DNA from: a virus
Virus record (IMG/VR): IMGVR_UViG_3300017763_000046
Location: 1 to 41,121 of that record
Length of the DNA stretch: 41,121 bases
Strand: one strand, 5' to 3'
Shown: positions 1 through 41,121 of the stretch, piece after piece
Layout: every line of letters begins with the position of its first letter
Numbering within the stretch: the first letter of the stretch is position 1
Position numbers and translations under genes: made by a program
Notes under the pieces: generated by a model
Database searches by the model: none
Seen by the model: only the letters and a program-made list of their open reading frames with translations
What the model was told of the DNA's origin: nothing

Positions 1-10
1 AACTTTTTTT

Positions 11-96
11 TCGGGTTGCGTAAGTCGTTGTATATCAAGCTCTTGCGGGGCGGGGCGGTGCCTGGGCCCGCCACTCGTTGACTATCAGTAACTTAC
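11..96. repeat. GC-rich inverted-repeat element, copy A
   Basis: The outer arms GTAAGT (20-25) and ACTTAC (91-96) are complementary. They enclose a very GC-rich core with a small hairpin (GGCGG 54-58, CCGCC 68-72). The left half, 11-46, matches the left half of copy B at 1521-1556 almost base for base (CGTAAGTCGTT, TATCAAGC and CTTGCG are shared). It begins right at the stop codon of the 37-aa minus-strand ORF. No T-run follows on the minus strand, so a simple terminator role is less clear than for copy B. Confidence 0.7.
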
Positions 97-206
97 AACA
101 TCCAAGTTACAAGCGTTCGGACAATCTCGAATTTATTAATTACGATGCCCGTGATTACTGTTAGGCACAACGTTACGACTGTGAATCTGTCTATAGTTAA
201 TCTCAT
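93..206 (-). CDS. Possible 37-aa membrane peptide
   Basis: This is an open frame from ATG at 206 to TAA at 93-95. The product begins MRLTIDRF and has a hydrophobic stretch (roughly residues 8-24, VVTLCLTVITGIVI) followed by a short charged and then hydrophobic tail, as in a single-pass membrane peptide. I do not recognise it. The eight bases before the ATG and the first five codons nearly repeat those of the next upstream ORF (211-297), which suggests duplication. It is the last of four consecutive small minus-strand frames and its stop lies inside repeat element A. There is no Shine-Dalgarno sequence, so translation would depend on coupling. Being so short, it could be chance; the compact chain is the main support. 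Confidence 0.4.
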   Translation of the reverse strand: MRLTIDRFTVVTLCLTVITGIVINKFEIVRTLVTWML

Positions 207-210
207 AATT

Positions 211-297
211 TTAAAAGGTGGATAGCCATTGCAGTGAAAGGGCGATGCTCCCTAAGCACAAGCCGAGTGTAGTGATTATTTCAATACTTAATCTCAT
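211..297 (-). CDS. Possible 28-aa membrane peptide
   Basis: ATG at 297 and TAA at 211-213 give a 28-residue product beginning MRLSIEII with a hydrophobic middle (TLGLCLGSIALSL). It would be a minimal single membrane span. The start region (AAAATCATGAGATTAA) closely matches that of the following ORF (AAAATTATGAGATTAA), and the two N-termini MRLSIE and MRLTID look paralogous. It lies 5 bases after the 50-aa ORF and 4 bases before the 37-aa ORF. No function can be assigned. The same-strand chain and the repeated start argue against pure chance, but the length alone would not justify a call. Confidence 0.35.
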   Translation of the reverse strand: MRLSIEIITTLGLCLGSIALSLQWLSTF

Positions 298-302
298 GAT
301 TT

Positions 303-455
303 TTATTCTCCGATTGGGTAGCCTTGCTCTATCCAAGCTTGGCGTTGTAAGTCTTCTCTTTCTGTTTCGCGATCAAGTGCGATCATTAGAAAAGCAGTAA
401 GGACTCCACACATTACGAGTAGAGATAAAGCGAAGGTTTTTGTTTCGTTGTCCAT
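303..455 (-). CDS. 50-aa single-span membrane protein
   Basis: ATG at 455 overlaps the stop of the upstream 38-aa gene as TAATG, and the frame ends with TAA at 303-305. The product has a short polar N-terminus (MDNETKT), one clear transmembrane segment (about residues 8-27, rich in Leu, Val, Ala and Met) and a charged C-terminal half (DRETEREDLQRQ) ending GYPIGE. This is the layout of small phage inner-membrane proteins, such as spanin-like or Rz-type peptides or superinfection-exclusion proteins, but no diagnostic motif is present. The stop/start overlap suggests translational coupling within an early operon that starts at the promoter near 802-830. Confidence 0.6.
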   Translation of the reverse strand: MDNETKTFALSLLVMCGVLTAFLMIALDRETEREDLQRQAWIEQGYPIGE

Positions 456-571
456 TAGAATTGTAGTAGGTTTGCAACTACAGCCATAAAGATAAAAGCT
501 GTTACGATGGTTATGGCAAAGAGAAACTCGTTTCTCCAGATTGTTTCGATTGCGTTTAGTATTGTTTTCAT
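455..571 (-). CDS. 38-aa single-span membrane peptide
   Basis: I chose the ATG at 571, which forms a four-base ATGA overlap with the stop of the 75-aa gene upstream. The frame is open further upstream but that stretch lies inside the 75-aa gene. The product has an N-terminal amphipathic part (MKTILNAIETIWRNE) and a hydrophobic C-terminal half (LFAITIVTAFIFMAVVANLL), typical of a one-span membrane peptide. It is the second gene of the transcript from the promoter at 802-830. Function is unknown; small early phage membrane peptides often alter host membrane proteins, but nothing here shows that. Confidence 0.55.
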   Translation of the reverse strand: MKTILNAIETIWRNEFLFAITIVTAFIFMAVVANLLQF

Positions 572-795
572 TGTGCTGATTGTGCAGATAAAGAGAGAGA
601 ATGCAAGTCTAAAAGTGATGGAATTTTTGCATCGACCTTGAAGCCTTGGGAAGTGATACGCCAAGCACAAGCGTTTGAGCAGTAACTATAAGCCGCCTCT
701 AGACCTTCACGGCATTTGCCGAAGTAAAAGGTTTCAACTTTGCCAGAGTATGTTGGTAGCATCTCGAGTTTGTAGGTTTGTGTGTGTGTTGCCAT
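568..795 (-). CDS. Small early protein, 75 aa, paralogue of the 74-aa protein at 2273-2497
   Basis: The start at 795 (MATHTQTYK) is chosen because it sits six bases after the -10 box of a strong promoter, and the longer open frame upstream would overlap that promoter. The central part contains REGLEAAY followed by a cysteine and AWRI. This aligns with REGLNDAY, a cysteine and EWMI in the 74-aa protein at 2273-2497, so the two are probably diverged copies. There is no known domain, signal peptide or membrane segment. It is the first gene of a run that continues into four tiny membrane ORFs by ATGA and TAATG overlaps. Probably an early host-interaction protein of unknown role. Confidence 0.7.
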   Translation of the reverse strand: MATHTQTYKLEMLPTYSGKVETFYFGKCREGLEAAYSYCSNACAWRITSQGFKVDAKIPSLLDLHSLSLSAQSAQ

Positions 796-801
796 GGTTA
801 A

Positions 802-830
802 CAGTATGATTATTTTTGTTTGATTGTCAA
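802..830 (-). promoter_or_regulatory. Early sigma70-type promoter, leaderless geometry
   Basis: On the minus strand TTGACA (825-830) is followed by a 17-base spacer and ATACTG (802-807). The ATG of the 75-aa gene starts six bases further on, so transcription should begin at or beside the A of the ATG. The -35 box lies beside the stop codon of the preceding gene. Confidence 0.8.
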
Positions 831-833
831 CCC

Positions 834-1262
834 TTAATCGTGATTTAATTGTGGGCTTCTTTCGTAGAAGTCGGCAATGTCTTGAGATTGGCGAGACTTG
901 TTGTTGTGATACTCGGCAATGATTGTATTGTCTGTGATTTGACACTTGCTAAGAGTCTCAACAGTTTGACCATCGCAAAGGCGAGTGCCTCGGTCAAGGC
1001 AACGATCTTGACCCCAACCGACAACCTTGTCAAACGCTTCACACTCGGCTTCGACATTGTGGTAGACTGTATAAACTCGACCACCACCCAAACGCCAATC
1101 AGCGAAAGAATACTCTGTCTTGTTAGAAAATTCCTTAGTGCCTTTGAATTGGCAAACACAACCCTCGACAGGATAGAAGTTACCGACCTCAAGATTTGAA
1201 AAGTCATAGTTGTGGTTAGTTGCATTGTGCAAACGATATAGAGTTGTTTTAGTTGTTGTCAT
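834..1262 (-). CDS. Hypothetical early protein, 142 aa
   Basis: The start at 1262 (MTTTKTTLYRLHN) follows a TTGACA/ATACTG promoter by six bases. An open frame reaching further upstream would run through that promoter and is rejected. The product is polar and cysteine-containing, rich in Asn, Tyr and Gly, with no membrane segment and no motif I recognise. The middle holds DWRLGGGRVYTVYHNVEAE and the C-terminus is polar and mixed-charge (KSRQSQDIADFYER). Its stop at 834-836 abuts the -35 box of the next promoter, typical of this compact early cassette where each gene has its own promoter. Base composition here is higher in GC than the structural genes. Confidence 0.7.
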   Translation of the reverse strand: MTTTKTTLYRLHNATNHNYDFSNLEVGNFYPVEGCVCQFKGTKEFSNKTEYSFADWRLGGGRVYTVYHNVEAECEAFDKVVGWGQDRCLDRGTRLCDGQTVETLSKCQITDNTIIAEYHNNKSRQSQDIADFYERSPQLNHD

Positions 1263-1268
1263 ATTAAA

Positions 1269-1297
1269 CAGTATGGTTATTTTTGTGCGATTGTCAA
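1269..1297 (-). promoter_or_regulatory. Early sigma70-type promoter, leaderless geometry
   Basis: TTGACA (1292-1297 on the minus strand), a 17-base spacer and ATACTG (1269-1274) stand six bases before the ATG of the 142-aa gene. The spacer is nearly identical to that of the 802-830 promoter (CACAAAAATAA against AACAAAAATAA). The promoter lies over the 3' end of the 59-aa gene, whose stop codon falls in the spacer. Confidence 0.8.
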
Positions 1298-1456
1298 GAC
1301 CTTTTGGAAACTTTTTTCCATTAATTTTTGCTCGGTGCGTCCGTAGATCGCACCCCAATTCTTAGCAGGGATCGCAGGGTAGAGTTTACGCTGAGTGTTG
1401 TAGCTCGCTTGAGTGAGGTGGTCGATTACCGAATCAATTTCTTTATTTGTTATCAT
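1277..1456 (-). CDS. Small early protein, 59 aa
   Basis: The start at 1456 (MITNKEIDSVIDHL) is five bases after an ATACTG -10 box. The product is a short, soluble, basic, probably helical protein with no motif I recognise; the middle reads KLYPAIPAKNWGAIYGRT. The first codons (ATGATAACAAATAAA) are nearly identical to those of the unrelated 74-aa gene at 2273-2497 and similar to the 79-aa gene at 1969-2208. This conservation of sequence around leaderless starts may matter for translation. The gene ends inside the promoter of the next gene. Function unknown. Confidence 0.65.
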   Translation of the reverse strand: MITNKEIDSVIDHLTQASYNTQRKLYPAIPAKNWGAIYGRTEQKLMEKSFQKVLTIAQK

Positions 1457-1461
1457 GCTTA

Positions 1462-1490
1462 CAGTATGGCAGAAAAAACGCAAAAGTCAA
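1462..1490 (-). promoter_or_regulatory. Early sigma70-type promoter, leaderless geometry
   Basis: TTGACT (1485-1490 on the minus strand), a 17-base spacer and ATACTG (1462-1467) are followed after five bases by the ATG of the 59-aa gene. It lies just downstream (minus strand) of repeat element B and its T-runs, so upstream transcription may be shut off before this promoter restarts it. Confidence 0.8.
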
Positions 1491-1493
1491 GGC

Positions 1494-1606
1494 TTTTTTT
1501 AAAAAAACTTAAAAAAACTTTCAGTTACGTAAGTCGTTCACTATCAAGCACTTGCGCCTCGGCCCAGGCCCCTGCCCCGCAAGTCGTTGACTTGCAGGGA
1601 CTTACG
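1494..1606 (-). terminator. GC-rich inverted-repeat element, copy B, with T-runs on the minus strand
   Basis: The outer arms CGTAAGTC (1528-1535) and GACTTACG (1599-1606) and the inner arms ACTTGCG (1550-1556) and CGCAAGT (1578-1584) are complementary and enclose a GC-rich core (GGCCCAGGCC). Read on the minus strand, the structure lies just after the stop of the DUF3846 gene and is followed by two runs of T within about 30 bases, as expected for a factor-independent terminator. The half 1521-1556 repeats 11-46 of copy A. It may act as terminator or insulator, or be a dispersed repeat with another role. Confidence 0.55.
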
Positions 1607-1617
1607 GATGATAACAA

Positions 1618-1953
1618 TTAGTTGGGAATTAATTCACGAATTCCCTTGACAAGAGCCTTGACCTCGTCACGGCTGAGGGTGACATCCTTGTCGCCACCGC
1701 ATCCGTCATCGCCCAAGATTAGAATCTTGCCCGCCAAGGGTGAAGGGTAGACGCTCTCGACGAACTCGACGGCACGAGACGTGCCGTTGATCAGTCCCTC
1801 GTCGTCGCAGTAGATGACATTGTCCTTAAGGGCTTCGCCTCGGACGCAAGTGAAACAGTCGCAACCGATATGCTTCTGTATATCTTCGAAGCCATCGACA
1901 GTGACCTCTTTGATGCTCACGTCGAATGGATCTATAAGTAATGCTTTGTTCAT
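1618..1953 (-). CDS. DUF3846-like protein
   Basis: The 111-aa product begins MNKALLIDPFD and continues with a polar strand, IGCDCFTCVRG, a DDEGLING segment and LAGKILILGDDG. This order (short beta strand with IDP, IGCD..., D-E-G-L, then a LAGK-hydrophobic-LGDD turn) matches what I know of DUF3846, a small domain common in phages and mobile elements whose function is unknown. The start at 1953 lies seven bases after a TATAAT box, again with leaderless geometry. It ends next to inverted-repeat element B, which probably ends its transcript. Probably an early accessory protein; no enzymatic activity is implied by the family. Confidence 0.75.
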   Translation of the reverse strand: MNKALLIDPFDVSIKEVTVDGFEDIQKHIGCDCFTCVRGEALKDNVIYCDDEGLINGTSRAVEFVESVYPSPLAGKILILGDDGCGGDKDVTLSRDEVKALVKGIRELIPN

Positions 1954-1960
1954 GGTAGGT

Positions 1961-1989
1961 ATTATAGGTTAGTCTTGTTTAAGGGTCAA
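1961..1989 (-). promoter_or_regulatory. Early sigma70-type promoter, consensus -10
   Basis: TTGACC (1984-1989 on the minus strand), a 17-base spacer and a perfect TATAAT (1961-1966) stand seven bases before the ATG of the DUF3846 gene. The -35 box is made from codons at the end of the 79-aa gene. Confidence 0.85.
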
Positions 1990-2208
1990 GCTTTTGTTTA
2001 AGCTCTCAAGAATATTTCGTGCGACTAGCTCGCAAGCCTTTGTCTGATCTTTGGTAAGCGATTGCTTGCCATAGCCAACCTCGGAATTGATAAGGTCAGC
2101 GAGATGCTCGATATTGAAAAGAGCAGACTGCATAGAGACAGCCTCGATATTTTTAGGTTGGAAAGACCAAGCTTTATTGACGATTTCGGTTTTAAGTTTT
2201 GTTATCAT
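1969..2208 (-). CDS. Small early protein, 79 aa
   Basis: The start at 2208 (MITKLKTEIVNKAW) is seven bases after a TATAGT -10 box; upstream in-frame sequence would run through the promoter. The product looks helical and soluble, with NIEHLADLINSEVGYGKQSL in the middle and a C-terminal helix with KACELVARNILESLNKSL. No family is recognised. The 3' end carries the -35 box of the promoter for the next gene. It is one of a set of separately promoted early genes. Function unknown. Confidence 0.65.
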   Translation of the reverse strand: MITKLKTEIVNKAWSFQPKNIEAVSMQSALFNIEHLADLINSEVGYGKQSLTKDQTKACELVARNILESLNKSLTLKQD

Positions 2209-2215
2209 AAGTATT

Positions 2216-2243
2216 ACTATAGAGATTAAAGAGAGGAAGTCAA
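2216..2243 (-). promoter_or_regulatory. Early sigma70-type promoter
   Basis: TTGACT (2238-2243 on the minus strand), a 16-base spacer and TATAGT (2216-2221) are followed after seven bases by the ATG of the 79-aa gene. Confidence 0.8.
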
Positions 2244-2272
2244 GGGTTAATCGAACTTTTTTTAAATTATTT

Positions 2273-2497
2273 TTAGTGGCAAGGTGAGGGTTCGTCAACT
2301 TGGTTAGGGCAAAAAGAAGTCGAGTCGTCAACCACTTCATCGCCAAACCATATCATCCATTCATCGCAAGGGCGAGCAAACTCGTAAGCATCGTTGAGAC
2401 CCTCGCGAGACTTAGGGAAGTCACGCACTTGCTCACGCATTTCCCCTGTGTTAGAAAATTCAACTGTAGTTACTGTGTAGGTTTTATTTGTTATCAT
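2273..2497 (-). CDS. Small early protein, 74 aa, paralogue of the 75-aa protein at 568-795
   Basis: The start at 2497 (MITNKTYTVTTVEF) lies six bases after a TATTGT -10 box. The sequence contains SREGLNDAY, a cysteine four residues after that helix, then EWMIWFGDEVVDD. The 75-aa protein has REGLEAAY, a cysteine and AWRI at the same places, so I take them as diverged copies. It is acidic and soluble, with a C-terminal tail containing two cysteines. Its 5' codons ATGATAACAAATAAA also match those of the 59-aa gene. Role unknown. Confidence 0.65.
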   Translation of the reverse strand: MITNKTYTVTTVEFSNTGEMREQVRDFPKSREGLNDAYEFARPCDEWMIWFGDEVVDDSTSFCPNQVDEPSPCH

Positions 2498-2503
2498 ATG
2501 TAT

Positions 2504-2531
2504 ACAATAGCAGAACAAGTAAGGATGTCAA
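2504..2531 (-). promoter_or_regulatory. Early sigma70-type promoter
   Basis: TTGACA (2526-2531 on the minus strand), a 16-base spacer and TATTGT (2504-2509) stand six bases before the ATG of the 74-aa gene. Confidence 0.75.
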
Positions 2532-2765
2532 GCGATTACCAAACTTTTTTTTATTTTTTTTTAGCTAGGCTAGGGCGTGGGTTAGCCACAGGGGAGGGGG
2601 GGGTATATACCCTACCCCATTGTTAAAACTTTAGGGTGCAGATATCACACAGAAAGCGCGGGGGAGGGTTTTATCAATCTCCCAACCCAAATTCACAATT
2701 GGAAATTACTTAATTCGAAAAAAATCCGAGCCTTATTTCTATAGGGGTAAATGTTTATTTCGGGG
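2532..2765. other. Intergenic region without a supported gene
   Basis: These 234 bases hold no convincing gene. They contain a long T-rich tract (about 2544-2562), a G-run leading into the palindrome GGGTATATACCC near 2607-2618, and a GC-rich stretch with GGGAG and CTCCC that could pair (about 2663-2684). On the minus strand AGCC...GGCT followed by seven Ts (about 2717-2766) could weakly terminate the 80-aa gene upstream. A plus-strand open frame across 2300-2626 looks like a shadow of the 74-aa gene. Confidence 0.5.
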
Positions 2766-3008
2766 CTAGTATATTATTCTGCTTATTAAGATGCCAGTAG
2801 CTGTTCCGCAGCAAGCTCCCAATGAGTAGGTTATTTTTTCGCTTAATTTCGAGAAGGCGATACCCTGTATGTTAAAACACCACACAAAAGATATAAGAAA
2901 TCCAACAACAATAGCTCCAACTACCTTACCCTGTGAAATTTGCCAAGTGTTTAAGCAAACAAGAGTAACTTGTATCCAAGCATATAAGAATCTTTTTATG
3001 TTTTTCAT
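2766..3008 (-). CDS. Small phage membrane protein, 80 aa
   Basis: The start at 3008 (MKNIKRFLYAWIQV) lies 12 bases after the 3' end of the tRNA; a longer frame would run into the tRNA. There are probably two to three membrane spans: about residues 8-24, 29-47 and 60-78. The pattern is GAIVVGFLISFVWCFN, then I-A-F, then YSLGACCGTATG. This resembles a small membrane protein I have seen in several marine and T4-like phage genomes, where it has no known function. It is cotranscribed with the tRNA from the promoter at 3105-3132. It could be holin-like, but there is no lysis gene nearby. Confidence 0.65.
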   Translation of the reverse strand: MKNIKRFLYAWIQVTLVCLNTWQISQGKVVGAIVVGFLISFVWCFNIQGIAFSKLSEKITYSLGACCGTATGILISRIIY

Positions 3009-3020
3009 TTTATTAAAGTC

Positions 3021-3092
3021 TAGCTCCACCAGGAATCGAACCTGGAACGCAAGATTAGAAGTCATGTGTTATATCCGTTTAACTATGGAGCC
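3021..3092 (-). tRNA. tRNA-Arg (anticodon UCU)
   Basis: On the minus strand the acceptor arm GGCTCCA pairs with TGGAGCT (one G-U pair), with A as discriminator base. The T arm CCAGG, loop TTCGATT, CCTGG is perfect. The anticodon arm CATGA, loop CTTCTAA, TCTTG has one mismatch and gives anticodon TCT (Arg, codons AGA/AGG). The 72-base gene lacks an encoded CCA. AGA is frequent in the structural genes of this AT-rich genome, so the tRNA probably supplements a host pool poor in AGA decoding. Confidence 0.9.
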
Positions 3093-3104
3093 AGTATATA
3101 GAAC

Positions 3105-3132
3105 ATTATGCACAAAACAATAAATATGTCAA
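3105..3132 (-). promoter_or_regulatory. Promoter for tRNA-Arg and membrane protein
   Basis: TTGACA (3127-3132 on the minus strand), a 16-base spacer and CATAAT (3105-3110) lie 12 bases before the first base of the tRNA. The strength of the -35 box equals that of the early promoters. Confidence 0.75.
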
Positions 3133-3168
3133 GAAAAAAAGAGCCGCCCCAAATTAATAAGGCGACTC
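3133..3168 (-). terminator. Factor-independent terminator
   Basis: On the minus strand GAGTCGCC (3161-3168) pairs with GGCGGCTC (3141-3148) through one G-U pair around a 12-base loop and is followed by seven Ts (3134-3140). It lies just past the stop of the membrane gene at 3189 and separates it from the tRNA promoter. Confidence 0.85.
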
Positions 3169-3188
3169 TAGCTCATTTTCTGATTTAA

Positions 3189-3557
3189 TTAAGCAGCTTT
3201 GTCTTTGCTTGCTCTCCATTTGTCAGCATGAAGTTTACGCCAAGATTCTTGGGCGCTTTCCATACCGATGTCATGACCAGCCCTTTCAGACTCAAACCAC
3301 TTATGTTTTAGTATTTCTAATTGTTCAGCCTTATGTAGTGTGATCTCATACGCTACTCTTAATCCGCTCTTCTTTGAATTACGATTGTAATGAGGAGAAG
3401 CCTCAAGAAGTATTGCCGCGAAAAGAATACAAAGCACAAGCCAAACGGTTCCATATGTTAGTAGTTCCATAACGCTGTATATTACAGTAAGAATTGTGCC
3501 AATGTGAAATAAAATACAAAAAAGCCCCATAATCCTGGGGAAAGGAAAATGGGGCAT
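3189..3557 (-). CDS. Two-span membrane protein with a conserved C-terminal helical motif
   Basis: I use the ATG at 3557 (MPHFPFPRIMG), giving 122 aa. The frame stays open upstream and encodes another hydrophobic stretch (IGLIAWLVFAIG), so a non-ATG start further up (for example GTG or TTG near 3585) cannot be excluded. Two membrane spans are clear (FCILFHIGTILTVIYSV and VWLVLCILFAAILLEA). After residue 85 a soluble part has KHKWFESERAGHDIG, a later ESW and HADKWR. I know a similar W-x3-S-E-x-A-G-x-D-I-G helix from hypothetical proteins of marine phages, function unknown. Transcription ends at the terminator at 3133-3168. Confidence 0.65.
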   Translation of the reverse strand: MPHFPFPRIMGLFCILFHIGTILTVIYSVMELLTYGTVWLVLCILFAAILLEASPHYNRNSKKSGLRVAYEITLHKAEQLEILKHKWFESERAGHDIGMESAQESWRKLHADKWRASKDKAA

Positions 3558-3668
3558 AAATTTGTTACGACCGATAGCAAACACCAACCACGCGATTAAG
3601 CCTATGGAGGTGAATAGTGTTACACAAGAAAATTTAAAAAAAGAAAAAAAAATTTTAAAAAGGAAAAA

Positions 3669-3682
3669 GTGTAAAGGTATTT
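3669..3682 (+). promoter_or_regulatory. Late-type promoter motif GTGTAA
   Basis: GTGTAA at 3669-3674 is followed by eight bases and then the ATG at 3683. No -35 box or Shine-Dalgarno sequence is evident. The same motif and spacing precede at least six other structural genes. Confidence 0.65.
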
Positions 3683-4876
3683 ATGGCAGTAGAGGGAGCA
3701 CACGATTCAAATATATACATAGATGGAGGGATAGTAACGTTTCAGCTGTTAGCACCTAATTATTCTGCCGTAAATAATAAAACTTTTACTTTTACAAGCT
3801 CACTCACTGCTGATACTCATGACGAAGATCCGTCGAAGCGCTATGAAACATATCAAAACGTATTTGTTTATGAAGAAACAATCGGAAATGTGCAGAACCA
3901 ATACTGGTTTGAAAAAATTAATGATACTAGTGATTCCGCCCATGGCTATTGGGTTATGCATAACATAACTTATAATAGTAGCACACAATTTATCGATCTT
4001 GGCCAGCTTACTATAGTGTCTAATCAATCACATATAAATAATCCATACGAAATAGATTTTAGCACAGTACCGCCGTTTGGTGCATTTTCTGGTGCCTCAA
4101 TAACCGCTCTAACTAGAGCTATTAGAAAATTAAATTCTATTCAAAACATTTCATTTAACCAAGATGTTCAAGAAACTCCAGCTTTAGTGGTGGGGCAAGA
4201 AATAAGCCCAACTCAAATAGACGGCCCCACACAAACAACAGTTTCTGTAGATAAAATTTTAAACAACAATGATTTTATAAGAACTTTAGTTGGAAAAAGT
4301 GATGTGTCTGGTCAATTTGAATATGGAGATAATTTTTTAAGCTTTAATAAAACTTGTTTAAATAATTTCTCTGTTAGCGCTACAATCAATGAATTGCCCC
4401 AAGCATCTTTTGATTTTACTATTTATGGATCATTAAGTGGAACCTCGAATTCATTATCATCTACTGCAGTGAGTGACAATGCCATAGAAGAAATAAACCC
4501 CGAAGGATTGTTAGTGACATTTGACAAGCAATCAACCAATGCTGTCCAGTCTTTCAATTATTCGGAAATTATCAATAAACAAGCTACCTATGGAATAGGT
4601 TCTAATGAGCCAAGTGACATACAAACAGTCGGACCAATTATCCAAGAAGCTTCAATAGCTATTGAAGTCGAGGATTACGAACCAGAAGAAACATTTTCAT
4701 TCTTGAGTGGATCTAAAGATAGAAACAGGACGATTAAAATGGAAATAAGTGGAGAAAACTCAATTTTAAATACATTTCAATTAGAAAACGGTCATTTAGT
4801 TAGCGAAAATGTTGGAGTTGGCGTTGGAGGGACAATTGTTGCAAATCTAAAGTACAGGGGCTATAAAAAAGTGTAA
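3683..4876 (+). CDS. Tail tube-like structural protein, 397 aa
   Basis: The product is rich in beta-strand-type sequence (Ser, Thr, Asn) without membrane segments. About residues 150-255 contain a module with IQNISFNQDV, LVVGQE and FSVSATI. About residues 285-395 contain a second copy beginning VQSFNYSEI with ATYGIGS. The same two-module plan occurs in the proteins at 4885, 18422 and 33553, one of which sits in the tail-tube position. I infer a virion protein of the tail tube fold, perhaps a minor or tip tube protein. The first 140 residues are extra and unidentified. It is led by a late-type motif and followed by a motif that includes its own stop codon. Confidence 0.6.
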   Translation: MAVEGAHDSNIYIDGGIVTFQLLAPNYSAVNNKTFTFTSSLTADTHDEDPSKRYETYQNVFVYEETIGNVQNQYWFEKINDTSDSAHGYWVMHNITYNSSTQFIDLGQLTIVSNQSHINNPYEIDFSTVPPFGAFSGASITALTRAIRKLNSIQNISFNQDVQETPALVVGQEISPTQIDGPTQTTVSVDKILNNNDFIRTLVGKSDVSGQFEYGDNFLSFNKTCLNNFSVSATINELPQASFDFTIYGSLSGTSNSLSSTAVSDNAIEEINPEGLLVTFDKQSTNAVQSFNYSEIINKQATYGIGSNEPSDIQTVGPIIQEASIAIEVEDYEPEETFSFLSGSKDRNRTIKMEISGENSILNTFQLENGHLVSENVGVGVGGTIVANLKYRGYKKV

Positions 4877-4884
4877 TAATAACT
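4871..4884 (+). promoter_or_regulatory. Late-type promoter motif GTGTAA
   Basis: GTGTAA at 4871-4876 contains the stop codon of the preceding gene and is followed by eight bases and the ATG at 4885. The motif continues as GTGTAATAATA, similar to an extended -10 box. Confidence 0.7.
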
Positions 4885-5739
4885 ATGGCATATATTTCAT
4901 ATACGGATGTACCACTTTATTTCGGAACGGTCGCGAATACCATCACTCTCCCAGGAGAAGGAGATGCACTCAATAAAAGCGTTATTGCACAACAAGTTCA
5001 ACTTAATTACACTCCCAATATCGCTCCAGTAAGGGTTGTGGGCAAAATCCCTACAAAAGACAACTTTAATCTTGCTGGCCCTCCTAACGCTTCTCTTTCA
5101 TTTAGTTGTTATCTGGATGCTGGCGAATTTAATCCAAGTGATTATACTGGAGATATAGGACATTTAGGTGCAACTTTTCGCCTTGGAGATGCAGCTAACG
5201 GTATTGTTGGTTCTGGAGCTTTTCTAAATTCTTTTTCTTATACGCTAACACCGTATGCCCCCGTTTTGATTCAATGTGATTTCGCTATTTATAATCCAAT
5301 GACCACAACTACTGCGGGTGGAACGATCGCATCTGCGGGTGTTGATACTGTTTTAGATGCCGCTGCTTTTGGGGATTACGCCCATGGAGCTTATTCGACA
5401 TTTAACAAAGGATCATTAAGCGATATCGAGGTTTTTGAGGCTATACAGTATCAATACACCGCTCAACGTCTTCCTGTCTACGAAGTTGGATCATACAGTA
5501 TTACAAAGTGCCAATTAATTACAGAAGAACAAACACTAAGTATTCAAGGAGATAATGTTCAAGCACTTGTCCCAATTACTGGCTCAAACCCTGGATCGCA
5601 GAATATTGTACTTCAAAACTCAAACAGTGACGCACTACTTACAACAGACATTACGGGCAGATTAAATTCAGAGAATGTCTCCATTCAAGGTGGGGATTTG
5701 GCTAGAGGATCAGTTACTATTACACAGCTATTAAAATAG
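4885..5739 (+). CDS. Tail tube-like structural protein, 284 aa
   Basis: This beta-rich soluble protein has two related modules. The first (about residues 33-142) begins VQLNYTPNIAPVRVVGKIPT and has SGAFLNSFSYTLTP. The second (about residues 185-280) begins IQYQYTAQRLPVYEVGSYS. They line up with the modules in 3683-4876, 18422-19570 and 33553-36267. The sequence is richer in GC and uses more C- and G-ending codons than its neighbours, as do the capsid genes, which suggests high expression. It could be the major tube protein or a decoration-like tail protein. It has its own late-type motif upstream and one downstream for phoH. Confidence 0.6.
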   Translation: MAYISYTDVPLYFGTVANTITLPGEGDALNKSVIAQQVQLNYTPNIAPVRVVGKIPTKDNFNLAGPPNASLSFSCYLDAGEFNPSDYTGDIGHLGATFRLGDAANGIVGSGAFLNSFSYTLTPYAPVLIQCDFAIYNPMTTTTAGGTIASAGVDTVLDAAAFGDYAHGAYSTFNKGSLSDIEVFEAIQYQYTAQRLPVYEVGSYSITKCQLITEEQTLSIQGDNVQALVPITGSNPGSQNIVLQNSNSDALLTTDITGRLNSENVSIQGGDLARGSVTITQLLK

Positions 5740-5754
5740 TGTAATAGTAGTAGG
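5739..5754 (+). promoter_or_regulatory. Late-type promoter motif GTGTAA
   Basis: GTGTAA at 5739-5744 is followed by ten bases (TAGTAGTAGG) and the ATG of phoH at 5755. The AGG directly before the ATG is too close to act as a normal ribosome binding site. Confidence 0.65.
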
Positions 5755-6447
5755 ATGTCAAATTTGGAATTTAGGCAGTTGAATCAAAAAATAAGGTTTA
5801 AGGAACGCAAGTTTAAGTTTAGCCAAAATCAAGTAGATTTTTTAAAAACTGCTCTTGATGATAAAACCAAGCTCATGTTTCTTGCTGGGCCAGCTGGAAC
5901 CGCAAAGACTTATATGGCCGTATATTCGGCTTTACAGTCTATTATAAGCTCTGACCTAGAGAAGGGTGTTCTTTACATCAGAAGTATAGCTGAGAGCTCG
6001 CAGAGAAGCCTTGGTTCACTGCCTGGCTCTATTGATGAAAAGTTCGGGGTATTTGCTGGGCCGTTTTATGATAAGCTCGATGAAATGTTACATCCTCAAG
6101 ATATAAAATTTTTAAGAGACAAAAAGCAGTTCGAATGTATGCCAGTTAATTTTGTGAGAGGCGCAAACTGGAACGATTCGATTGTTATTATCGACGAAGC
6201 TCAAAACTTTACTCATAATGAACTGATGACTGTATTGACTAGAATTGGAGAAGATTCAAAAATTATTATCTGTGGAGATATGATGCAAAGCGATATTAAA
6301 AATAGCGGATTTTCAAATATATTTGGAGCTTTCGATGATGAAGAGTCTAAAGAGAAGGGAATATATTGCACTACATTTGGAACTGAAGATATTAAACGAA
6401 GTGAAATATTAAAATTTATTGTAAAGAAACTGGAAGATAAAATTTAA
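5755..6447 (+). CDS. phoH: PhoH-like P-loop ATPase
   Basis: The 230-aa product has a Walker A motif GPAGTAKT at residues 45-52 and a Walker B motif IVIIDEAQN at 143-151. A GD pair after a hydrophobic strand (IIICGDMMQSD, about 170-180) and an arginine-containing GANW segment complete the PhoH/RecD-like helicase core. The length fits the PhoH family. Phage phoH genes are common in marine phages; their biochemical role is unsettled, with RNA helicase or phosphate-starvation links proposed for the bacterial family. It sits between a tube-like protein and a zinc-ribbon/sigma pair. Confidence 0.9.
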   Translation: MSNLEFRQLNQKIRFKERKFKFSQNQVDFLKTALDDKTKLMFLAGPAGTAKTYMAVYSALQSIISSDLEKGVLYIRSIAESSQRSLGSLPGSIDEKFGVFAGPFYDKLDEMLHPQDIKFLRDKKQFECMPVNFVRGANWNDSIVIIDEAQNFTHNELMTVLTRIGEDSKIIICGDMMQSDIKNSGFSNIFGAFDDEESKEKGIYCTTFGTEDIKRSEILKFIVKKLEDKI

Positions 6448-6464
6448 AAAATTATTTTTAAACT

Positions 6465-6476
6465 TATAATTATAGT
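6465..6476 (+). promoter_or_regulatory. Possible TATAAT promoter before the zinc-ribbon gene
   Basis: A perfect TATAAT (6465-6470) lies six bases before the ATG at 6477, the same geometry as the early promoters. The -35 region is only an AT-rich TTTAAA. This could give the sigma-like gene separate, earlier expression from the late structural genes around it. Confidence 0.4.
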
Positions 6477-6794
6477 ATGATTAAATATTGTTCAGAATGT
6501 GGCACTAAAGTTGAATACAAGTTCAGCCCCCCAAAGTTTTGCTCAAATTGCGGGCATCCAATGGGTGTTGCACAAAATGAATCTAAACCTTTAGATAGAA
6601 ACGTGTCTTCCCAAAGAAAGTCTCAAGCTATCAACGATAATGAAACTGATGCAGAGTCAGTACCAAATATTTCTAAATTAGAATATGAGATAGATGACTT
6701 CGGAGCATCTTCCCAACAAACCCTAGGTTCGCTGCACGGCAAAACCGCACCAAAAAGAAAAACTAGAATTGTAAGAGATATTGATAACTTGTAA
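6477..6794 (+). CDS. Zinc-ribbon protein, 105 aa
   Basis: The N-terminus has two CxxC knuckles: C5/C8 (YCSECG) and C22/C25 (FCSNCG), giving a zinc ribbon in the first 30 residues. The rest is polar and probably disordered, ending with a basic patch (KRKTR). Its stop overlaps the ATG of the sigma-like gene as TAATG, so the two are probably made together. A role with the phage sigma-like protein in transcription is possible, by position only. Confidence 0.75.
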   Translation: MIKYCSECGTKVEYKFSPPKFCSNCGHPMGVAQNESKPLDRNVSSQRKSQAINDNETDAESVPNISKLEYEIDDFGASSQQTLGSLHGKTAPKRKTRIVRDIDNL

Positions 6795-7432
6795 TGTATT
6801 CATTCGAAGAAAAGCTCAAGGAAATTGAAGCTGCTTTAGAAAGAAAACGTTGCAAGTGGCATCTAGACGCAGTTACATATATTGATTACGATGACATTAA
6901 ACAAGTCATCATGACTCATATTTATAAAAAATGGCATCTATGGGATCAATCAAAACCTATAGAGCCATGGCTTAGTAGAGTAGTGTCTAATCAATTTAAA
7001 AATTTATTAAGGAATCATTACGGAAATTATGTTAATCCATGCCCAGATCAACACTTAAGTGATCACGATCCATTGACATGTCCAATTTGTACAAAATGGC
7101 GTCAAAGTAAAAAGTCAGCTTACGATATAAAGCTGGCAGTAACAATGGAAAATCATATTCACGAAATTCACGCGAGAAGAGATGAAAGTATTGATTTAGA
7201 TGAAGCAACAATTAAATTAACAGCAAAAATACAAACCCAGTTAAATAGTAGACAATTTCAAGCTTACAAAATGTTATTTGTTCAAAATAAAACAGAAGAG
7301 GAAGTTGCTATATTTTTAGGATTCAAGACGAACGAAAAGAAAAGATCCGCTGGCTACAAACAAATCAAAAACTTAAAAAAGATTTTTCAAGAAAAAGCTA
7401 AAAAAATTATAGAAGAGAATGATATAATATGA
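6794..7432 (+). CDS. Sigma-like transcription factor, 212 aa
   Basis: Residues about 30-80 read as a region 2-like helix set (DDIKQVIMTHIYKKWHLW, then PWLSRVVSNQFKNLLRN), the kind of pattern seen in phage late sigma and ECF sigma factors. After it, C83, C96 and C99 with nearby histidines (PCPDQH, TCPIC) could bind zinc. The C-terminus (about 150-205) is a helix-turn-helix-like region 4 candidate: LNSRQFQAYKMLF, KTEEEVAIFLGF and a basic end. A late sigma role, analogous to T4 gp55, fits the repeated GTGTAA motifs upstream of structural genes. The start overlaps the zinc-ribbon gene by one base. Confidence 0.7.
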   Translation: MYSFEEKLKEIEAALERKRCKWHLDAVTYIDYDDIKQVIMTHIYKKWHLWDQSKPIEPWLSRVVSNQFKNLLRNHYGNYVNPCPDQHLSDHDPLTCPICTKWRQSKKSAYDIKLAVTMENHIHEIHARRDESIDLDEATIKLTAKIQTQLNSRQFQAYKMLFVQNKTEEEVAIFLGFKTNEKKRSAGYKQIKNLKKIFQEKAKKIIEENDII

Positions 7433-8466
7433 TAAATCTAAGCGAAGAACAAGAAAAATTAATATTGGAGAGTTTTCAAAAAGACCCCAACATAATTAAC
7501 ATTACAAAAATTATATTTAATGACAAAACTTTAGATGGGAGATCTAAAGAGGGTAGGGCTGTGACTAAGTTTCTCGCAGAGAATGGCCTTAAAGCAAAAA
7601 CTACAAAAGTAGAAAAATCAAAGGAAATAAATTTTACGGACGAACAATTAGATTTAATAAATTCCATGAAGATCGATGGTTTGAATACATCAGAAATAGC
7701 TGATTTACTTTTTAAAAAGAAAGTCGCCAGATTGTCAGTAGAGTGGAGAGCTGTTAATGAGGTGGTTAATAAAGATAGAGAAGAAGAAAGAGAAGAGGCC
7801 CCAACTAATTACGTTGCTCCAAATGCACTCTCTAGAATAATTAAAAAGATTAATGATTCTACTGGGTATGGATTGGAAGAAGGTAAAATGTCCCGAAATC
7901 AAAAACATTGTTGTGACAAATTAAGAATAAATTTATCAAACTCACGATTTGTAGCTATCGTAAACAACTATACCGCCTTTAGGGATAAAGAATTATTTGA
8001 GCAAGAGTTTATTAGACTTACTTGGGACAAGCCAGACCTCACTGCAGATGAATTAAATTTATACATGAATGTAGCTAAAGAAATAATTAATTTAGAATTA
8101 ATTACTGGGCACTTACAAAAGCTTAACGATATGTTTGAGAGTGCAGACGATCAAGATGAAATGACTGTCCGTTTAGCTGAAATTATTAAAGCCAAAAGCT
8201 CAGAGTACCATCAATGCGAAACTCGTATTGAAAATTTAACAAAGAAACTTCAAGGAGATCGTGGAGCTCGTTTGGCTAGCAAACAAAAAGATACGGCCTC
8301 GTTTCTGTCTATTGTACAGCTTTTTCAAGAAGAGGAAGAAAGGCAAAATATGGTTCGCATCGTAGAAATGCAAAAACAAGTAATCAAAAAGGAGGCTGAA
8401 AAACTAGAAGGCATGGCAGCTTGGAAGGCCCGTGTTCTCGGAATCGGTATTGAAGATGTCCTATAA
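7429..8466 (+). CDS. Hypothetical protein, 345 aa, possible small terminase or DNA-binding protein
   Basis: The N-terminal 120 residues look like two successive HTH-type segments (LSEEQEKLILESF...GRAVTKFL and FTDEQLDLINSM...LNTSEIADLLF...EWRAVNEVV), each about 55 residues. They seem to be repeats of one another. The rest is helical with a coiled-coil C-terminal third rich in Glu, Lys and Gln. It starts by an ATGA overlap with the sigma-like gene and its end overlaps the nuclease gene by 11 bases. Its place just before the nuclease and TerL, with DNA-binding-type repeats and a coiled coil, would suit a small terminase subunit, but no diagnostic motif proves this. Confidence 0.6.
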   Translation: MINLSEEQEKLILESFQKDPNIINITKIIFNDKTLDGRSKEGRAVTKFLAENGLKAKTTKVEKSKEINFTDEQLDLINSMKIDGLNTSEIADLLFKKKVARLSVEWRAVNEVVNKDREEEREEAPTNYVAPNALSRIIKKINDSTGYGLEEGKMSRNQKHCCDKLRINLSNSRFVAIVNNYTAFRDKELFEQEFIRLTWDKPDLTADELNLYMNVAKEIINLELITGHLQKLNDMFESADDQDEMTVRLAEIIKAKSSEYHQCETRIENLTKKLQGDRGARLASKQKDTASFLSIVQLFQEEEERQNMVRIVEMQKQVIKKEAEKLEGMAAWKARVLGIGIEDVL

Positions 8467-9373
8467 GTGCAAAGAATGTGGCGCTGAGTTCGAGACCGAG
8501 AAAAGTCTTCATGCTCATCTTAAGGCGCATAAGATGTATGTGGCTGACTATTATGTTAAACATTATCCACGATTTAATAAGCTAAATGGCAATCCATTAC
8601 CCTTTAAGAAAAAAGAAGAATACTTTGCGAATGATTTTATCAATAGATCACAACTTGTAAAGTGGTGTGAGTCTGCGCCAGATAAAGAAGTTAAGGATTA
8701 CATTCTTGAGCTAGGCAAAAAAAGAATTGAAAGAAAAAAATATAAGAATGCACCCTTTCATTTAGAGCTTCTTAAACGACAGTTACCAGACCTAGACACT
8801 TACAAGAAACACTTTGGGACATACACTCAAGCTTGTGAGGCTATGGGGGCAAAACCTATATTCTACAAGGGTATGCCGAAAGAATTTGTGAATGATGCGG
8901 AAGTTGAAGTTCTGATCGACACTAGAGAGCAGCAACCATTAGAGTTTAATAAATCTTCAATTTTAAAGTTAGACTTCGGGGATTACACTTTAGGTGGGAA
9001 TGATTTTACTAATACATTTGTAGATAGAAAAAGCGCTGGTGACTTCTTATCAACCTTTGGAGGACAAGTGGATAGATTTAGAAGAGAGATGGAGAGATGC
9101 GTAGAGCTAGATAGCTATATGTATATTGTTGTAGAAAAATCTCTTAAAGCAATAGAAAAAGAAGCTGTGTTCACAAAAGGAAGAAGAGCGCCTAAATTAG
9201 GATGGGTTTTTTCTAACTTAATTTCTGTCCAACACGAGTTCGCGGGTCATTGCCAATTTATATTTACAGACAGTAGAAGTCATAGTGAAGAAATCATACC
9301 TAAACTATTAAGTCTAGGCAAAAAACTTTGGGACGTAGACGTACAATATTTTTTAGATAAGGAGGAAAGATGA
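8456..9373 (+). CDS. C2H2 zinc finger plus ERCC4-type nuclease
   Basis: The start at 8456 (MSYKCKECG) is preferred over an upstream in-frame ATG that lies deep in the preceding gene. Residues 5-25 are a classical C2H2 finger (C5, C8, H21, H25). From about residue 148 an ERCC4/XPF-type nuclease domain follows: LIDTRE (153-158), LDFGDYTLGG (172-181) and FVDRKSAGDF (188-197). The last corresponds to the family's ERKxxxD with Asp in place of Glu. Such nucleases cut branched DNA in eukaryotes and archaea. Here, next to TerL and overlapping it by ATGA, a role in resolving branched DNA before packaging is plausible. The 90 residues between the finger and the nuclease are basic and unidentified. Confidence 0.85.
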   Translation: MSYKCKECGAEFETEKSLHAHLKAHKMYVADYYVKHYPRFNKLNGNPLPFKKKEEYFANDFINRSQLVKWCESAPDKEVKDYILELGKKRIERKKYKNAPFHLELLKRQLPDLDTYKKHFGTYTQACEAMGAKPIFYKGMPKEFVNDAEVEVLIDTREQQPLEFNKSSILKLDFGDYTLGGNDFTNTFVDRKSAGDFLSTFGGQVDRFRREMERCVELDSYMYIVVEKSLKAIEKEAVFTKGRRAPKLGWVFSNLISVQHEFAGHCQFIFTDSRSHSEEIIPKLLSLGKKLWDVDVQYFLDKEER

Positions 9374-11220
9374 GCTGGGATACAGGAAATCAAAAACCTT
9401 TAAGGAGAGAGCCGATTAACCAGCAGATTATGGATCTCGAGGGATATCTGGAGGATACTAAAGCTAAAATTTGGTTATATAAATTTATGAAGGAAAATGT
9501 AACCTTCACTACAGAACTACTTACTGGCATTGAGCTATTTCCGTTTCAACACATGGCGGTAAAAGCTATGATGGAAAATGACTACTTCTTGGGTATCTGG
9601 TCTCGTGGTATGTCTAAATCTTTCTCTACTGGTATTTTTGCTCTGTTGGATGCGATGATGAATCAAGGTGTTCACATTGGAATAATTTCTAAATCATTTA
9701 GACAGTCTAAGATGATTTTCAGAAAGATAGAAGATATATCGCAAGATCCTAAAGCTGAACTATTTAGGCAATGTATAGGTAAGGTTAGTAAGTCCAATGA
9801 TGAATGGTCCATGCAAATTGGCAAGAGTCGTATTACCGCATTACCGCTTGGTGATGGAGAAAAGCTTCGTGGTTTTCGTTTTCAGCGTATCATTATTGAT
9901 GAGCTTCTACTTATGCCAGAAAAAGTATTGAACGAAGTTATTATGCCGTTCCTAGCTGTTGTAGAAAACCCAACAGAGAGACAAAAAATTAAAGACGCAG
10001 AAGACGCGATGATTGAGGCTGGAAAGATGACAGAAGAAGAGAGGACGGAGTGGCCATCAAATAAAATGATTGGACTGTCTTCAGCATCTTATAAGTTCGA
10101 GTATCTCTATAAAATGTATCAAGCCTATGAAAATATGATCTTTAACCCTGGGGCAAAAAATCAAGGTAGAAGATGCATTATGCAATTTAGTTACGATTGT
10201 GCGCCAAAGGCTTTGTATGATGAAAACTTAATATCCCAAGCAAAAGGAACAATGAGTCAGTCGCAGATTGATCGAGAATTCAACGCTCAATTTACAGACG
10301 ATAGTGCTGGTTATTTCAAAATAAGCAAAATGGCAGAATGCACAATTGAAGATGGCGAGTCTCCTGCTGTAGAGGTGGCGGGAGAAAAAGATGCTGAATA
10401 TATTATGGCATTTGACCCGTCTTGGTCGGAGTCGGAGACTTCTGACGATTTTGCTATACAAGTGATAAAGCTCATGCCAGAGAAAAAGAAAGGTGTAGTT
10501 GTCCACAGTTATGCCCTTCCTGGTACAAATTTAAAAAAGCACATGACTTACTTTAAATACCTTTTAGATCATTTTAATATTATTATGATTGTGGGAGACT
10601 ATAATGGAGGTGTTCAGTTTATAAATTCATGTAATGAAAGTGACATGTTCAAGAAGGAGAAACTAGAAATAGGCGTCTTTGATCCAAAGTTAGATAATCC
10701 CCACGATTATGAAAAAGATTTAAGAGATGCTAGAAGGGGTTACAACAAAAGCAGTAATACTATATGTATATTAAGAAAGCCAGTATCCAACTGGATCAGA
10801 AGCGCAAATGAAATGTTACAAACAGCTTTTGATAGGAAGAAGTTATACTTTGCAGCTACAGCAATGGATGACAACTACTCGATGCAGAAAGCCAAAAAAA
10901 TTCCAATTAAAGAGTTGAAATTCTCTAAGTACGAAGACGAAAAGAATGTCGGTGCTAAAATGATTGATTTTATTGAGCACCAGAAAGATATGATTGACTT
11001 AACAAAAGCTGAATGTGCACTTATACAAGTAACTTCTTCCGCTGGAGGAACACAGAGCTTCGATTTACCTAGTAATCTAAAAAGACAAAAGGGAGTAGAT
11101 CGACCTAGAAAAGACTCTTATTCCGCTATAGTGTTAGGTAACTGGGGAATGAATATCTATTACGATATGATGGATTTGCCAGAAGAGAGGGCGGCGGGCT
11201 TCACGCCTATGTTTATATAA
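9370..11220 (+). CDS. Terminase large subunit
   Basis: The 616-aa product has a packaging ATPase domain: the Q-motif-like FPFQHMAV at 57-64, a degenerate Walker A SRGMSKS at 78-84 (in terminases Arg before the loop is common) and Walker B RIIIDEL at 173-179. The RNase H-like nuclease domain follows: MAFDPSWS around D349, DD at 359-360 and IVGDYNGG around D410. The length fits T4-type terminases. It powers DNA packaging through the portal and cuts the concatemer. It overlaps the nuclease gene by four bases and precedes the portal gene. Confidence 0.92.
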   Translation: MSWDTGNQKPLRREPINQQIMDLEGYLEDTKAKIWLYKFMKENVTFTTELLTGIELFPFQHMAVKAMMENDYFLGIWSRGMSKSFSTGIFALLDAMMNQGVHIGIISKSFRQSKMIFRKIEDISQDPKAELFRQCIGKVSKSNDEWSMQIGKSRITALPLGDGEKLRGFRFQRIIIDELLLMPEKVLNEVIMPFLAVVENPTERQKIKDAEDAMIEAGKMTEEERTEWPSNKMIGLSSASYKFEYLYKMYQAYENMIFNPGAKNQGRRCIMQFSYDCAPKALYDENLISQAKGTMSQSQIDREFNAQFTDDSAGYFKISKMAECTIEDGESPAVEVAGEKDAEYIMAFDPSWSESETSDDFAIQVIKLMPEKKKGVVVHSYALPGTNLKKHMTYFKYLLDHFNIIMIVGDYNGGVQFINSCNESDMFKKEKLEIGVFDPKLDNPHDYEKDLRDARRGYNKSSNTICILRKPVSNWIRSANEMLQTAFDRKKLYFAATAMDDNYSMQKAKKIPIKELKFSKYEDEKNVGAKMIDFIEHQKDMIDLTKAECALIQVTSSAGGTQSFDLPSNLKRQKGVDRPRKDSYSAIVLGNWGMNIYYDMMDLPEERAAGFTPMFI

Positions 11221-11246
11221 AAAACTTAACAAAGTTACTTTTAAAA

Positions 11247-11270
11247 GTGTAATTAACTTTATAATAGGTT
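11247..11270 (+). promoter_or_regulatory. Composite promoter before the portal gene
   Basis: GTGTAA (11247-11252) and, seven bases later, a perfect TATAAT (11260-11265) precede the ATG at 11271 by 18 and 5 bases. The portal gene may be read from either. AGG at 11266-11268 is very close to the start codon. Confidence 0.55.
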
Positions 11271-13235
11271 ATGGCCAAAAGAAAATATAATAAAAAATCC
11301 AACTATTGGAACAAATTTACAAAAGTCTCTCCACAAATTTCGGAGTCTAAAGAAAATGTAGAGCCAGCTACAATGGGTGAAGCATACCATGTTTCTCAAG
11401 CATCATACAACCGATCTGGTTCTATAAGTAACTTATCATCAACAAATACATCTACTCGAATTAATCGATCCTCCGTTTCGGCCCCACTTAATAAATATAG
11501 TCAAATTCGAGGAGGACTTCTCCCTTATGAGATTTCATCTGACGGAATCAATGTTAGGGAGGCTATCGAGCTTTGCCAAAAGGCATACGCAAACGTACCT
11601 ATTTTTAGAAACACTATTGATATGATGTCAGAGTTCGCTAATGCGGAACTATATCTAGAGGGAGGAAACGCTACATCAAGAAACTTTTTTGAAAAGCTTT
11701 TGGACAGAATTAAAATTTGGGATTTAAAAGACCAGTATTTTAGAGAGTATTATAGAAGTGGCAATATTTTTCTTTATCGCGTTGATGGCAAGTTTAGCCT
11801 AGATGATTACAAGAAGTTTTCTCAAAATGTATCAGAAGGGCCTTCCTTGAATAAGTTCCCACTAAAATATATTGTTCTAAACCCTTTCGAAATTGTAGCT
11901 AAAAGAAGCACCGTGTTCAATACAAAAGATGGAGCATATGCCAAGATCCTTTCTGAGTTTGATATGGAAAGACTATCAAACCCTAAAAATGATTATGATA
12001 AAGAAGTGTTCGAAGCCCTAGATCCAGAAGTGCAAAAGCAGATTAAGGATGGCGCATACTTTAAAGATGGTCTTAAAATTAATCTAAAGAACGAAAAGAT
12101 TTCTTATAGCTTTTACAAAAAACAAGATTATGAGCCATTTGCTATTCCTTTTGGATATCCCGTTCTTGAAGACATAAATGCCAAGCTCGAAATGAAAAAG
12201 ATGGATCAAGCCATCATGAGAACCGTCGAGAATGTTATTCTTATGATCACAATGGGAGCAGAACCAGACAAGGGTGGGATCAACCCAAATAATGTCAAGG
12301 CTATGCAAAAACTTTTTCAAAATGAATCAGTTGGAAGAGTGCTGGTTTCAGACTATACAACAAAGGCAGACTTTGTTATTCCAGATATCAATAAGGTTGT
12401 CGGCCCAGGAAAATACGAAGTTATTAATAAAGACATCAAAGAAGGATTGCAAAATATCATTCTTAACGATGACAAATATAATGGCGCAGAAATCAAAGCT
12501 AGAGTATTCTTAGATAGATTAAAAGAAGCTCGTGAAGCTTTTATCCAAGATTTTTTACAGCCAGAAATTAGAAGGATAGCAAAAGACCTGGGATTCAGAT
12601 CCTATCCAACTGTCAAATTTAAGGATATTGATCTCCGCGATGAAGTGCAGCTCATGAGAGTAGCCACAAGACTTATGGAGCTTGGAGTTGTCACCGCAGA
12701 GCAGGGAATGGAGTTATTCAATACTGGCAGATTTCCACTTGCCCAAGAGCTAGAAGGCGCACAGAAAAAGTTCGTCGCACAAAGAGAAAAAGGGTATTTC
12801 AATCCAATAGTTGGGGGCGTACCGATGATTGATGACGAAAGCCCTAGCGAGCCAACAGATTCTCAGAAACCAAACAAGGGTATGTCTGGTAGACCAGAAG
12901 GTTCTAAGGATGAATTTTCTAGAGAAAATATTCAAGCTACTATTTACGAAGTTGAAGCTTTAAACTCACTAGCAAAAGAAAAAATGCTAGAAATATATGA
13001 TTCAGATTCACTAAATGAAGACCAGGAAAAAATGGTTAGCAAATTATGCGAATCTATTGTATGCGCTTCAGATAAAGAAAATTGGACAGAAAGTCTCGTT
13101 TCTTGTGTAAATGATTTTAGTCAAATAGAAAAACTTGGAGCTATGGAAAATATATTAAGTATTTCTGAAGCCCATCAACTAGAAATTTATCCATCAGCAA
13201 TTTTATACCACTCAAAAAACTATGAAAGAAATTAA
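11271..13235 (+). CDS. Portal protein
   Basis: The 654-aa product lies between TerL and the protease, the usual portal place. It has a basic, disordered N-terminus, then portal-like features: VREAIELCQKAYANVPIFRNTID, DQYFREYYRSGNIFLYRV, KYIVLNPFEIV, and later a helix with DRLKEAREAFIQDFLQPEIRRIA. These match what I know of large-phage portal proteins. The C-terminal 130 residues after a Pro/Ser-rich linker (about 520-545) are acidic and helical and may be the barrel or a separate module. It forms the packaging channel and head-tail vertex. It overlaps the next gene by 14 bases. Confidence 0.85.
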   Translation: MAKRKYNKKSNYWNKFTKVSPQISESKENVEPATMGEAYHVSQASYNRSGSISNLSSTNTSTRINRSSVSAPLNKYSQIRGGLLPYEISSDGINVREAIELCQKAYANVPIFRNTIDMMSEFANAELYLEGGNATSRNFFEKLLDRIKIWDLKDQYFREYYRSGNIFLYRVDGKFSLDDYKKFSQNVSEGPSLNKFPLKYIVLNPFEIVAKRSTVFNTKDGAYAKILSEFDMERLSNPKNDYDKEVFEALDPEVQKQIKDGAYFKDGLKINLKNEKISYSFYKKQDYEPFAIPFGYPVLEDINAKLEMKKMDQAIMRTVENVILMITMGAEPDKGGINPNNVKAMQKLFQNESVGRVLVSDYTTKADFVIPDINKVVGPGKYEVINKDIKEGLQNIILNDDKYNGAEIKARVFLDRLKEAREAFIQDFLQPEIRRIAKDLGFRSYPTVKFKDIDLRDEVQLMRVATRLMELGVVTAEQGMELFNTGRFPLAQELEGAQKKFVAQREKGYFNPIVGGVPMIDDESPSEPTDSQKPNKGMSGRPEGSKDEFSRENIQATIYEVEALNSLAKEKMLEIYDSDSLNEDQEKMVSKLCESIVCASDKENWTESLVSCVNDFSQIEKLGAMENILSISEAHQLEIYPSAILYHSKNYERN

Positions 13236-13674
13236 AAACCCACTCGAAGCAAATATCGATCGTTCAAACGGAAATATTGAAATTTCCATCGCCAAGAAAT
13301 ATAGTGAAGCGGAAGCTCCCGTATTTGAAAAGTTTATGGGCATGTGTGCAATGTATGACACATACGCAGTTAACACAGCCGAAGAAGATGACAAGGGAAC
13401 TTACAAATCTTGTTCAACTTCATACGCAAAAGAAATTCAAGCTTTATTCGAAAAGATAGAAGCTAATTTATTTAGTCAAAAGCCGAAGCATATGCTTGCA
13501 GGACTATCTGACGAGCAAAAGAAAAACCTACCAGTAGAACTACAAAAAGCTATTGTAAAAAAGCTAAAATCAGAAGGCAAAATTACCAAAGACATGGACG
13601 CCAGTTTGTTTGAGCCAAAAGGTGGAGGCGTAGCCAGTCTTTTTGCACCGAAGGGTGGACCTGGAGTAATGTAA
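13222..13674 (+). CDS. Hypothetical protein between portal and protease, 150 aa
   Basis: The start at 13222 overlaps the portal gene by 14 bases. Residues about 20-90 are helical and acidic; the second half is basic (KKNLPVELQKAIVKKLKSEGKI). The C-terminus carries two similar short elements, SLFEPKGGGV and SLFAPKGGPG, as a small repeat. There is no membrane segment and I recognise no family. From its place it is probably an assembly or packaging-accessory protein, perhaps cut during head maturation. The stop codon lies inside the promoter-like motif of the following gene. Confidence 0.7.
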   Translation: MKEIKNPLEANIDRSNGNIEISIAKKYSEAEAPVFEKFMGMCAMYDTYAVNTAEEDDKGTYKSCSTSYAKEIQALFEKIEANLFSQKPKHMLAGLSDEQKKNLPVELQKAIVKKLKSEGKITKDMDASLFEPKGGGVASLFAPKGGPGVM

Positions 13675-13682
13675 AGCATTTA
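13669..13682 (+). promoter_or_regulatory. Late-type promoter motif ATGTAA
   Basis: ATGTAAAG (13669-13676) followed by CATTTA and the ATG at 13683 closely resembles GTGTAAAGGTATTTATG at 3669-3685, with the same eight-base gap. It contains the stop codon of the gene before it. Confidence 0.5.
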
Positions 13683-15242
13683 ATGCAGTATAAATACACT
13701 ACAACTTTTAATTTCGAAGTTAAGGCTTGCGAAGAGATAGCTGGTATAAACTTAAGCCAAGCTAACATACAAAATCTTCGTTCGTTAATTCCTACGTCTG
13801 TAGATCTAGAAAAGAATATTGATCTTATGGGCGTGGCTTTTAATGCTGCGGTTGTAAACGAGTTTAATAAAAATGGTGATGGCATAGATACAAAAACAGC
13901 TATTGATTCTATTCAGCAGTTTATTCATAAACCTACAAATATAGAACACAATAAGAAAAAGATTGTCGGCCATATCGTTAATGCTGGATTTAGTGATTAT
14001 TCGGATAGCACTATTTTAATTAATGTAGATGAGACCGAAAAAGATCCTTTTCATATAGCATTGGGCGCTGTAGTTTATAAAACTGTTGATAAGGACTTTT
14101 TCGATTTACTAGAAAAAAGCACCAATCCAAAAAACAAAATGCACAATACTGTTTCCGCTAGTTGGGAAATCGGTTTTAGTGAATATCAAATCGCGGTAGG
14201 TAGTAAGAATTTAAAGGACGCAAAAATAATTTCAGACCCCAAAGAGATACAAGAAATGAGGGGTATGCTAAAAGCTTTTGGAGGGAAAGGCGTTACGGAT
14301 GAAGGTGAGCCTATTTATCGTTTAATCACTGGTCAAGTTTATCCTCTAGGTATAGGTTTTACATTAAAACCAGCCGCTAATGTTAAGGGCGTCATTAGCA
14401 ATGAATTTGAAAAAACCGAGACAGAAAAAGAAGTAATTGAAGAAGCTGTTTCGGACAAAGAAAAAACGCAAGCCGCGCAATTAATAAAAATAACTGACAA
14501 AATTTCACAAAATTTAAAAAATACTGTAAACAATACTAAAATTATGGACTTAGAAACTCTACTATCAGAAATAAAAGCGTCTCTTGTTGAAAAGAAATTT
14601 TCAGAAGAGGCAATCGCTGGCATGACGGCAACTTTTGCTGACGCCATTAAAACTAAAGATGATGAGTACAAAGCTTCTCTTGAAGCTGCGGAACAAGAGA
14701 AGGCTGAAATCGCATCCGCGAAAGAAGAGCTTCAAGCTTCTGTAGAATCTATTAAGGAAGAGCTTAAGACTGCTCAAGAACGCATCGATGCATTTGAAAG
14801 TGAAAAAGCTGCTCAAGAAGCGGTTGCCACATTTAATGCTCGTATGGAAGAAATTGATTCTGTTTATGATCTCGAAGAAAGCGACAGCGCATTTATCGCT
14901 GAAAAGATTAAAGGACTTGACGCAAGTGAAGAATCCTTTGCATCTCTAAAAGGTGAGCTTGAAGTTTTTTGGGCATCGAAGAATAAGGAAGCAAAAGCAA
15001 AACAAGAAGAAGCAATCGCCGCTCGCGTCGAAGCTGAAATCGAAAAGCGCCTTAATACATCAGAAGCATCTGAAGTCGTAGCTGAAGAAGCCACTGCTGA
15101 AGAAGTTGATGTTGAAGAAGCTCTTGAAAATGCAGAAGCTACCGAAGAATCTCTTCCTAATAATAACGAAGCTCAAGCTTCTAAAACAACTTTGAAGGAC
15201 AAGTTCGCTGCTGCGTTTAGCCGCGAAAATGTTCTTGGATAA
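13683..15242 (+). CDS. Prohead protease fused to scaffold protein
   Basis: The 519-aa product falls into two parts. Residues 1 to about 255 are protease-like: GVAFNAAVVNEFNKNGDGI, a histidine in PTNIEHNKKKIVGHIVNA, then HNTVSASWEIGFS, where the Ser in the TVSASWE strand is a candidate nucleophile. This His/Ser order fits the herpesvirus/T4-gp21-like prohead protease clan. Residues 288-519 are a Glu/Ala/Lys-rich coiled coil typical of a scaffold, ending in a basic, head-targeting-like segment (LKDKFAAAFSREN). The protease would process the scaffold and free the head interior. A nested scaffold start at 14544 is described separately. Confidence 0.8.
   Translation: MQYKYTTTFNFEVKACEEIAGINLSQANIQNLRSLIPTSVDLEKNIDLMGVAFNAAVVNEFNKNGDGIDTKTAIDSIQQFIHKPTNIEHNKKKIVGHIVNAGFSDYSDSTILINVDETEKDPFHIALGAVVYKTVDKDFFDLLEKSTNPKNKMHNTVSASWEIGFSEYQIAVGSKNLKDAKIISDPKEIQEMRGMLKAFGGKGVTDEGEPIYRLITGQVYPLGIGFTLKPAANVKGVISNEFEKTETEKEVIEEAVSDKEKTQAAQLIKITDKISQNLKNTVNNTKIMDLETLLSEIKASLVEKKFSEEAIAGMTATFADAIKTKDDEYKASLEAAEQEKAEIASAKEELQASVESIKEELKTAQERIDAFESEKAAQEAVATFNARMEEIDSVYDLEESDSAFIAEKIKGLDASEESFASLKGELEVFWASKNKEAKAKQEEAIAARVEAEIEKRLNTSEASEVVAEEATAEEVDVEEALENAEATEESLPNNNEAQASKTTLKDKFAAAFSRENVLG
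14524..14543 (+). promoter_or_regulatory. Internal late-type motif before the nested scaffold start
   Basis: CTGTAAACAATACTAAAATT stands directly before the in-frame ATG at 14544. The motif before the tail tube gene (minus strand, 19591 to 19571) is CTGTAAACAATATAAAATAT. The shared CTGTAAACAATA and the similar distance to the ATG suggest a real internal start signal. Confidence 0.5.
14544..15242 (+). CDS. Nested scaffold protein (in-frame, C-terminal part of the protease ORF)
   Basis: The in-frame ATG at 14544 would give a 232-aa protein beginning MDLETLLSEIKASL, exactly where the protease part ends and the coiled coil begins. The protein is dominated by Glu, Ala and Lys heptads (about residues 45-110), with a very acidic region near 170-215 and a basic C-terminus. 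This is the composition of scaffolding proteins. Making the scaffold from an internal start in the protease gene is well known in lambda (C and Nu3). Here a late-promoter-like motif precedes the start, so it might be a separate transcript. No Shine-Dalgarno sequence is visible. Confidence 0.55.
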   Translation: MDLETLLSEIKASLVEKKFSEEAIAGMTATFADAIKTKDDEYKASLEAAEQEKAEIASAKEELQASVESIKEELKTAQERIDAFESEKAAQEAVATFNARMEEIDSVYDLEESDSAFIAEKIKGLDASEESFASLKGELEVFWASKNKEAKAKQEEAIAARVEAEIEKRLNTSEASEVVAEEATAEEVDVEEALENAEATEESLPNNNEAQASKTTLKDKFAAAFSRENVLG

Positions 15243-15276
15243 AAAAACAAACTAACGAAATTTAACTAAAAAAATT

Positions 15277-15900
15277 ATGGCACTAAGACTACTCCCATTC
15301 AGACAATATAATGAGCAAGACGTTGTTAACGTTTTTGCTCTTGAGTCGGATCTCGCCCTTTCTGGTACTCAAGCAGATGGCGAAGGTTCAAACGGTGTAT
15401 TTGTTAAAATCACAAATGGTAACTTCAACCAAGAGGTCGTCACTTATAGTAACGACAGCTACCTTGGTCAGTCAAATCTTCCATTTGTTGGTAGCGACAT
15501 GTACCCAAGCAATCCGCTTACACTTTCTGGCGCTGCTGCTGGTGATCTCCCTCTAGGACTCACCTTAAATCAAACAGCAAAAGCAGACGAAAACGGCGAA
15601 AAGCTTCTATACAATACTACCAAGAAAGAAGAGCTTCAAGCTGTCCTTCCTGGCCAAAGTGTTCCTGTTGCAACTAAGGGTATCTTTACTCTTGCAGCCG
15701 AAGCATTTGATGGCACCGCATCTGACTACACAGTAGGCACTGGCATCGCAATCTCAGCAACTAATGTTGGTAAGATTGATGCTGCTGACCCAACTGCTGG
15801 AGGTTCTTTCGGTACTGTTCTTGGCACTGGTTCACGCGCTTCTCAAGGCGGCCTAACTGATCAATTCGCTGGCGAATACATCGTAGTCAAAATCGGATAA
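15277..15900 (+). CDS. Head decoration protein candidate, 207 aa
   Basis: It is placed between scaffold and major capsid protein, where head decoration proteins usually lie. The product is rich in Gly, Ala, Thr and Ser, beta-type, with no membrane span or charged coil. The middle contains PFVGSDMYPSNPLTLSGAAAG and the C-terminus LTDQFAGEYIVVKIG. Codon choice (more C-ending codons, higher GC) matches the capsid gene and differs from the AT-rich tail genes, which points to very high expression. I infer a capsid-surface or cementing protein. There is no late motif before it; it may be read through from the scaffold transcript. Confidence 0.65.
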   Translation: MALRLLPFRQYNEQDVVNVFALESDLALSGTQADGEGSNGVFVKITNGNFNQEVVTYSNDSYLGQSNLPFVGSDMYPSNPLTLSGAAAGDLPLGLTLNQTAKADENGEKLLYNTTKKEELQAVLPGQSVPVATKGIFTLAAEAFDGTASDYTVGTGIAISATNVGKIDAADPTAGGSFGTVLGTGSRASQGGLTDQFAGEYIVVKIG

Positions 15901-15919
15901 TTGAAAGGAATTTAATATT

Positions 15920-17059
15920 ATGAAAATCACTTTAAAAAATACTCCAGAACAAGTTGAACTTGTAAAAGCAATGGCTTCTCGCAACCGTGATGTTGCATAC
16001 GAAGCACAAACTGCTCTTGCTGAGTTCATCGGACCAGTCCTCGCTGAAGTTATTAACCAAGCTCCTGCTTTGTCTAATCTCTTCACTACTATGCAGTATA
16101 ACGCTGATGACAATCCTTCGATTCCGTTGGATCTGTACTTCGACGTTTCTGACGAAGATTATGTACAAGTCTACAGCCAAAGCCGTGCTGGTGGCCTTCC
16201 AACTTCGGAAGTCCTTCCAACATCTTCTGAGCTCAAGATCGCTACTTATAGCCTTGACTCAGCAGTAAGCTTTGACCGTCGCTATGCAGCTAAGAGCCGC
16301 ATGGATGTTGTCGCTAAGACAATGACTCGTGTTGCACAAGAAATTCTTCTTAAGCAAAACACAATCTCTGCTAACGTTGTAATGAAGGCTCTTGACTCTG
16401 CTGCAACTAACGGTCAAACTCACGTTATTTCATCTTCAGCTGCTGCTCGATTCGGTCTTGCCGACTTAAATGCAATGATGACTCGTTCTAAGAGAATCGT
16501 TACCTCCTTCGTTGGTGGTACTCCAGATGCTCGCCAAGGACGCGGAATGACTGATATCATCGTATCTCCAGAGGTCGTTGAAGAACTTCGTTCTATCGCT
16601 TACAACCCAATCAACACTAGGGGTGCGGCAGATTCTGCTGGCACTGCGGGCCCAGTTCAAACTGCTGACGTTATCGCTGAAGAAGCATATCGTGCTGCTG
16701 GTGCTCCAGAGTTCTATGGCATCAATGTTATTGAGCTTAATGAGTTTGGTGTTGGTCAGAAGTTTAACTCACTATTCACTGGCACAAGTTATGATGCTGC
16801 TGCTGGTGGAGGTACAGACTTTGATCCTGCTACTGCAGCAAACAATGGTGATGAGTTGGTACTTGGTATTGACCGCAGCCGTGAATCTTTGATTCGCCCA
16901 GTTGCTGTTGATTCTGAAAATGGTGGTGAGTTCAATCTTATCGCTGACGACCAGTACAGCATCCGTCAAAACAAGATCGGTTACTTCGGTTCACTCGAAG
17001 AAGGCCGTATCGTTCTCGACGATCGCGCACTTGTAGGTTGCGTTATTCAAGGAGCTTAA
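15920..17059 (+). CDS. Major capsid protein (HK97 fold)
   Basis: The 379-aa product lies after protease, scaffold and decoration genes and before a strong terminator. An N-terminal helix (TPEQVELVKAMASRN) leads to the body with SRAGGLPTSEVLP, SAVSFDRRYAAKSRMDVV, and LNAMMTRSKRIVTSFVGG. The stretch MTDIIVSPEVVEELRSIAYNP is the typical P-domain strand/helix of HK97-type capsid proteins, and the C-terminal part ends with IRQNKIGYFGSLEEGRIVLDD. A good ribosome binding site (AAAGGA, 15904-15909) precedes the ATG, unlike most genes here. Codon use is biased as expected for the most abundant protein. Confidence 0.9.
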   Translation: MKITLKNTPEQVELVKAMASRNRDVAYEAQTALAEFIGPVLAEVINQAPALSNLFTTMQYNADDNPSIPLDLYFDVSDEDYVQVYSQSRAGGLPTSEVLPTSSELKIATYSLDSAVSFDRRYAAKSRMDVVAKTMTRVAQEILLKQNTISANVVMKALDSAATNGQTHVISSSAAARFGLADLNAMMTRSKRIVTSFVGGTPDARQGRGMTDIIVSPEVVEELRSIAYNPINTRGAADSAGTAGPVQTADVIAEEAYRAAGAPEFYGINVIELNEFGVGQKFNSLFTGTSYDAAAGGGTDFDPATAANNGDELVLGIDRSRESLIRPVAVDSENGGEFNLIADDQYSIRQNKIGYFGSLEEGRIVLDDRALVGCVIQGA

Positions 17060-17084
17060 GCTACTTAATAATCTATTACTTCTT

Positions 17085-17113
17085 GAGCCACCCTGTAAGG
17101 GGTGGCTCTTTTT
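17085..17113 (+). terminator. Terminator after the major capsid gene
   Basis: GAGCCACCC (17085-17093) pairs perfectly with GGGTGGCTC (17100-17108) around a six-base loop and is followed by TTTTTG. It ends the head gene transcript 26 bases after the capsid stop codon. Confidence 0.92.
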
Positions 17114-17133
17114 GTTGAAAAGTAAATTATGAA

Positions 17134-17148
17134 GTGTAATATATATAT
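17134..17148 (+). promoter_or_regulatory. Late-type promoter motif GTGTAA
   Basis: GTGTAA (17134-17139) is followed by nine bases of alternating T and A and the ATG at 17149. It restarts transcription after the capsid terminator. Confidence 0.7.
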
Positions 17149-17829
17149 ATGAAAAATTCAAAGAAAAAGAAACCACAATCATTGCATGACTTGAAAGAGT
17201 CGATAATCGAAGAATTGCCCGAAACTAATGTAGCTCCATCTGAGGAAACAAAAGCAAAGGTGGACGAAAAAATCAAAAGCGTTGAAGATTTAGATTTAGC
17301 TACTGCTATTGAAAATGATGAGGTTAATAATGAAGAACTCCAAAAGGGTGATGTTTTAGCGGACCTCGAATACGCAGACGGCAAGCAAAGGGACGCAGTA
17401 GATCTGGCCGAAGAGCAAGAAAAAATTTACGGGGTTGATGTTGTAAGCCCATTTAAGACAGGAGATATCAGAGTTTTTAAAAGAAAACTAAAAACAATGT
17501 CTAGAGACCAAATGACAACTTTAGCTAATAGGGTTGCCGCGAGAGTATATTCATCAGAACGTGATCAATATGAAGAATTACTTAAAGCATTCTATTCTTG
17601 GGCTTCTACAAATAGCTTTATACAGACAGATGCTACAAAAAAAGCAGAAAAGGGAGCTTTAGCTGAGGCTTTTGAGGGTTCAGAAAGTGTAAACTCTTTA
17701 GAAGAAAAATTAAAATCTAAAACTTTATCAGATCTGCAGTCTACTGCCGCTCGTTTGGGATTCAATCCAAGCTTTGATAGAGAAAGATTAATTAAAGTAA
17801 TCACGCAAGAATATCAAAGACAATCATGA
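17149..17829 (+). CDS. Head-neck protein candidate, 226 aa
   Basis: The N-terminal 100 residues are very charged and probably disordered (KKKKPQSLHDLKESIIEELPE, then many Glu). The middle has a helical part with FKRKLKTMSRDQMTTLANRVAARVYSS. The C-terminus (about 188-224) has LKSKTLSDLQSTAARLGFNPSF followed by RERLIKVI, a helix-extended loop-helix resembling a SAP-type DNA-binding motif. It overlaps the next gene by ATGA. Its place directly after the capsid protein suggests a head completion or DNA-stabilising role. No family is recognised with certainty. Confidence 0.65.
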   Translation: MKNSKKKKPQSLHDLKESIIEELPETNVAPSEETKAKVDEKIKSVEDLDLATAIENDEVNNEELQKGDVLADLEYADGKQRDAVDLAEEQEKIYGVDVVSPFKTGDIRVFKRKLKTMSRDQMTTLANRVAARVYSSERDQYEELLKAFYSWASTNSFIQTDATKKAEKGALAEAFEGSESVNSLEEKLKSKTLSDLQSTAARLGFNPSFDRERLIKVITQEYQRQS

Positions 17830-18287
17830 GTAATTTAGGCGACCTAGCTACATCCATACACACAACAGAATTTGATTCAGCAGCTTCCCCTACATCCAAT
17901 TTGATATCTGGATGGCTGGACGCGAACTTAGGCAAATTGAACAATGTTCTTTTTACTAGCTTCTCTGGATCAAATGGAGAGGTCGCTGGCTTAAATTTAG
18001 AAGAGCAGAACATTTATAAAGAGATGTATCTGTACCATTACTATACGAAACAGACCAGAAATACTATTCGCGGAATCGCGGACGATACCAACGGTAACAT
18101 TATTAGCGTCAGAGACGGCGACAACGCCATTACGTTCGTTAATAAGAACGAGGTATCAAAAGTATATAAAAGCCTCGCTAGGGACTCTTACGACGCCCTA
18201 GAGACGCTTATAGCTAACTACAACAGCTACCAAGCAAGCCCTAGACAAGTTGGCGGAATAGAAGCTGGCATAGAGTCAGAAGATTAA
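17826..18287 (+). CDS. Head-tail connector candidate, 153 aa
   Basis: A helical protein with TSNLISGWLDANLGKLNNVL at the N-terminus, YKEMYLYHYYTKQTRNT in the middle and YKSLARDSYDALETLIANYN near the end, finishing SPRQVGGIEAG. Helical proteins of this size placed after the capsid gene and before the tail genes are usually adaptor proteins of the gp6/gp15 type that dock on the portal. I infer that by position and shape. It is the last plus-strand gene before two terminators and a strand change. Confidence 0.6.
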   Translation: MSNLGDLATSIHTTEFDSAASPTSNLISGWLDANLGKLNNVLFTSFSGSNGEVAGLNLEEQNIYKEMYLYHYYTKQTRNTIRGIADDTNGNIISVRDGDNAITFVNKNEVSKVYKSLARDSYDALETLIANYNSYQASPRQVGGIEAGIESED

Positions 18288-18310
18288 TTTAAATTTAAAA
18301 TATATCTTTC

Positions 18311-18338
18311 AAGCGTGATCTTTTGGGTCGCGCTTTTT
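18311..18338 (+). terminator. Terminator after the connector gene
   Basis: AAGCGTGATC (18311-18320) pairs with GGTCGCGCTT (18326-18335) through two G-U pairs, loop of five bases, followed by Ts. It lies 24 bases after the stop at 18287. Confidence 0.85.
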
Positions 18339-18344
18339 TGTGCA

Positions 18345-18374
18345 TAAAAAAACCCCCTCGAATGAGGGGGTTTT
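18345..18374. terminator. Bidirectional terminator between convergent gene blocks
   Basis: CCCCCTC (18353-18359) and GAGGGGG (18364-18370) form a perfect stem with a GAAT loop, flanked by As on the left and Ts on the right, so it can terminate on both strands. It separates the plus-strand head block from the minus-strand tube block. Confidence 0.9.
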
Positions 18375-18421
18375 GTAAATTGGAAGGGCTTCTTAGCTAT
18401 TCGCTCCACCCTAAAGTTTTA

Positions 18422-19570
18422 TTAAGCTCTTGCATTCCCCATTACAGCGGTGCTATGAGCGCCAGAGAAGAATATATTATTTTCAGTATCATTCGGGCCA
18501 CCAATGGTGAGCGAGAATCCTAGGTCAACAGTCTTGTTGGGTCCAATACTAGAACTAAATGATTCACTGTCTAGTTTAACATTTGTCAGTTTGTAGACAG
18601 CAGCTACAGTGGACGCTTGATCTTTAAATTCAATTTGGATTGAATTAATAAATCCATCACTAGATACCAGACTTGTTAATTGGCGATCTTGAATTTCTGA
18701 GACAACAGCAGAAATACTTAATGTTGGAGTAATTGGAAAATCGACAACACGAGCAAAAGAGAACTTGCTTCCAAGTCTATCGATTGGAGTTCTGCTCATA
18801 GGAATTGAGATAGAAATACTTTGTACGTGAGATTTGCCAGCTCCATCTAAAATAACAATAGATTTTGCGCTAGCGTCACTTAAAGTAACAGAAATATCTC
18901 CAGGACGAAGTGCGTTAGGAATAGATGCTCCCGTTCCTGCTACAGCTTCTGGAAGTGCGATATCAGCTTGTGAGGCGAGAGCTTCACCGTCTGATGGGCT
19001 AATTCCAGCACCAACGATGTTGGTATAGTCACTTCCGTTAGTAGCTGTTACATCAGCATTACCGACCATGTTAGTTCCTTCGGCCGAGATGCTGACTGTT
19101 GGGAGGTCGCCTACTGACGCATCTAGAGTATAATCAGTAATGAAAGCGTTACCAATGCCAATAACACTAATGTCAGTGTTTGCATCAGCTACAGCGCCTC
19201 GAGGGCTGTTAGCATCAACACCTTCTGGTGTACTTAAAATATAGTAATTACGGTCGGCGTCCTCTGCTTTAATTTGACCAGAAATAAATCCCTTGTCTAA
19301 ATTTACACCGTTTGCAAAGCCCAATGCCATTTCATTGAATCCATCACTGAGATAGTATGATGTGTCGAAAGAAACGGTTGGCGATTCAAGAATCAGTGAG
19401 TCGATTCTTGCTAATTGTCCGAATTGATTGACATCTTGACGTGAAACGTTCAAGGAGTAATTAGCGGATTGAACTCTTCGTAGTTGTGTGTGTTCGTTTG
19501 CATCGTCTGCACCGACACCACTAGAAACGAAGAGAGCGTCTGATTGATAAATGATTCTATTATTAGCCAT
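18422..19570 (-). CDS. Tail tube protein candidate, 382 aa
   Basis: The product has two related beta modules. The first (about residues 29-165) starts VQSANYSLNVSRQDVNQFGQ and has GNAFITDYTLDASVGDLPTV. The second (about 245-375) starts VQSISISIPMSRTPIDRLGS and ends with YKLTNVKLDSESFSSSIGPN. This plan fits a tail tube subunit with a duplicated tube domain, and the gene is last in a neck/tail-completion block, where tube genes usually lie. Ala- and Gly-rich linker sequence separates the modules. The same two-module plan occurs in three other proteins here. I consider it the most likely major tube protein. Confidence 0.7.
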   Translation of the reverse strand: MANNRIIYQSDALFVSSGVGADDANEHTQLRRVQSANYSLNVSRQDVNQFGQLARIDSLILESPTVSFDTSYYLSDGFNEMALGFANGVNLDKGFISGQIKAEDADRNYYILSTPEGVDANSPRGAVADANTDISVIGIGNAFITDYTLDASVGDLPTVSISAEGTNMVGNADVTATNGSDYTNIVGAGISPSDGEALASQADIALPEAVAGTGASIPNALRPGDISVTLSDASAKSIVILDGAGKSHVQSISISIPMSRTPIDRLGSKFSFARVVDFPITPTLSISAVVSEIQDRQLTSLVSSDGFINSIQIEFKDQASTVAAVYKLTNVKLDSESFSSSIGPNKTVDLGFSLTIGGPNDTENNIFFSGAHSTAVMGNARA

Positions 19571-19591
19571 GATATTTTATATTGTTTACAG
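19571..19591 (-). promoter_or_regulatory. Late-type motif before the tail tube gene
   Basis: CTGTAA (19586-19591 on the minus strand) followed by ACAATATAAAATATC leads to the ATG at 19570. It is a variant of GTGTAA with 15 bases to the ATG and is almost the same as the motif inside the protease gene at 14524. Confidence 0.5.
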
Positions 19592-19612
19592 TTATTTGGG
19601 TTTATTGTGAAA

Positions 19613-20461
19613 TTAAGAGCGAGGAAATCTTTGTGTAGATATGTCAAAGTCTATAAAGCCGACTTTAATGTCTCCAGGTATAGACGTTTGCGCCCTTTGT
19701 GAAAATTTTGAAACAGTGACATCATCTATAAAAAATGAGCCATCTGTGTAGGATTCGGCTAGTCCAGTATAATTATATGAACCTCCCTTTATGTCACCAT
19801 ATTCTGTTGATGGGTGACCGCTAAATGGTATTTTAGGAACAATTTTTCTAGCAGAATCTGCAAATATAGATAAAGCTCCATCTAATTGATAATCACTGTC
19901 TGCCAGTACAACAGCTTTGATCGTGGAGTTTGTTTGGTCCATACCTCCAAGTTCGAACCCTTCATTTCTACTAAATTCTACATTCAAAAATATTGCTGGA
20001 GTAACTTGGTCATAGGGTTCTATGCCGCTCATTGTGGGGGTTCCGTATCTGCTGTTTAATTTAAATTTGTTTTCAATGATTAAATCTTCTTCTGTTTCGT
20101 TTGTCAGATACACATTAAAATCTTTTACTGCAAAGGTGCCAGTTAATGTATCTCCTGCGCTGACAACGCTTCCAGTTTCAATAAGTCTGCCATTCTCAAA
20201 ATCAAAAACAATATCATTAGCCCTGCCGCTGCCTTCAAAGTCTGTTGGGATTATTGGGTTTATTGCTCCAGTAATTGAAGAGTCATTTACCCATTGTTTA
20301 TAGTTACTTTGAAGTGAGATGTAACTATTTGGTAATCTGCTATCTGATTGGGCGTAAAGTGTTCCAGTTTTATTCGAATAAGCTTCTCCCTTTTGTAAAA
20401 GTTCGTGATCGAACCATAAAAAGAAGCTAGTCATTAGCTCATGTTGATACTGAGGTTTCAT
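19613..20461 (-). CDS. Tail/neck protein candidate, 282 aa
   Basis: The first 25 residues form a helix with HELMTSFFLWFDHELLQKG. The rest is beta-rich with polar loops: QSNYKQWVNDSSITGA, FDFENGRLIETGSVVSAGDT and KDFNVYLTNETEEDLIIEN. The C-terminus has DDVTVSKFSQRAQTSIPG and then a hydrophobic strand. No family is recognised. Its place between a tail-completion candidate and the tube gene suggests a tail terminator or another tail-neck junction protein. It is preceded by a late-type motif that overlaps the stop codon of the upstream gene by one base. Confidence 0.6.
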   Translation of the reverse strand: MKPQYQHELMTSFFLWFDHELLQKGEAYSNKTGTLYAQSDSRLPNSYISLQSNYKQWVNDSSITGAINPIIPTDFEGSGRANDIVFDFENGRLIETGSVVSAGDTLTGTFAVKDFNVYLTNETEEDLIIENKFKLNSRYGTPTMSGIEPYDQVTPAIFLNVEFSRNEGFELGGMDQTNSTIKAVVLADSDYQLDGALSIFADSARKIVPKIPFSGHPSTEYGDIKGGSYNYTGLAESYTDGSFFIDDVTVSKFSQRAQTSIPGDIKVGFIDFDISTQRFPRS

Positions 20462-20476
20462 AAATATTATTTACAC
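20462..20476 (-). promoter_or_regulatory. Late-type promoter motif GTGTAA
   Basis: GTGTAA (20471-20476 on the minus strand), nine bases (ATAATATTT) and the ATG at 20461 repeat the geometry of the other late-type motifs. Confidence 0.7.
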
Positions 20477-21066
20477 TAGGTAAGCTGTAAGTTCTCGAAT
20501 TCTTTCTTATACTTTTTTAAAAGAGCTGATATATACTGAGTGTTTCTAAATTTTGTTCCACCTTTTCTTACTCTTCTTGGTGATTGTATTCCTAAGCCCG
20601 ACCTACTATTTTCTCTTTCTACTTTTAAATAATACCCAAGACCAGAAATACCACTTTCAATACCCTTGGCCCAACTTCTTCCTGGCGCCCAAGGCATTGG
20701 AGTCACGTCAAAAACATCTTTTGCATCTGGAATATAAATAGAAAATTCAATAGAATTAAGTTTGGCAGTAGCAAATTCAAAGCGAGTTTGCTGCAGTATA
20801 TCTTCAATAGCTTTGGTTGGGTCTCTAAACCCCGATTCAAAGCCAATAAAAGAAAATAAATTAGTAGCTCCTCCCAAAGTCCCGCTTATATTTTCCGAGC
20901 TTACTCCCTGTTTGATTTCTCTTGTAACTGGATGGTTTAAGAATTCAGCTATCATTTTATTTTTGATTTTCTGAAAAGCCGCTTTACCTTGTTTTTGTAT
21001 TTGGACTCTGGCAACTTTAGGTGTTTGCCTTTTTAAACTAGCTATAATTTGAGGATTTAAAGCCAT
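20476..21066 (-). CDS. Tail completion protein candidate, 196 aa
   Basis: The start is basic and helical (SLKRQTPKVARVQIQKQGK), followed by FLNHPVTREIKQG, ENISGTLGGATNLFSFIGFE and then strands with FSIYIP and MPWAPGRSWAKGIESGISG. The C-terminus is Arg/Lys rich (RRVRKGGTKFRNTQYISALL). I have seen the NHPVTRE...SGTLGG...LFSFIGF pattern in hypothetical neck-region proteins of marine phages. Size, basic start and position resemble HK97 gp10-type tail completion proteins. The function is inferred from context. Confidence 0.6.
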   Translation of the reverse strand: MALNPQIIASLKRQTPKVARVQIQKQGKAAFQKIKNKMIAEFLNHPVTREIKQGVSSENISGTLGGATNLFSFIGFESGFRDPTKAIEDILQQTRFEFATAKLNSIEFSIYIPDAKDVFDVTPMPWAPGRSWAKGIESGISGLGYYLKVERENSRSGLGIQSPRRVRKGGTKFRNTQYISALLKKYKKEFENLQLT

Positions 21067-21068
21067 TA

Positions 21069-21857
21069 TTATACCGAAGCGTCTTGTAGTTCTTCTATTG
21101 GTTTTAGGTAGAAGTGGTAGTATTGAGGCCCAAATATACCAGTTGGATTTCCTTTAGATACAATCTCATATTTACCTCCCTCAAATTCACATCTTTTTGC
21201 TTCTTTGAGTAAATTAAATCCTGCAGCATCTACAGTTATTCTTACAGAACCATCGACTAATTCTATATTTAATTGACTATTAATACCCCCGTCAGCAAGG
21301 TTTGCTTCTTTGGCGTCTATGTATTTGATTCTTGCTTTTATAGTGTGTTGAACAGCGGTTGTTGTGGTCGTTTTGTTGCCAAAAACGCTCCTACCATATA
21401 CTCCATTAAATGTGTCTCCTATAACAAATTCTGTAAGTGTCAAGCTGCTCCAGGTCATTTCATATGGTTGCGATACTGATGGATCAGTACTCTGTTTAGA
21501 TATATAGTTTGATACTGCATCCCCAATGCCAGGATCGTTGTCACTGCCATCTGTTATCTCCCAGAGATATTGTACAAGGTTAGGATCTGATTCAGTTCCA
21601 ACAGATTCCTCGACACGAGTTATATCACCAGATCCATTTTCTTGGGTATAAAAGTTAGCGCTTGTTTGTGTATAAGTTCCATTTAAATGTGCGTTATCGC
21701 CAGTAAAACCACTTACCGTTAATTGTCGATTAAGACTAATTAATACTTTTTTTCCTTCTTCGTAAACTGTGATGCTTCTAGCAAAAGTTTCGTGGATATC
21801 GTCAATAATAGCGCTAATGGTGTTTTTTTGAGAGTCTGAGATGAGAGAAGTGGGCAT
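21069..21857 (-). CDS. Head-tail joining protein candidate with an inserted domain, 262 aa
   Basis: The N-terminus (residues 1-48) has a helix and strands with IIDDIHETFARSITVYEEGKK. The C-terminus (about 170-262) has ARIKYID, NIELVDGSVRITVDAAGFN, CEFEGGKYEIVSKGNPTGIF and GPQYYHFYLKPIE, which reads as one small beta-barrel neck domain. Between them about 110 residues (VSGFTGDNAHLNGTYTQ to EFVIGDTFNGVYG) look like a separate beta domain inserted in a loop. It starts at the divergent late promoter pair and leads the minus-strand neck-tail block. The function is inferred from position. Confidence 0.6.
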   Translation of the reverse strand: MPTSLISDSQKNTISAIIDDIHETFARSITVYEEGKKVLISLNRQLTVSGFTGDNAHLNGTYTQTSANFYTQENGSGDITRVEESVGTESDPNLVQYLWEITDGSDNDPGIGDAVSNYISKQSTDPSVSQPYEMTWSSLTLTEFVIGDTFNGVYGRSVFGNKTTTTTAVQHTIKARIKYIDAKEANLADGGINSQLNIELVDGSVRITVDAAGFNLLKEAKRCEFEGGKYEIVSKGNPTGIFGPQYYHFYLKPIEELQDASV

Positions 21858-21892
21858 ATTTACTTTTACACTTTTTGTGTAAATTAGTTATT
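21858..21892. promoter_or_regulatory. Back-to-back late-type promoters (divergent)
   Basis: TTACAC TTTTT GTGTAA (21866-21882) is an inverted pair of the GTGTAA motif. On the minus strand eight bases separate GTGTAA from the ATG at 21857. On the plus strand ten bases separate it from the ATG at 21893. One 17-base palindrome therefore could fire both gene blocks. Confidence 0.75.
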
Positions 21893-23407
21893 ATGTATGA
21901 AAAAATTTTAAAAGGGAAATTTAATCCAAAAAAATTTGGTAGCGTTAAAGTTGGAAAAAATGCAATCAATCGGCATCATAGTAAAGATGAATCATTATAT
22001 GGACATTTAAGTAAAATTGATTGCAAAAAAGACCCAAATTTAAATGATTATGTCAGTTACCCAGATTTAAAAAATACTCATCCTCAACATTTTGAAATAA
22101 AAGAGGGAGAGGCCTTACTGATTCCTAAGAAATGGTGGCATTATGTTAGAAGTTATGATGGTTGTTATTTTGCAAATTTTTGGACACATATCAATATTGG
22201 TGAAGAACCCAAGATAATAAAACATGGCATAAAATTTGACCAACAGTCTATAGAGCCCGAAAGAAAAATATCAGTTTGGGTTTATAACAAAAAAAAATCT
22301 CGTATGGTTGAAAAGACTTTTCAACAATTTATTGAGGATGATAAAAAAGAAGAGTATTTGTGGACGTTAAAAAACTACAAAGGATTAAATCGAAATAAAG
22401 AATTAAAAGAAAATTTAATTAAAAAAATAAAAGTACCAGAAAAAATTTTAAAAACAAATGAAAATTTTGAATATAATTTTGGAGTTTGTCCCAAATATCA
22501 TCAAACAGATTTACATTATGATGAAGAGTGGGGTTTTCTTTGTGTAACAAAAGGCTATAAAAAAGCGATACTTTTTCCGCCTTCAGATTATGAATATTTA
22601 TACCCCATTGAATGGGAAAGGTATAAATGGAAAAACTCAAAAAACATAAAATGTAATTACAATTATTATCGAAAAGAAGATATTCTATTAAGTGGAAAAA
22701 ATTCTGGTTCTCTTTTGTATGAAACATGTAAGAAAAATAATTTAATTTTATATTCTATATCTAAAATTATCTTTGACTGGCATAAAAGTGATTCTGAAAA
22801 TAAAACTATTTATGGAGTTAAAAATATCAACGGAAAATATAGTTGGGAGCTATATAATTACGAACCTAAAGATAAAAATGTAAACAGAAAAATTTTAGAT
22901 TCGGTTGAAATATTAACAGAAAGGCAAAAGAATGGAAGCAACATTGAATCTATAACAGATTCTTACTATTATGATAAAGTAGAAGGCGATACTGTTTATG
23001 GGACATTAAAAAGAAGTAATACGATATATACAGACAAACCCACTCAATTACAAGAAAGGGGCTATTGGATAATAGATACATATAACAATTTTGTGACTAA
23101 TTTTGATAAAAATTACAAACATTTAAAATACAGTAAAGAAATTTGTGATTGGGTTAAAAACGAATTAATAAGAAAATATAAGACTGATTATTTCTGCATA
23201 CATCAAAAAAATAATGACGAGTTTTATTGTCAATTTATAGGTATACCTAAAGAAGATTTTTTAAAATTTTTAAAAGAATATAAATATGATAAAGGTTTGA
23301 TAGATAAGTACGAAAACAATGAATATAACATATCCAATGAAATTGCTATTATTTTTTGCAGAAAAACTCTAAAAGTTCTCAGAACAGCTTTTTATGGCAT
23401 AATATAG
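21893..23407 (+). CDS. JmjC/cupin-8-like protein with permuted halves, 504 aa
   Basis: The ATG at 21893 is chosen because it lies ten bases after a GTGTAA motif; a TTG further up falls inside the motif. Residues 55-100 carry the C-terminal half of a JmjC/cupin-8 domain: HFEIKEGEALLIPKKWWHYV (67-86, H83) and FANFWTH. Residues 195-240 carry the N-terminal half: HQTDLHYDEEWGFLCVTKGY with an HxD pair (H208, D210), then KKAILFPP and LYP. In normal FIH/JmjC enzymes HxD comes first and the distal His second. The rest (from 260) is Lys/Tyr/Asn-rich and unidentified. It may be a 2-oxoglutarate oxygenase or a non-catalytic relative. Very AT-rich. Confidence 0.65.
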   Translation: MYEKILKGKFNPKKFGSVKVGKNAINRHHSKDESLYGHLSKIDCKKDPNLNDYVSYPDLKNTHPQHFEIKEGEALLIPKKWWHYVRSYDGCYFANFWTHINIGEEPKIIKHGIKFDQQSIEPERKISVWVYNKKKSRMVEKTFQQFIEDDKKEEYLWTLKNYKGLNRNKELKENLIKKIKVPEKILKTNENFEYNFGVCPKYHQTDLHYDEEWGFLCVTKGYKKAILFPPSDYEYLYPIEWERYKWKNSKNIKCNYNYYRKEDILLSGKNSGSLLYETCKKNNLILYSISKIIFDWHKSDSENKTIYGVKNINGKYSWELYNYEPKDKNVNRKILDSVEILTERQKNGSNIESITDSYYYDKVEGDTVYGTLKRSNTIYTDKPTQLQERGYWIIDTYNNFVTNFDKNYKHLKYSKEICDWVKNELIRKYKTDYFCIHQKNNDEFYCQFIGIPKEDFLKFLKEYKYDKGLIDKYENNEYNISNEIAIIFCRKTLKVLRTAFYGII

Positions 23408-23414
23408 CTTTTTT

Positions 23415-23444
23415 GTGTAAATATACATAGGTATAAGGATATTT
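23415..23444 (+). promoter_or_regulatory. Late-type motif with ribosome binding site
   Basis: GTGTAAATATA (23415-23425) lies 24 bases before the ATG at 23445. AAGGAT (23435-23440) gives a Shine-Dalgarno-like site four bases before the ATG, so this transcript probably has a normal leader, unlike most others here. Confidence 0.6.
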
Positions 23445-23735
23445 ATGATTGCAAAAGAATTTTTGTATGATCGTTCTGATCATCACATTCGTTATTTATT
23501 TAAGGCTTTTTTGAACACACTTGAGGAAATGCAAAGTGTTCATGAAATAAACTTTTCTAAATTATACGAACATCTACCAAAAGAACATCAAGGGATTGTC
23601 GAAATGGCAGATTATTTCGATAAAGAACACTACGAGGTGTATCGAAAAAAAATTCTAGATATTGGAAATTCTGTTTTGCGAGATTATAATAACGAGTTAG
23701 AAACTCTAACGGTTGAATTCAAATTTAAACAATAA
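23445..23735 (+). CDS. Small protein before the tail chaperone genes, 96 aa
   Basis: A soluble helical protein starting MIAKEFLYDRSDHHIRYLF, with several His and Tyr residues, AFLNTLEEM, LPKEHQGIVEMADYFDKEHY and a C-terminal strand ETLTVEFKFK. No family is recognised. It has a ribosome binding site and a late-type motif upstream, and its stop overlaps the next start as TAATG, so it belongs to the tape measure operon. It may be a tail assembly factor. Confidence 0.65.
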   Translation: MIAKEFLYDRSDHHIRYLFKAFLNTLEEMQSVHEINFSKLYEHLPKEHQGIVEMADYFDKEHYEVYRKKILDIGNSVLRDYNNELETLTVEFKFKQ

Positions 23736-24469
23736 TGGCACAAGGATATATATATAAATTTACTTTAGAAACTAAAGAAAAGAAAAAAGTAGAAGTAGAA
23801 CGCAAAAATAAAGAAACTGGCGAGATGGAAACTGTTGTTCAAAACAAAACAGTAAAAACGCCAATTGAATTTGTTATTAAAAAGCCTACTCGTCGAATCA
23901 TGGACGAAGCTGAGGCTCAATATGCCATTGAAATGAGCAACAATATCAAAAAGGGTATTGTAACAAAAGCCATGCTAGTAAAAAAGTATGCTGATACTGG
24001 CGGGACGTTGACCGAAGCAGAGACAAAAGATATGGTCAAAAAGTTGCAAAAAAGTAATGAGGTTGCAAATAAAATCCAAATGCTTTCTGCCACAGACAAA
24101 AAAAAGAATGAAAAAGAAATTGAGGAACTCAATTCAGAGCTTTTGATTTTAAGAAAAGATTTGACAGATATTGAAATGTCGATGCAGGGCGTTTACGATC
24201 ACACTGCTGACGCGAGATCAGAAAGGGCTATGTTACTTTGGTACACAATCCAACTCGCTAGAGAAATAGAAGATGGGCAAGAAGTTTTATTCTTTGATGG
24301 CCTTTTGTACGAAGATCAATTAGAAGACCTTTACAAAAAAGACGAAGACGGAACTGACCTAGAAAAAGAAGCTCTTAATGAAATGATGACAGCAATATCA
24401 TACTGGTTTTACAATAATAGCGCTACACAAGAACAAATTGAAGCGTTTGTGAAACAAGCATATGAATGA
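23735..24469 (+). CDS. Tail assembly chaperone candidate (first), 244 aa
   Basis: The first 55 residues form strands with many Lys and Glu (IYKFTLETKEKKKVEVERKN). Then comes a helical and coiled-coil part (about 60-150, KPTRRIMDEAEAQYAIEMSN and KKKNEKEIEELNSELLILRK). The C-terminal third is acidic helical with LLWYTIQLAREIEDGQEVLF. The two genes just before a tape measure usually encode tail assembly chaperones that coat it, in lambda as G and GT by frameshift. Here the downstream gene has its own ATG with an eight-base overlap in another frame. The role is inferred from position. Confidence 0.6.
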   Translation: MAQGYIYKFTLETKEKKKVEVERKNKETGEMETVVQNKTVKTPIEFVIKKPTRRIMDEAEAQYAIEMSNNIKKGIVTKAMLVKKYADTGGTLTEAETKDMVKKLQKSNEVANKIQMLSATDKKKNEKEIEELNSELLILRKDLTDIEMSMQGVYDHTADARSERAMLLWYTIQLAREIEDGQEVLFFDGLLYEDQLEDLYKKDEDGTDLEKEALNEMMTAISYWFYNNSATQEQIEAFVKQAYE

Positions 24470-25439
24470 TGAAAATTTAGCAGATATTATAGCCGAGATA
24501 TTTGATGGGGTCACTGTCTTGAATTCAAGCTTTGGCCCCATTTATGTTAGGCATTTTGGTCAGCTAGAATTAAGAAGAACTTTCTCTGAAAGAAAAAAAT
24601 ATTTAGAGCAAGCCAAAAATAGAGGGCTTATGTCAGAAAAAGAATCTTTAGATCTCTTATACAAAGACGAGATGTGGACCCCAGAGTCCGAAGAGTCAGT
24701 GGAAAAAAAGAAAAAATTTATAGAGAACTTAAATAAAGGGCTTGGCAGAATAAAAATACCTTCCAAAAGAGAAGAACATAAAAAAATGATAAAACGAGAA
24801 ATGGGAGTTCTCGAAGAATTAGAAAAAGAAAGGTCGACACTTGTTGGTTTAACAGCAGAGAAGTACGCACAGAAAAAAGTTAACCAGATTTTCTTTGAAA
24901 ACTTATTATTTGAAGATAAGGAATTTAAAAAATCAGTGTTTAGGGATTTAATCTATTCAGACACAGAAAAAGAATATGAGTTTAATATGCTGCAAGAGCA
25001 ATTCTTTACAAGAATGTCTGACGACAATATTTCTAAAGCCGCCCTTTCGCCGTTTTTTTCTCCATACTTATCTTATAGTGAAAATGTACACGATATGTAT
25101 GGAAAGCCTATAAAAGATTTGTCAGCATTTGAATTAAAACTACTGACGTACGCTAGAACATTTTTAAATATTTTTAAAAATGCAACTAAAGAAATTCCCA
25201 CTCATGTAGCGAAAGATCCAGAGTTGTTGTTAGATTTTCACGAAGCTCAGAAAAATGATGGAAAAAGCTCAAAAAAGGGCTCAGATGGAGACGGTGGGAC
25301 AACTTATTTTGGAGCTAATAAACAAGATATTGCTCAAATGAAGGCGGAAGATGAAGATGCTGTCGATTTAACAGATGAAATGAAGAAGCGAGGAGGCACT
25401 TTGAATATGAAAGAATTCATGGATTTGCATGGTGTTTAG
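24462..25439 (+). CDS. Tail assembly chaperone candidate (second), 325 aa
   Basis: A helical, highly charged protein: GPIYVRHFGQLELRRTFSER at about residues 25-44, a coiled coil at 78-130, FFSPYLSYSENVHDMYGKPI at about 197-216, LLTYARTFLNIFKNATKEIP, and a C-terminal Ser/Gly/Asp linker (NDGKSSKKGSDGDGGTTYFG) followed by an acidic helix. It overlaps the first chaperone candidate by eight bases and ends directly before a GTGTAA motif for the tape measure gene. No family match is recognised. A tape-measure chaperone is the best positional guess. Confidence 0.6.
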   Translation: MNDENLADIIAEIFDGVTVLNSSFGPIYVRHFGQLELRRTFSERKKYLEQAKNRGLMSEKESLDLLYKDEMWTPESEESVEKKKKFIENLNKGLGRIKIPSKREEHKKMIKREMGVLEELEKERSTLVGLTAEKYAQKKVNQIFFENLLFEDKEFKKSVFRDLIYSDTEKEYEFNMLQEQFFTRMSDDNISKAALSPFFSPYLSYSENVHDMYGKPIKDLSAFELKLLTYARTFLNIFKNATKEIPTHVAKDPELLLDFHEAQKNDGKSSKKGSDGDGGTTYFGANKQDIAQMKAEDEDAVDLTDEMKKRGGTLNMKEFMDLHGV

Positions 25440-25454
25440 GTGTAATACCATTAT
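25440..25454 (+). promoter_or_regulatory. Late-type promoter motif GTGTAA
   Basis: GTGTAA (25440-25445), nine bases (TACCATTAT) and the ATG of the tape measure gene at 25455. It directly follows the stop codon of the preceding gene. Confidence 0.7.
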
Positions 25455-28400
25455 ATGGCGAAGGCAAATGTACCAGTAGAGTTTAGTCCTGTAGATAGTA
25501 GGAAAGTCGAGGCGGCTATAGCGAGGATTCAGTCCCAAGCTAAAGGGGTTAGTTTCGGTGGAGGCGCTGAATCTATTAACAAGCTATCCAGACCACTCGG
25601 AAAAATTACTGGACAAGCTTCAGAATTTCAAAAATCTTTAGAAGCTTCCAATGCCCGTGTCTTAGCTTTCGGTGCTTCTGTTGCTGTAATTAATAAATTA
25701 TCTCAAGCTTTCGGAGCGTTAGTGAGCAATACCGTAAAAGTAGAGGCGTCTTTTGCTAAAATTAATACAATTCTTGGCGGTACAAAAAAAGAAATTGAAG
25801 AATTTGGAAATGGAATTTTTAAAGTTGCGCAAAGAACAGCAACTTCATTTGATCAAGTGGCCGAAGGTGCTCTTGAATTAGCTCGTCAAGGTTTAGGAGT
25901 TGCTGAATCGTTAGCTAGAGTAGAAACTGCTCTAAAGTTAGTTCGTGTTGCTGGCATTGATTCTCAGCAAGCGGTAGCTGGTTTGACTGCAGCAATTAAA
26001 GGTTTTGAGGGCGCTGGTTTAACTGTCGCAGCAATTGGAGACAAGTTGGCAGAAGTTGATACAAAATTTGCTGTATCTACTGAAGATTTAATTAACGGAC
26101 TTGAGAGAGCTTCTGCATCTGCTCGTGTAGCTGGTGTTTCGTTCGACGAATTACTCGCTGCCGTCACGACAGTACAAGAAAGAACGCAACGTGGTGGTGC
26201 TGTTATTGGTAATGCATTTAAAACTATTTTTGCTAGACTTGGAAGAACTGATACTTTAAAAACCCTACAAGATTTAGGAATTAGTGTTTTAGACACGGAA
26301 GGCAATGTAAGATCTGCTATTCCTTTGTTTCAAGAGTTGGCTGGAGAATTAAATAAACTCGGACTAAAAAGCGTCGAGGCTGGAGAAGTTATTCAAAAAG
26401 TGGCTGGCGTTAGACAGCGTGATATTTTAATTAGTTTGGTGGAAGATTTAAATTCTAGTCAAAGTCAATTTGCAAAATCTTTAGAAGTTTCAGCTGGAGC
26501 AGCTGGAGCATTGGACTCAAAGAATCAAAAGTTAAATCAAACACTAGAAGCCTTAATAAATAATCTAACAGTGGGTGGAGAAAAACTAGCTTCAGTATTG
26601 GGCGAAATAGGATTTACAGATCAAGCAAAAGACTTGCTTAAATTATTTGGAGATATTGTTAATTCTATAACAGATGTTTTACAAGGCGATACTATAGGCT
26701 CTAAATTTGCAAAAGGATTAATAAAAGGCATTGGCGCAACATTGACTCCAGGTATTGCTTTAGTTGGTGCGATATTTATTAAATTATTTGTAGACTTAGC
26801 TAAGTTTGGTGCGTCATCGTTAAAACAAATTTTAGGAATTAATAAAGCCTCTCAATTACAAAATTCTCTTCAACAATCTGTATTACAAACTCTACTACAG
26901 AATGAAAGTATTCAAAGAGAAATTTTAGCTCTTGAAGGAAATAAAGTAGCTCAAGAACAATTACTTTTAAAAATATACACTCAACAAGCCGCCGCTTTAG
27001 CTAGAGTACAAAAAGCTGCCGCAGTAGTAACTCCTGGACTTTTCAAGGGAGGTATGAGAGGCGGAGAAAGTGGCGTTACCAAGAGAGGCGCTGGAGGTTA
27101 TGTTTCCGCAGAGTCTCGTGATGTTTCTCGTGGAGTTGGTGGTGCGCCAGCAAGTTCTAAAGTTGTGTCTATTCCAAACTTTGCGTTTGGTGGAGGACAA
27201 CGAGGAACAATGGTCGCAAACACTAGTGAATATTATGTTCCAAATTATAAGGGTGGAGGAGATGCTATATTTAATAAAGATATGGTTAGATCCATGGGGC
27301 TACCAGGTGGAGCTAAAAAATTAAATGCGGCTGGTGGATTTATACCAAATTTTGCCTCGAAAGGTACTCCAGATTATTTTAGAAATATATCTAGAAAAGC
27401 AAACCCGACATCTGCAGAGAAGAAAGAGTTGGCGGCATATCAAGCAAGTAGAGGAGGAATGCCGTTTAACGCAGAGCAAAAGGGTATTGTCATGCTTGTC
27501 CCTCAAACTAACGTTAGGGGTGCAGATTTAGCCACTCGATTTAAAAAACCAAAATTAGGAAGAAAAGGAACTTACAATAGTTTTATTGGTAAAGCTTTTG
27601 GTATAGATCCTAATCTGAAAAGCGATTCAAAATTTGGAAGCCTTGTTGGCTTGGATGACGAGCTCGAATCAGCTATGGCTCATTCTATAAATAGCATTAT
27701 TGGTAAAGTTTATCCGTCTATAAAAACAAGTCCGACGCCTCCGATAACTTCAAAAGCAGCAAAAGAAAAATTCCTACAAGAAGGTGGAGCTGGAGCATTT
27801 GGTTCATTTAGAGGGGCTATGTTTGAGGCGATCATTGAAATGATTGTTGGTGGATCTAATAGGGATGGCGCTGGAACTCTTGACGTGGCTTTTAATTCTG
27901 GCAATACTGCAGCTTTGGAAGAAATTTTTGGACTTCCAAAAAAGTATAAAGTTGGTGACTATAAAAACAGCGTACTTTCTAAAGGTAAATTTATTGATCA
28001 AGCTATTTCTAATAGAGGAGCTGGCGGATACATTCCAAACTTTTTTGGTGGAGCGTTAGAAGAAGCTATAAGTAGGGAAAATCAAGCTGGAGTTCCTCTT
28101 AATCAAATTAGAGTTAATCAAAGTGGGAAACTTAGAAATGCAAAAAACCCGAAAGGGCTTGCTGTAACAAATACGAGAGATGAGCCTACTGGAGCAATTC
28201 CAAACTTTAATAAAGGAGGAATGGGCGACGGAATGGGTGGCGGTATTATGGGTATATTTGTTGTTCAAGCTATAAGTGGAATGACATCTAGTTTTGTTGA
28301 CGCAGAAAGCGCTCTTGGAAAACTTATTAGCACAATTACGACAGTTGCTACCACTTTTATGAGTTTGAGTTTAATTGCTCCAACTATAACAAAAGCTAGC

Positions 28401-31400
28401 GCGGCGATGATAGCTTTTTCTAAGAAAAGAACTATAACTGCAGTAGGTAAATACGGAGGAGTGAGAGAATTCGCTGCTCCGATGTCTCGAGGAAGAGCGG
28501 CAGCGGGCGGAGCCGCTGGTCTTGGAGGTAGAGCATTAGGAGTCCTTGGTGGGCCAGTAGGAATGGCTGCTACTGCAATCGCTGTCCCTTTGATAATGGA
28601 GTTGGCTAAAACAAAGAGTGGATTTGAAGAATTAAACAATTCTCTGAAGCAAGTAGATTTAACAAAGTTATCTACTGGAGAAAATATAGGTGAATTTATA
28701 ACTGCGTTAGAAACCGAGCAAAAAAGACTGGCTACTTTAAGAAAAACTAAGGAAGAACTAGGGGGCGTATCTGGGGATTCTCTTGATAAAGTTTTAGGAA
28801 AACAAGCAGATCAATTAAAGGGAGTGCCAACGGGGTTCTTTGGCGGAGTAAAAGATAAAGAGACTTTTGCTCGTGCTATAGCAGTGCTTGGAAAAGACGC
28901 AGTACAAGCGATAATAGACAGTGATGCAAGTAAGGAAGATGTCCAGATAAGAAGACGTGCTCTAGAACCACAAATAGTAACTGGCAGTATGGGCCCTCCC
29001 GACAGCTTTTCGCAAACAAGGGCGGCTAAAGAAAGAGAGGCCTTAAGAGAAAAATTAAGGTCCGAAGGACTTTCAGAAGAAGAGATAAAATATGAAACAG
29101 TCCAAAGACTAAGTTTAGAAAAACTTGTAGGTGCTATAGCTGAAGCATCAATGGACACAGATGTCTTTAAAAACTCGGATTTTGGAAAACAGAGAGCCGC
29201 AGAAGAAGCAAAGAAAAAAGCCGAAGCCGACAGAAAGGCTAGACTTGATGCAGATAAAAGTTTAAGCATATTAAATATTAAAGATATAAAGTCCGCACAA
29301 AGAGCTGGTCTAGCCTCAAGACGAGAAGGGGATTCGGGCGATCAAATGAACAAGTCTCAAGAAATGGCATTAAAGCTGGCTGGAAACTTAGGTCGTTTAG
29401 AAAGAGAAAGACTCGTAGCAAATAAAGCCTTGTTAGACTCTAAGATTAAACAAACAGAAGCTTCTAGAAAACTAGGAGCGGAGATGGCGGTTGCTGCGCT
29501 TAAAGCTACTGATGGAAAAGTAGCTAATACAGAGATGGCTCAAGCCATAAGGGATGCCATGAAAAATGGAGAAAGTTTTCAACAAATTTTAGATAAAATA
29601 AATACATTAAAAGAAGAAGGAAAACTTAAAGACCAGGACTCGATAACTGCACTAGAAGAAATAACGAAATCTTATGTTGACCAAAATACCGAACTTGGAA
29701 AAACAAACGAAGAGCTCGATGAAATATTAAAAAAGAGACAAAAGATGGCAAAGATGTCACCTTTAGATTCAGCAAACGAAAAAAGAAAAGATGATTTAAA
29801 AGAACTATCTGAAGATGTGCCAAAGAGATTAGCAGACAACCTAGAAAATTCTATAGCTAACGCAATGGATAATTTAGCCGACGGAACTTATGATTCTCTT
29901 GGTGATGTATTTTTAAATATCGCATTAGATTTTGGGAAAGCCTTACAGCAAGAAATAAGCGCGGCTGTAGCTAAAAATTTAGTACAATCATTTACTAGTA
30001 GTGGTGTCGGTAAAGGATTGATGCAGGGAGCAGGAAATATAGTACAGTCAGTAGGTGGATACAATTCTGGAGGGATGGTTACTGGTGGCGGTGGCGTCAT
30101 AGACGATGTTCCAGCAAAACTTACTAGTGGAGAATATGTTATTAAAAAATCTGCAGTTCAAAAATACGGAGTAGACTTTTTAGATAGATTAAATTCTGGA
30201 GGAATACAAGGCCTTCAAAACGGAGGTTCTTTGATTACTCAAGGAGCAGATAATACGCGAACTGGTAAATTTTGGTCAGATCCTCGTGGCTACAGTGAGG
30301 GCGGGGCAAGATCTAGAGCCTATTTAGAAGAAGCTAAAAAGAGAGACTTTTTTGTTCCAGGTCAAAGAGGGTTTGGATCAATTGTAGGTAAAGAAAATTT
30401 ATTAGCCTTCTCGCAGCAAGGTGTTACTTCTGGTTCGACTGATATTATTTCAAGTAGAGCTGGTGGGGCGTCCATTAATCTAGAAGATCAAAGTGCGAGA
30501 TTAACCGCATTTGGAAGAAGAAGAGATAGCCCAGCAAAACGAGCATTAGAAGAGGCTCAAGGGCAAGCTTTTGATTTGTATCAAAGATCTGTAGCTGAAG
30601 AACAAAGAGTCGTACAAGAGAACAAAGATGCGAAAAAAGCGAGAAAGGACGCGTTAAAGCAAGCTGTTATTGGGGCTTTTGTAAATGCAACCATGGCTGG
30701 AGTTTCTGCTGGAATTAGTAATGTCAGCAAGGGTGGTTCTTTCTTCGGCGCCGCTCCTACACAAAATTTAAATTTAACATCTGATTTTATGAGTAGTAGT
30801 GGTGAACTTTTTAAAGAGGGCACCAGTATGATGAATATAGATGGGATGACTGAAAAGTTCAAAACTGGAAGTATTTTCGGTATTGATCAATTTGGAATTA
30901 GACCAACCTCAGCTGGTTTAGATGCACTAAAGGGTGGTAGTATGTTTAATTCTGGCGTTCAAAATGTTATGCAAGTAGGAAACCAGTTTATGAACACAGC
31001 GGATTATTATACTCAGTATCCGAGCAATATGAATAGGGCTGCAAATGGTGGACTAATGTCTGGTGGAGGATCAAACTCAGCAAATGCTCTTCTTATGGAT
31101 GGCGAATATGTGATGGGATCTGATGCCTCAAGCTCGCTAGGAAAAGAAACTTTAGATAGCATAAACACAATGAACTTTGCAAACGGTGGTCCAGTTGGAG
31201 CGTCAACTGCGAGTGGCGGAGAAAAAGCTGATGTTGGGACTCTAAATATAGAAATTAATATAGAAAAAGATGGAGAAGCTTCTACTTCAACTTCTGGATC
31301 TGGAGAACAAGACCCAGAAAAAGCGAAAGAATTTACAAAGAAAGTCAAAGATGTTGTTCTTAACGTAATTAATGAAGAAAAGAGGGTATCTGGATCACTA

Positions 31401-31418
31401 TTTACGAGGAATAAGTAA
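25455..31418 (+). CDS. Tail tape measure protein with an inserted nuclease-like domain, 1987 aa
   Basis: Residues about 95-310 match the TP901-type tape measure core: NTILGGTKKEIEEFGNGIF, ATSFDQVAEGALELARQG and AVSTEDLINGLERASASARV. Hydrophobic stretches lie near 430-450 and 925-1050. Five IPNF-type repeats lie near residues 573, 596, 628, 859 and 915. Between the third and fourth repeats, about 640-855, is a domain with GSFRGAMFEAIIEMIVGG, TLDVAF and KVGDYKNSV, resembling a PD-(D/E)xK nuclease. A long coiled coil spans about 1050-1480. Two GEYV(I/M) segments near 1560 and 1880 follow Gly-rich linkers. It sets tail length and is ejected with the DNA. Confidence 0.9.
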   Translation: MAKANVPVEFSPVDSRKVEAAIARIQSQAKGVSFGGGAESINKLSRPLGKITGQASEFQKSLEASNARVLAFGASVAVINKLSQAFGALVSNTVKVEASFAKINTILGGTKKEIEEFGNGIFKVAQRTATSFDQVAEGALELARQGLGVAESLARVETALKLVRVAGIDSQQAVAGLTAAIKGFEGAGLTVAAIGDKLAEVDTKFAVSTEDLINGLERASASARVAGVSFDELLAAVTTVQERTQRGGAVIGNAFKTIFARLGRTDTLKTLQDLGISVLDTEGNVRSAIPLFQELAGELNKLGLKSVEAGEVIQKVAGVRQRDILISLVEDLNSSQSQFAKSLEVSAGAAGALDSKNQKLNQTLEALINNLTVGGEKLASVLGEIGFTDQAKDLLKLFGDIVNSITDVLQGDTIGSKFAKGLIKGIGATLTPGIALVGAIFIKLFVDLAKFGASSLKQILGINKASQLQNSLQQSVLQTLLQNESIQREILALEGNKVAQEQLLLKIYTQQAAALARVQKAAAVVTPGLFKGGMRGGESGVTKRGAGGYVSAESRDVSRGVGGAPASSKVVSIPNFAFGGGQRGTMVANTSEYYVPNYKGGGDAIFNKDMVRSMGLPGGAKKLNAAGGFIPNFASKGTPDYFRNISRKANPTSAEKKELAAYQASRGGMPFNAEQKGIVMLVPQTNVRGADLATRFKKPKLGRKGTYNSFIGKAFGIDPNLKSDSKFGSLVGLDDELESAMAHSINSIIGKVYPSIKTSPTPPITSKAAKEKFLQEGGAGAFGSFRGAMFEAIIEMIVGGSNRDGAGTLDVAFNSGNTAALEEIFGLPKKYKVGDYKNSVLSKGKFIDQAISNRGAGGYIPNFFGGALEEAISRENQAGVPLNQIRVNQSGKLRNAKNPKGLAVTNTRDEPTGAIPNFNKGGMGDGMGGGIMGIFVVQAISGMTSSFVDAESALGKLISTITTVATTFMSLSLIAPTITKASAAMIAFSKKRTITAVGKYGGVREFAAPMSRGRAAAGGAAGLGGRALGVLGGPVGMAATAIAVPLIMELAKTKSGFEELNNSLKQVDLTKLSTGENIGEFITALETEQKRLATLRKTKEELGGVSGDSLDKVLGKQADQLKGVPTGFFGGVKDKETFARAIAVLGKDAVQAIIDSDASKEDVQIRRRALEPQIVTGSMGPPDSFSQTRAAKEREALREKLRSEGLSEEEIKYETVQRLSLEKLVGAIAEASMDTDVFKNSDFGKQRAAEEAKKKAEADRKARLDADKSLSILNIKDIKSAQRAGLASRREGDSGDQMNKSQEMALKLAGNLGRLERERLVANKALLDSKIKQTEASRKLGAEMAVAALKATDGKVANTEMAQAIRDAMKNGESFQQILDKINTLKEEGKLKDQDSITALEEITKSYVDQNTELGKTNEELDEILKKRQKMAKMSPLDSANEKRKDDLKELSEDVPKRLADNLENSIANAMDNLADGTYDSLGDVFLNIALDFGKALQQEISAAVAKNLVQSFTSSGVGKGLMQGAGNIVQSVGGYNSGGMVTGGGGVIDDVPAKLTSGEYVIKKSAVQKYGVDFLDRLNSGGIQGLQNGGSLITQGADNTRTGKFWSDPRGYSEGGARSRAYLEEAKKRDFFVPGQRGFGSIVGKENLLAFSQQGVTSGSTDIISSRAGGASINLEDQSARLTAFGRRRDSPAKRALEEAQGQAFDLYQRSVAEEQRVVQENKDAKKARKDALKQAVIGAFVNATMAGVSAGISNVSKGGSFFGAAPTQNLNLTSDFMSSSGELFKEGTSMMNIDGMTEKFKTGSIFGIDQFGIRPTSAGLDALKGGSMFNSGVQNVMQVGNQFMNTADYYTQYPSNMNRAANGGLMSGGGSNSANALLMDGEYVMGSDASSSLGKETLDSINTMNFANGGPVGASTASGGEKADVGTLNIEINIEKDGEASTSTSGSGEQDPEKAKEFTKKVKDVVLNVINEEKRVSGSLFTRNK

Positions 31419-33553
31419 TGAGTTTTATTGAAAAATTTAATTATAATAGAGATAGAATAACAGACACAGCTGAAGACGTTTCTATACCAAGTAATCTTAA
31501 AGGTTTTGTAGACCATGCTTATGGTTTTAGAAAAATACACCCAGACTATGCTGGATATTGTTGTAGATTAAGAAAAAAATCTAATGATAATTTAGTTGAT
31601 TTTAAATTTGATAAAGATGGAAAACTATCATTAAACTCTACTGGATACACTATAAATACCCAAGCATTGGTTGGAACTTTATCATCTTGGATTGGATCTG
31701 ACGACGGAGAGTTGGAAATACTTTACGATCAAGGCGGAATTGGACAAGCAACCCCTAGTGACGCAATAAATTTAGAATATTATACTGGGTATGTGTATCG
31801 AAATCCAGCATCAAGTTATACCACTCTTAGAGATGCTGGTCATACAAACCCAATAATTGTAAGTGGTGGATCGCTTTTAACAAACAACGGGGTGCCAACA
31901 GCAAAACTTACGGGAAGTGGAATTATGGCGTTCAATGGTGGATACGAATCAGATGGTACGCCAAGCGGCTTACATTCAATTGGTGGTGTTAGTGAAACTT
32001 TTTTAGTTGGAATGATAAGTGGAACTGGCACCAATAATGAAGGTGATCTTGACCCGACCGATACGGCTAATGGTGGTGCTAGCAGCTCTCAATATAAAGT
32101 AAATCAACTTTTGGGCGGACATATTTATGGCTGGAAAGAAGATTTACAAATAGGCGAAATAGATGATCAATTTGTTTTTTCTTATGAAAATACGAATACT
32201 CGAGGTTTTGCAATAACTGGTGGCCCTGTTGTTTACAACCAAACACAACTTTGGTCTTCTTTCACAAATACAATAAAGGCTGGATTTAAAGTAAATAACT
32301 TTAGACAGACAGGACAATTTGATGCTGGTACGGAGGTTAGACCTAAATCCGTTTCTTCAGACAAAACCCCCAAGTACATTGGTTTGGGGGGAAAATTTGC
32401 ATTTAGTCCAAGTGGGAATGATGTTGGTAAAGGAGAATTTCAAGAACTTATATTTTCAACGCAGACGCTTTCAGATGCGCAAAGACTAGGCATGGAAAAC
32501 TATATGTCTAATTATTTTAATTTTTTTAGTTTAGATTCATCTATATTATCAACACAAGAAAAAATCCAATTAGGATTTGATATTTTTACGCCAACTTATG
32601 GCGCACAAATGTCTTTTGAGGCTGAAAATTCATCATGGAAAGGTTCTAATTTTTATCAATTTATTTCTCCAATGGGATTAAATAATTTAAGACTAAAATC
32701 AAAACTATCTTTTATAAACGATCTCGGTAGAACAAAAAAATTATTAAATTATATAGAAAGCATCACAGCTGGCGATTTAACTGGAGAGCAAGCTTTTACT
32801 GGGGACACAAGCTATCTCAATTTTGGGTCGCCCAAAAACGGAATAGAAATAAGTTTAGGTGGAGAATTTTATAGAAACTTTTCTGGGTCTCAAATTGTAG
32901 ATTATACTGTTGTAGATTTAAGTAGCGATGTTTATAAAGTTGATGTATCTTTGTTTAACAATACGGTTTCTCCTGTGTTAAATAATGGGATGGGCTTCAT
33001 ATCGGATAAAACAATGGCTCTTAGCGATGGAAGGTTCAAAAAATTTGATATAGCTGGCCAAATCGGCATTCAGTTCGCTAATTCAAACACTTTTGATAAT
33101 TACTTTTATTTAACTACAGACAGGGTTAATGCTATAAACGTATCAAACGTGACGGGAGCAAGTACTTATACTGGAGTAGCAGACAGTTCAACTAGAACTT
33201 TCTTTTGGGAGCCAGATGCAAGCGTTCCATTAACTATTAATCATTCAAATAGGACTGAGTTTTTCAAAAATTCTTTTGTTAAGACTTTAAATATATCGCA
33301 AAATCAAAACAACCTAAATCAAATTAATCTTACCTTTACAAATAGATCAGAGAAAGAAACTTATTCTCTTCTTCATTTCTTAGAAACTCACCTAGGTTAT
33401 AAACATTTTGTGTATTATCATGATAACGATGTGATAAATAAAAATAGAGTTTTTTACTGCCCAAAGTGGACTCACGATTTTGTATATAAAGACTCAAATA
33501 ACATAAATGCTACATTTGTAGAAATAGTAGCTCCAACCTTACCAGAATTATAA
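31418..33553 (+). CDS. Distal tail protein with an N-terminal LamG/arabinofuranosidase-like domain, 711 aa
   Basis: It starts by a TAATG overlap with the tape measure. Residues about 30-370 resemble the lectin-like domain (LamG/arabinofuranosidase B catalytic type) found in aquatic phage tail proteins: HAYGFRKIHPDYAGYCCRLR, SNDNLVDFKFD, a DQGG segment and the closing helix FSTQTLSDAQRLGMENYMSN. Catalytic residues cannot be assigned. The C-terminal part (about 375-711) is a tail-tip-like protein with NRSEKETYSLLHFLETHLGY, a CPKW segment and ATFVEIV. It probably sits at the distal tail and meets host surface polysaccharide. It overlaps the next gene by one base. Confidence 0.75.
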   Translation: MSFIEKFNYNRDRITDTAEDVSIPSNLKGFVDHAYGFRKIHPDYAGYCCRLRKKSNDNLVDFKFDKDGKLSLNSTGYTINTQALVGTLSSWIGSDDGELEILYDQGGIGQATPSDAINLEYYTGYVYRNPASSYTTLRDAGHTNPIIVSGGSLLTNNGVPTAKLTGSGIMAFNGGYESDGTPSGLHSIGGVSETFLVGMISGTGTNNEGDLDPTDTANGGASSSQYKVNQLLGGHIYGWKEDLQIGEIDDQFVFSYENTNTRGFAITGGPVVYNQTQLWSSFTNTIKAGFKVNNFRQTGQFDAGTEVRPKSVSSDKTPKYIGLGGKFAFSPSGNDVGKGEFQELIFSTQTLSDAQRLGMENYMSNYFNFFSLDSSILSTQEKIQLGFDIFTPTYGAQMSFEAENSSWKGSNFYQFISPMGLNNLRLKSKLSFINDLGRTKKLLNYIESITAGDLTGEQAFTGDTSYLNFGSPKNGIEISLGGEFYRNFSGSQIVDYTVVDLSSDVYKVDVSLFNNTVSPVLNNGMGFISDKTMALSDGRFKKFDIAGQIGIQFANSNTFDNYFYLTTDRVNAINVSNVTGASTYTGVADSSTRTFFWEPDASVPLTINHSNRTEFFKNSFVKTLNISQNQNNLNQINLTFTNRSEKETYSLLHFLETHLGYKHFVYYHDNDVINKNRVFYCPKWTHDFVYKDSNNINATFVEIVAPTLPEL

Positions 33554-36267
33554 TGGCTATAAATAAAAGCAGACCAACTATAACTTATGAAAATGTAGCT
33601 GTATTTCAAAGCGAACATCTTTCTTACGGTTCTGGATCTAACAGTGGTCAGAATTTATCGTTTTTACCTTTGGTTCAAGGTATAGATTTTTCTTTTGATA
33701 CTCCTAGAATAAATTCTAGCGCTTTGGGGTCAAAAAATTTAATAGATCAATCTAATTTTGTTGCTCCTAATGTAAGGTTTTCTATAAAAGCAACTGAAGA
33801 TTTTGGAGAATTGTTTTCTAATTTTATCGAAGACGGAGAGTTTTCTGGATCTCAAAACTTCAAAACTAGTAGAAATTTTTATGCAGTCATAAATGACAAA
33901 AAAGGTTTTGATATTTCTGGGGAAAACCTTTATTTAAAAAATACGATAGGAGTTGGTAATTGCTTTTTAAGTAATGTAACCATAGAACAGTCGGTTAATG
34001 GAATATTAAGTTCTAAATATGATTTTGTTGGAAGTAATTTACAAGTAAAAAATTTAGATTATAAAACTATATATTTTCAAGATTACGAAAGTTTACCTTT
34101 AGGTTCTTTAGTCAACAATCCAAATACGGCTCCAATAGAACAGTTACACGATTCTTTAGGGATAATAACAGTAAAAGAAGAGGGGGGTGGACAAGATTAT
34201 ATTACAGTAACAAATACATCGCTAGGAATGCAAGGGACAAAATCTTTAAAAATAAGCGATGGTCCGTCAGCTACATTTTTTGATCATAGACTTAGCGGAT
34301 TTCCTGTCGATACAAACTATGTAATGAGCGGAACTTATAGAGTAGAGAATAGTGACCTGGTCGCCAATCAAGGAATACTTAGGATACAATTTGTTAATGA
34401 TGGGGTTGTAAATGAATTGTTTACTGGAAACTCACAAGTTGCGGCCCCATTTGTTGCTAGCGGTAGGTTAAAACCAACTAACTCTGAAATAAGAATTAAA
34501 TATCCTGGAGACAACGATGTTGGAATAGAAGCCCTTTATATATCAGATATGACGATTAAAGCTGTAACTGGTTTTCAAATAACTGCCCCGTCATTGGATT
34601 TGACTGGAGACAATCAACCTCAAGATATGGTAGCTAATTTTGAACCAATGAGCAACTACTATTCTAATAGTTCAAACAAAATTGTTAATTATAAAGATAC
34701 AATGATATCCATAAGTGGAGAAAATTCTACTGGGGTGTTTTTAGTTCAGCCAGATATTTTATCTTCGTTTACAATGAATTTACCCATAACTAGGAAGGCT
34801 ATCTACTCTATGGGTAAAAAATTTCCTGTAAATAGAAAACCTATTTATCCTAATTTGGGAATATTGAGTTTTTCTAGCATAGTATCTGAGTTTGAAACAG
34901 AAAACACTTCATCTTTAAAAGATTATTTATCTGGAGATCAAAACTACCAAATTAACATAAGTGGTAGAGATCATCAGTTTTCTTTAGAGATAACTGGAGC
35001 GAAACTAGACACAACAAATTATTCTCAACAAGTTGGAAAAGCGACTTCTAATTTTGCATTCTCTTTTGATGTAGATAACGTTGAGCGAATTAACTATTTA
35101 AATAACAGGGATAATTTAATATTATATTTAGATAGACAAAATTTAAGGTGTGTACCCACAACGGGCGATAGTGTTTTTGATTTAGCTACCTTGCCGACAC
35201 CTTTTGCTTATCCAAATAATACGGGAAGTTTAAATTTTCTATATTCACAGGGCGGGGGCGATTTAACTGGTCAAGTTAAGTTAAATAAAGATGCTTTCGT
35301 TTTTGAGGATGCGACAATAAATAGTCAAGCTAATATTTTAGCAATAGATGATGATAGGGGTGGATCATCTGGACCAGACAGCGCTCAATCTAAACTGTTA
35401 GAATCTTTTACAATGTTAGCTTGGATAAAACCAGATTCATTAAACGGCGGAAACCAAGCGCTAATGAGACAAAGGAATGGTAATGAGGAAGGTCCAGGGC
35501 TACATCTTAACAATAATAAAATTAGATACCAATCTTACTTTTCGAAAAAGTTTGATGGGACAAGGGTAACTTTTGAAAGAGAAACTAATCCGATAATTGC
35601 AATGAGCACAGACAAGTTTCAACAAATAACATTAACATATTCACATTCAACTGGCAGTATAGGAGTTGATGATTCTGATTTTGAGTCTTTTATTAAAATT
35701 TATCACAATGGCGATCTTGTTGATACAATTAATGAAAACTTTATAAGACAAGACCCAGGGTACGGAGCAAAATTTCATCTAGGAGGCGCGCACCGAAGCA
35801 ATGTACAATCTCAATATAATGCTGGTGGAACTCCTAGGTATAGTCAATATAAGGGGCAAATAGCCCTGGCCGCGATATATGATAAGGTTTTAACGCAAGC
35901 GGAAATAAGAGATAATTATAATAGAATTAAAGGAAGGTTTGACCTAAAATTAGATTGGGCGTTTGAAAACGCCGCAATGGTAAGTAGTTTTACTTACGGT
36001 AATAAAAGATATGTTAGGGATATTACCTTTAATCAAGACGGGGCGAGGCCTTCTTATAGCTATGACGATGGTCCTCCTAATTATACTAATGGATCTATTG
36101 AATGGAGCGAATCTAGTAACTATTGGAGAAACCCACAGGGTGCTATAGGCGGAGGCTCTCCTGGGTTACCTATAAACTCTAGTGAAGATACATTTTATCC
36201 GTTCTTGACGCTCGATAATACTCTTAGACCAGAATTTTCTGATTTGGCTCTTTATGCAACTAGTTAA
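33553..36267 (+). CDS. Large tail protein: two tube-like modules, carbohydrate-binding-type insert and LamG domain, 904 aa
   Basis: A first tube-like module (about 35-165) begins VQGIDFSFDTPRINSSALGS and has GNCFLSNVTIEQSVNG. A jelly-roll-like domain (about 168-338, starting YFQDYESLPLGSLVNNP, with MQGTKSLKISDG) appears inserted. The second module (about 395-500) has FTMNLPITRKAIYSMGKKFP. Residues about 615-795 form a LamG/concanavalin-like domain: LESFTMLAWIKPDSLNGG, FQQITLTYSHSTG, IKIYHNGDLVDTINEN, and IALAAIYDKVLTQAEIRDNY. It is probably a distal tail or receptor-binding protein built on the tube fold. Its end overlaps a convergent minus-strand gene by four bases. Confidence 0.75.
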   Translation: MAINKSRPTITYENVAVFQSEHLSYGSGSNSGQNLSFLPLVQGIDFSFDTPRINSSALGSKNLIDQSNFVAPNVRFSIKATEDFGELFSNFIEDGEFSGSQNFKTSRNFYAVINDKKGFDISGENLYLKNTIGVGNCFLSNVTIEQSVNGILSSKYDFVGSNLQVKNLDYKTIYFQDYESLPLGSLVNNPNTAPIEQLHDSLGIITVKEEGGGQDYITVTNTSLGMQGTKSLKISDGPSATFFDHRLSGFPVDTNYVMSGTYRVENSDLVANQGILRIQFVNDGVVNELFTGNSQVAAPFVASGRLKPTNSEIRIKYPGDNDVGIEALYISDMTIKAVTGFQITAPSLDLTGDNQPQDMVANFEPMSNYYSNSSNKIVNYKDTMISISGENSTGVFLVQPDILSSFTMNLPITRKAIYSMGKKFPVNRKPIYPNLGILSFSSIVSEFETENTSSLKDYLSGDQNYQINISGRDHQFSLEITGAKLDTTNYSQQVGKATSNFAFSFDVDNVERINYLNNRDNLILYLDRQNLRCVPTTGDSVFDLATLPTPFAYPNNTGSLNFLYSQGGGDLTGQVKLNKDAFVFEDATINSQANILAIDDDRGGSSGPDSAQSKLLESFTMLAWIKPDSLNGGNQALMRQRNGNEEGPGLHLNNNKIRYQSYFSKKFDGTRVTFERETNPIIAMSTDKFQQITLTYSHSTGSIGVDDSDFESFIKIYHNGDLVDTINENFIRQDPGYGAKFHLGGAHRSNVQSQYNAGGTPRYSQYKGQIALAAIYDKVLTQAEIRDNYNRIKGRFDLKLDWAFENAAMVSSFTYGNKRYVRDITFNQDGARPSYSYDDGPPNYTNGSIEWSESSNYWRNPQGAIGGGSPGLPINSSEDTFYPFLTLDNTLRPEFSDLALYATS

Positions 36268-36677
36268 AGTTCTATATTAATTCCAGCTTTATTTGCTTTT
36301 TCTACAGCCTTATTGAACTTTTCTTTTTGTTCATTTGGGTGCATTTTACCGTTTGTCATCTTGTTGTAATTATCATAAGATTTTTGCTTTACTGGATCAA
36401 TACCTCCAGCTTGCTGAGCTCTCATTTCAGAAGCTTCAGCGCTACGTTGAAATAAGTCTCCATAAGTGTCGTTCTTGCCTAATGTTGATGATCTAAATGA
36501 AGACGAACTGAATGGATCTAACTTTGTGTCTGTAGACATGTTAGGATTAACGTATACACGCCTCCAGAGACCTTTTTCTCTTCCGCTTATGCCATGGTAC
36601 TCATGGACATCTGTCATGCCCTGTAGGACTTCTAAGACCTCTCCAGTCTCTTCGTTTTCGTATAAATATAATGGCAT
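36264..36677 (-). CDS. FmdB-like small protein without the zinc cysteines, 137 aa
   Basis: The N-terminus MPLYLYENEETGEVLEVLQG, followed by MTDVHEY and later WRRVYVNPN, has the plan of phage FmdB-type zinc-ribbon proteins (MP-x-Y-x-Y-x-C...). However, the cysteines that would bind zinc are missing: the protein has no Cys at all. The rest is polar and helical (GDLFQRSAEASEMRAQQAGG, KEKFNKAVEKANKAGIN). Its role is unknown; such proteins are found near phage head and tail genes. It lies just downstream of a terminator that may contain its promoter element. Confidence 0.7.
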   Translation of the reverse strand: MPLYLYENEETGEVLEVLQGMTDVHEYHGISGREKGLWRRVYVNPNMSTDTKLDPFSSSSFRSSTLGKNDTYGDLFQRSAEASEMRAQQAGGIDPVKQKSYDNYNKMTNGKMHPNEQKEKFNKAVEKANKAGINIEL

Positions 36678-36694
36678 AAATTAAATAAATTTTT

Positions 36695-36731
36695 TTAAAA
36701 AAAACCCCTCGTGTATATTTACACGAAGGGC
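36695..36731 (-). terminator. Terminator after hsp20, overlapping a GTGTAA motif
   Basis: On the minus strand CCC-TTCGTGTA (36720-36730 region) pairs with TACACGAGGG (36706-36715 region), with one bulged base and a small loop, followed by eight Ts (36697-36704). The ascending arm contains GTGTAAATATA, the late-type motif, so the same bases may terminate the hsp20 transcript and start the FmdB-like gene 41 bases on. Confidence 0.7.
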
Positions 36732-36742
36732 TAGGGTGTAAA

Positions 36743-37078
36743 CTACGAAATTTTAATATCTACTGAATCTTTTACTTCCTTTTTAGGCATAGTAATTTCA
36801 AGAATACCGTTAGTTAATTTCGAGGAAATTGAATTAACATCAACCAAACCACCAAGAGTTACTTTTCGCAACAAGGAACTTTTCCCGTCTTCGTCTTTGA
36901 CAAAAACAGATAAATACTCATCCGTTGATTTGATTGATACATCTTTCTTGCTTATCCCAGGCATAATTACCTTTGCGAAATAAACATCACCTTTAGACTG
37001 TACACTGTCAGTCTGAACTTTACCATTGGTAAACTCTAGGTCGTTAAATATTGTGTCGAATAATGATTTATAATACAT
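36743..37078 (-). CDS. Small heat shock protein (Hsp20/alpha-crystallin)
   Basis: The start at 37078 (MYYKSLFDTIFNDLEF) gives 111 aa and avoids a long overlap with the glycosyltransferase gene. The alpha-crystallin domain is visible: VYFAKVIMPGISKKDVSIKS, EYLSVFVKDEDG, and the conserved NGILEITMPKK near the end. Hsp20 proteins bind unfolding proteins without ATP. Small Hsp20 genes are common in T4-like and marine phages, perhaps for virion protein folding. It is the last gene of the minus-strand replication operon and is followed by a terminator. Confidence 0.88.
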   Translation of the reverse strand: MYYKSLFDTIFNDLEFTNGKVQTDSVQSKGDVYFAKVIMPGISKKDVSIKSTDEYLSVFVKDEDGKSSLLRKVTLGGLVDVNSISSKLTNGILEITMPKKEVKDSVDIKIS

Positions 37079-37106
37079 AGACTTTATATTTGCAATTAGT
37101 GTGCCA

Positions 37107-38198
37107 TTATTTCGCCATCTCTTCAATCCCTTTAAGTAAGCGGTCTACAGAGTTGCTGTATGAAAATTTATTTTTTAACTCTTCTCCAGCGGTGTTAATT
37201 TGTCCCTTTTTAGAGACAGCTGTCTCCATGGCTTGTGCCACAACGTCGCTATCCCAAGTATAGATACTTCCTTGATTAAATGGTTGACCTTCAACAAAAA
37301 ACTTACCATCATAGCAAGGTTCAGTTCCGTTTGAATCAACTAAAATAGAGTTAGTATTATTTGCCCAATCTTTGTGCGCGGTTTCATTTAATACTATTGA
37401 CCACTTACCTAAACAAGTTGCGTTAAAGGATGGAAGGTTCCAGCCTTCTGCTCCACTAAGTCCCGTTAAATCAATATCTATTGCGTTTAGTAATTCATTA
37501 ACTTCTGAGTTAGTTACCAAGAATGGAACAAAGTTTATATTTGTATACCTCTTCCCCTCTAAGCAGTTATTAATTACTGCTTTCATTTCATCTTCTTGTA
37601 AAAAGGGATTTGTGACGCAAACCGAAAGTAGATATTTGTTGTTGTTGCCATATTTAGACAGCCATAACTTAATAATTTTTTCGGTATGTTTGCGTTTTTC
37701 AAACTTACCCATTAAACCAAAATGAACTATCTCTGGGTCTAGGTATTCTTTTTCTGTTTTATGGAAGTCTTCGTCGAAGCCAACAGGAAGAACCTCAGCA
37801 TTAACTCCATGCTTTTTAAATTTATCCGCAGCGTGATTACTAGAGAAATAAATCTTGTCTTGTAATTTAGCTAGATTAATTTCGCTTTCAGTCGGTTCAT
37901 TTAATTCATAAAATGTATAAAGAGCTTGTTTGCTAGAAGATCTCTGATGTGATCCGTTTAAGTGCCACAATTTAAAAGAAGGAATATCTTTTTTAATTAG
38001 AGAGTTCGATTCCTTAGTGCTCTTTACTAACCACTGATAAAATTCTTTATCTGTTTTGTCAAAAGTATCTAAATTGACTTGGCCCCCATATGGATAAAGC
38101 ATCACATTGACATCCTTCCGCCAAAGTTGACGGAGGATGTTATATGACACATTTCCAAAGGAAACTTGGTTAATTGGTGCGTCTACAATTAAATCCAT
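37107..38198 (-). CDS. Glycosyltransferase, GT-B fold (GT4/GT1-like)
   Basis: The 363-aa product has a GT-B C-terminal half: GKFEKRKHTEKII at 164-176 (the phosphate-contacting G-x-x-x-x-R-K region), INFVPFLVTNSEVNELLN, and the acidic nucleotide-sugar site SGAEGWNLPSF at 248-258. The N-terminal half has strands and a NLDTFD segment, a partly diverged acceptor domain. It would move a sugar from a nucleotide-sugar to an unknown acceptor, which could be DNA bases, a virion protein or the host surface. It overlaps the SSB gene as TAATG, so it is expressed with replication genes, which favours a DNA or early host target over virion decoration. Confidence 0.82.
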   Translation of the reverse strand: MDLIVDAPINQVSFGNVSYNILRQLWRKDVNVMLYPYGGQVNLDTFDKTDKEFYQWLVKSTKESNSLIKKDIPSFKLWHLNGSHQRSSSKQALYTFYELNEPTESEINLAKLQDKIYFSSNHAADKFKKHGVNAEVLPVGFDEDFHKTEKEYLDPEIVHFGLMGKFEKRKHTEKIIKLWLSKYGNNNKYLLSVCVTNPFLQEDEMKAVINNCLEGKRYTNINFVPFLVTNSEVNELLNAIDIDLTGLSGAEGWNLPSFNATCLGKWSIVLNETAHKDWANNTNSILVDSNGTEPCYDGKFFVEGQPFNQGSIYTWDSDVVAQAMETAVSKKGQINTAGEELKNKFSYSNSVDRLLKGIEEMAK

Positions 38199-38560
38199 TA
38201 GAAAGGAATGTCTTCGTCATTTCCTGTCGGAGTAGATGTAGAGCTTTCTGTTTTCTCGCCCTTACCGCCCATAAATTGAACGTTGTCAGCCTTAACATAA
38301 AGCTTAGATTGCTTCTTGCCATCTTTTTCCCAAGTATCTTGGACCAAGCGACCTTCTGCCAATACTTGACGACCCTTAGTAAGATACTGCTGACAAATGT
38401 CACCTAGCTTACTCCAGGCGTCTACGTCAATATAGGAAACCTTATCCTTTTGACGAGCGTCGTTTACTGCTACAACAAGGCGAGTTACATTTGTTTCGCC
38501 AGCCTTGCGCGATTCTGGATCTCTTGCGAGATTGCCTACTATTACTGTTTTACTATACAT
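38198..38560 (-). CDS. ssb: Single-stranded DNA-binding protein
   Basis: The 120-aa product begins MYSKTVIVGNLARDPESR, the standard OB-fold start of bacterial SSB, with VTRLVVAVND, YIDVDAWSKLGDICQQYL and KGRQVLAEGRLVQDTW. The C-terminus is a short Ser/Thr linker and the acidic tip NDEDIPF, which binds partner proteins in bacterial SSB. It coats single-stranded DNA in replication. Close likeness to bacterial SSB suggests acquisition from a host. It overlaps the sigma-like gene by eight bases. Confidence 0.93.
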   Translation of the reverse strand: MYSKTVIVGNLARDPESRKAGETNVTRLVVAVNDARQKDKVSYIDVDAWSKLGDICQQYLTKGRQVLAEGRLVQDTWEKDGKKQSKLYVKADNVQFMGGKGEKTESSTSTPTGNDEDIPF

Positions 38561-39110
38561 ATTTTTTTATCTCTGTTAAATGTTTGTTGTGAATATTTAT
38601 ACATCCTTGTATTGATAAGTCAAGCTTTTTCGCAATTTTTTTCCAAGGAGTTAGTTTTTTACCTCCACAGTATCTCATTACAAATATTTTTTTCACTCTA
38701 ATATCTTCAATTTCAGTGACGGCTTTTAGGGCTTTTTGTATTTCTTCTTCATACTCTATATCGTCCATTTCTGATTTTTGAGAGACTCTTGAATCGAATA
38801 TATCGGAAATATTAGTTTGGGGAAATTTTATTTTTTTATTATAAATATTTAAACACTTCCATCTAGCTAAATTACCTACATAAGTCCCAAATTTAGTGTT
38901 TTTAGATTCATCAAATTTTATTGCAGCGTCATAAATACAGAAGTCTTTATCTTGTAATAGATCTTGTTTACTTACGCCCTCTAAGGATTCTGGTATATAT
39001 TTATTAACCATATCTATATAAATTCCAGAGTGCCTTTCTATTAACTCTTTAAGACTATCCTCATCTCTTTTAGATTTAACTTTATCTATTAATTGTATAT
39101 CTTTTTCCAT
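38553..39110 (-). CDS. Second sigma70-like factor, 185 aa
   Basis: Residues about 18-95 read as sigma region 2: LKELIERHSGIYIDMVNKYI, then SKQDLLQDKDFCIYDAAIKF and NTKFGTYVGNLARWKCLNIY (the DNA-melting helix with aromatic and basic residues). Residues about 135-183 look like region 4: VKKIFVMRYCGGKKLTPWKK, IAKKLDLSIQGCINIHNKHL. An acidic linker joins them. It is better conserved as a sigma factor than the protein at 6794-7432. It overlaps the dNMP kinase gene by 22 bases and is read from the same early-type promoter, so it is a candidate to switch on later promoters. Confidence 0.82.
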   Translation of the reverse strand: MEKDIQLIDKVKSKRDEDSLKELIERHSGIYIDMVNKYIPESLEGVSKQDLLQDKDFCIYDAAIKFDESKNTKFGTYVGNLARWKCLNIYNKKIKFPQTNISDIFDSRVSQKSEMDDIEYEEEIQKALKAVTEIEDIRVKKIFVMRYCGGKKLTPWKKIAKKLDLSIQGCINIHNKHLTEIKKYV

Positions 39111-39667
39111 TTATCAAAATTGGTTTCCTTTAACATTTGGTATAAAATATATGCGTGATCCTTACATTCCTCCATTTGGTTTGGCTCATAAACTGGCCAA
39201 GAATGAGATAAGTCAGCTACATTTTGAACAAGTGGGTCATTTTTTGCTTCGATTTCGTTTGGTGGTTTATTTCCCACTTTTTTTATGTGGATAACCGAGC
39301 CTCCATTATCTTTGACAGATTTAACTTCATAATCAAATCTTACATCTGGTATAATTGGAAAAACCTTTTCTTTACTTTTTTTAATTTTATCAATAATTAA
39401 GTCCGCCCAAATTGTTTCGCCATACAATTTTTTCATAGTTTCTCCATGACAAACTAAGATATCTCTAACAATTTTCTTTTCTTCAGTATTCTCTGTAAAC
39501 GGACTAACTCCATAATTATCATTACATATATCTTTTACTTGCCATTTAATCTGATCCGCAAAAGAAAGAATCTTTACATTAAAGCCCATATCTTCAGATA
39601 TAATATCTGACAAATGTTTTGCCAGTGTATCTTTACCAGCTCTTGCTAATCCTGCTATACCTATCAT
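39089..39667 (-). CDS. Deoxynucleoside monophosphate kinase
   Basis: The P-loop GLARAGKDT lies at residues 6-14 right at the N-terminus, followed by LAKHLSDII, KILSFADQIKWQV, the lid-like region with DILVCHGETMKKLYG and IPDVRFDYEVKSV. The whole resembles phage T4 gp1-type dNMP kinases and related AAA_33/P-loop kinases. It would phosphorylate dNMPs to dNDPs for phage DNA synthesis, in line with the ribonucleotide reductase gene nearby. The start at 39667 lies one base after the stop of the 94-aa gene. Confidence 0.85.
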   Translation of the reverse strand: MIGIAGLARAGKDTLAKHLSDIISEDMGFNVKILSFADQIKWQVKDICNDNYGVSPFTENTEEKKIVRDILVCHGETMKKLYGETIWADLIIDKIKKSKEKVFPIIPDVRFDYEVKSVKDNGGSVIHIKKVGNKPPNEIEAKNDPLVQNVADLSHSWPVYEPNQMEECKDHAYILYQMLKETNFDKWKKIYN

Positions 39668-39668
39668 T

Positions 39669-39953
39669 TTATAAATTGTTTATTATACTTTTTAAAGAAT
39701 TTGAATCTTTGTGCATACCCATATCTGCGAATATCTTATCTATTCTAATCAGAATATCTGAATCTTCAAATTTTTCTTTGATTTTTTTAACCCTCATACA
39801 AGGAGAGACTAATGCCCCCTCCTCCAGGTCTTCCATTATCTTTTTTAATGCTTTTCTCGAGGCTTCATCTTCACATTCTGCTTTGACTACTGTGAACCAA
39901 TTAGCTGATGTGCATAGAAAAAAGTTGTACTTAGAATCTTCTAATTTAATCAT
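39669..39953 (-). CDS. Small protein at the head of the nucleotide operon, 94 aa
   Basis: The start at 39953 (MIKLEDSKYNFFLC) follows a TTGACA promoter by eight bases from the -10 box. The product is mixed alpha/beta: KYNFFLCTSANWFTVVKAEC, then EDEASRKALKKIMEDLEEG, ALVSPCMRVKKI and a C-terminal helix. It resembles short hypothetical proteins from cyanophage-like genomes with an SPCMRV-type segment; no function is known to me. It is the first gene of a six-gene operon (this gene, dNMP kinase, sigma-like, ssb, glycosyltransferase, hsp20). Confidence 0.65.
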   Translation of the reverse strand: MIKLEDSKYNFFLCTSANWFTVVKAECEDEASRKALKKIMEDLEEGALVSPCMRVKKIKEKFEDSDILIRIDKIFADMGMHKDSNSLKSIINNL

Positions 39954-39961
39954 ATTAATCC

Positions 39962-39991
39962 ATAATATGACATAAAGAATCTCAATGTCAA
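39962..39991 (-). promoter_or_regulatory. Early-type promoter of the nucleotide/replication operon
   Basis: TTGACA (39986-39991 on the minus strand) with TATTAT (39962-39967) after 18 bases, or CATATT (39964-39969) after 16. The ATG follows TATTAT after eight bases, so this transcript is also likely leaderless or nearly so. Confidence 0.75.
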
Positions 39992-40071
39992 GAAAAAAGA
40001 ACTTTTTCTTATTTTTTTATATATTTATTAAATATCTTATAAATAATTTAAATACTTAATATATATGTATT

Positions 40072-40103
40072 ACTCACTCGCTCACTCCGTTCGCTCACTC
40101 GCA
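40072..40103. repeat. Short direct repeats CTCACTCG in an AT-rich spacer
   Basis: CTCACTCG occurs at 40073-40080 and 40094-40101, with CTCACTCC at 40081-40088 between them. This GC-rich island stands in a strongly AT-rich gap (39954-40212) between divergent operons. It could be a protein binding site or a sequence of foreign origin. Confidence 0.5.
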
Positions 40104-40177
40104 ATACGATTAATTATACAACGAATACACGGAAAGTCAAGCCTTAAAATATATTTTTTTGTTTTTGTAAAAAATAC

Positions 40178-40212
40178 TTGACTTTTAAATATGATGGTGT
40201 AAATTCATAGGT
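40178..40212 (+). promoter_or_regulatory. Composite promoter before the ribonucleotide reductase gene
   Basis: TTGACT (40178-40183), a 16-base spacer and TAAATT (40200-40205) form an early-type promoter. GTGTAA (40197-40202) overlaps the -10 box and lies ten bases before the ATG at 40213. The gene may therefore be read in both early and late phases. Confidence 0.6.
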
Positions 40213-41121
40213 ATGCTATTTGAGGAACAAGTATCGAGAAAACCAAATCTATATCCGTGGACGGATGAATTTGTAAACGCCATGCACAATGGGTTTTGGA
40301 CTGACAAAGAATTCAATTTTCAGTCTGATGTACAAGATTTTAAAGTAAATCTAAACGACCAAGAGAGAGAGATTATAAAGAGAACTCTTTCTGCTATTGG
40401 GCAAGTTGAGGTTTCTGTTAAGAAGTTTTGGGCTAATTTAGGCAATCATTTACCACATCCAGGAATTACCGATCTTGGGTATGTGATGGCCAATATCGAG
40501 GTTATTCATAATAACGCTTATGAGCGCCTATTAAGTGTGCTTGAATTAGAGGATGTCTTTGAAGAAAACCTAAAACTCCCAATTATTAGAGGGCGCATCG
40601 ACTATTTGAAAAAATATCTAGAAAAGTGCTACAAAGATGATAAAAAGCAGTATATTTACTCAATGATCCTATTTACCTTGTTTGTTGAGAATGTTTCTCT
40701 GTTTAGCCAGTTTTATATTATTAATTGGTTCAATAGGTTCGACAATGTGCTTAAGGACACTGCTCAGCAAGTAGCTTACACAAGCCGTGAAGAAAATATC
40801 CACGGACTAGTTGGAACAAAAATTTTAAACACCTTAAGGGAAGAATACCCAGAACTCTTTAACGCCGACCTACCAGATAGGTTAAAAGAAGAAGCTCAGT
40901 GCGCCTTTGAGGCGGAGTCCAGTATCATTGATTGGATTATAGGCGATTATGACAGAGAAGGCCTCAACGCAGACATTCTAAAAGAATTTATTAAAAATAG
41001 ACTAAATGAATCTTTAGAACAAATTGGGTTCGAAAAGGTTTTTGATGTTGACAAAGATAAAATAAACCTTACTATGTGGTTTGATGAAGATGTATTAGGC
41101 AATTCCGCCACCGACTTCTTC
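40213..41121 (+). CDS. nrdB: Ribonucleotide reductase class I, beta subunit (runs off the window)
   Basis: The frame runs 303 codons from the ATG at 40213 to the window end without a stop. Metal ligands fit the class I beta family: E66 (IGQVEVSV; family Asp/Glu), E96 and H99 (ANIEVIHNNAY), E159 (LFVENVSLF), E194 and H197 (SREENIHG). Y103 lies four residues after H99, the place of the radical tyrosine, so a tyrosyl-radical enzyme is expected. The C-terminal tail that binds the alpha subunit is beyond the window. It makes dNDPs with an alpha subunit not seen here, and works with the dNMP kinase to feed phage replication. Confidence 0.93.
   Translation, partial: MLFEEQVSRKPNLYPWTDEFVNAMHNGFWTDKEFNFQSDVQDFKVNLNDQEREIIKRTLSAIGQVEVSVKKFWANLGNHLPHPGITDLGYVMANIEVIHNNAYERLLSVLELEDVFEENLKLPIIRGRIDYLKKYLEKCYKDDKKQYIYSMILFTLFVENVSLFSQFYIINWFNRFDNVLKDTAQQVAYTSREENIHGLVGTKILNTLREEYPELFNADLPDRLKEEAQCAFEAESSIIDWIIGDYDREGLNADILKEFIKNRLNESLEQIGFEKVFDVDKDKINLTMWFDEDVLGNSATDFF

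Follow-up and report, generated by a model that had tools for sequence, protein, structure and literature searches.

The window analysed here, the whole of IMG/VR virus record IMGVR_UViG_3300017763_000046 (41,121 bases, 36.6% GC), encodes a terminase, a tape measure protein, a PhoH-like protein, SSB and the small chain of ribonucleotide reductase, together with two sigma-like proteins that we designated P0001 and P0002. A search of the annotated phage collection found no DNA match to the window, and the terminase matched proteins in that collection at only ~25% identity. Many relatives are present in IMG/VR, of which 27 records were searched and 18 read at length.

GTGTAA boxes in the window

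An earlier note on this DNA had pointed to GTGTAA, 8–10 bases before structural genes, as a candidate late promoter, and every exact copy it listed was found in place on the strand given. On the plus strand, with the hexamer beginning one base into each box, these are A-GTGTAA-A at 3668..3675 (8 nt before ATG 3683), A-GTGTAA-T at 4870..4877 (8 nt before ATG 4885) and at 5738..5745 (10 nt before ATG 5755 of the PhoH-like gene), and boxes at 17133..17140 (9 nt before ATG 17149) and 25439..25446 (9 nt before ATG 25455 of the tape measure gene). On the minus strand, boxes lie at 20470..20477, 9 nt before the ATG of gene 19613-20461, and at 21865..21872, 8 nt before the ATG of gene 21069-21857, which has a weak tail-protein match; the latter box has a divergent partner on the plus strand at 21876..21883, 10 nt before ATG 21893 of a Cupin_8 gene. 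The box can hold the stop codon of the previous gene, as claimed: that of gene 3683-4876 falls within 4871-4876, while at 5739 the sharing amounts to the first G only. The label "structural" for the boxed genes is based on the match to a tape measure protein, on weak tail-protein matches and on nearness to the terminase gene, and many of these genes lack a named family.

Among the copies that had been set apart as more distant or variant, two are exact and conserved, at 11246..11253 (18 nt before ATG 11271, the gene after the terminase, and within a conserved AT-rich inverted repeat) and at 23414..23421 (24 nt before ATG 23445, with an AAGGA Shine-Dalgarno sequence), both on the plus strand. 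The other three are to be dropped: 13669 is ATGTAA, 14524 is a CTGTAA inside a gene, and 19586 is CTGTAA on the minus strand, and in the family ATGTAA and CTGTAA show little or no enrichment ahead of ATGs (1.43x and 0.8x). The copy at 40197 had been counted as a plain member; it is an exact GTGTAA (40197-40202) spaced 10 nt from ATG 40213 of the ribonucleotide reductase small chain, but it overlaps an early-type promoter, TTGAC-N17-TAAATT-N7-ATG (40178..40215, plus strand), and is better described as a hybrid. Since both elements recur before ribonucleotide reductase in several relatives, this gene is probably transcribed early as well as late.

The total number of GTGTAA copies in the window, counting both strands, is near chance (24, against a first-order Markov mean of 18.3); it is the position that is specific, as GTGTAA-N8-10-ATG occurs nine times, whereas 200 first-order Markov simulations averaged 0.79 and never exceeded 4. 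The motif is thus not simply as frequent in coding or shuffled sequence as before genes. Ranked among all 4096 hexamers at N8-9 before an ATG, GTGTAA came first in the window and in the relatives G001 and G002, and it again came top, well ahead of the rest, when a scan was pooled over spacings in nine genomes that counted only ATGs opening at least 60 codons. A second motif that came up in one relative (G004), GTTTGT, proved to be a coding tandem repeat. Across 1.08 Mb of related phage DNA we found 119 instances of AGTGTAAW-N7-9-ATG and two of the reversed pattern, and of 136 GTGTAA copies lying 6–14 nt before an ATG in the first 13 sequences, 117 preceded a frame of 60 codons or more; such cross-genome counts are not independent, as the relatives share kinship and many are fragments, and the within-window test stands alone.

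Consensus and gene specificity

The box is strict in its bases. Over 19 sequences GTGTAA was enriched 6.8-fold before ATGs, and the best of its 18 single-base variants reached only 1.9-fold. With a preceding A the enrichment rose to 11.4-fold (126 of 245 AGTGTAA copies sit 8–10 nt before an ATG), and by following base it was 7.8-fold for A, 8.6-fold for T, 2.4 for C and 0.9 for G, from which we took the consensus to be A-GTGTAA-W. The box stays GTGTAA in relatives whose P0001 is 42–49% and whose P0002 is 40–51% identical, so that the motif shows no change to set against that of the sigma proteins. It was also present in three MAG-binned relatives. In the relatives with 40–51% sigma identity TGTTAC also ranks high, which probably reflects conserved homologous sequence.

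The box also keeps to particular genes. Counting distinct ortholog upstreams, it was present in all 19 for gene 21069 and all 21 for gene 4885, in 19 of 22 for gene 23445, 37 of 44 for gene 11271, 11 of 13 for ribonucleotide reductase, 20 of 29 for the PhoH-like gene (5755) and 11 of 22 for gene 19613-20461. It was found in none of the 62 terminase upstreams and none of the 44 for gene 15277, and gene 6477 had no copy at promoter spacing in any of its 33. The flanking sequence varies among orthologs while the box itself is constant. The terminase gene usually has AGGAG or AAGGA before its ATG; given boxes at some genes and ribosome sites at this one, we take it that promoter-proximal genes are boxed and that inner genes rely on ribosome sites or coupling.

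Promoter geometry and predicted leaderless starts

The earlier note's remark that no -35 box recurs held up. In 65 non-redundant late upstreams searched for a -35 element the commonest 5-mer at any position, AAGAA, occurred in seven, and no position upstream of the A adjoining the box carried more than 0.29 bit of information; the corresponding figure for TTGAC in early upstreams is 27 of 30, in a class that was itself selected by containing TTGAC. At the divergent genes 21069 and 21893 the two boxes stand back to back as TTACAC-N5-GTGTAA, with a gap of 5 nt (6 in many relatives) that leaves no free -35 region for either.

The early promoters have the form TTGAC-N17-(C/T)ATACT-N6-8-ATG, and they are grouped in a module of their own. 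In the window they lie on the minus strand at 793..830 and 1260..1297 (both TTGAC-N17-CATACT-N7-ATG), 1454..1490 (TTGAC-N17-CATACT-N6-ATG), 1951..1989 (TTGAC-N18-TATAAT-N7-ATG) and 2206..2243 (TTGAC-N17-TATAGT-N7-ATG), and a further promoter on this strand, TTGAC-N17-CATATT at 39951..39991, heads the operon containing the P0002 gene. The modal distance from TGTAAW to the ATG is 7 nt, equal to that of the early -10 hexamer, so that TGTAAW spans -12 to -7 and its G falls at -11. TGTAAW in the -10 place would then be a TATAAT-like hexamer with G at -11, plus a G at -13. Promoters read by sigma70 need A at -11, and host sigma70 should not read the box because of the G at -11 and at -13. No third promoter class common to different genomes emerged from a search across hexamers and spacings.

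Because the early and late classes share the same distance from -10 element to ATG, transcripts of both should be leaderless. A Shine-Dalgarno-like word 4–18 nt before the ATG was found in 0 of 155 late, 0 of 41 early and 135 of 905 other genes, a comparison biased by the box filling part of the stretch in question. The suggestion that these promoters lead to leaderless starts fits the spacing of most copies, for which leaders of ~0–3 nt should be expected from the sequence, but not of those at 11247 and 23415: genes 11271 and 23445 are leadered.

A candidate sigma factor and alternative readings

Taken together, the position-specific, base-strict, gene-specific and conserved occurrence of the box, its lack of a -35 and its leaderless -10 spacing support the late-promoter reading. 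Very probably, these are -10-only late promoters of the form A-GTGTAA-W that a phage sigma factor reads and that mostly yield leaderless mRNAs, with the choice of sigma, the start sites, the timing and the use of host core all inferred; timing in particular is judged from gene class and geometry, as are the predicted 5' ends. On this model A-GTGTAA-W would be the sole specific element of the family's late promoters. The host enzyme would make a phage sigma, most likely P0002, early from TTGAC/TATACT promoters, and this protein would bind host core RNA polymerase and guide it to the box with no -35 involved. The transcript would begin ~7 nt downstream of the box, at the AUG or right beside it; most promoter-proximal late genes would thus be translated from leaderless mRNA and inner operon genes from Shine-Dalgarno sites or by coupling.

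P0002 (38553..39110, minus strand, 185 residues, sigma2 + sigma4) is encoded in the operon behind the TTGAC promoter. Although its match to Sigma70_r2 (E-value 0.0068) was below the curated cut-off, it matched phrog_351 with an E-value of 7e-11, and its structural model (mean pLDDT 81) had sigma factors as top Foldseek matches, including sigma32, WhiG and sigmaE; on this region 2 plus region 4 fold it belongs with the sigma70 family. P0001 (6794..7432, plus strand, 212 residues, sigma2 + Cys-rich insert + sigma4) is encoded inside a late operon. It matched Sigma70_r2, again below the curated cut-off, and phrog_1740, each with an E-value of 8.5e-5, and its model (pLDDT 74) gave consistent matches to ECF sigmas with weak Foldseek E-values. 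In both models a region 2 domain and a region 4-like one can be made out. The helix-turn-helix of region 4 usually reads the -35, and that both proteins keep a region 4-like one although no -35 was seen counts against our best explanation.

In 7 of 11 genomes P0002 lies ~0.9–1.0 kb behind a TTGAC-type promoter and should therefore be made early, as a sigma factor for late genes must be. Judging from this arrangement we favor P0002, with some reserve, as the probable reader of the box. That P0001 reads it instead, with P0002 serving a middle class or another role, is unlikely but deserves the most attention among the alternatives: P0001 gave hundreds of matches and is present in almost all relatives, its region 2 is highly conserved, and G001 has many boxes but no P0002 that we could see. 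However, P0001 lies behind late boxes and would be needed before its own promoter could work, G001 also lacks the neighboring ribonucleotide reductase gene and so is probably a fragment, and the scan turned up no third class of promoters for a second phage sigma to serve.

The remaining alternatives are all improbable, the first of them being that the phage uses a promoter of a host alternative sigma. The box does work beside the ATG as the host-type early promoters do, yet in the 12 bacterial genomes tested AGTGTAAW-N7-9-ATG occurred at most a few times per Mb (e.g., 3 in 4.8 Mb in G036), far less often than the 119 times in 1.08 Mb of phage DNA, and some of these bacterial matches lie in binned phage contigs. 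Relatives of the terminase occur in MAG bins labelled Flavobacteriaceae and Verrucomicrobiales and in unnamed ones, and are probably phage contigs swept into the bins. Leaderless TTGAC-TATACT promoters numbered 18 versus 0 in the control in one Verrucomicrobiota genome and were near background in Bacteroidota; a search of the order of that Verrucomicrobiota genome found no terminase relative, and Verrucomicrobiota as host of the window phage is a lead only.

Slightly less credible still is a role in translation, with the box serving as an initiation element or alternative ribosome site, as its tight 8–10 nt spacing and the absence of Shine-Dalgarno sequences in boxed genes might suggest. Against this, a longer spacing (14–25 nt) is conserved in the families of genes 11271 and 23445, and in the latter, where the box lies 18–24 nt from the ATG in ortholog upstreams, most have AAGGA or a close variant in between; that the box works with a leader and Shine-Dalgarno sequence or with neither argues for a promoter rather than a ribosome site. 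Operon-internal genes do without the box, the never-boxed terminase uses a Shine-Dalgarno site, the spacing is that of the early -10 hexamers, and boxes stand back to back between divergent genes.

It is also very improbable that a phage RNA polymerase, rather than host core with a sigma factor, reads the box, even though phiKZ-like phages combine short late motifs with polymerases of their own (PMC5312081). PF00562 (multisubunit beta RNAP) had no match in seven long relatives, with a positive control in 14 genomes, nor did PF00940 (single-subunit RNAP) in a search run without a positive control, and the host-type -10 geometry and the presence of two sigma-like proteins speak for host core. 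Least probable of all is an operator for a regulator acting on otherwise weak promoters: with a divergent partner the box does form the palindrome TTACAC-N5/6-GTGTAA, but most copies stand alone, point one way and keep a fixed distance to a single ATG, with no further promoter element recurring in their vicinity.

Our preferred model, a phage sigma on host core, invites the comparison with T4 that had been drawn for the box. The T4 late promoter TATAAATA is read by gp55 with host RNAP, and the similarity of gp55 to the sigma70 family is confined to region 2 (PMC2988020). The two systems work alike, sharing a single box in the -10 position, no -35, a strict consensus, sites on both strands and a small divergent phage protein of the sigma70 family. 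On the features compared, the system here is nevertheless not a member of the T4 type: the box is A-GTGTAA-W rather than TATAAATA, it adjoins the AUG, and each of the two candidate sigma proteins retains a domain resembling region 4. A search for the bacterial-type sliding clamp PF00712 gave no match in seven relatives, all possibly fragments. Leaderless genes with a -10 region adjacent to the ORF are described in Deinococcus-Thermus and Actinobacteria (PMC12340547, PMC3160421), where the hexamer is likewise placed such that the mRNA begins at the AUG; those are host promoters, whereas here the hexamer is phage-specific, has G at -11 and occurs alongside early promoters of host type that do have a -35. 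At the late promoters of phiKZ and AR9 the reader is a phage multisubunit RNAP, and the leaders of AR9 measure 26–491 nt (PMC5312081). These phages resemble ours in their short late motifs and in having genes with both early and late promoters, as for ribonucleotide reductase here, and differ in this polymerase, no match to which was found in the relatives searched here, and in leader length, which at most late genes here should be close to zero. In open-licence papers we found no description of the A-GTGTAA-W box.

The phage family carrying this box appears to be large, uncultured and mostly marine. Somewhat on the favored side of even, we think that the infection programme of the clade runs largely on leaderless promoter-proximal mRNAs, with host sigma70 serving the early genes and a two-domain phage sigma reading only A-GTGTAA-W; the leaderless starts predicted for both gene classes suggest a host proficient at translating such mRNAs. 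If true, -10-only late transcription would have two separate solutions, this one and that of T4 gp55. It would allow a clean test of how a sigma factor that has region 4 manages with no -35 and with G replacing the flipped-out A at -11 and, if P0002 is the reader, of how its region 2 recognizes that G in AGTGTAAT DNA. It would also provide a late regulon readable from sequence for a large uncultured phage family, with which gene starts and late genes could be assigned in metagenomic data.

Late boxes and other upstream elements

The Cupin_8 (JmjC-like) gene at 21893-23407 was flanked on both sides by the late box (GTGTAA core), whereas relatives had a single box, ahead of the next gene; due to this, the Cupin_8 gene looks like an insertion that brought its own promoter. 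At 11220-11271, before gene 11271, which follows the terminase gene, the box was enclosed by a conserved AT-rich inverted repeat, AAAGTTACTTTTAAAAGTGTAATTAACTTT, and a conserved TATAAT came next. Several orthologs of gene 6477 carried TATAAT ~5-6 nt 5' of the ATG (6440-6477), and neither TTGAC nor GTGTAA was found in this upstream region of the TATAAT-bearing orthologs; this may be a minor promoter type. A repeat-like non-coding stretch, ACTCACTCGCTCACTCCGTTCGCTCACTCGC, was located at 40066-40103, 5' of the ribonucleotide reductase promoter.

The insert of the sigma-like protein

In the sigma-like protein P0001 (6794-7432) a Cys-rich, zinc-ribbon-like insert separated regions 2 and 4, with the Cys pattern PC...CPIC (CxxC...C in other lineages).

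Early promoters and a possible host phylum

On the minus strand of 1-2600, each small early gene had its own TTGAC-N17-(C/T)ATACT-N6/7-ATG promoter, so the early mRNAs should be leaderless, as predicted for the late ones. Early genes also flanked a minus-strand tRNA-Arg (TCT) gene (3020-3093). Similar to these phage early promoters were the leaderless-type promoters of a Verrucomicrobiota genome, G036 (TTGAC-N16-18-TATACT-N6-8-ATG; n=18 versus 0 in the control), a likeness that hints at Verrucomicrobiota as the host phylum.
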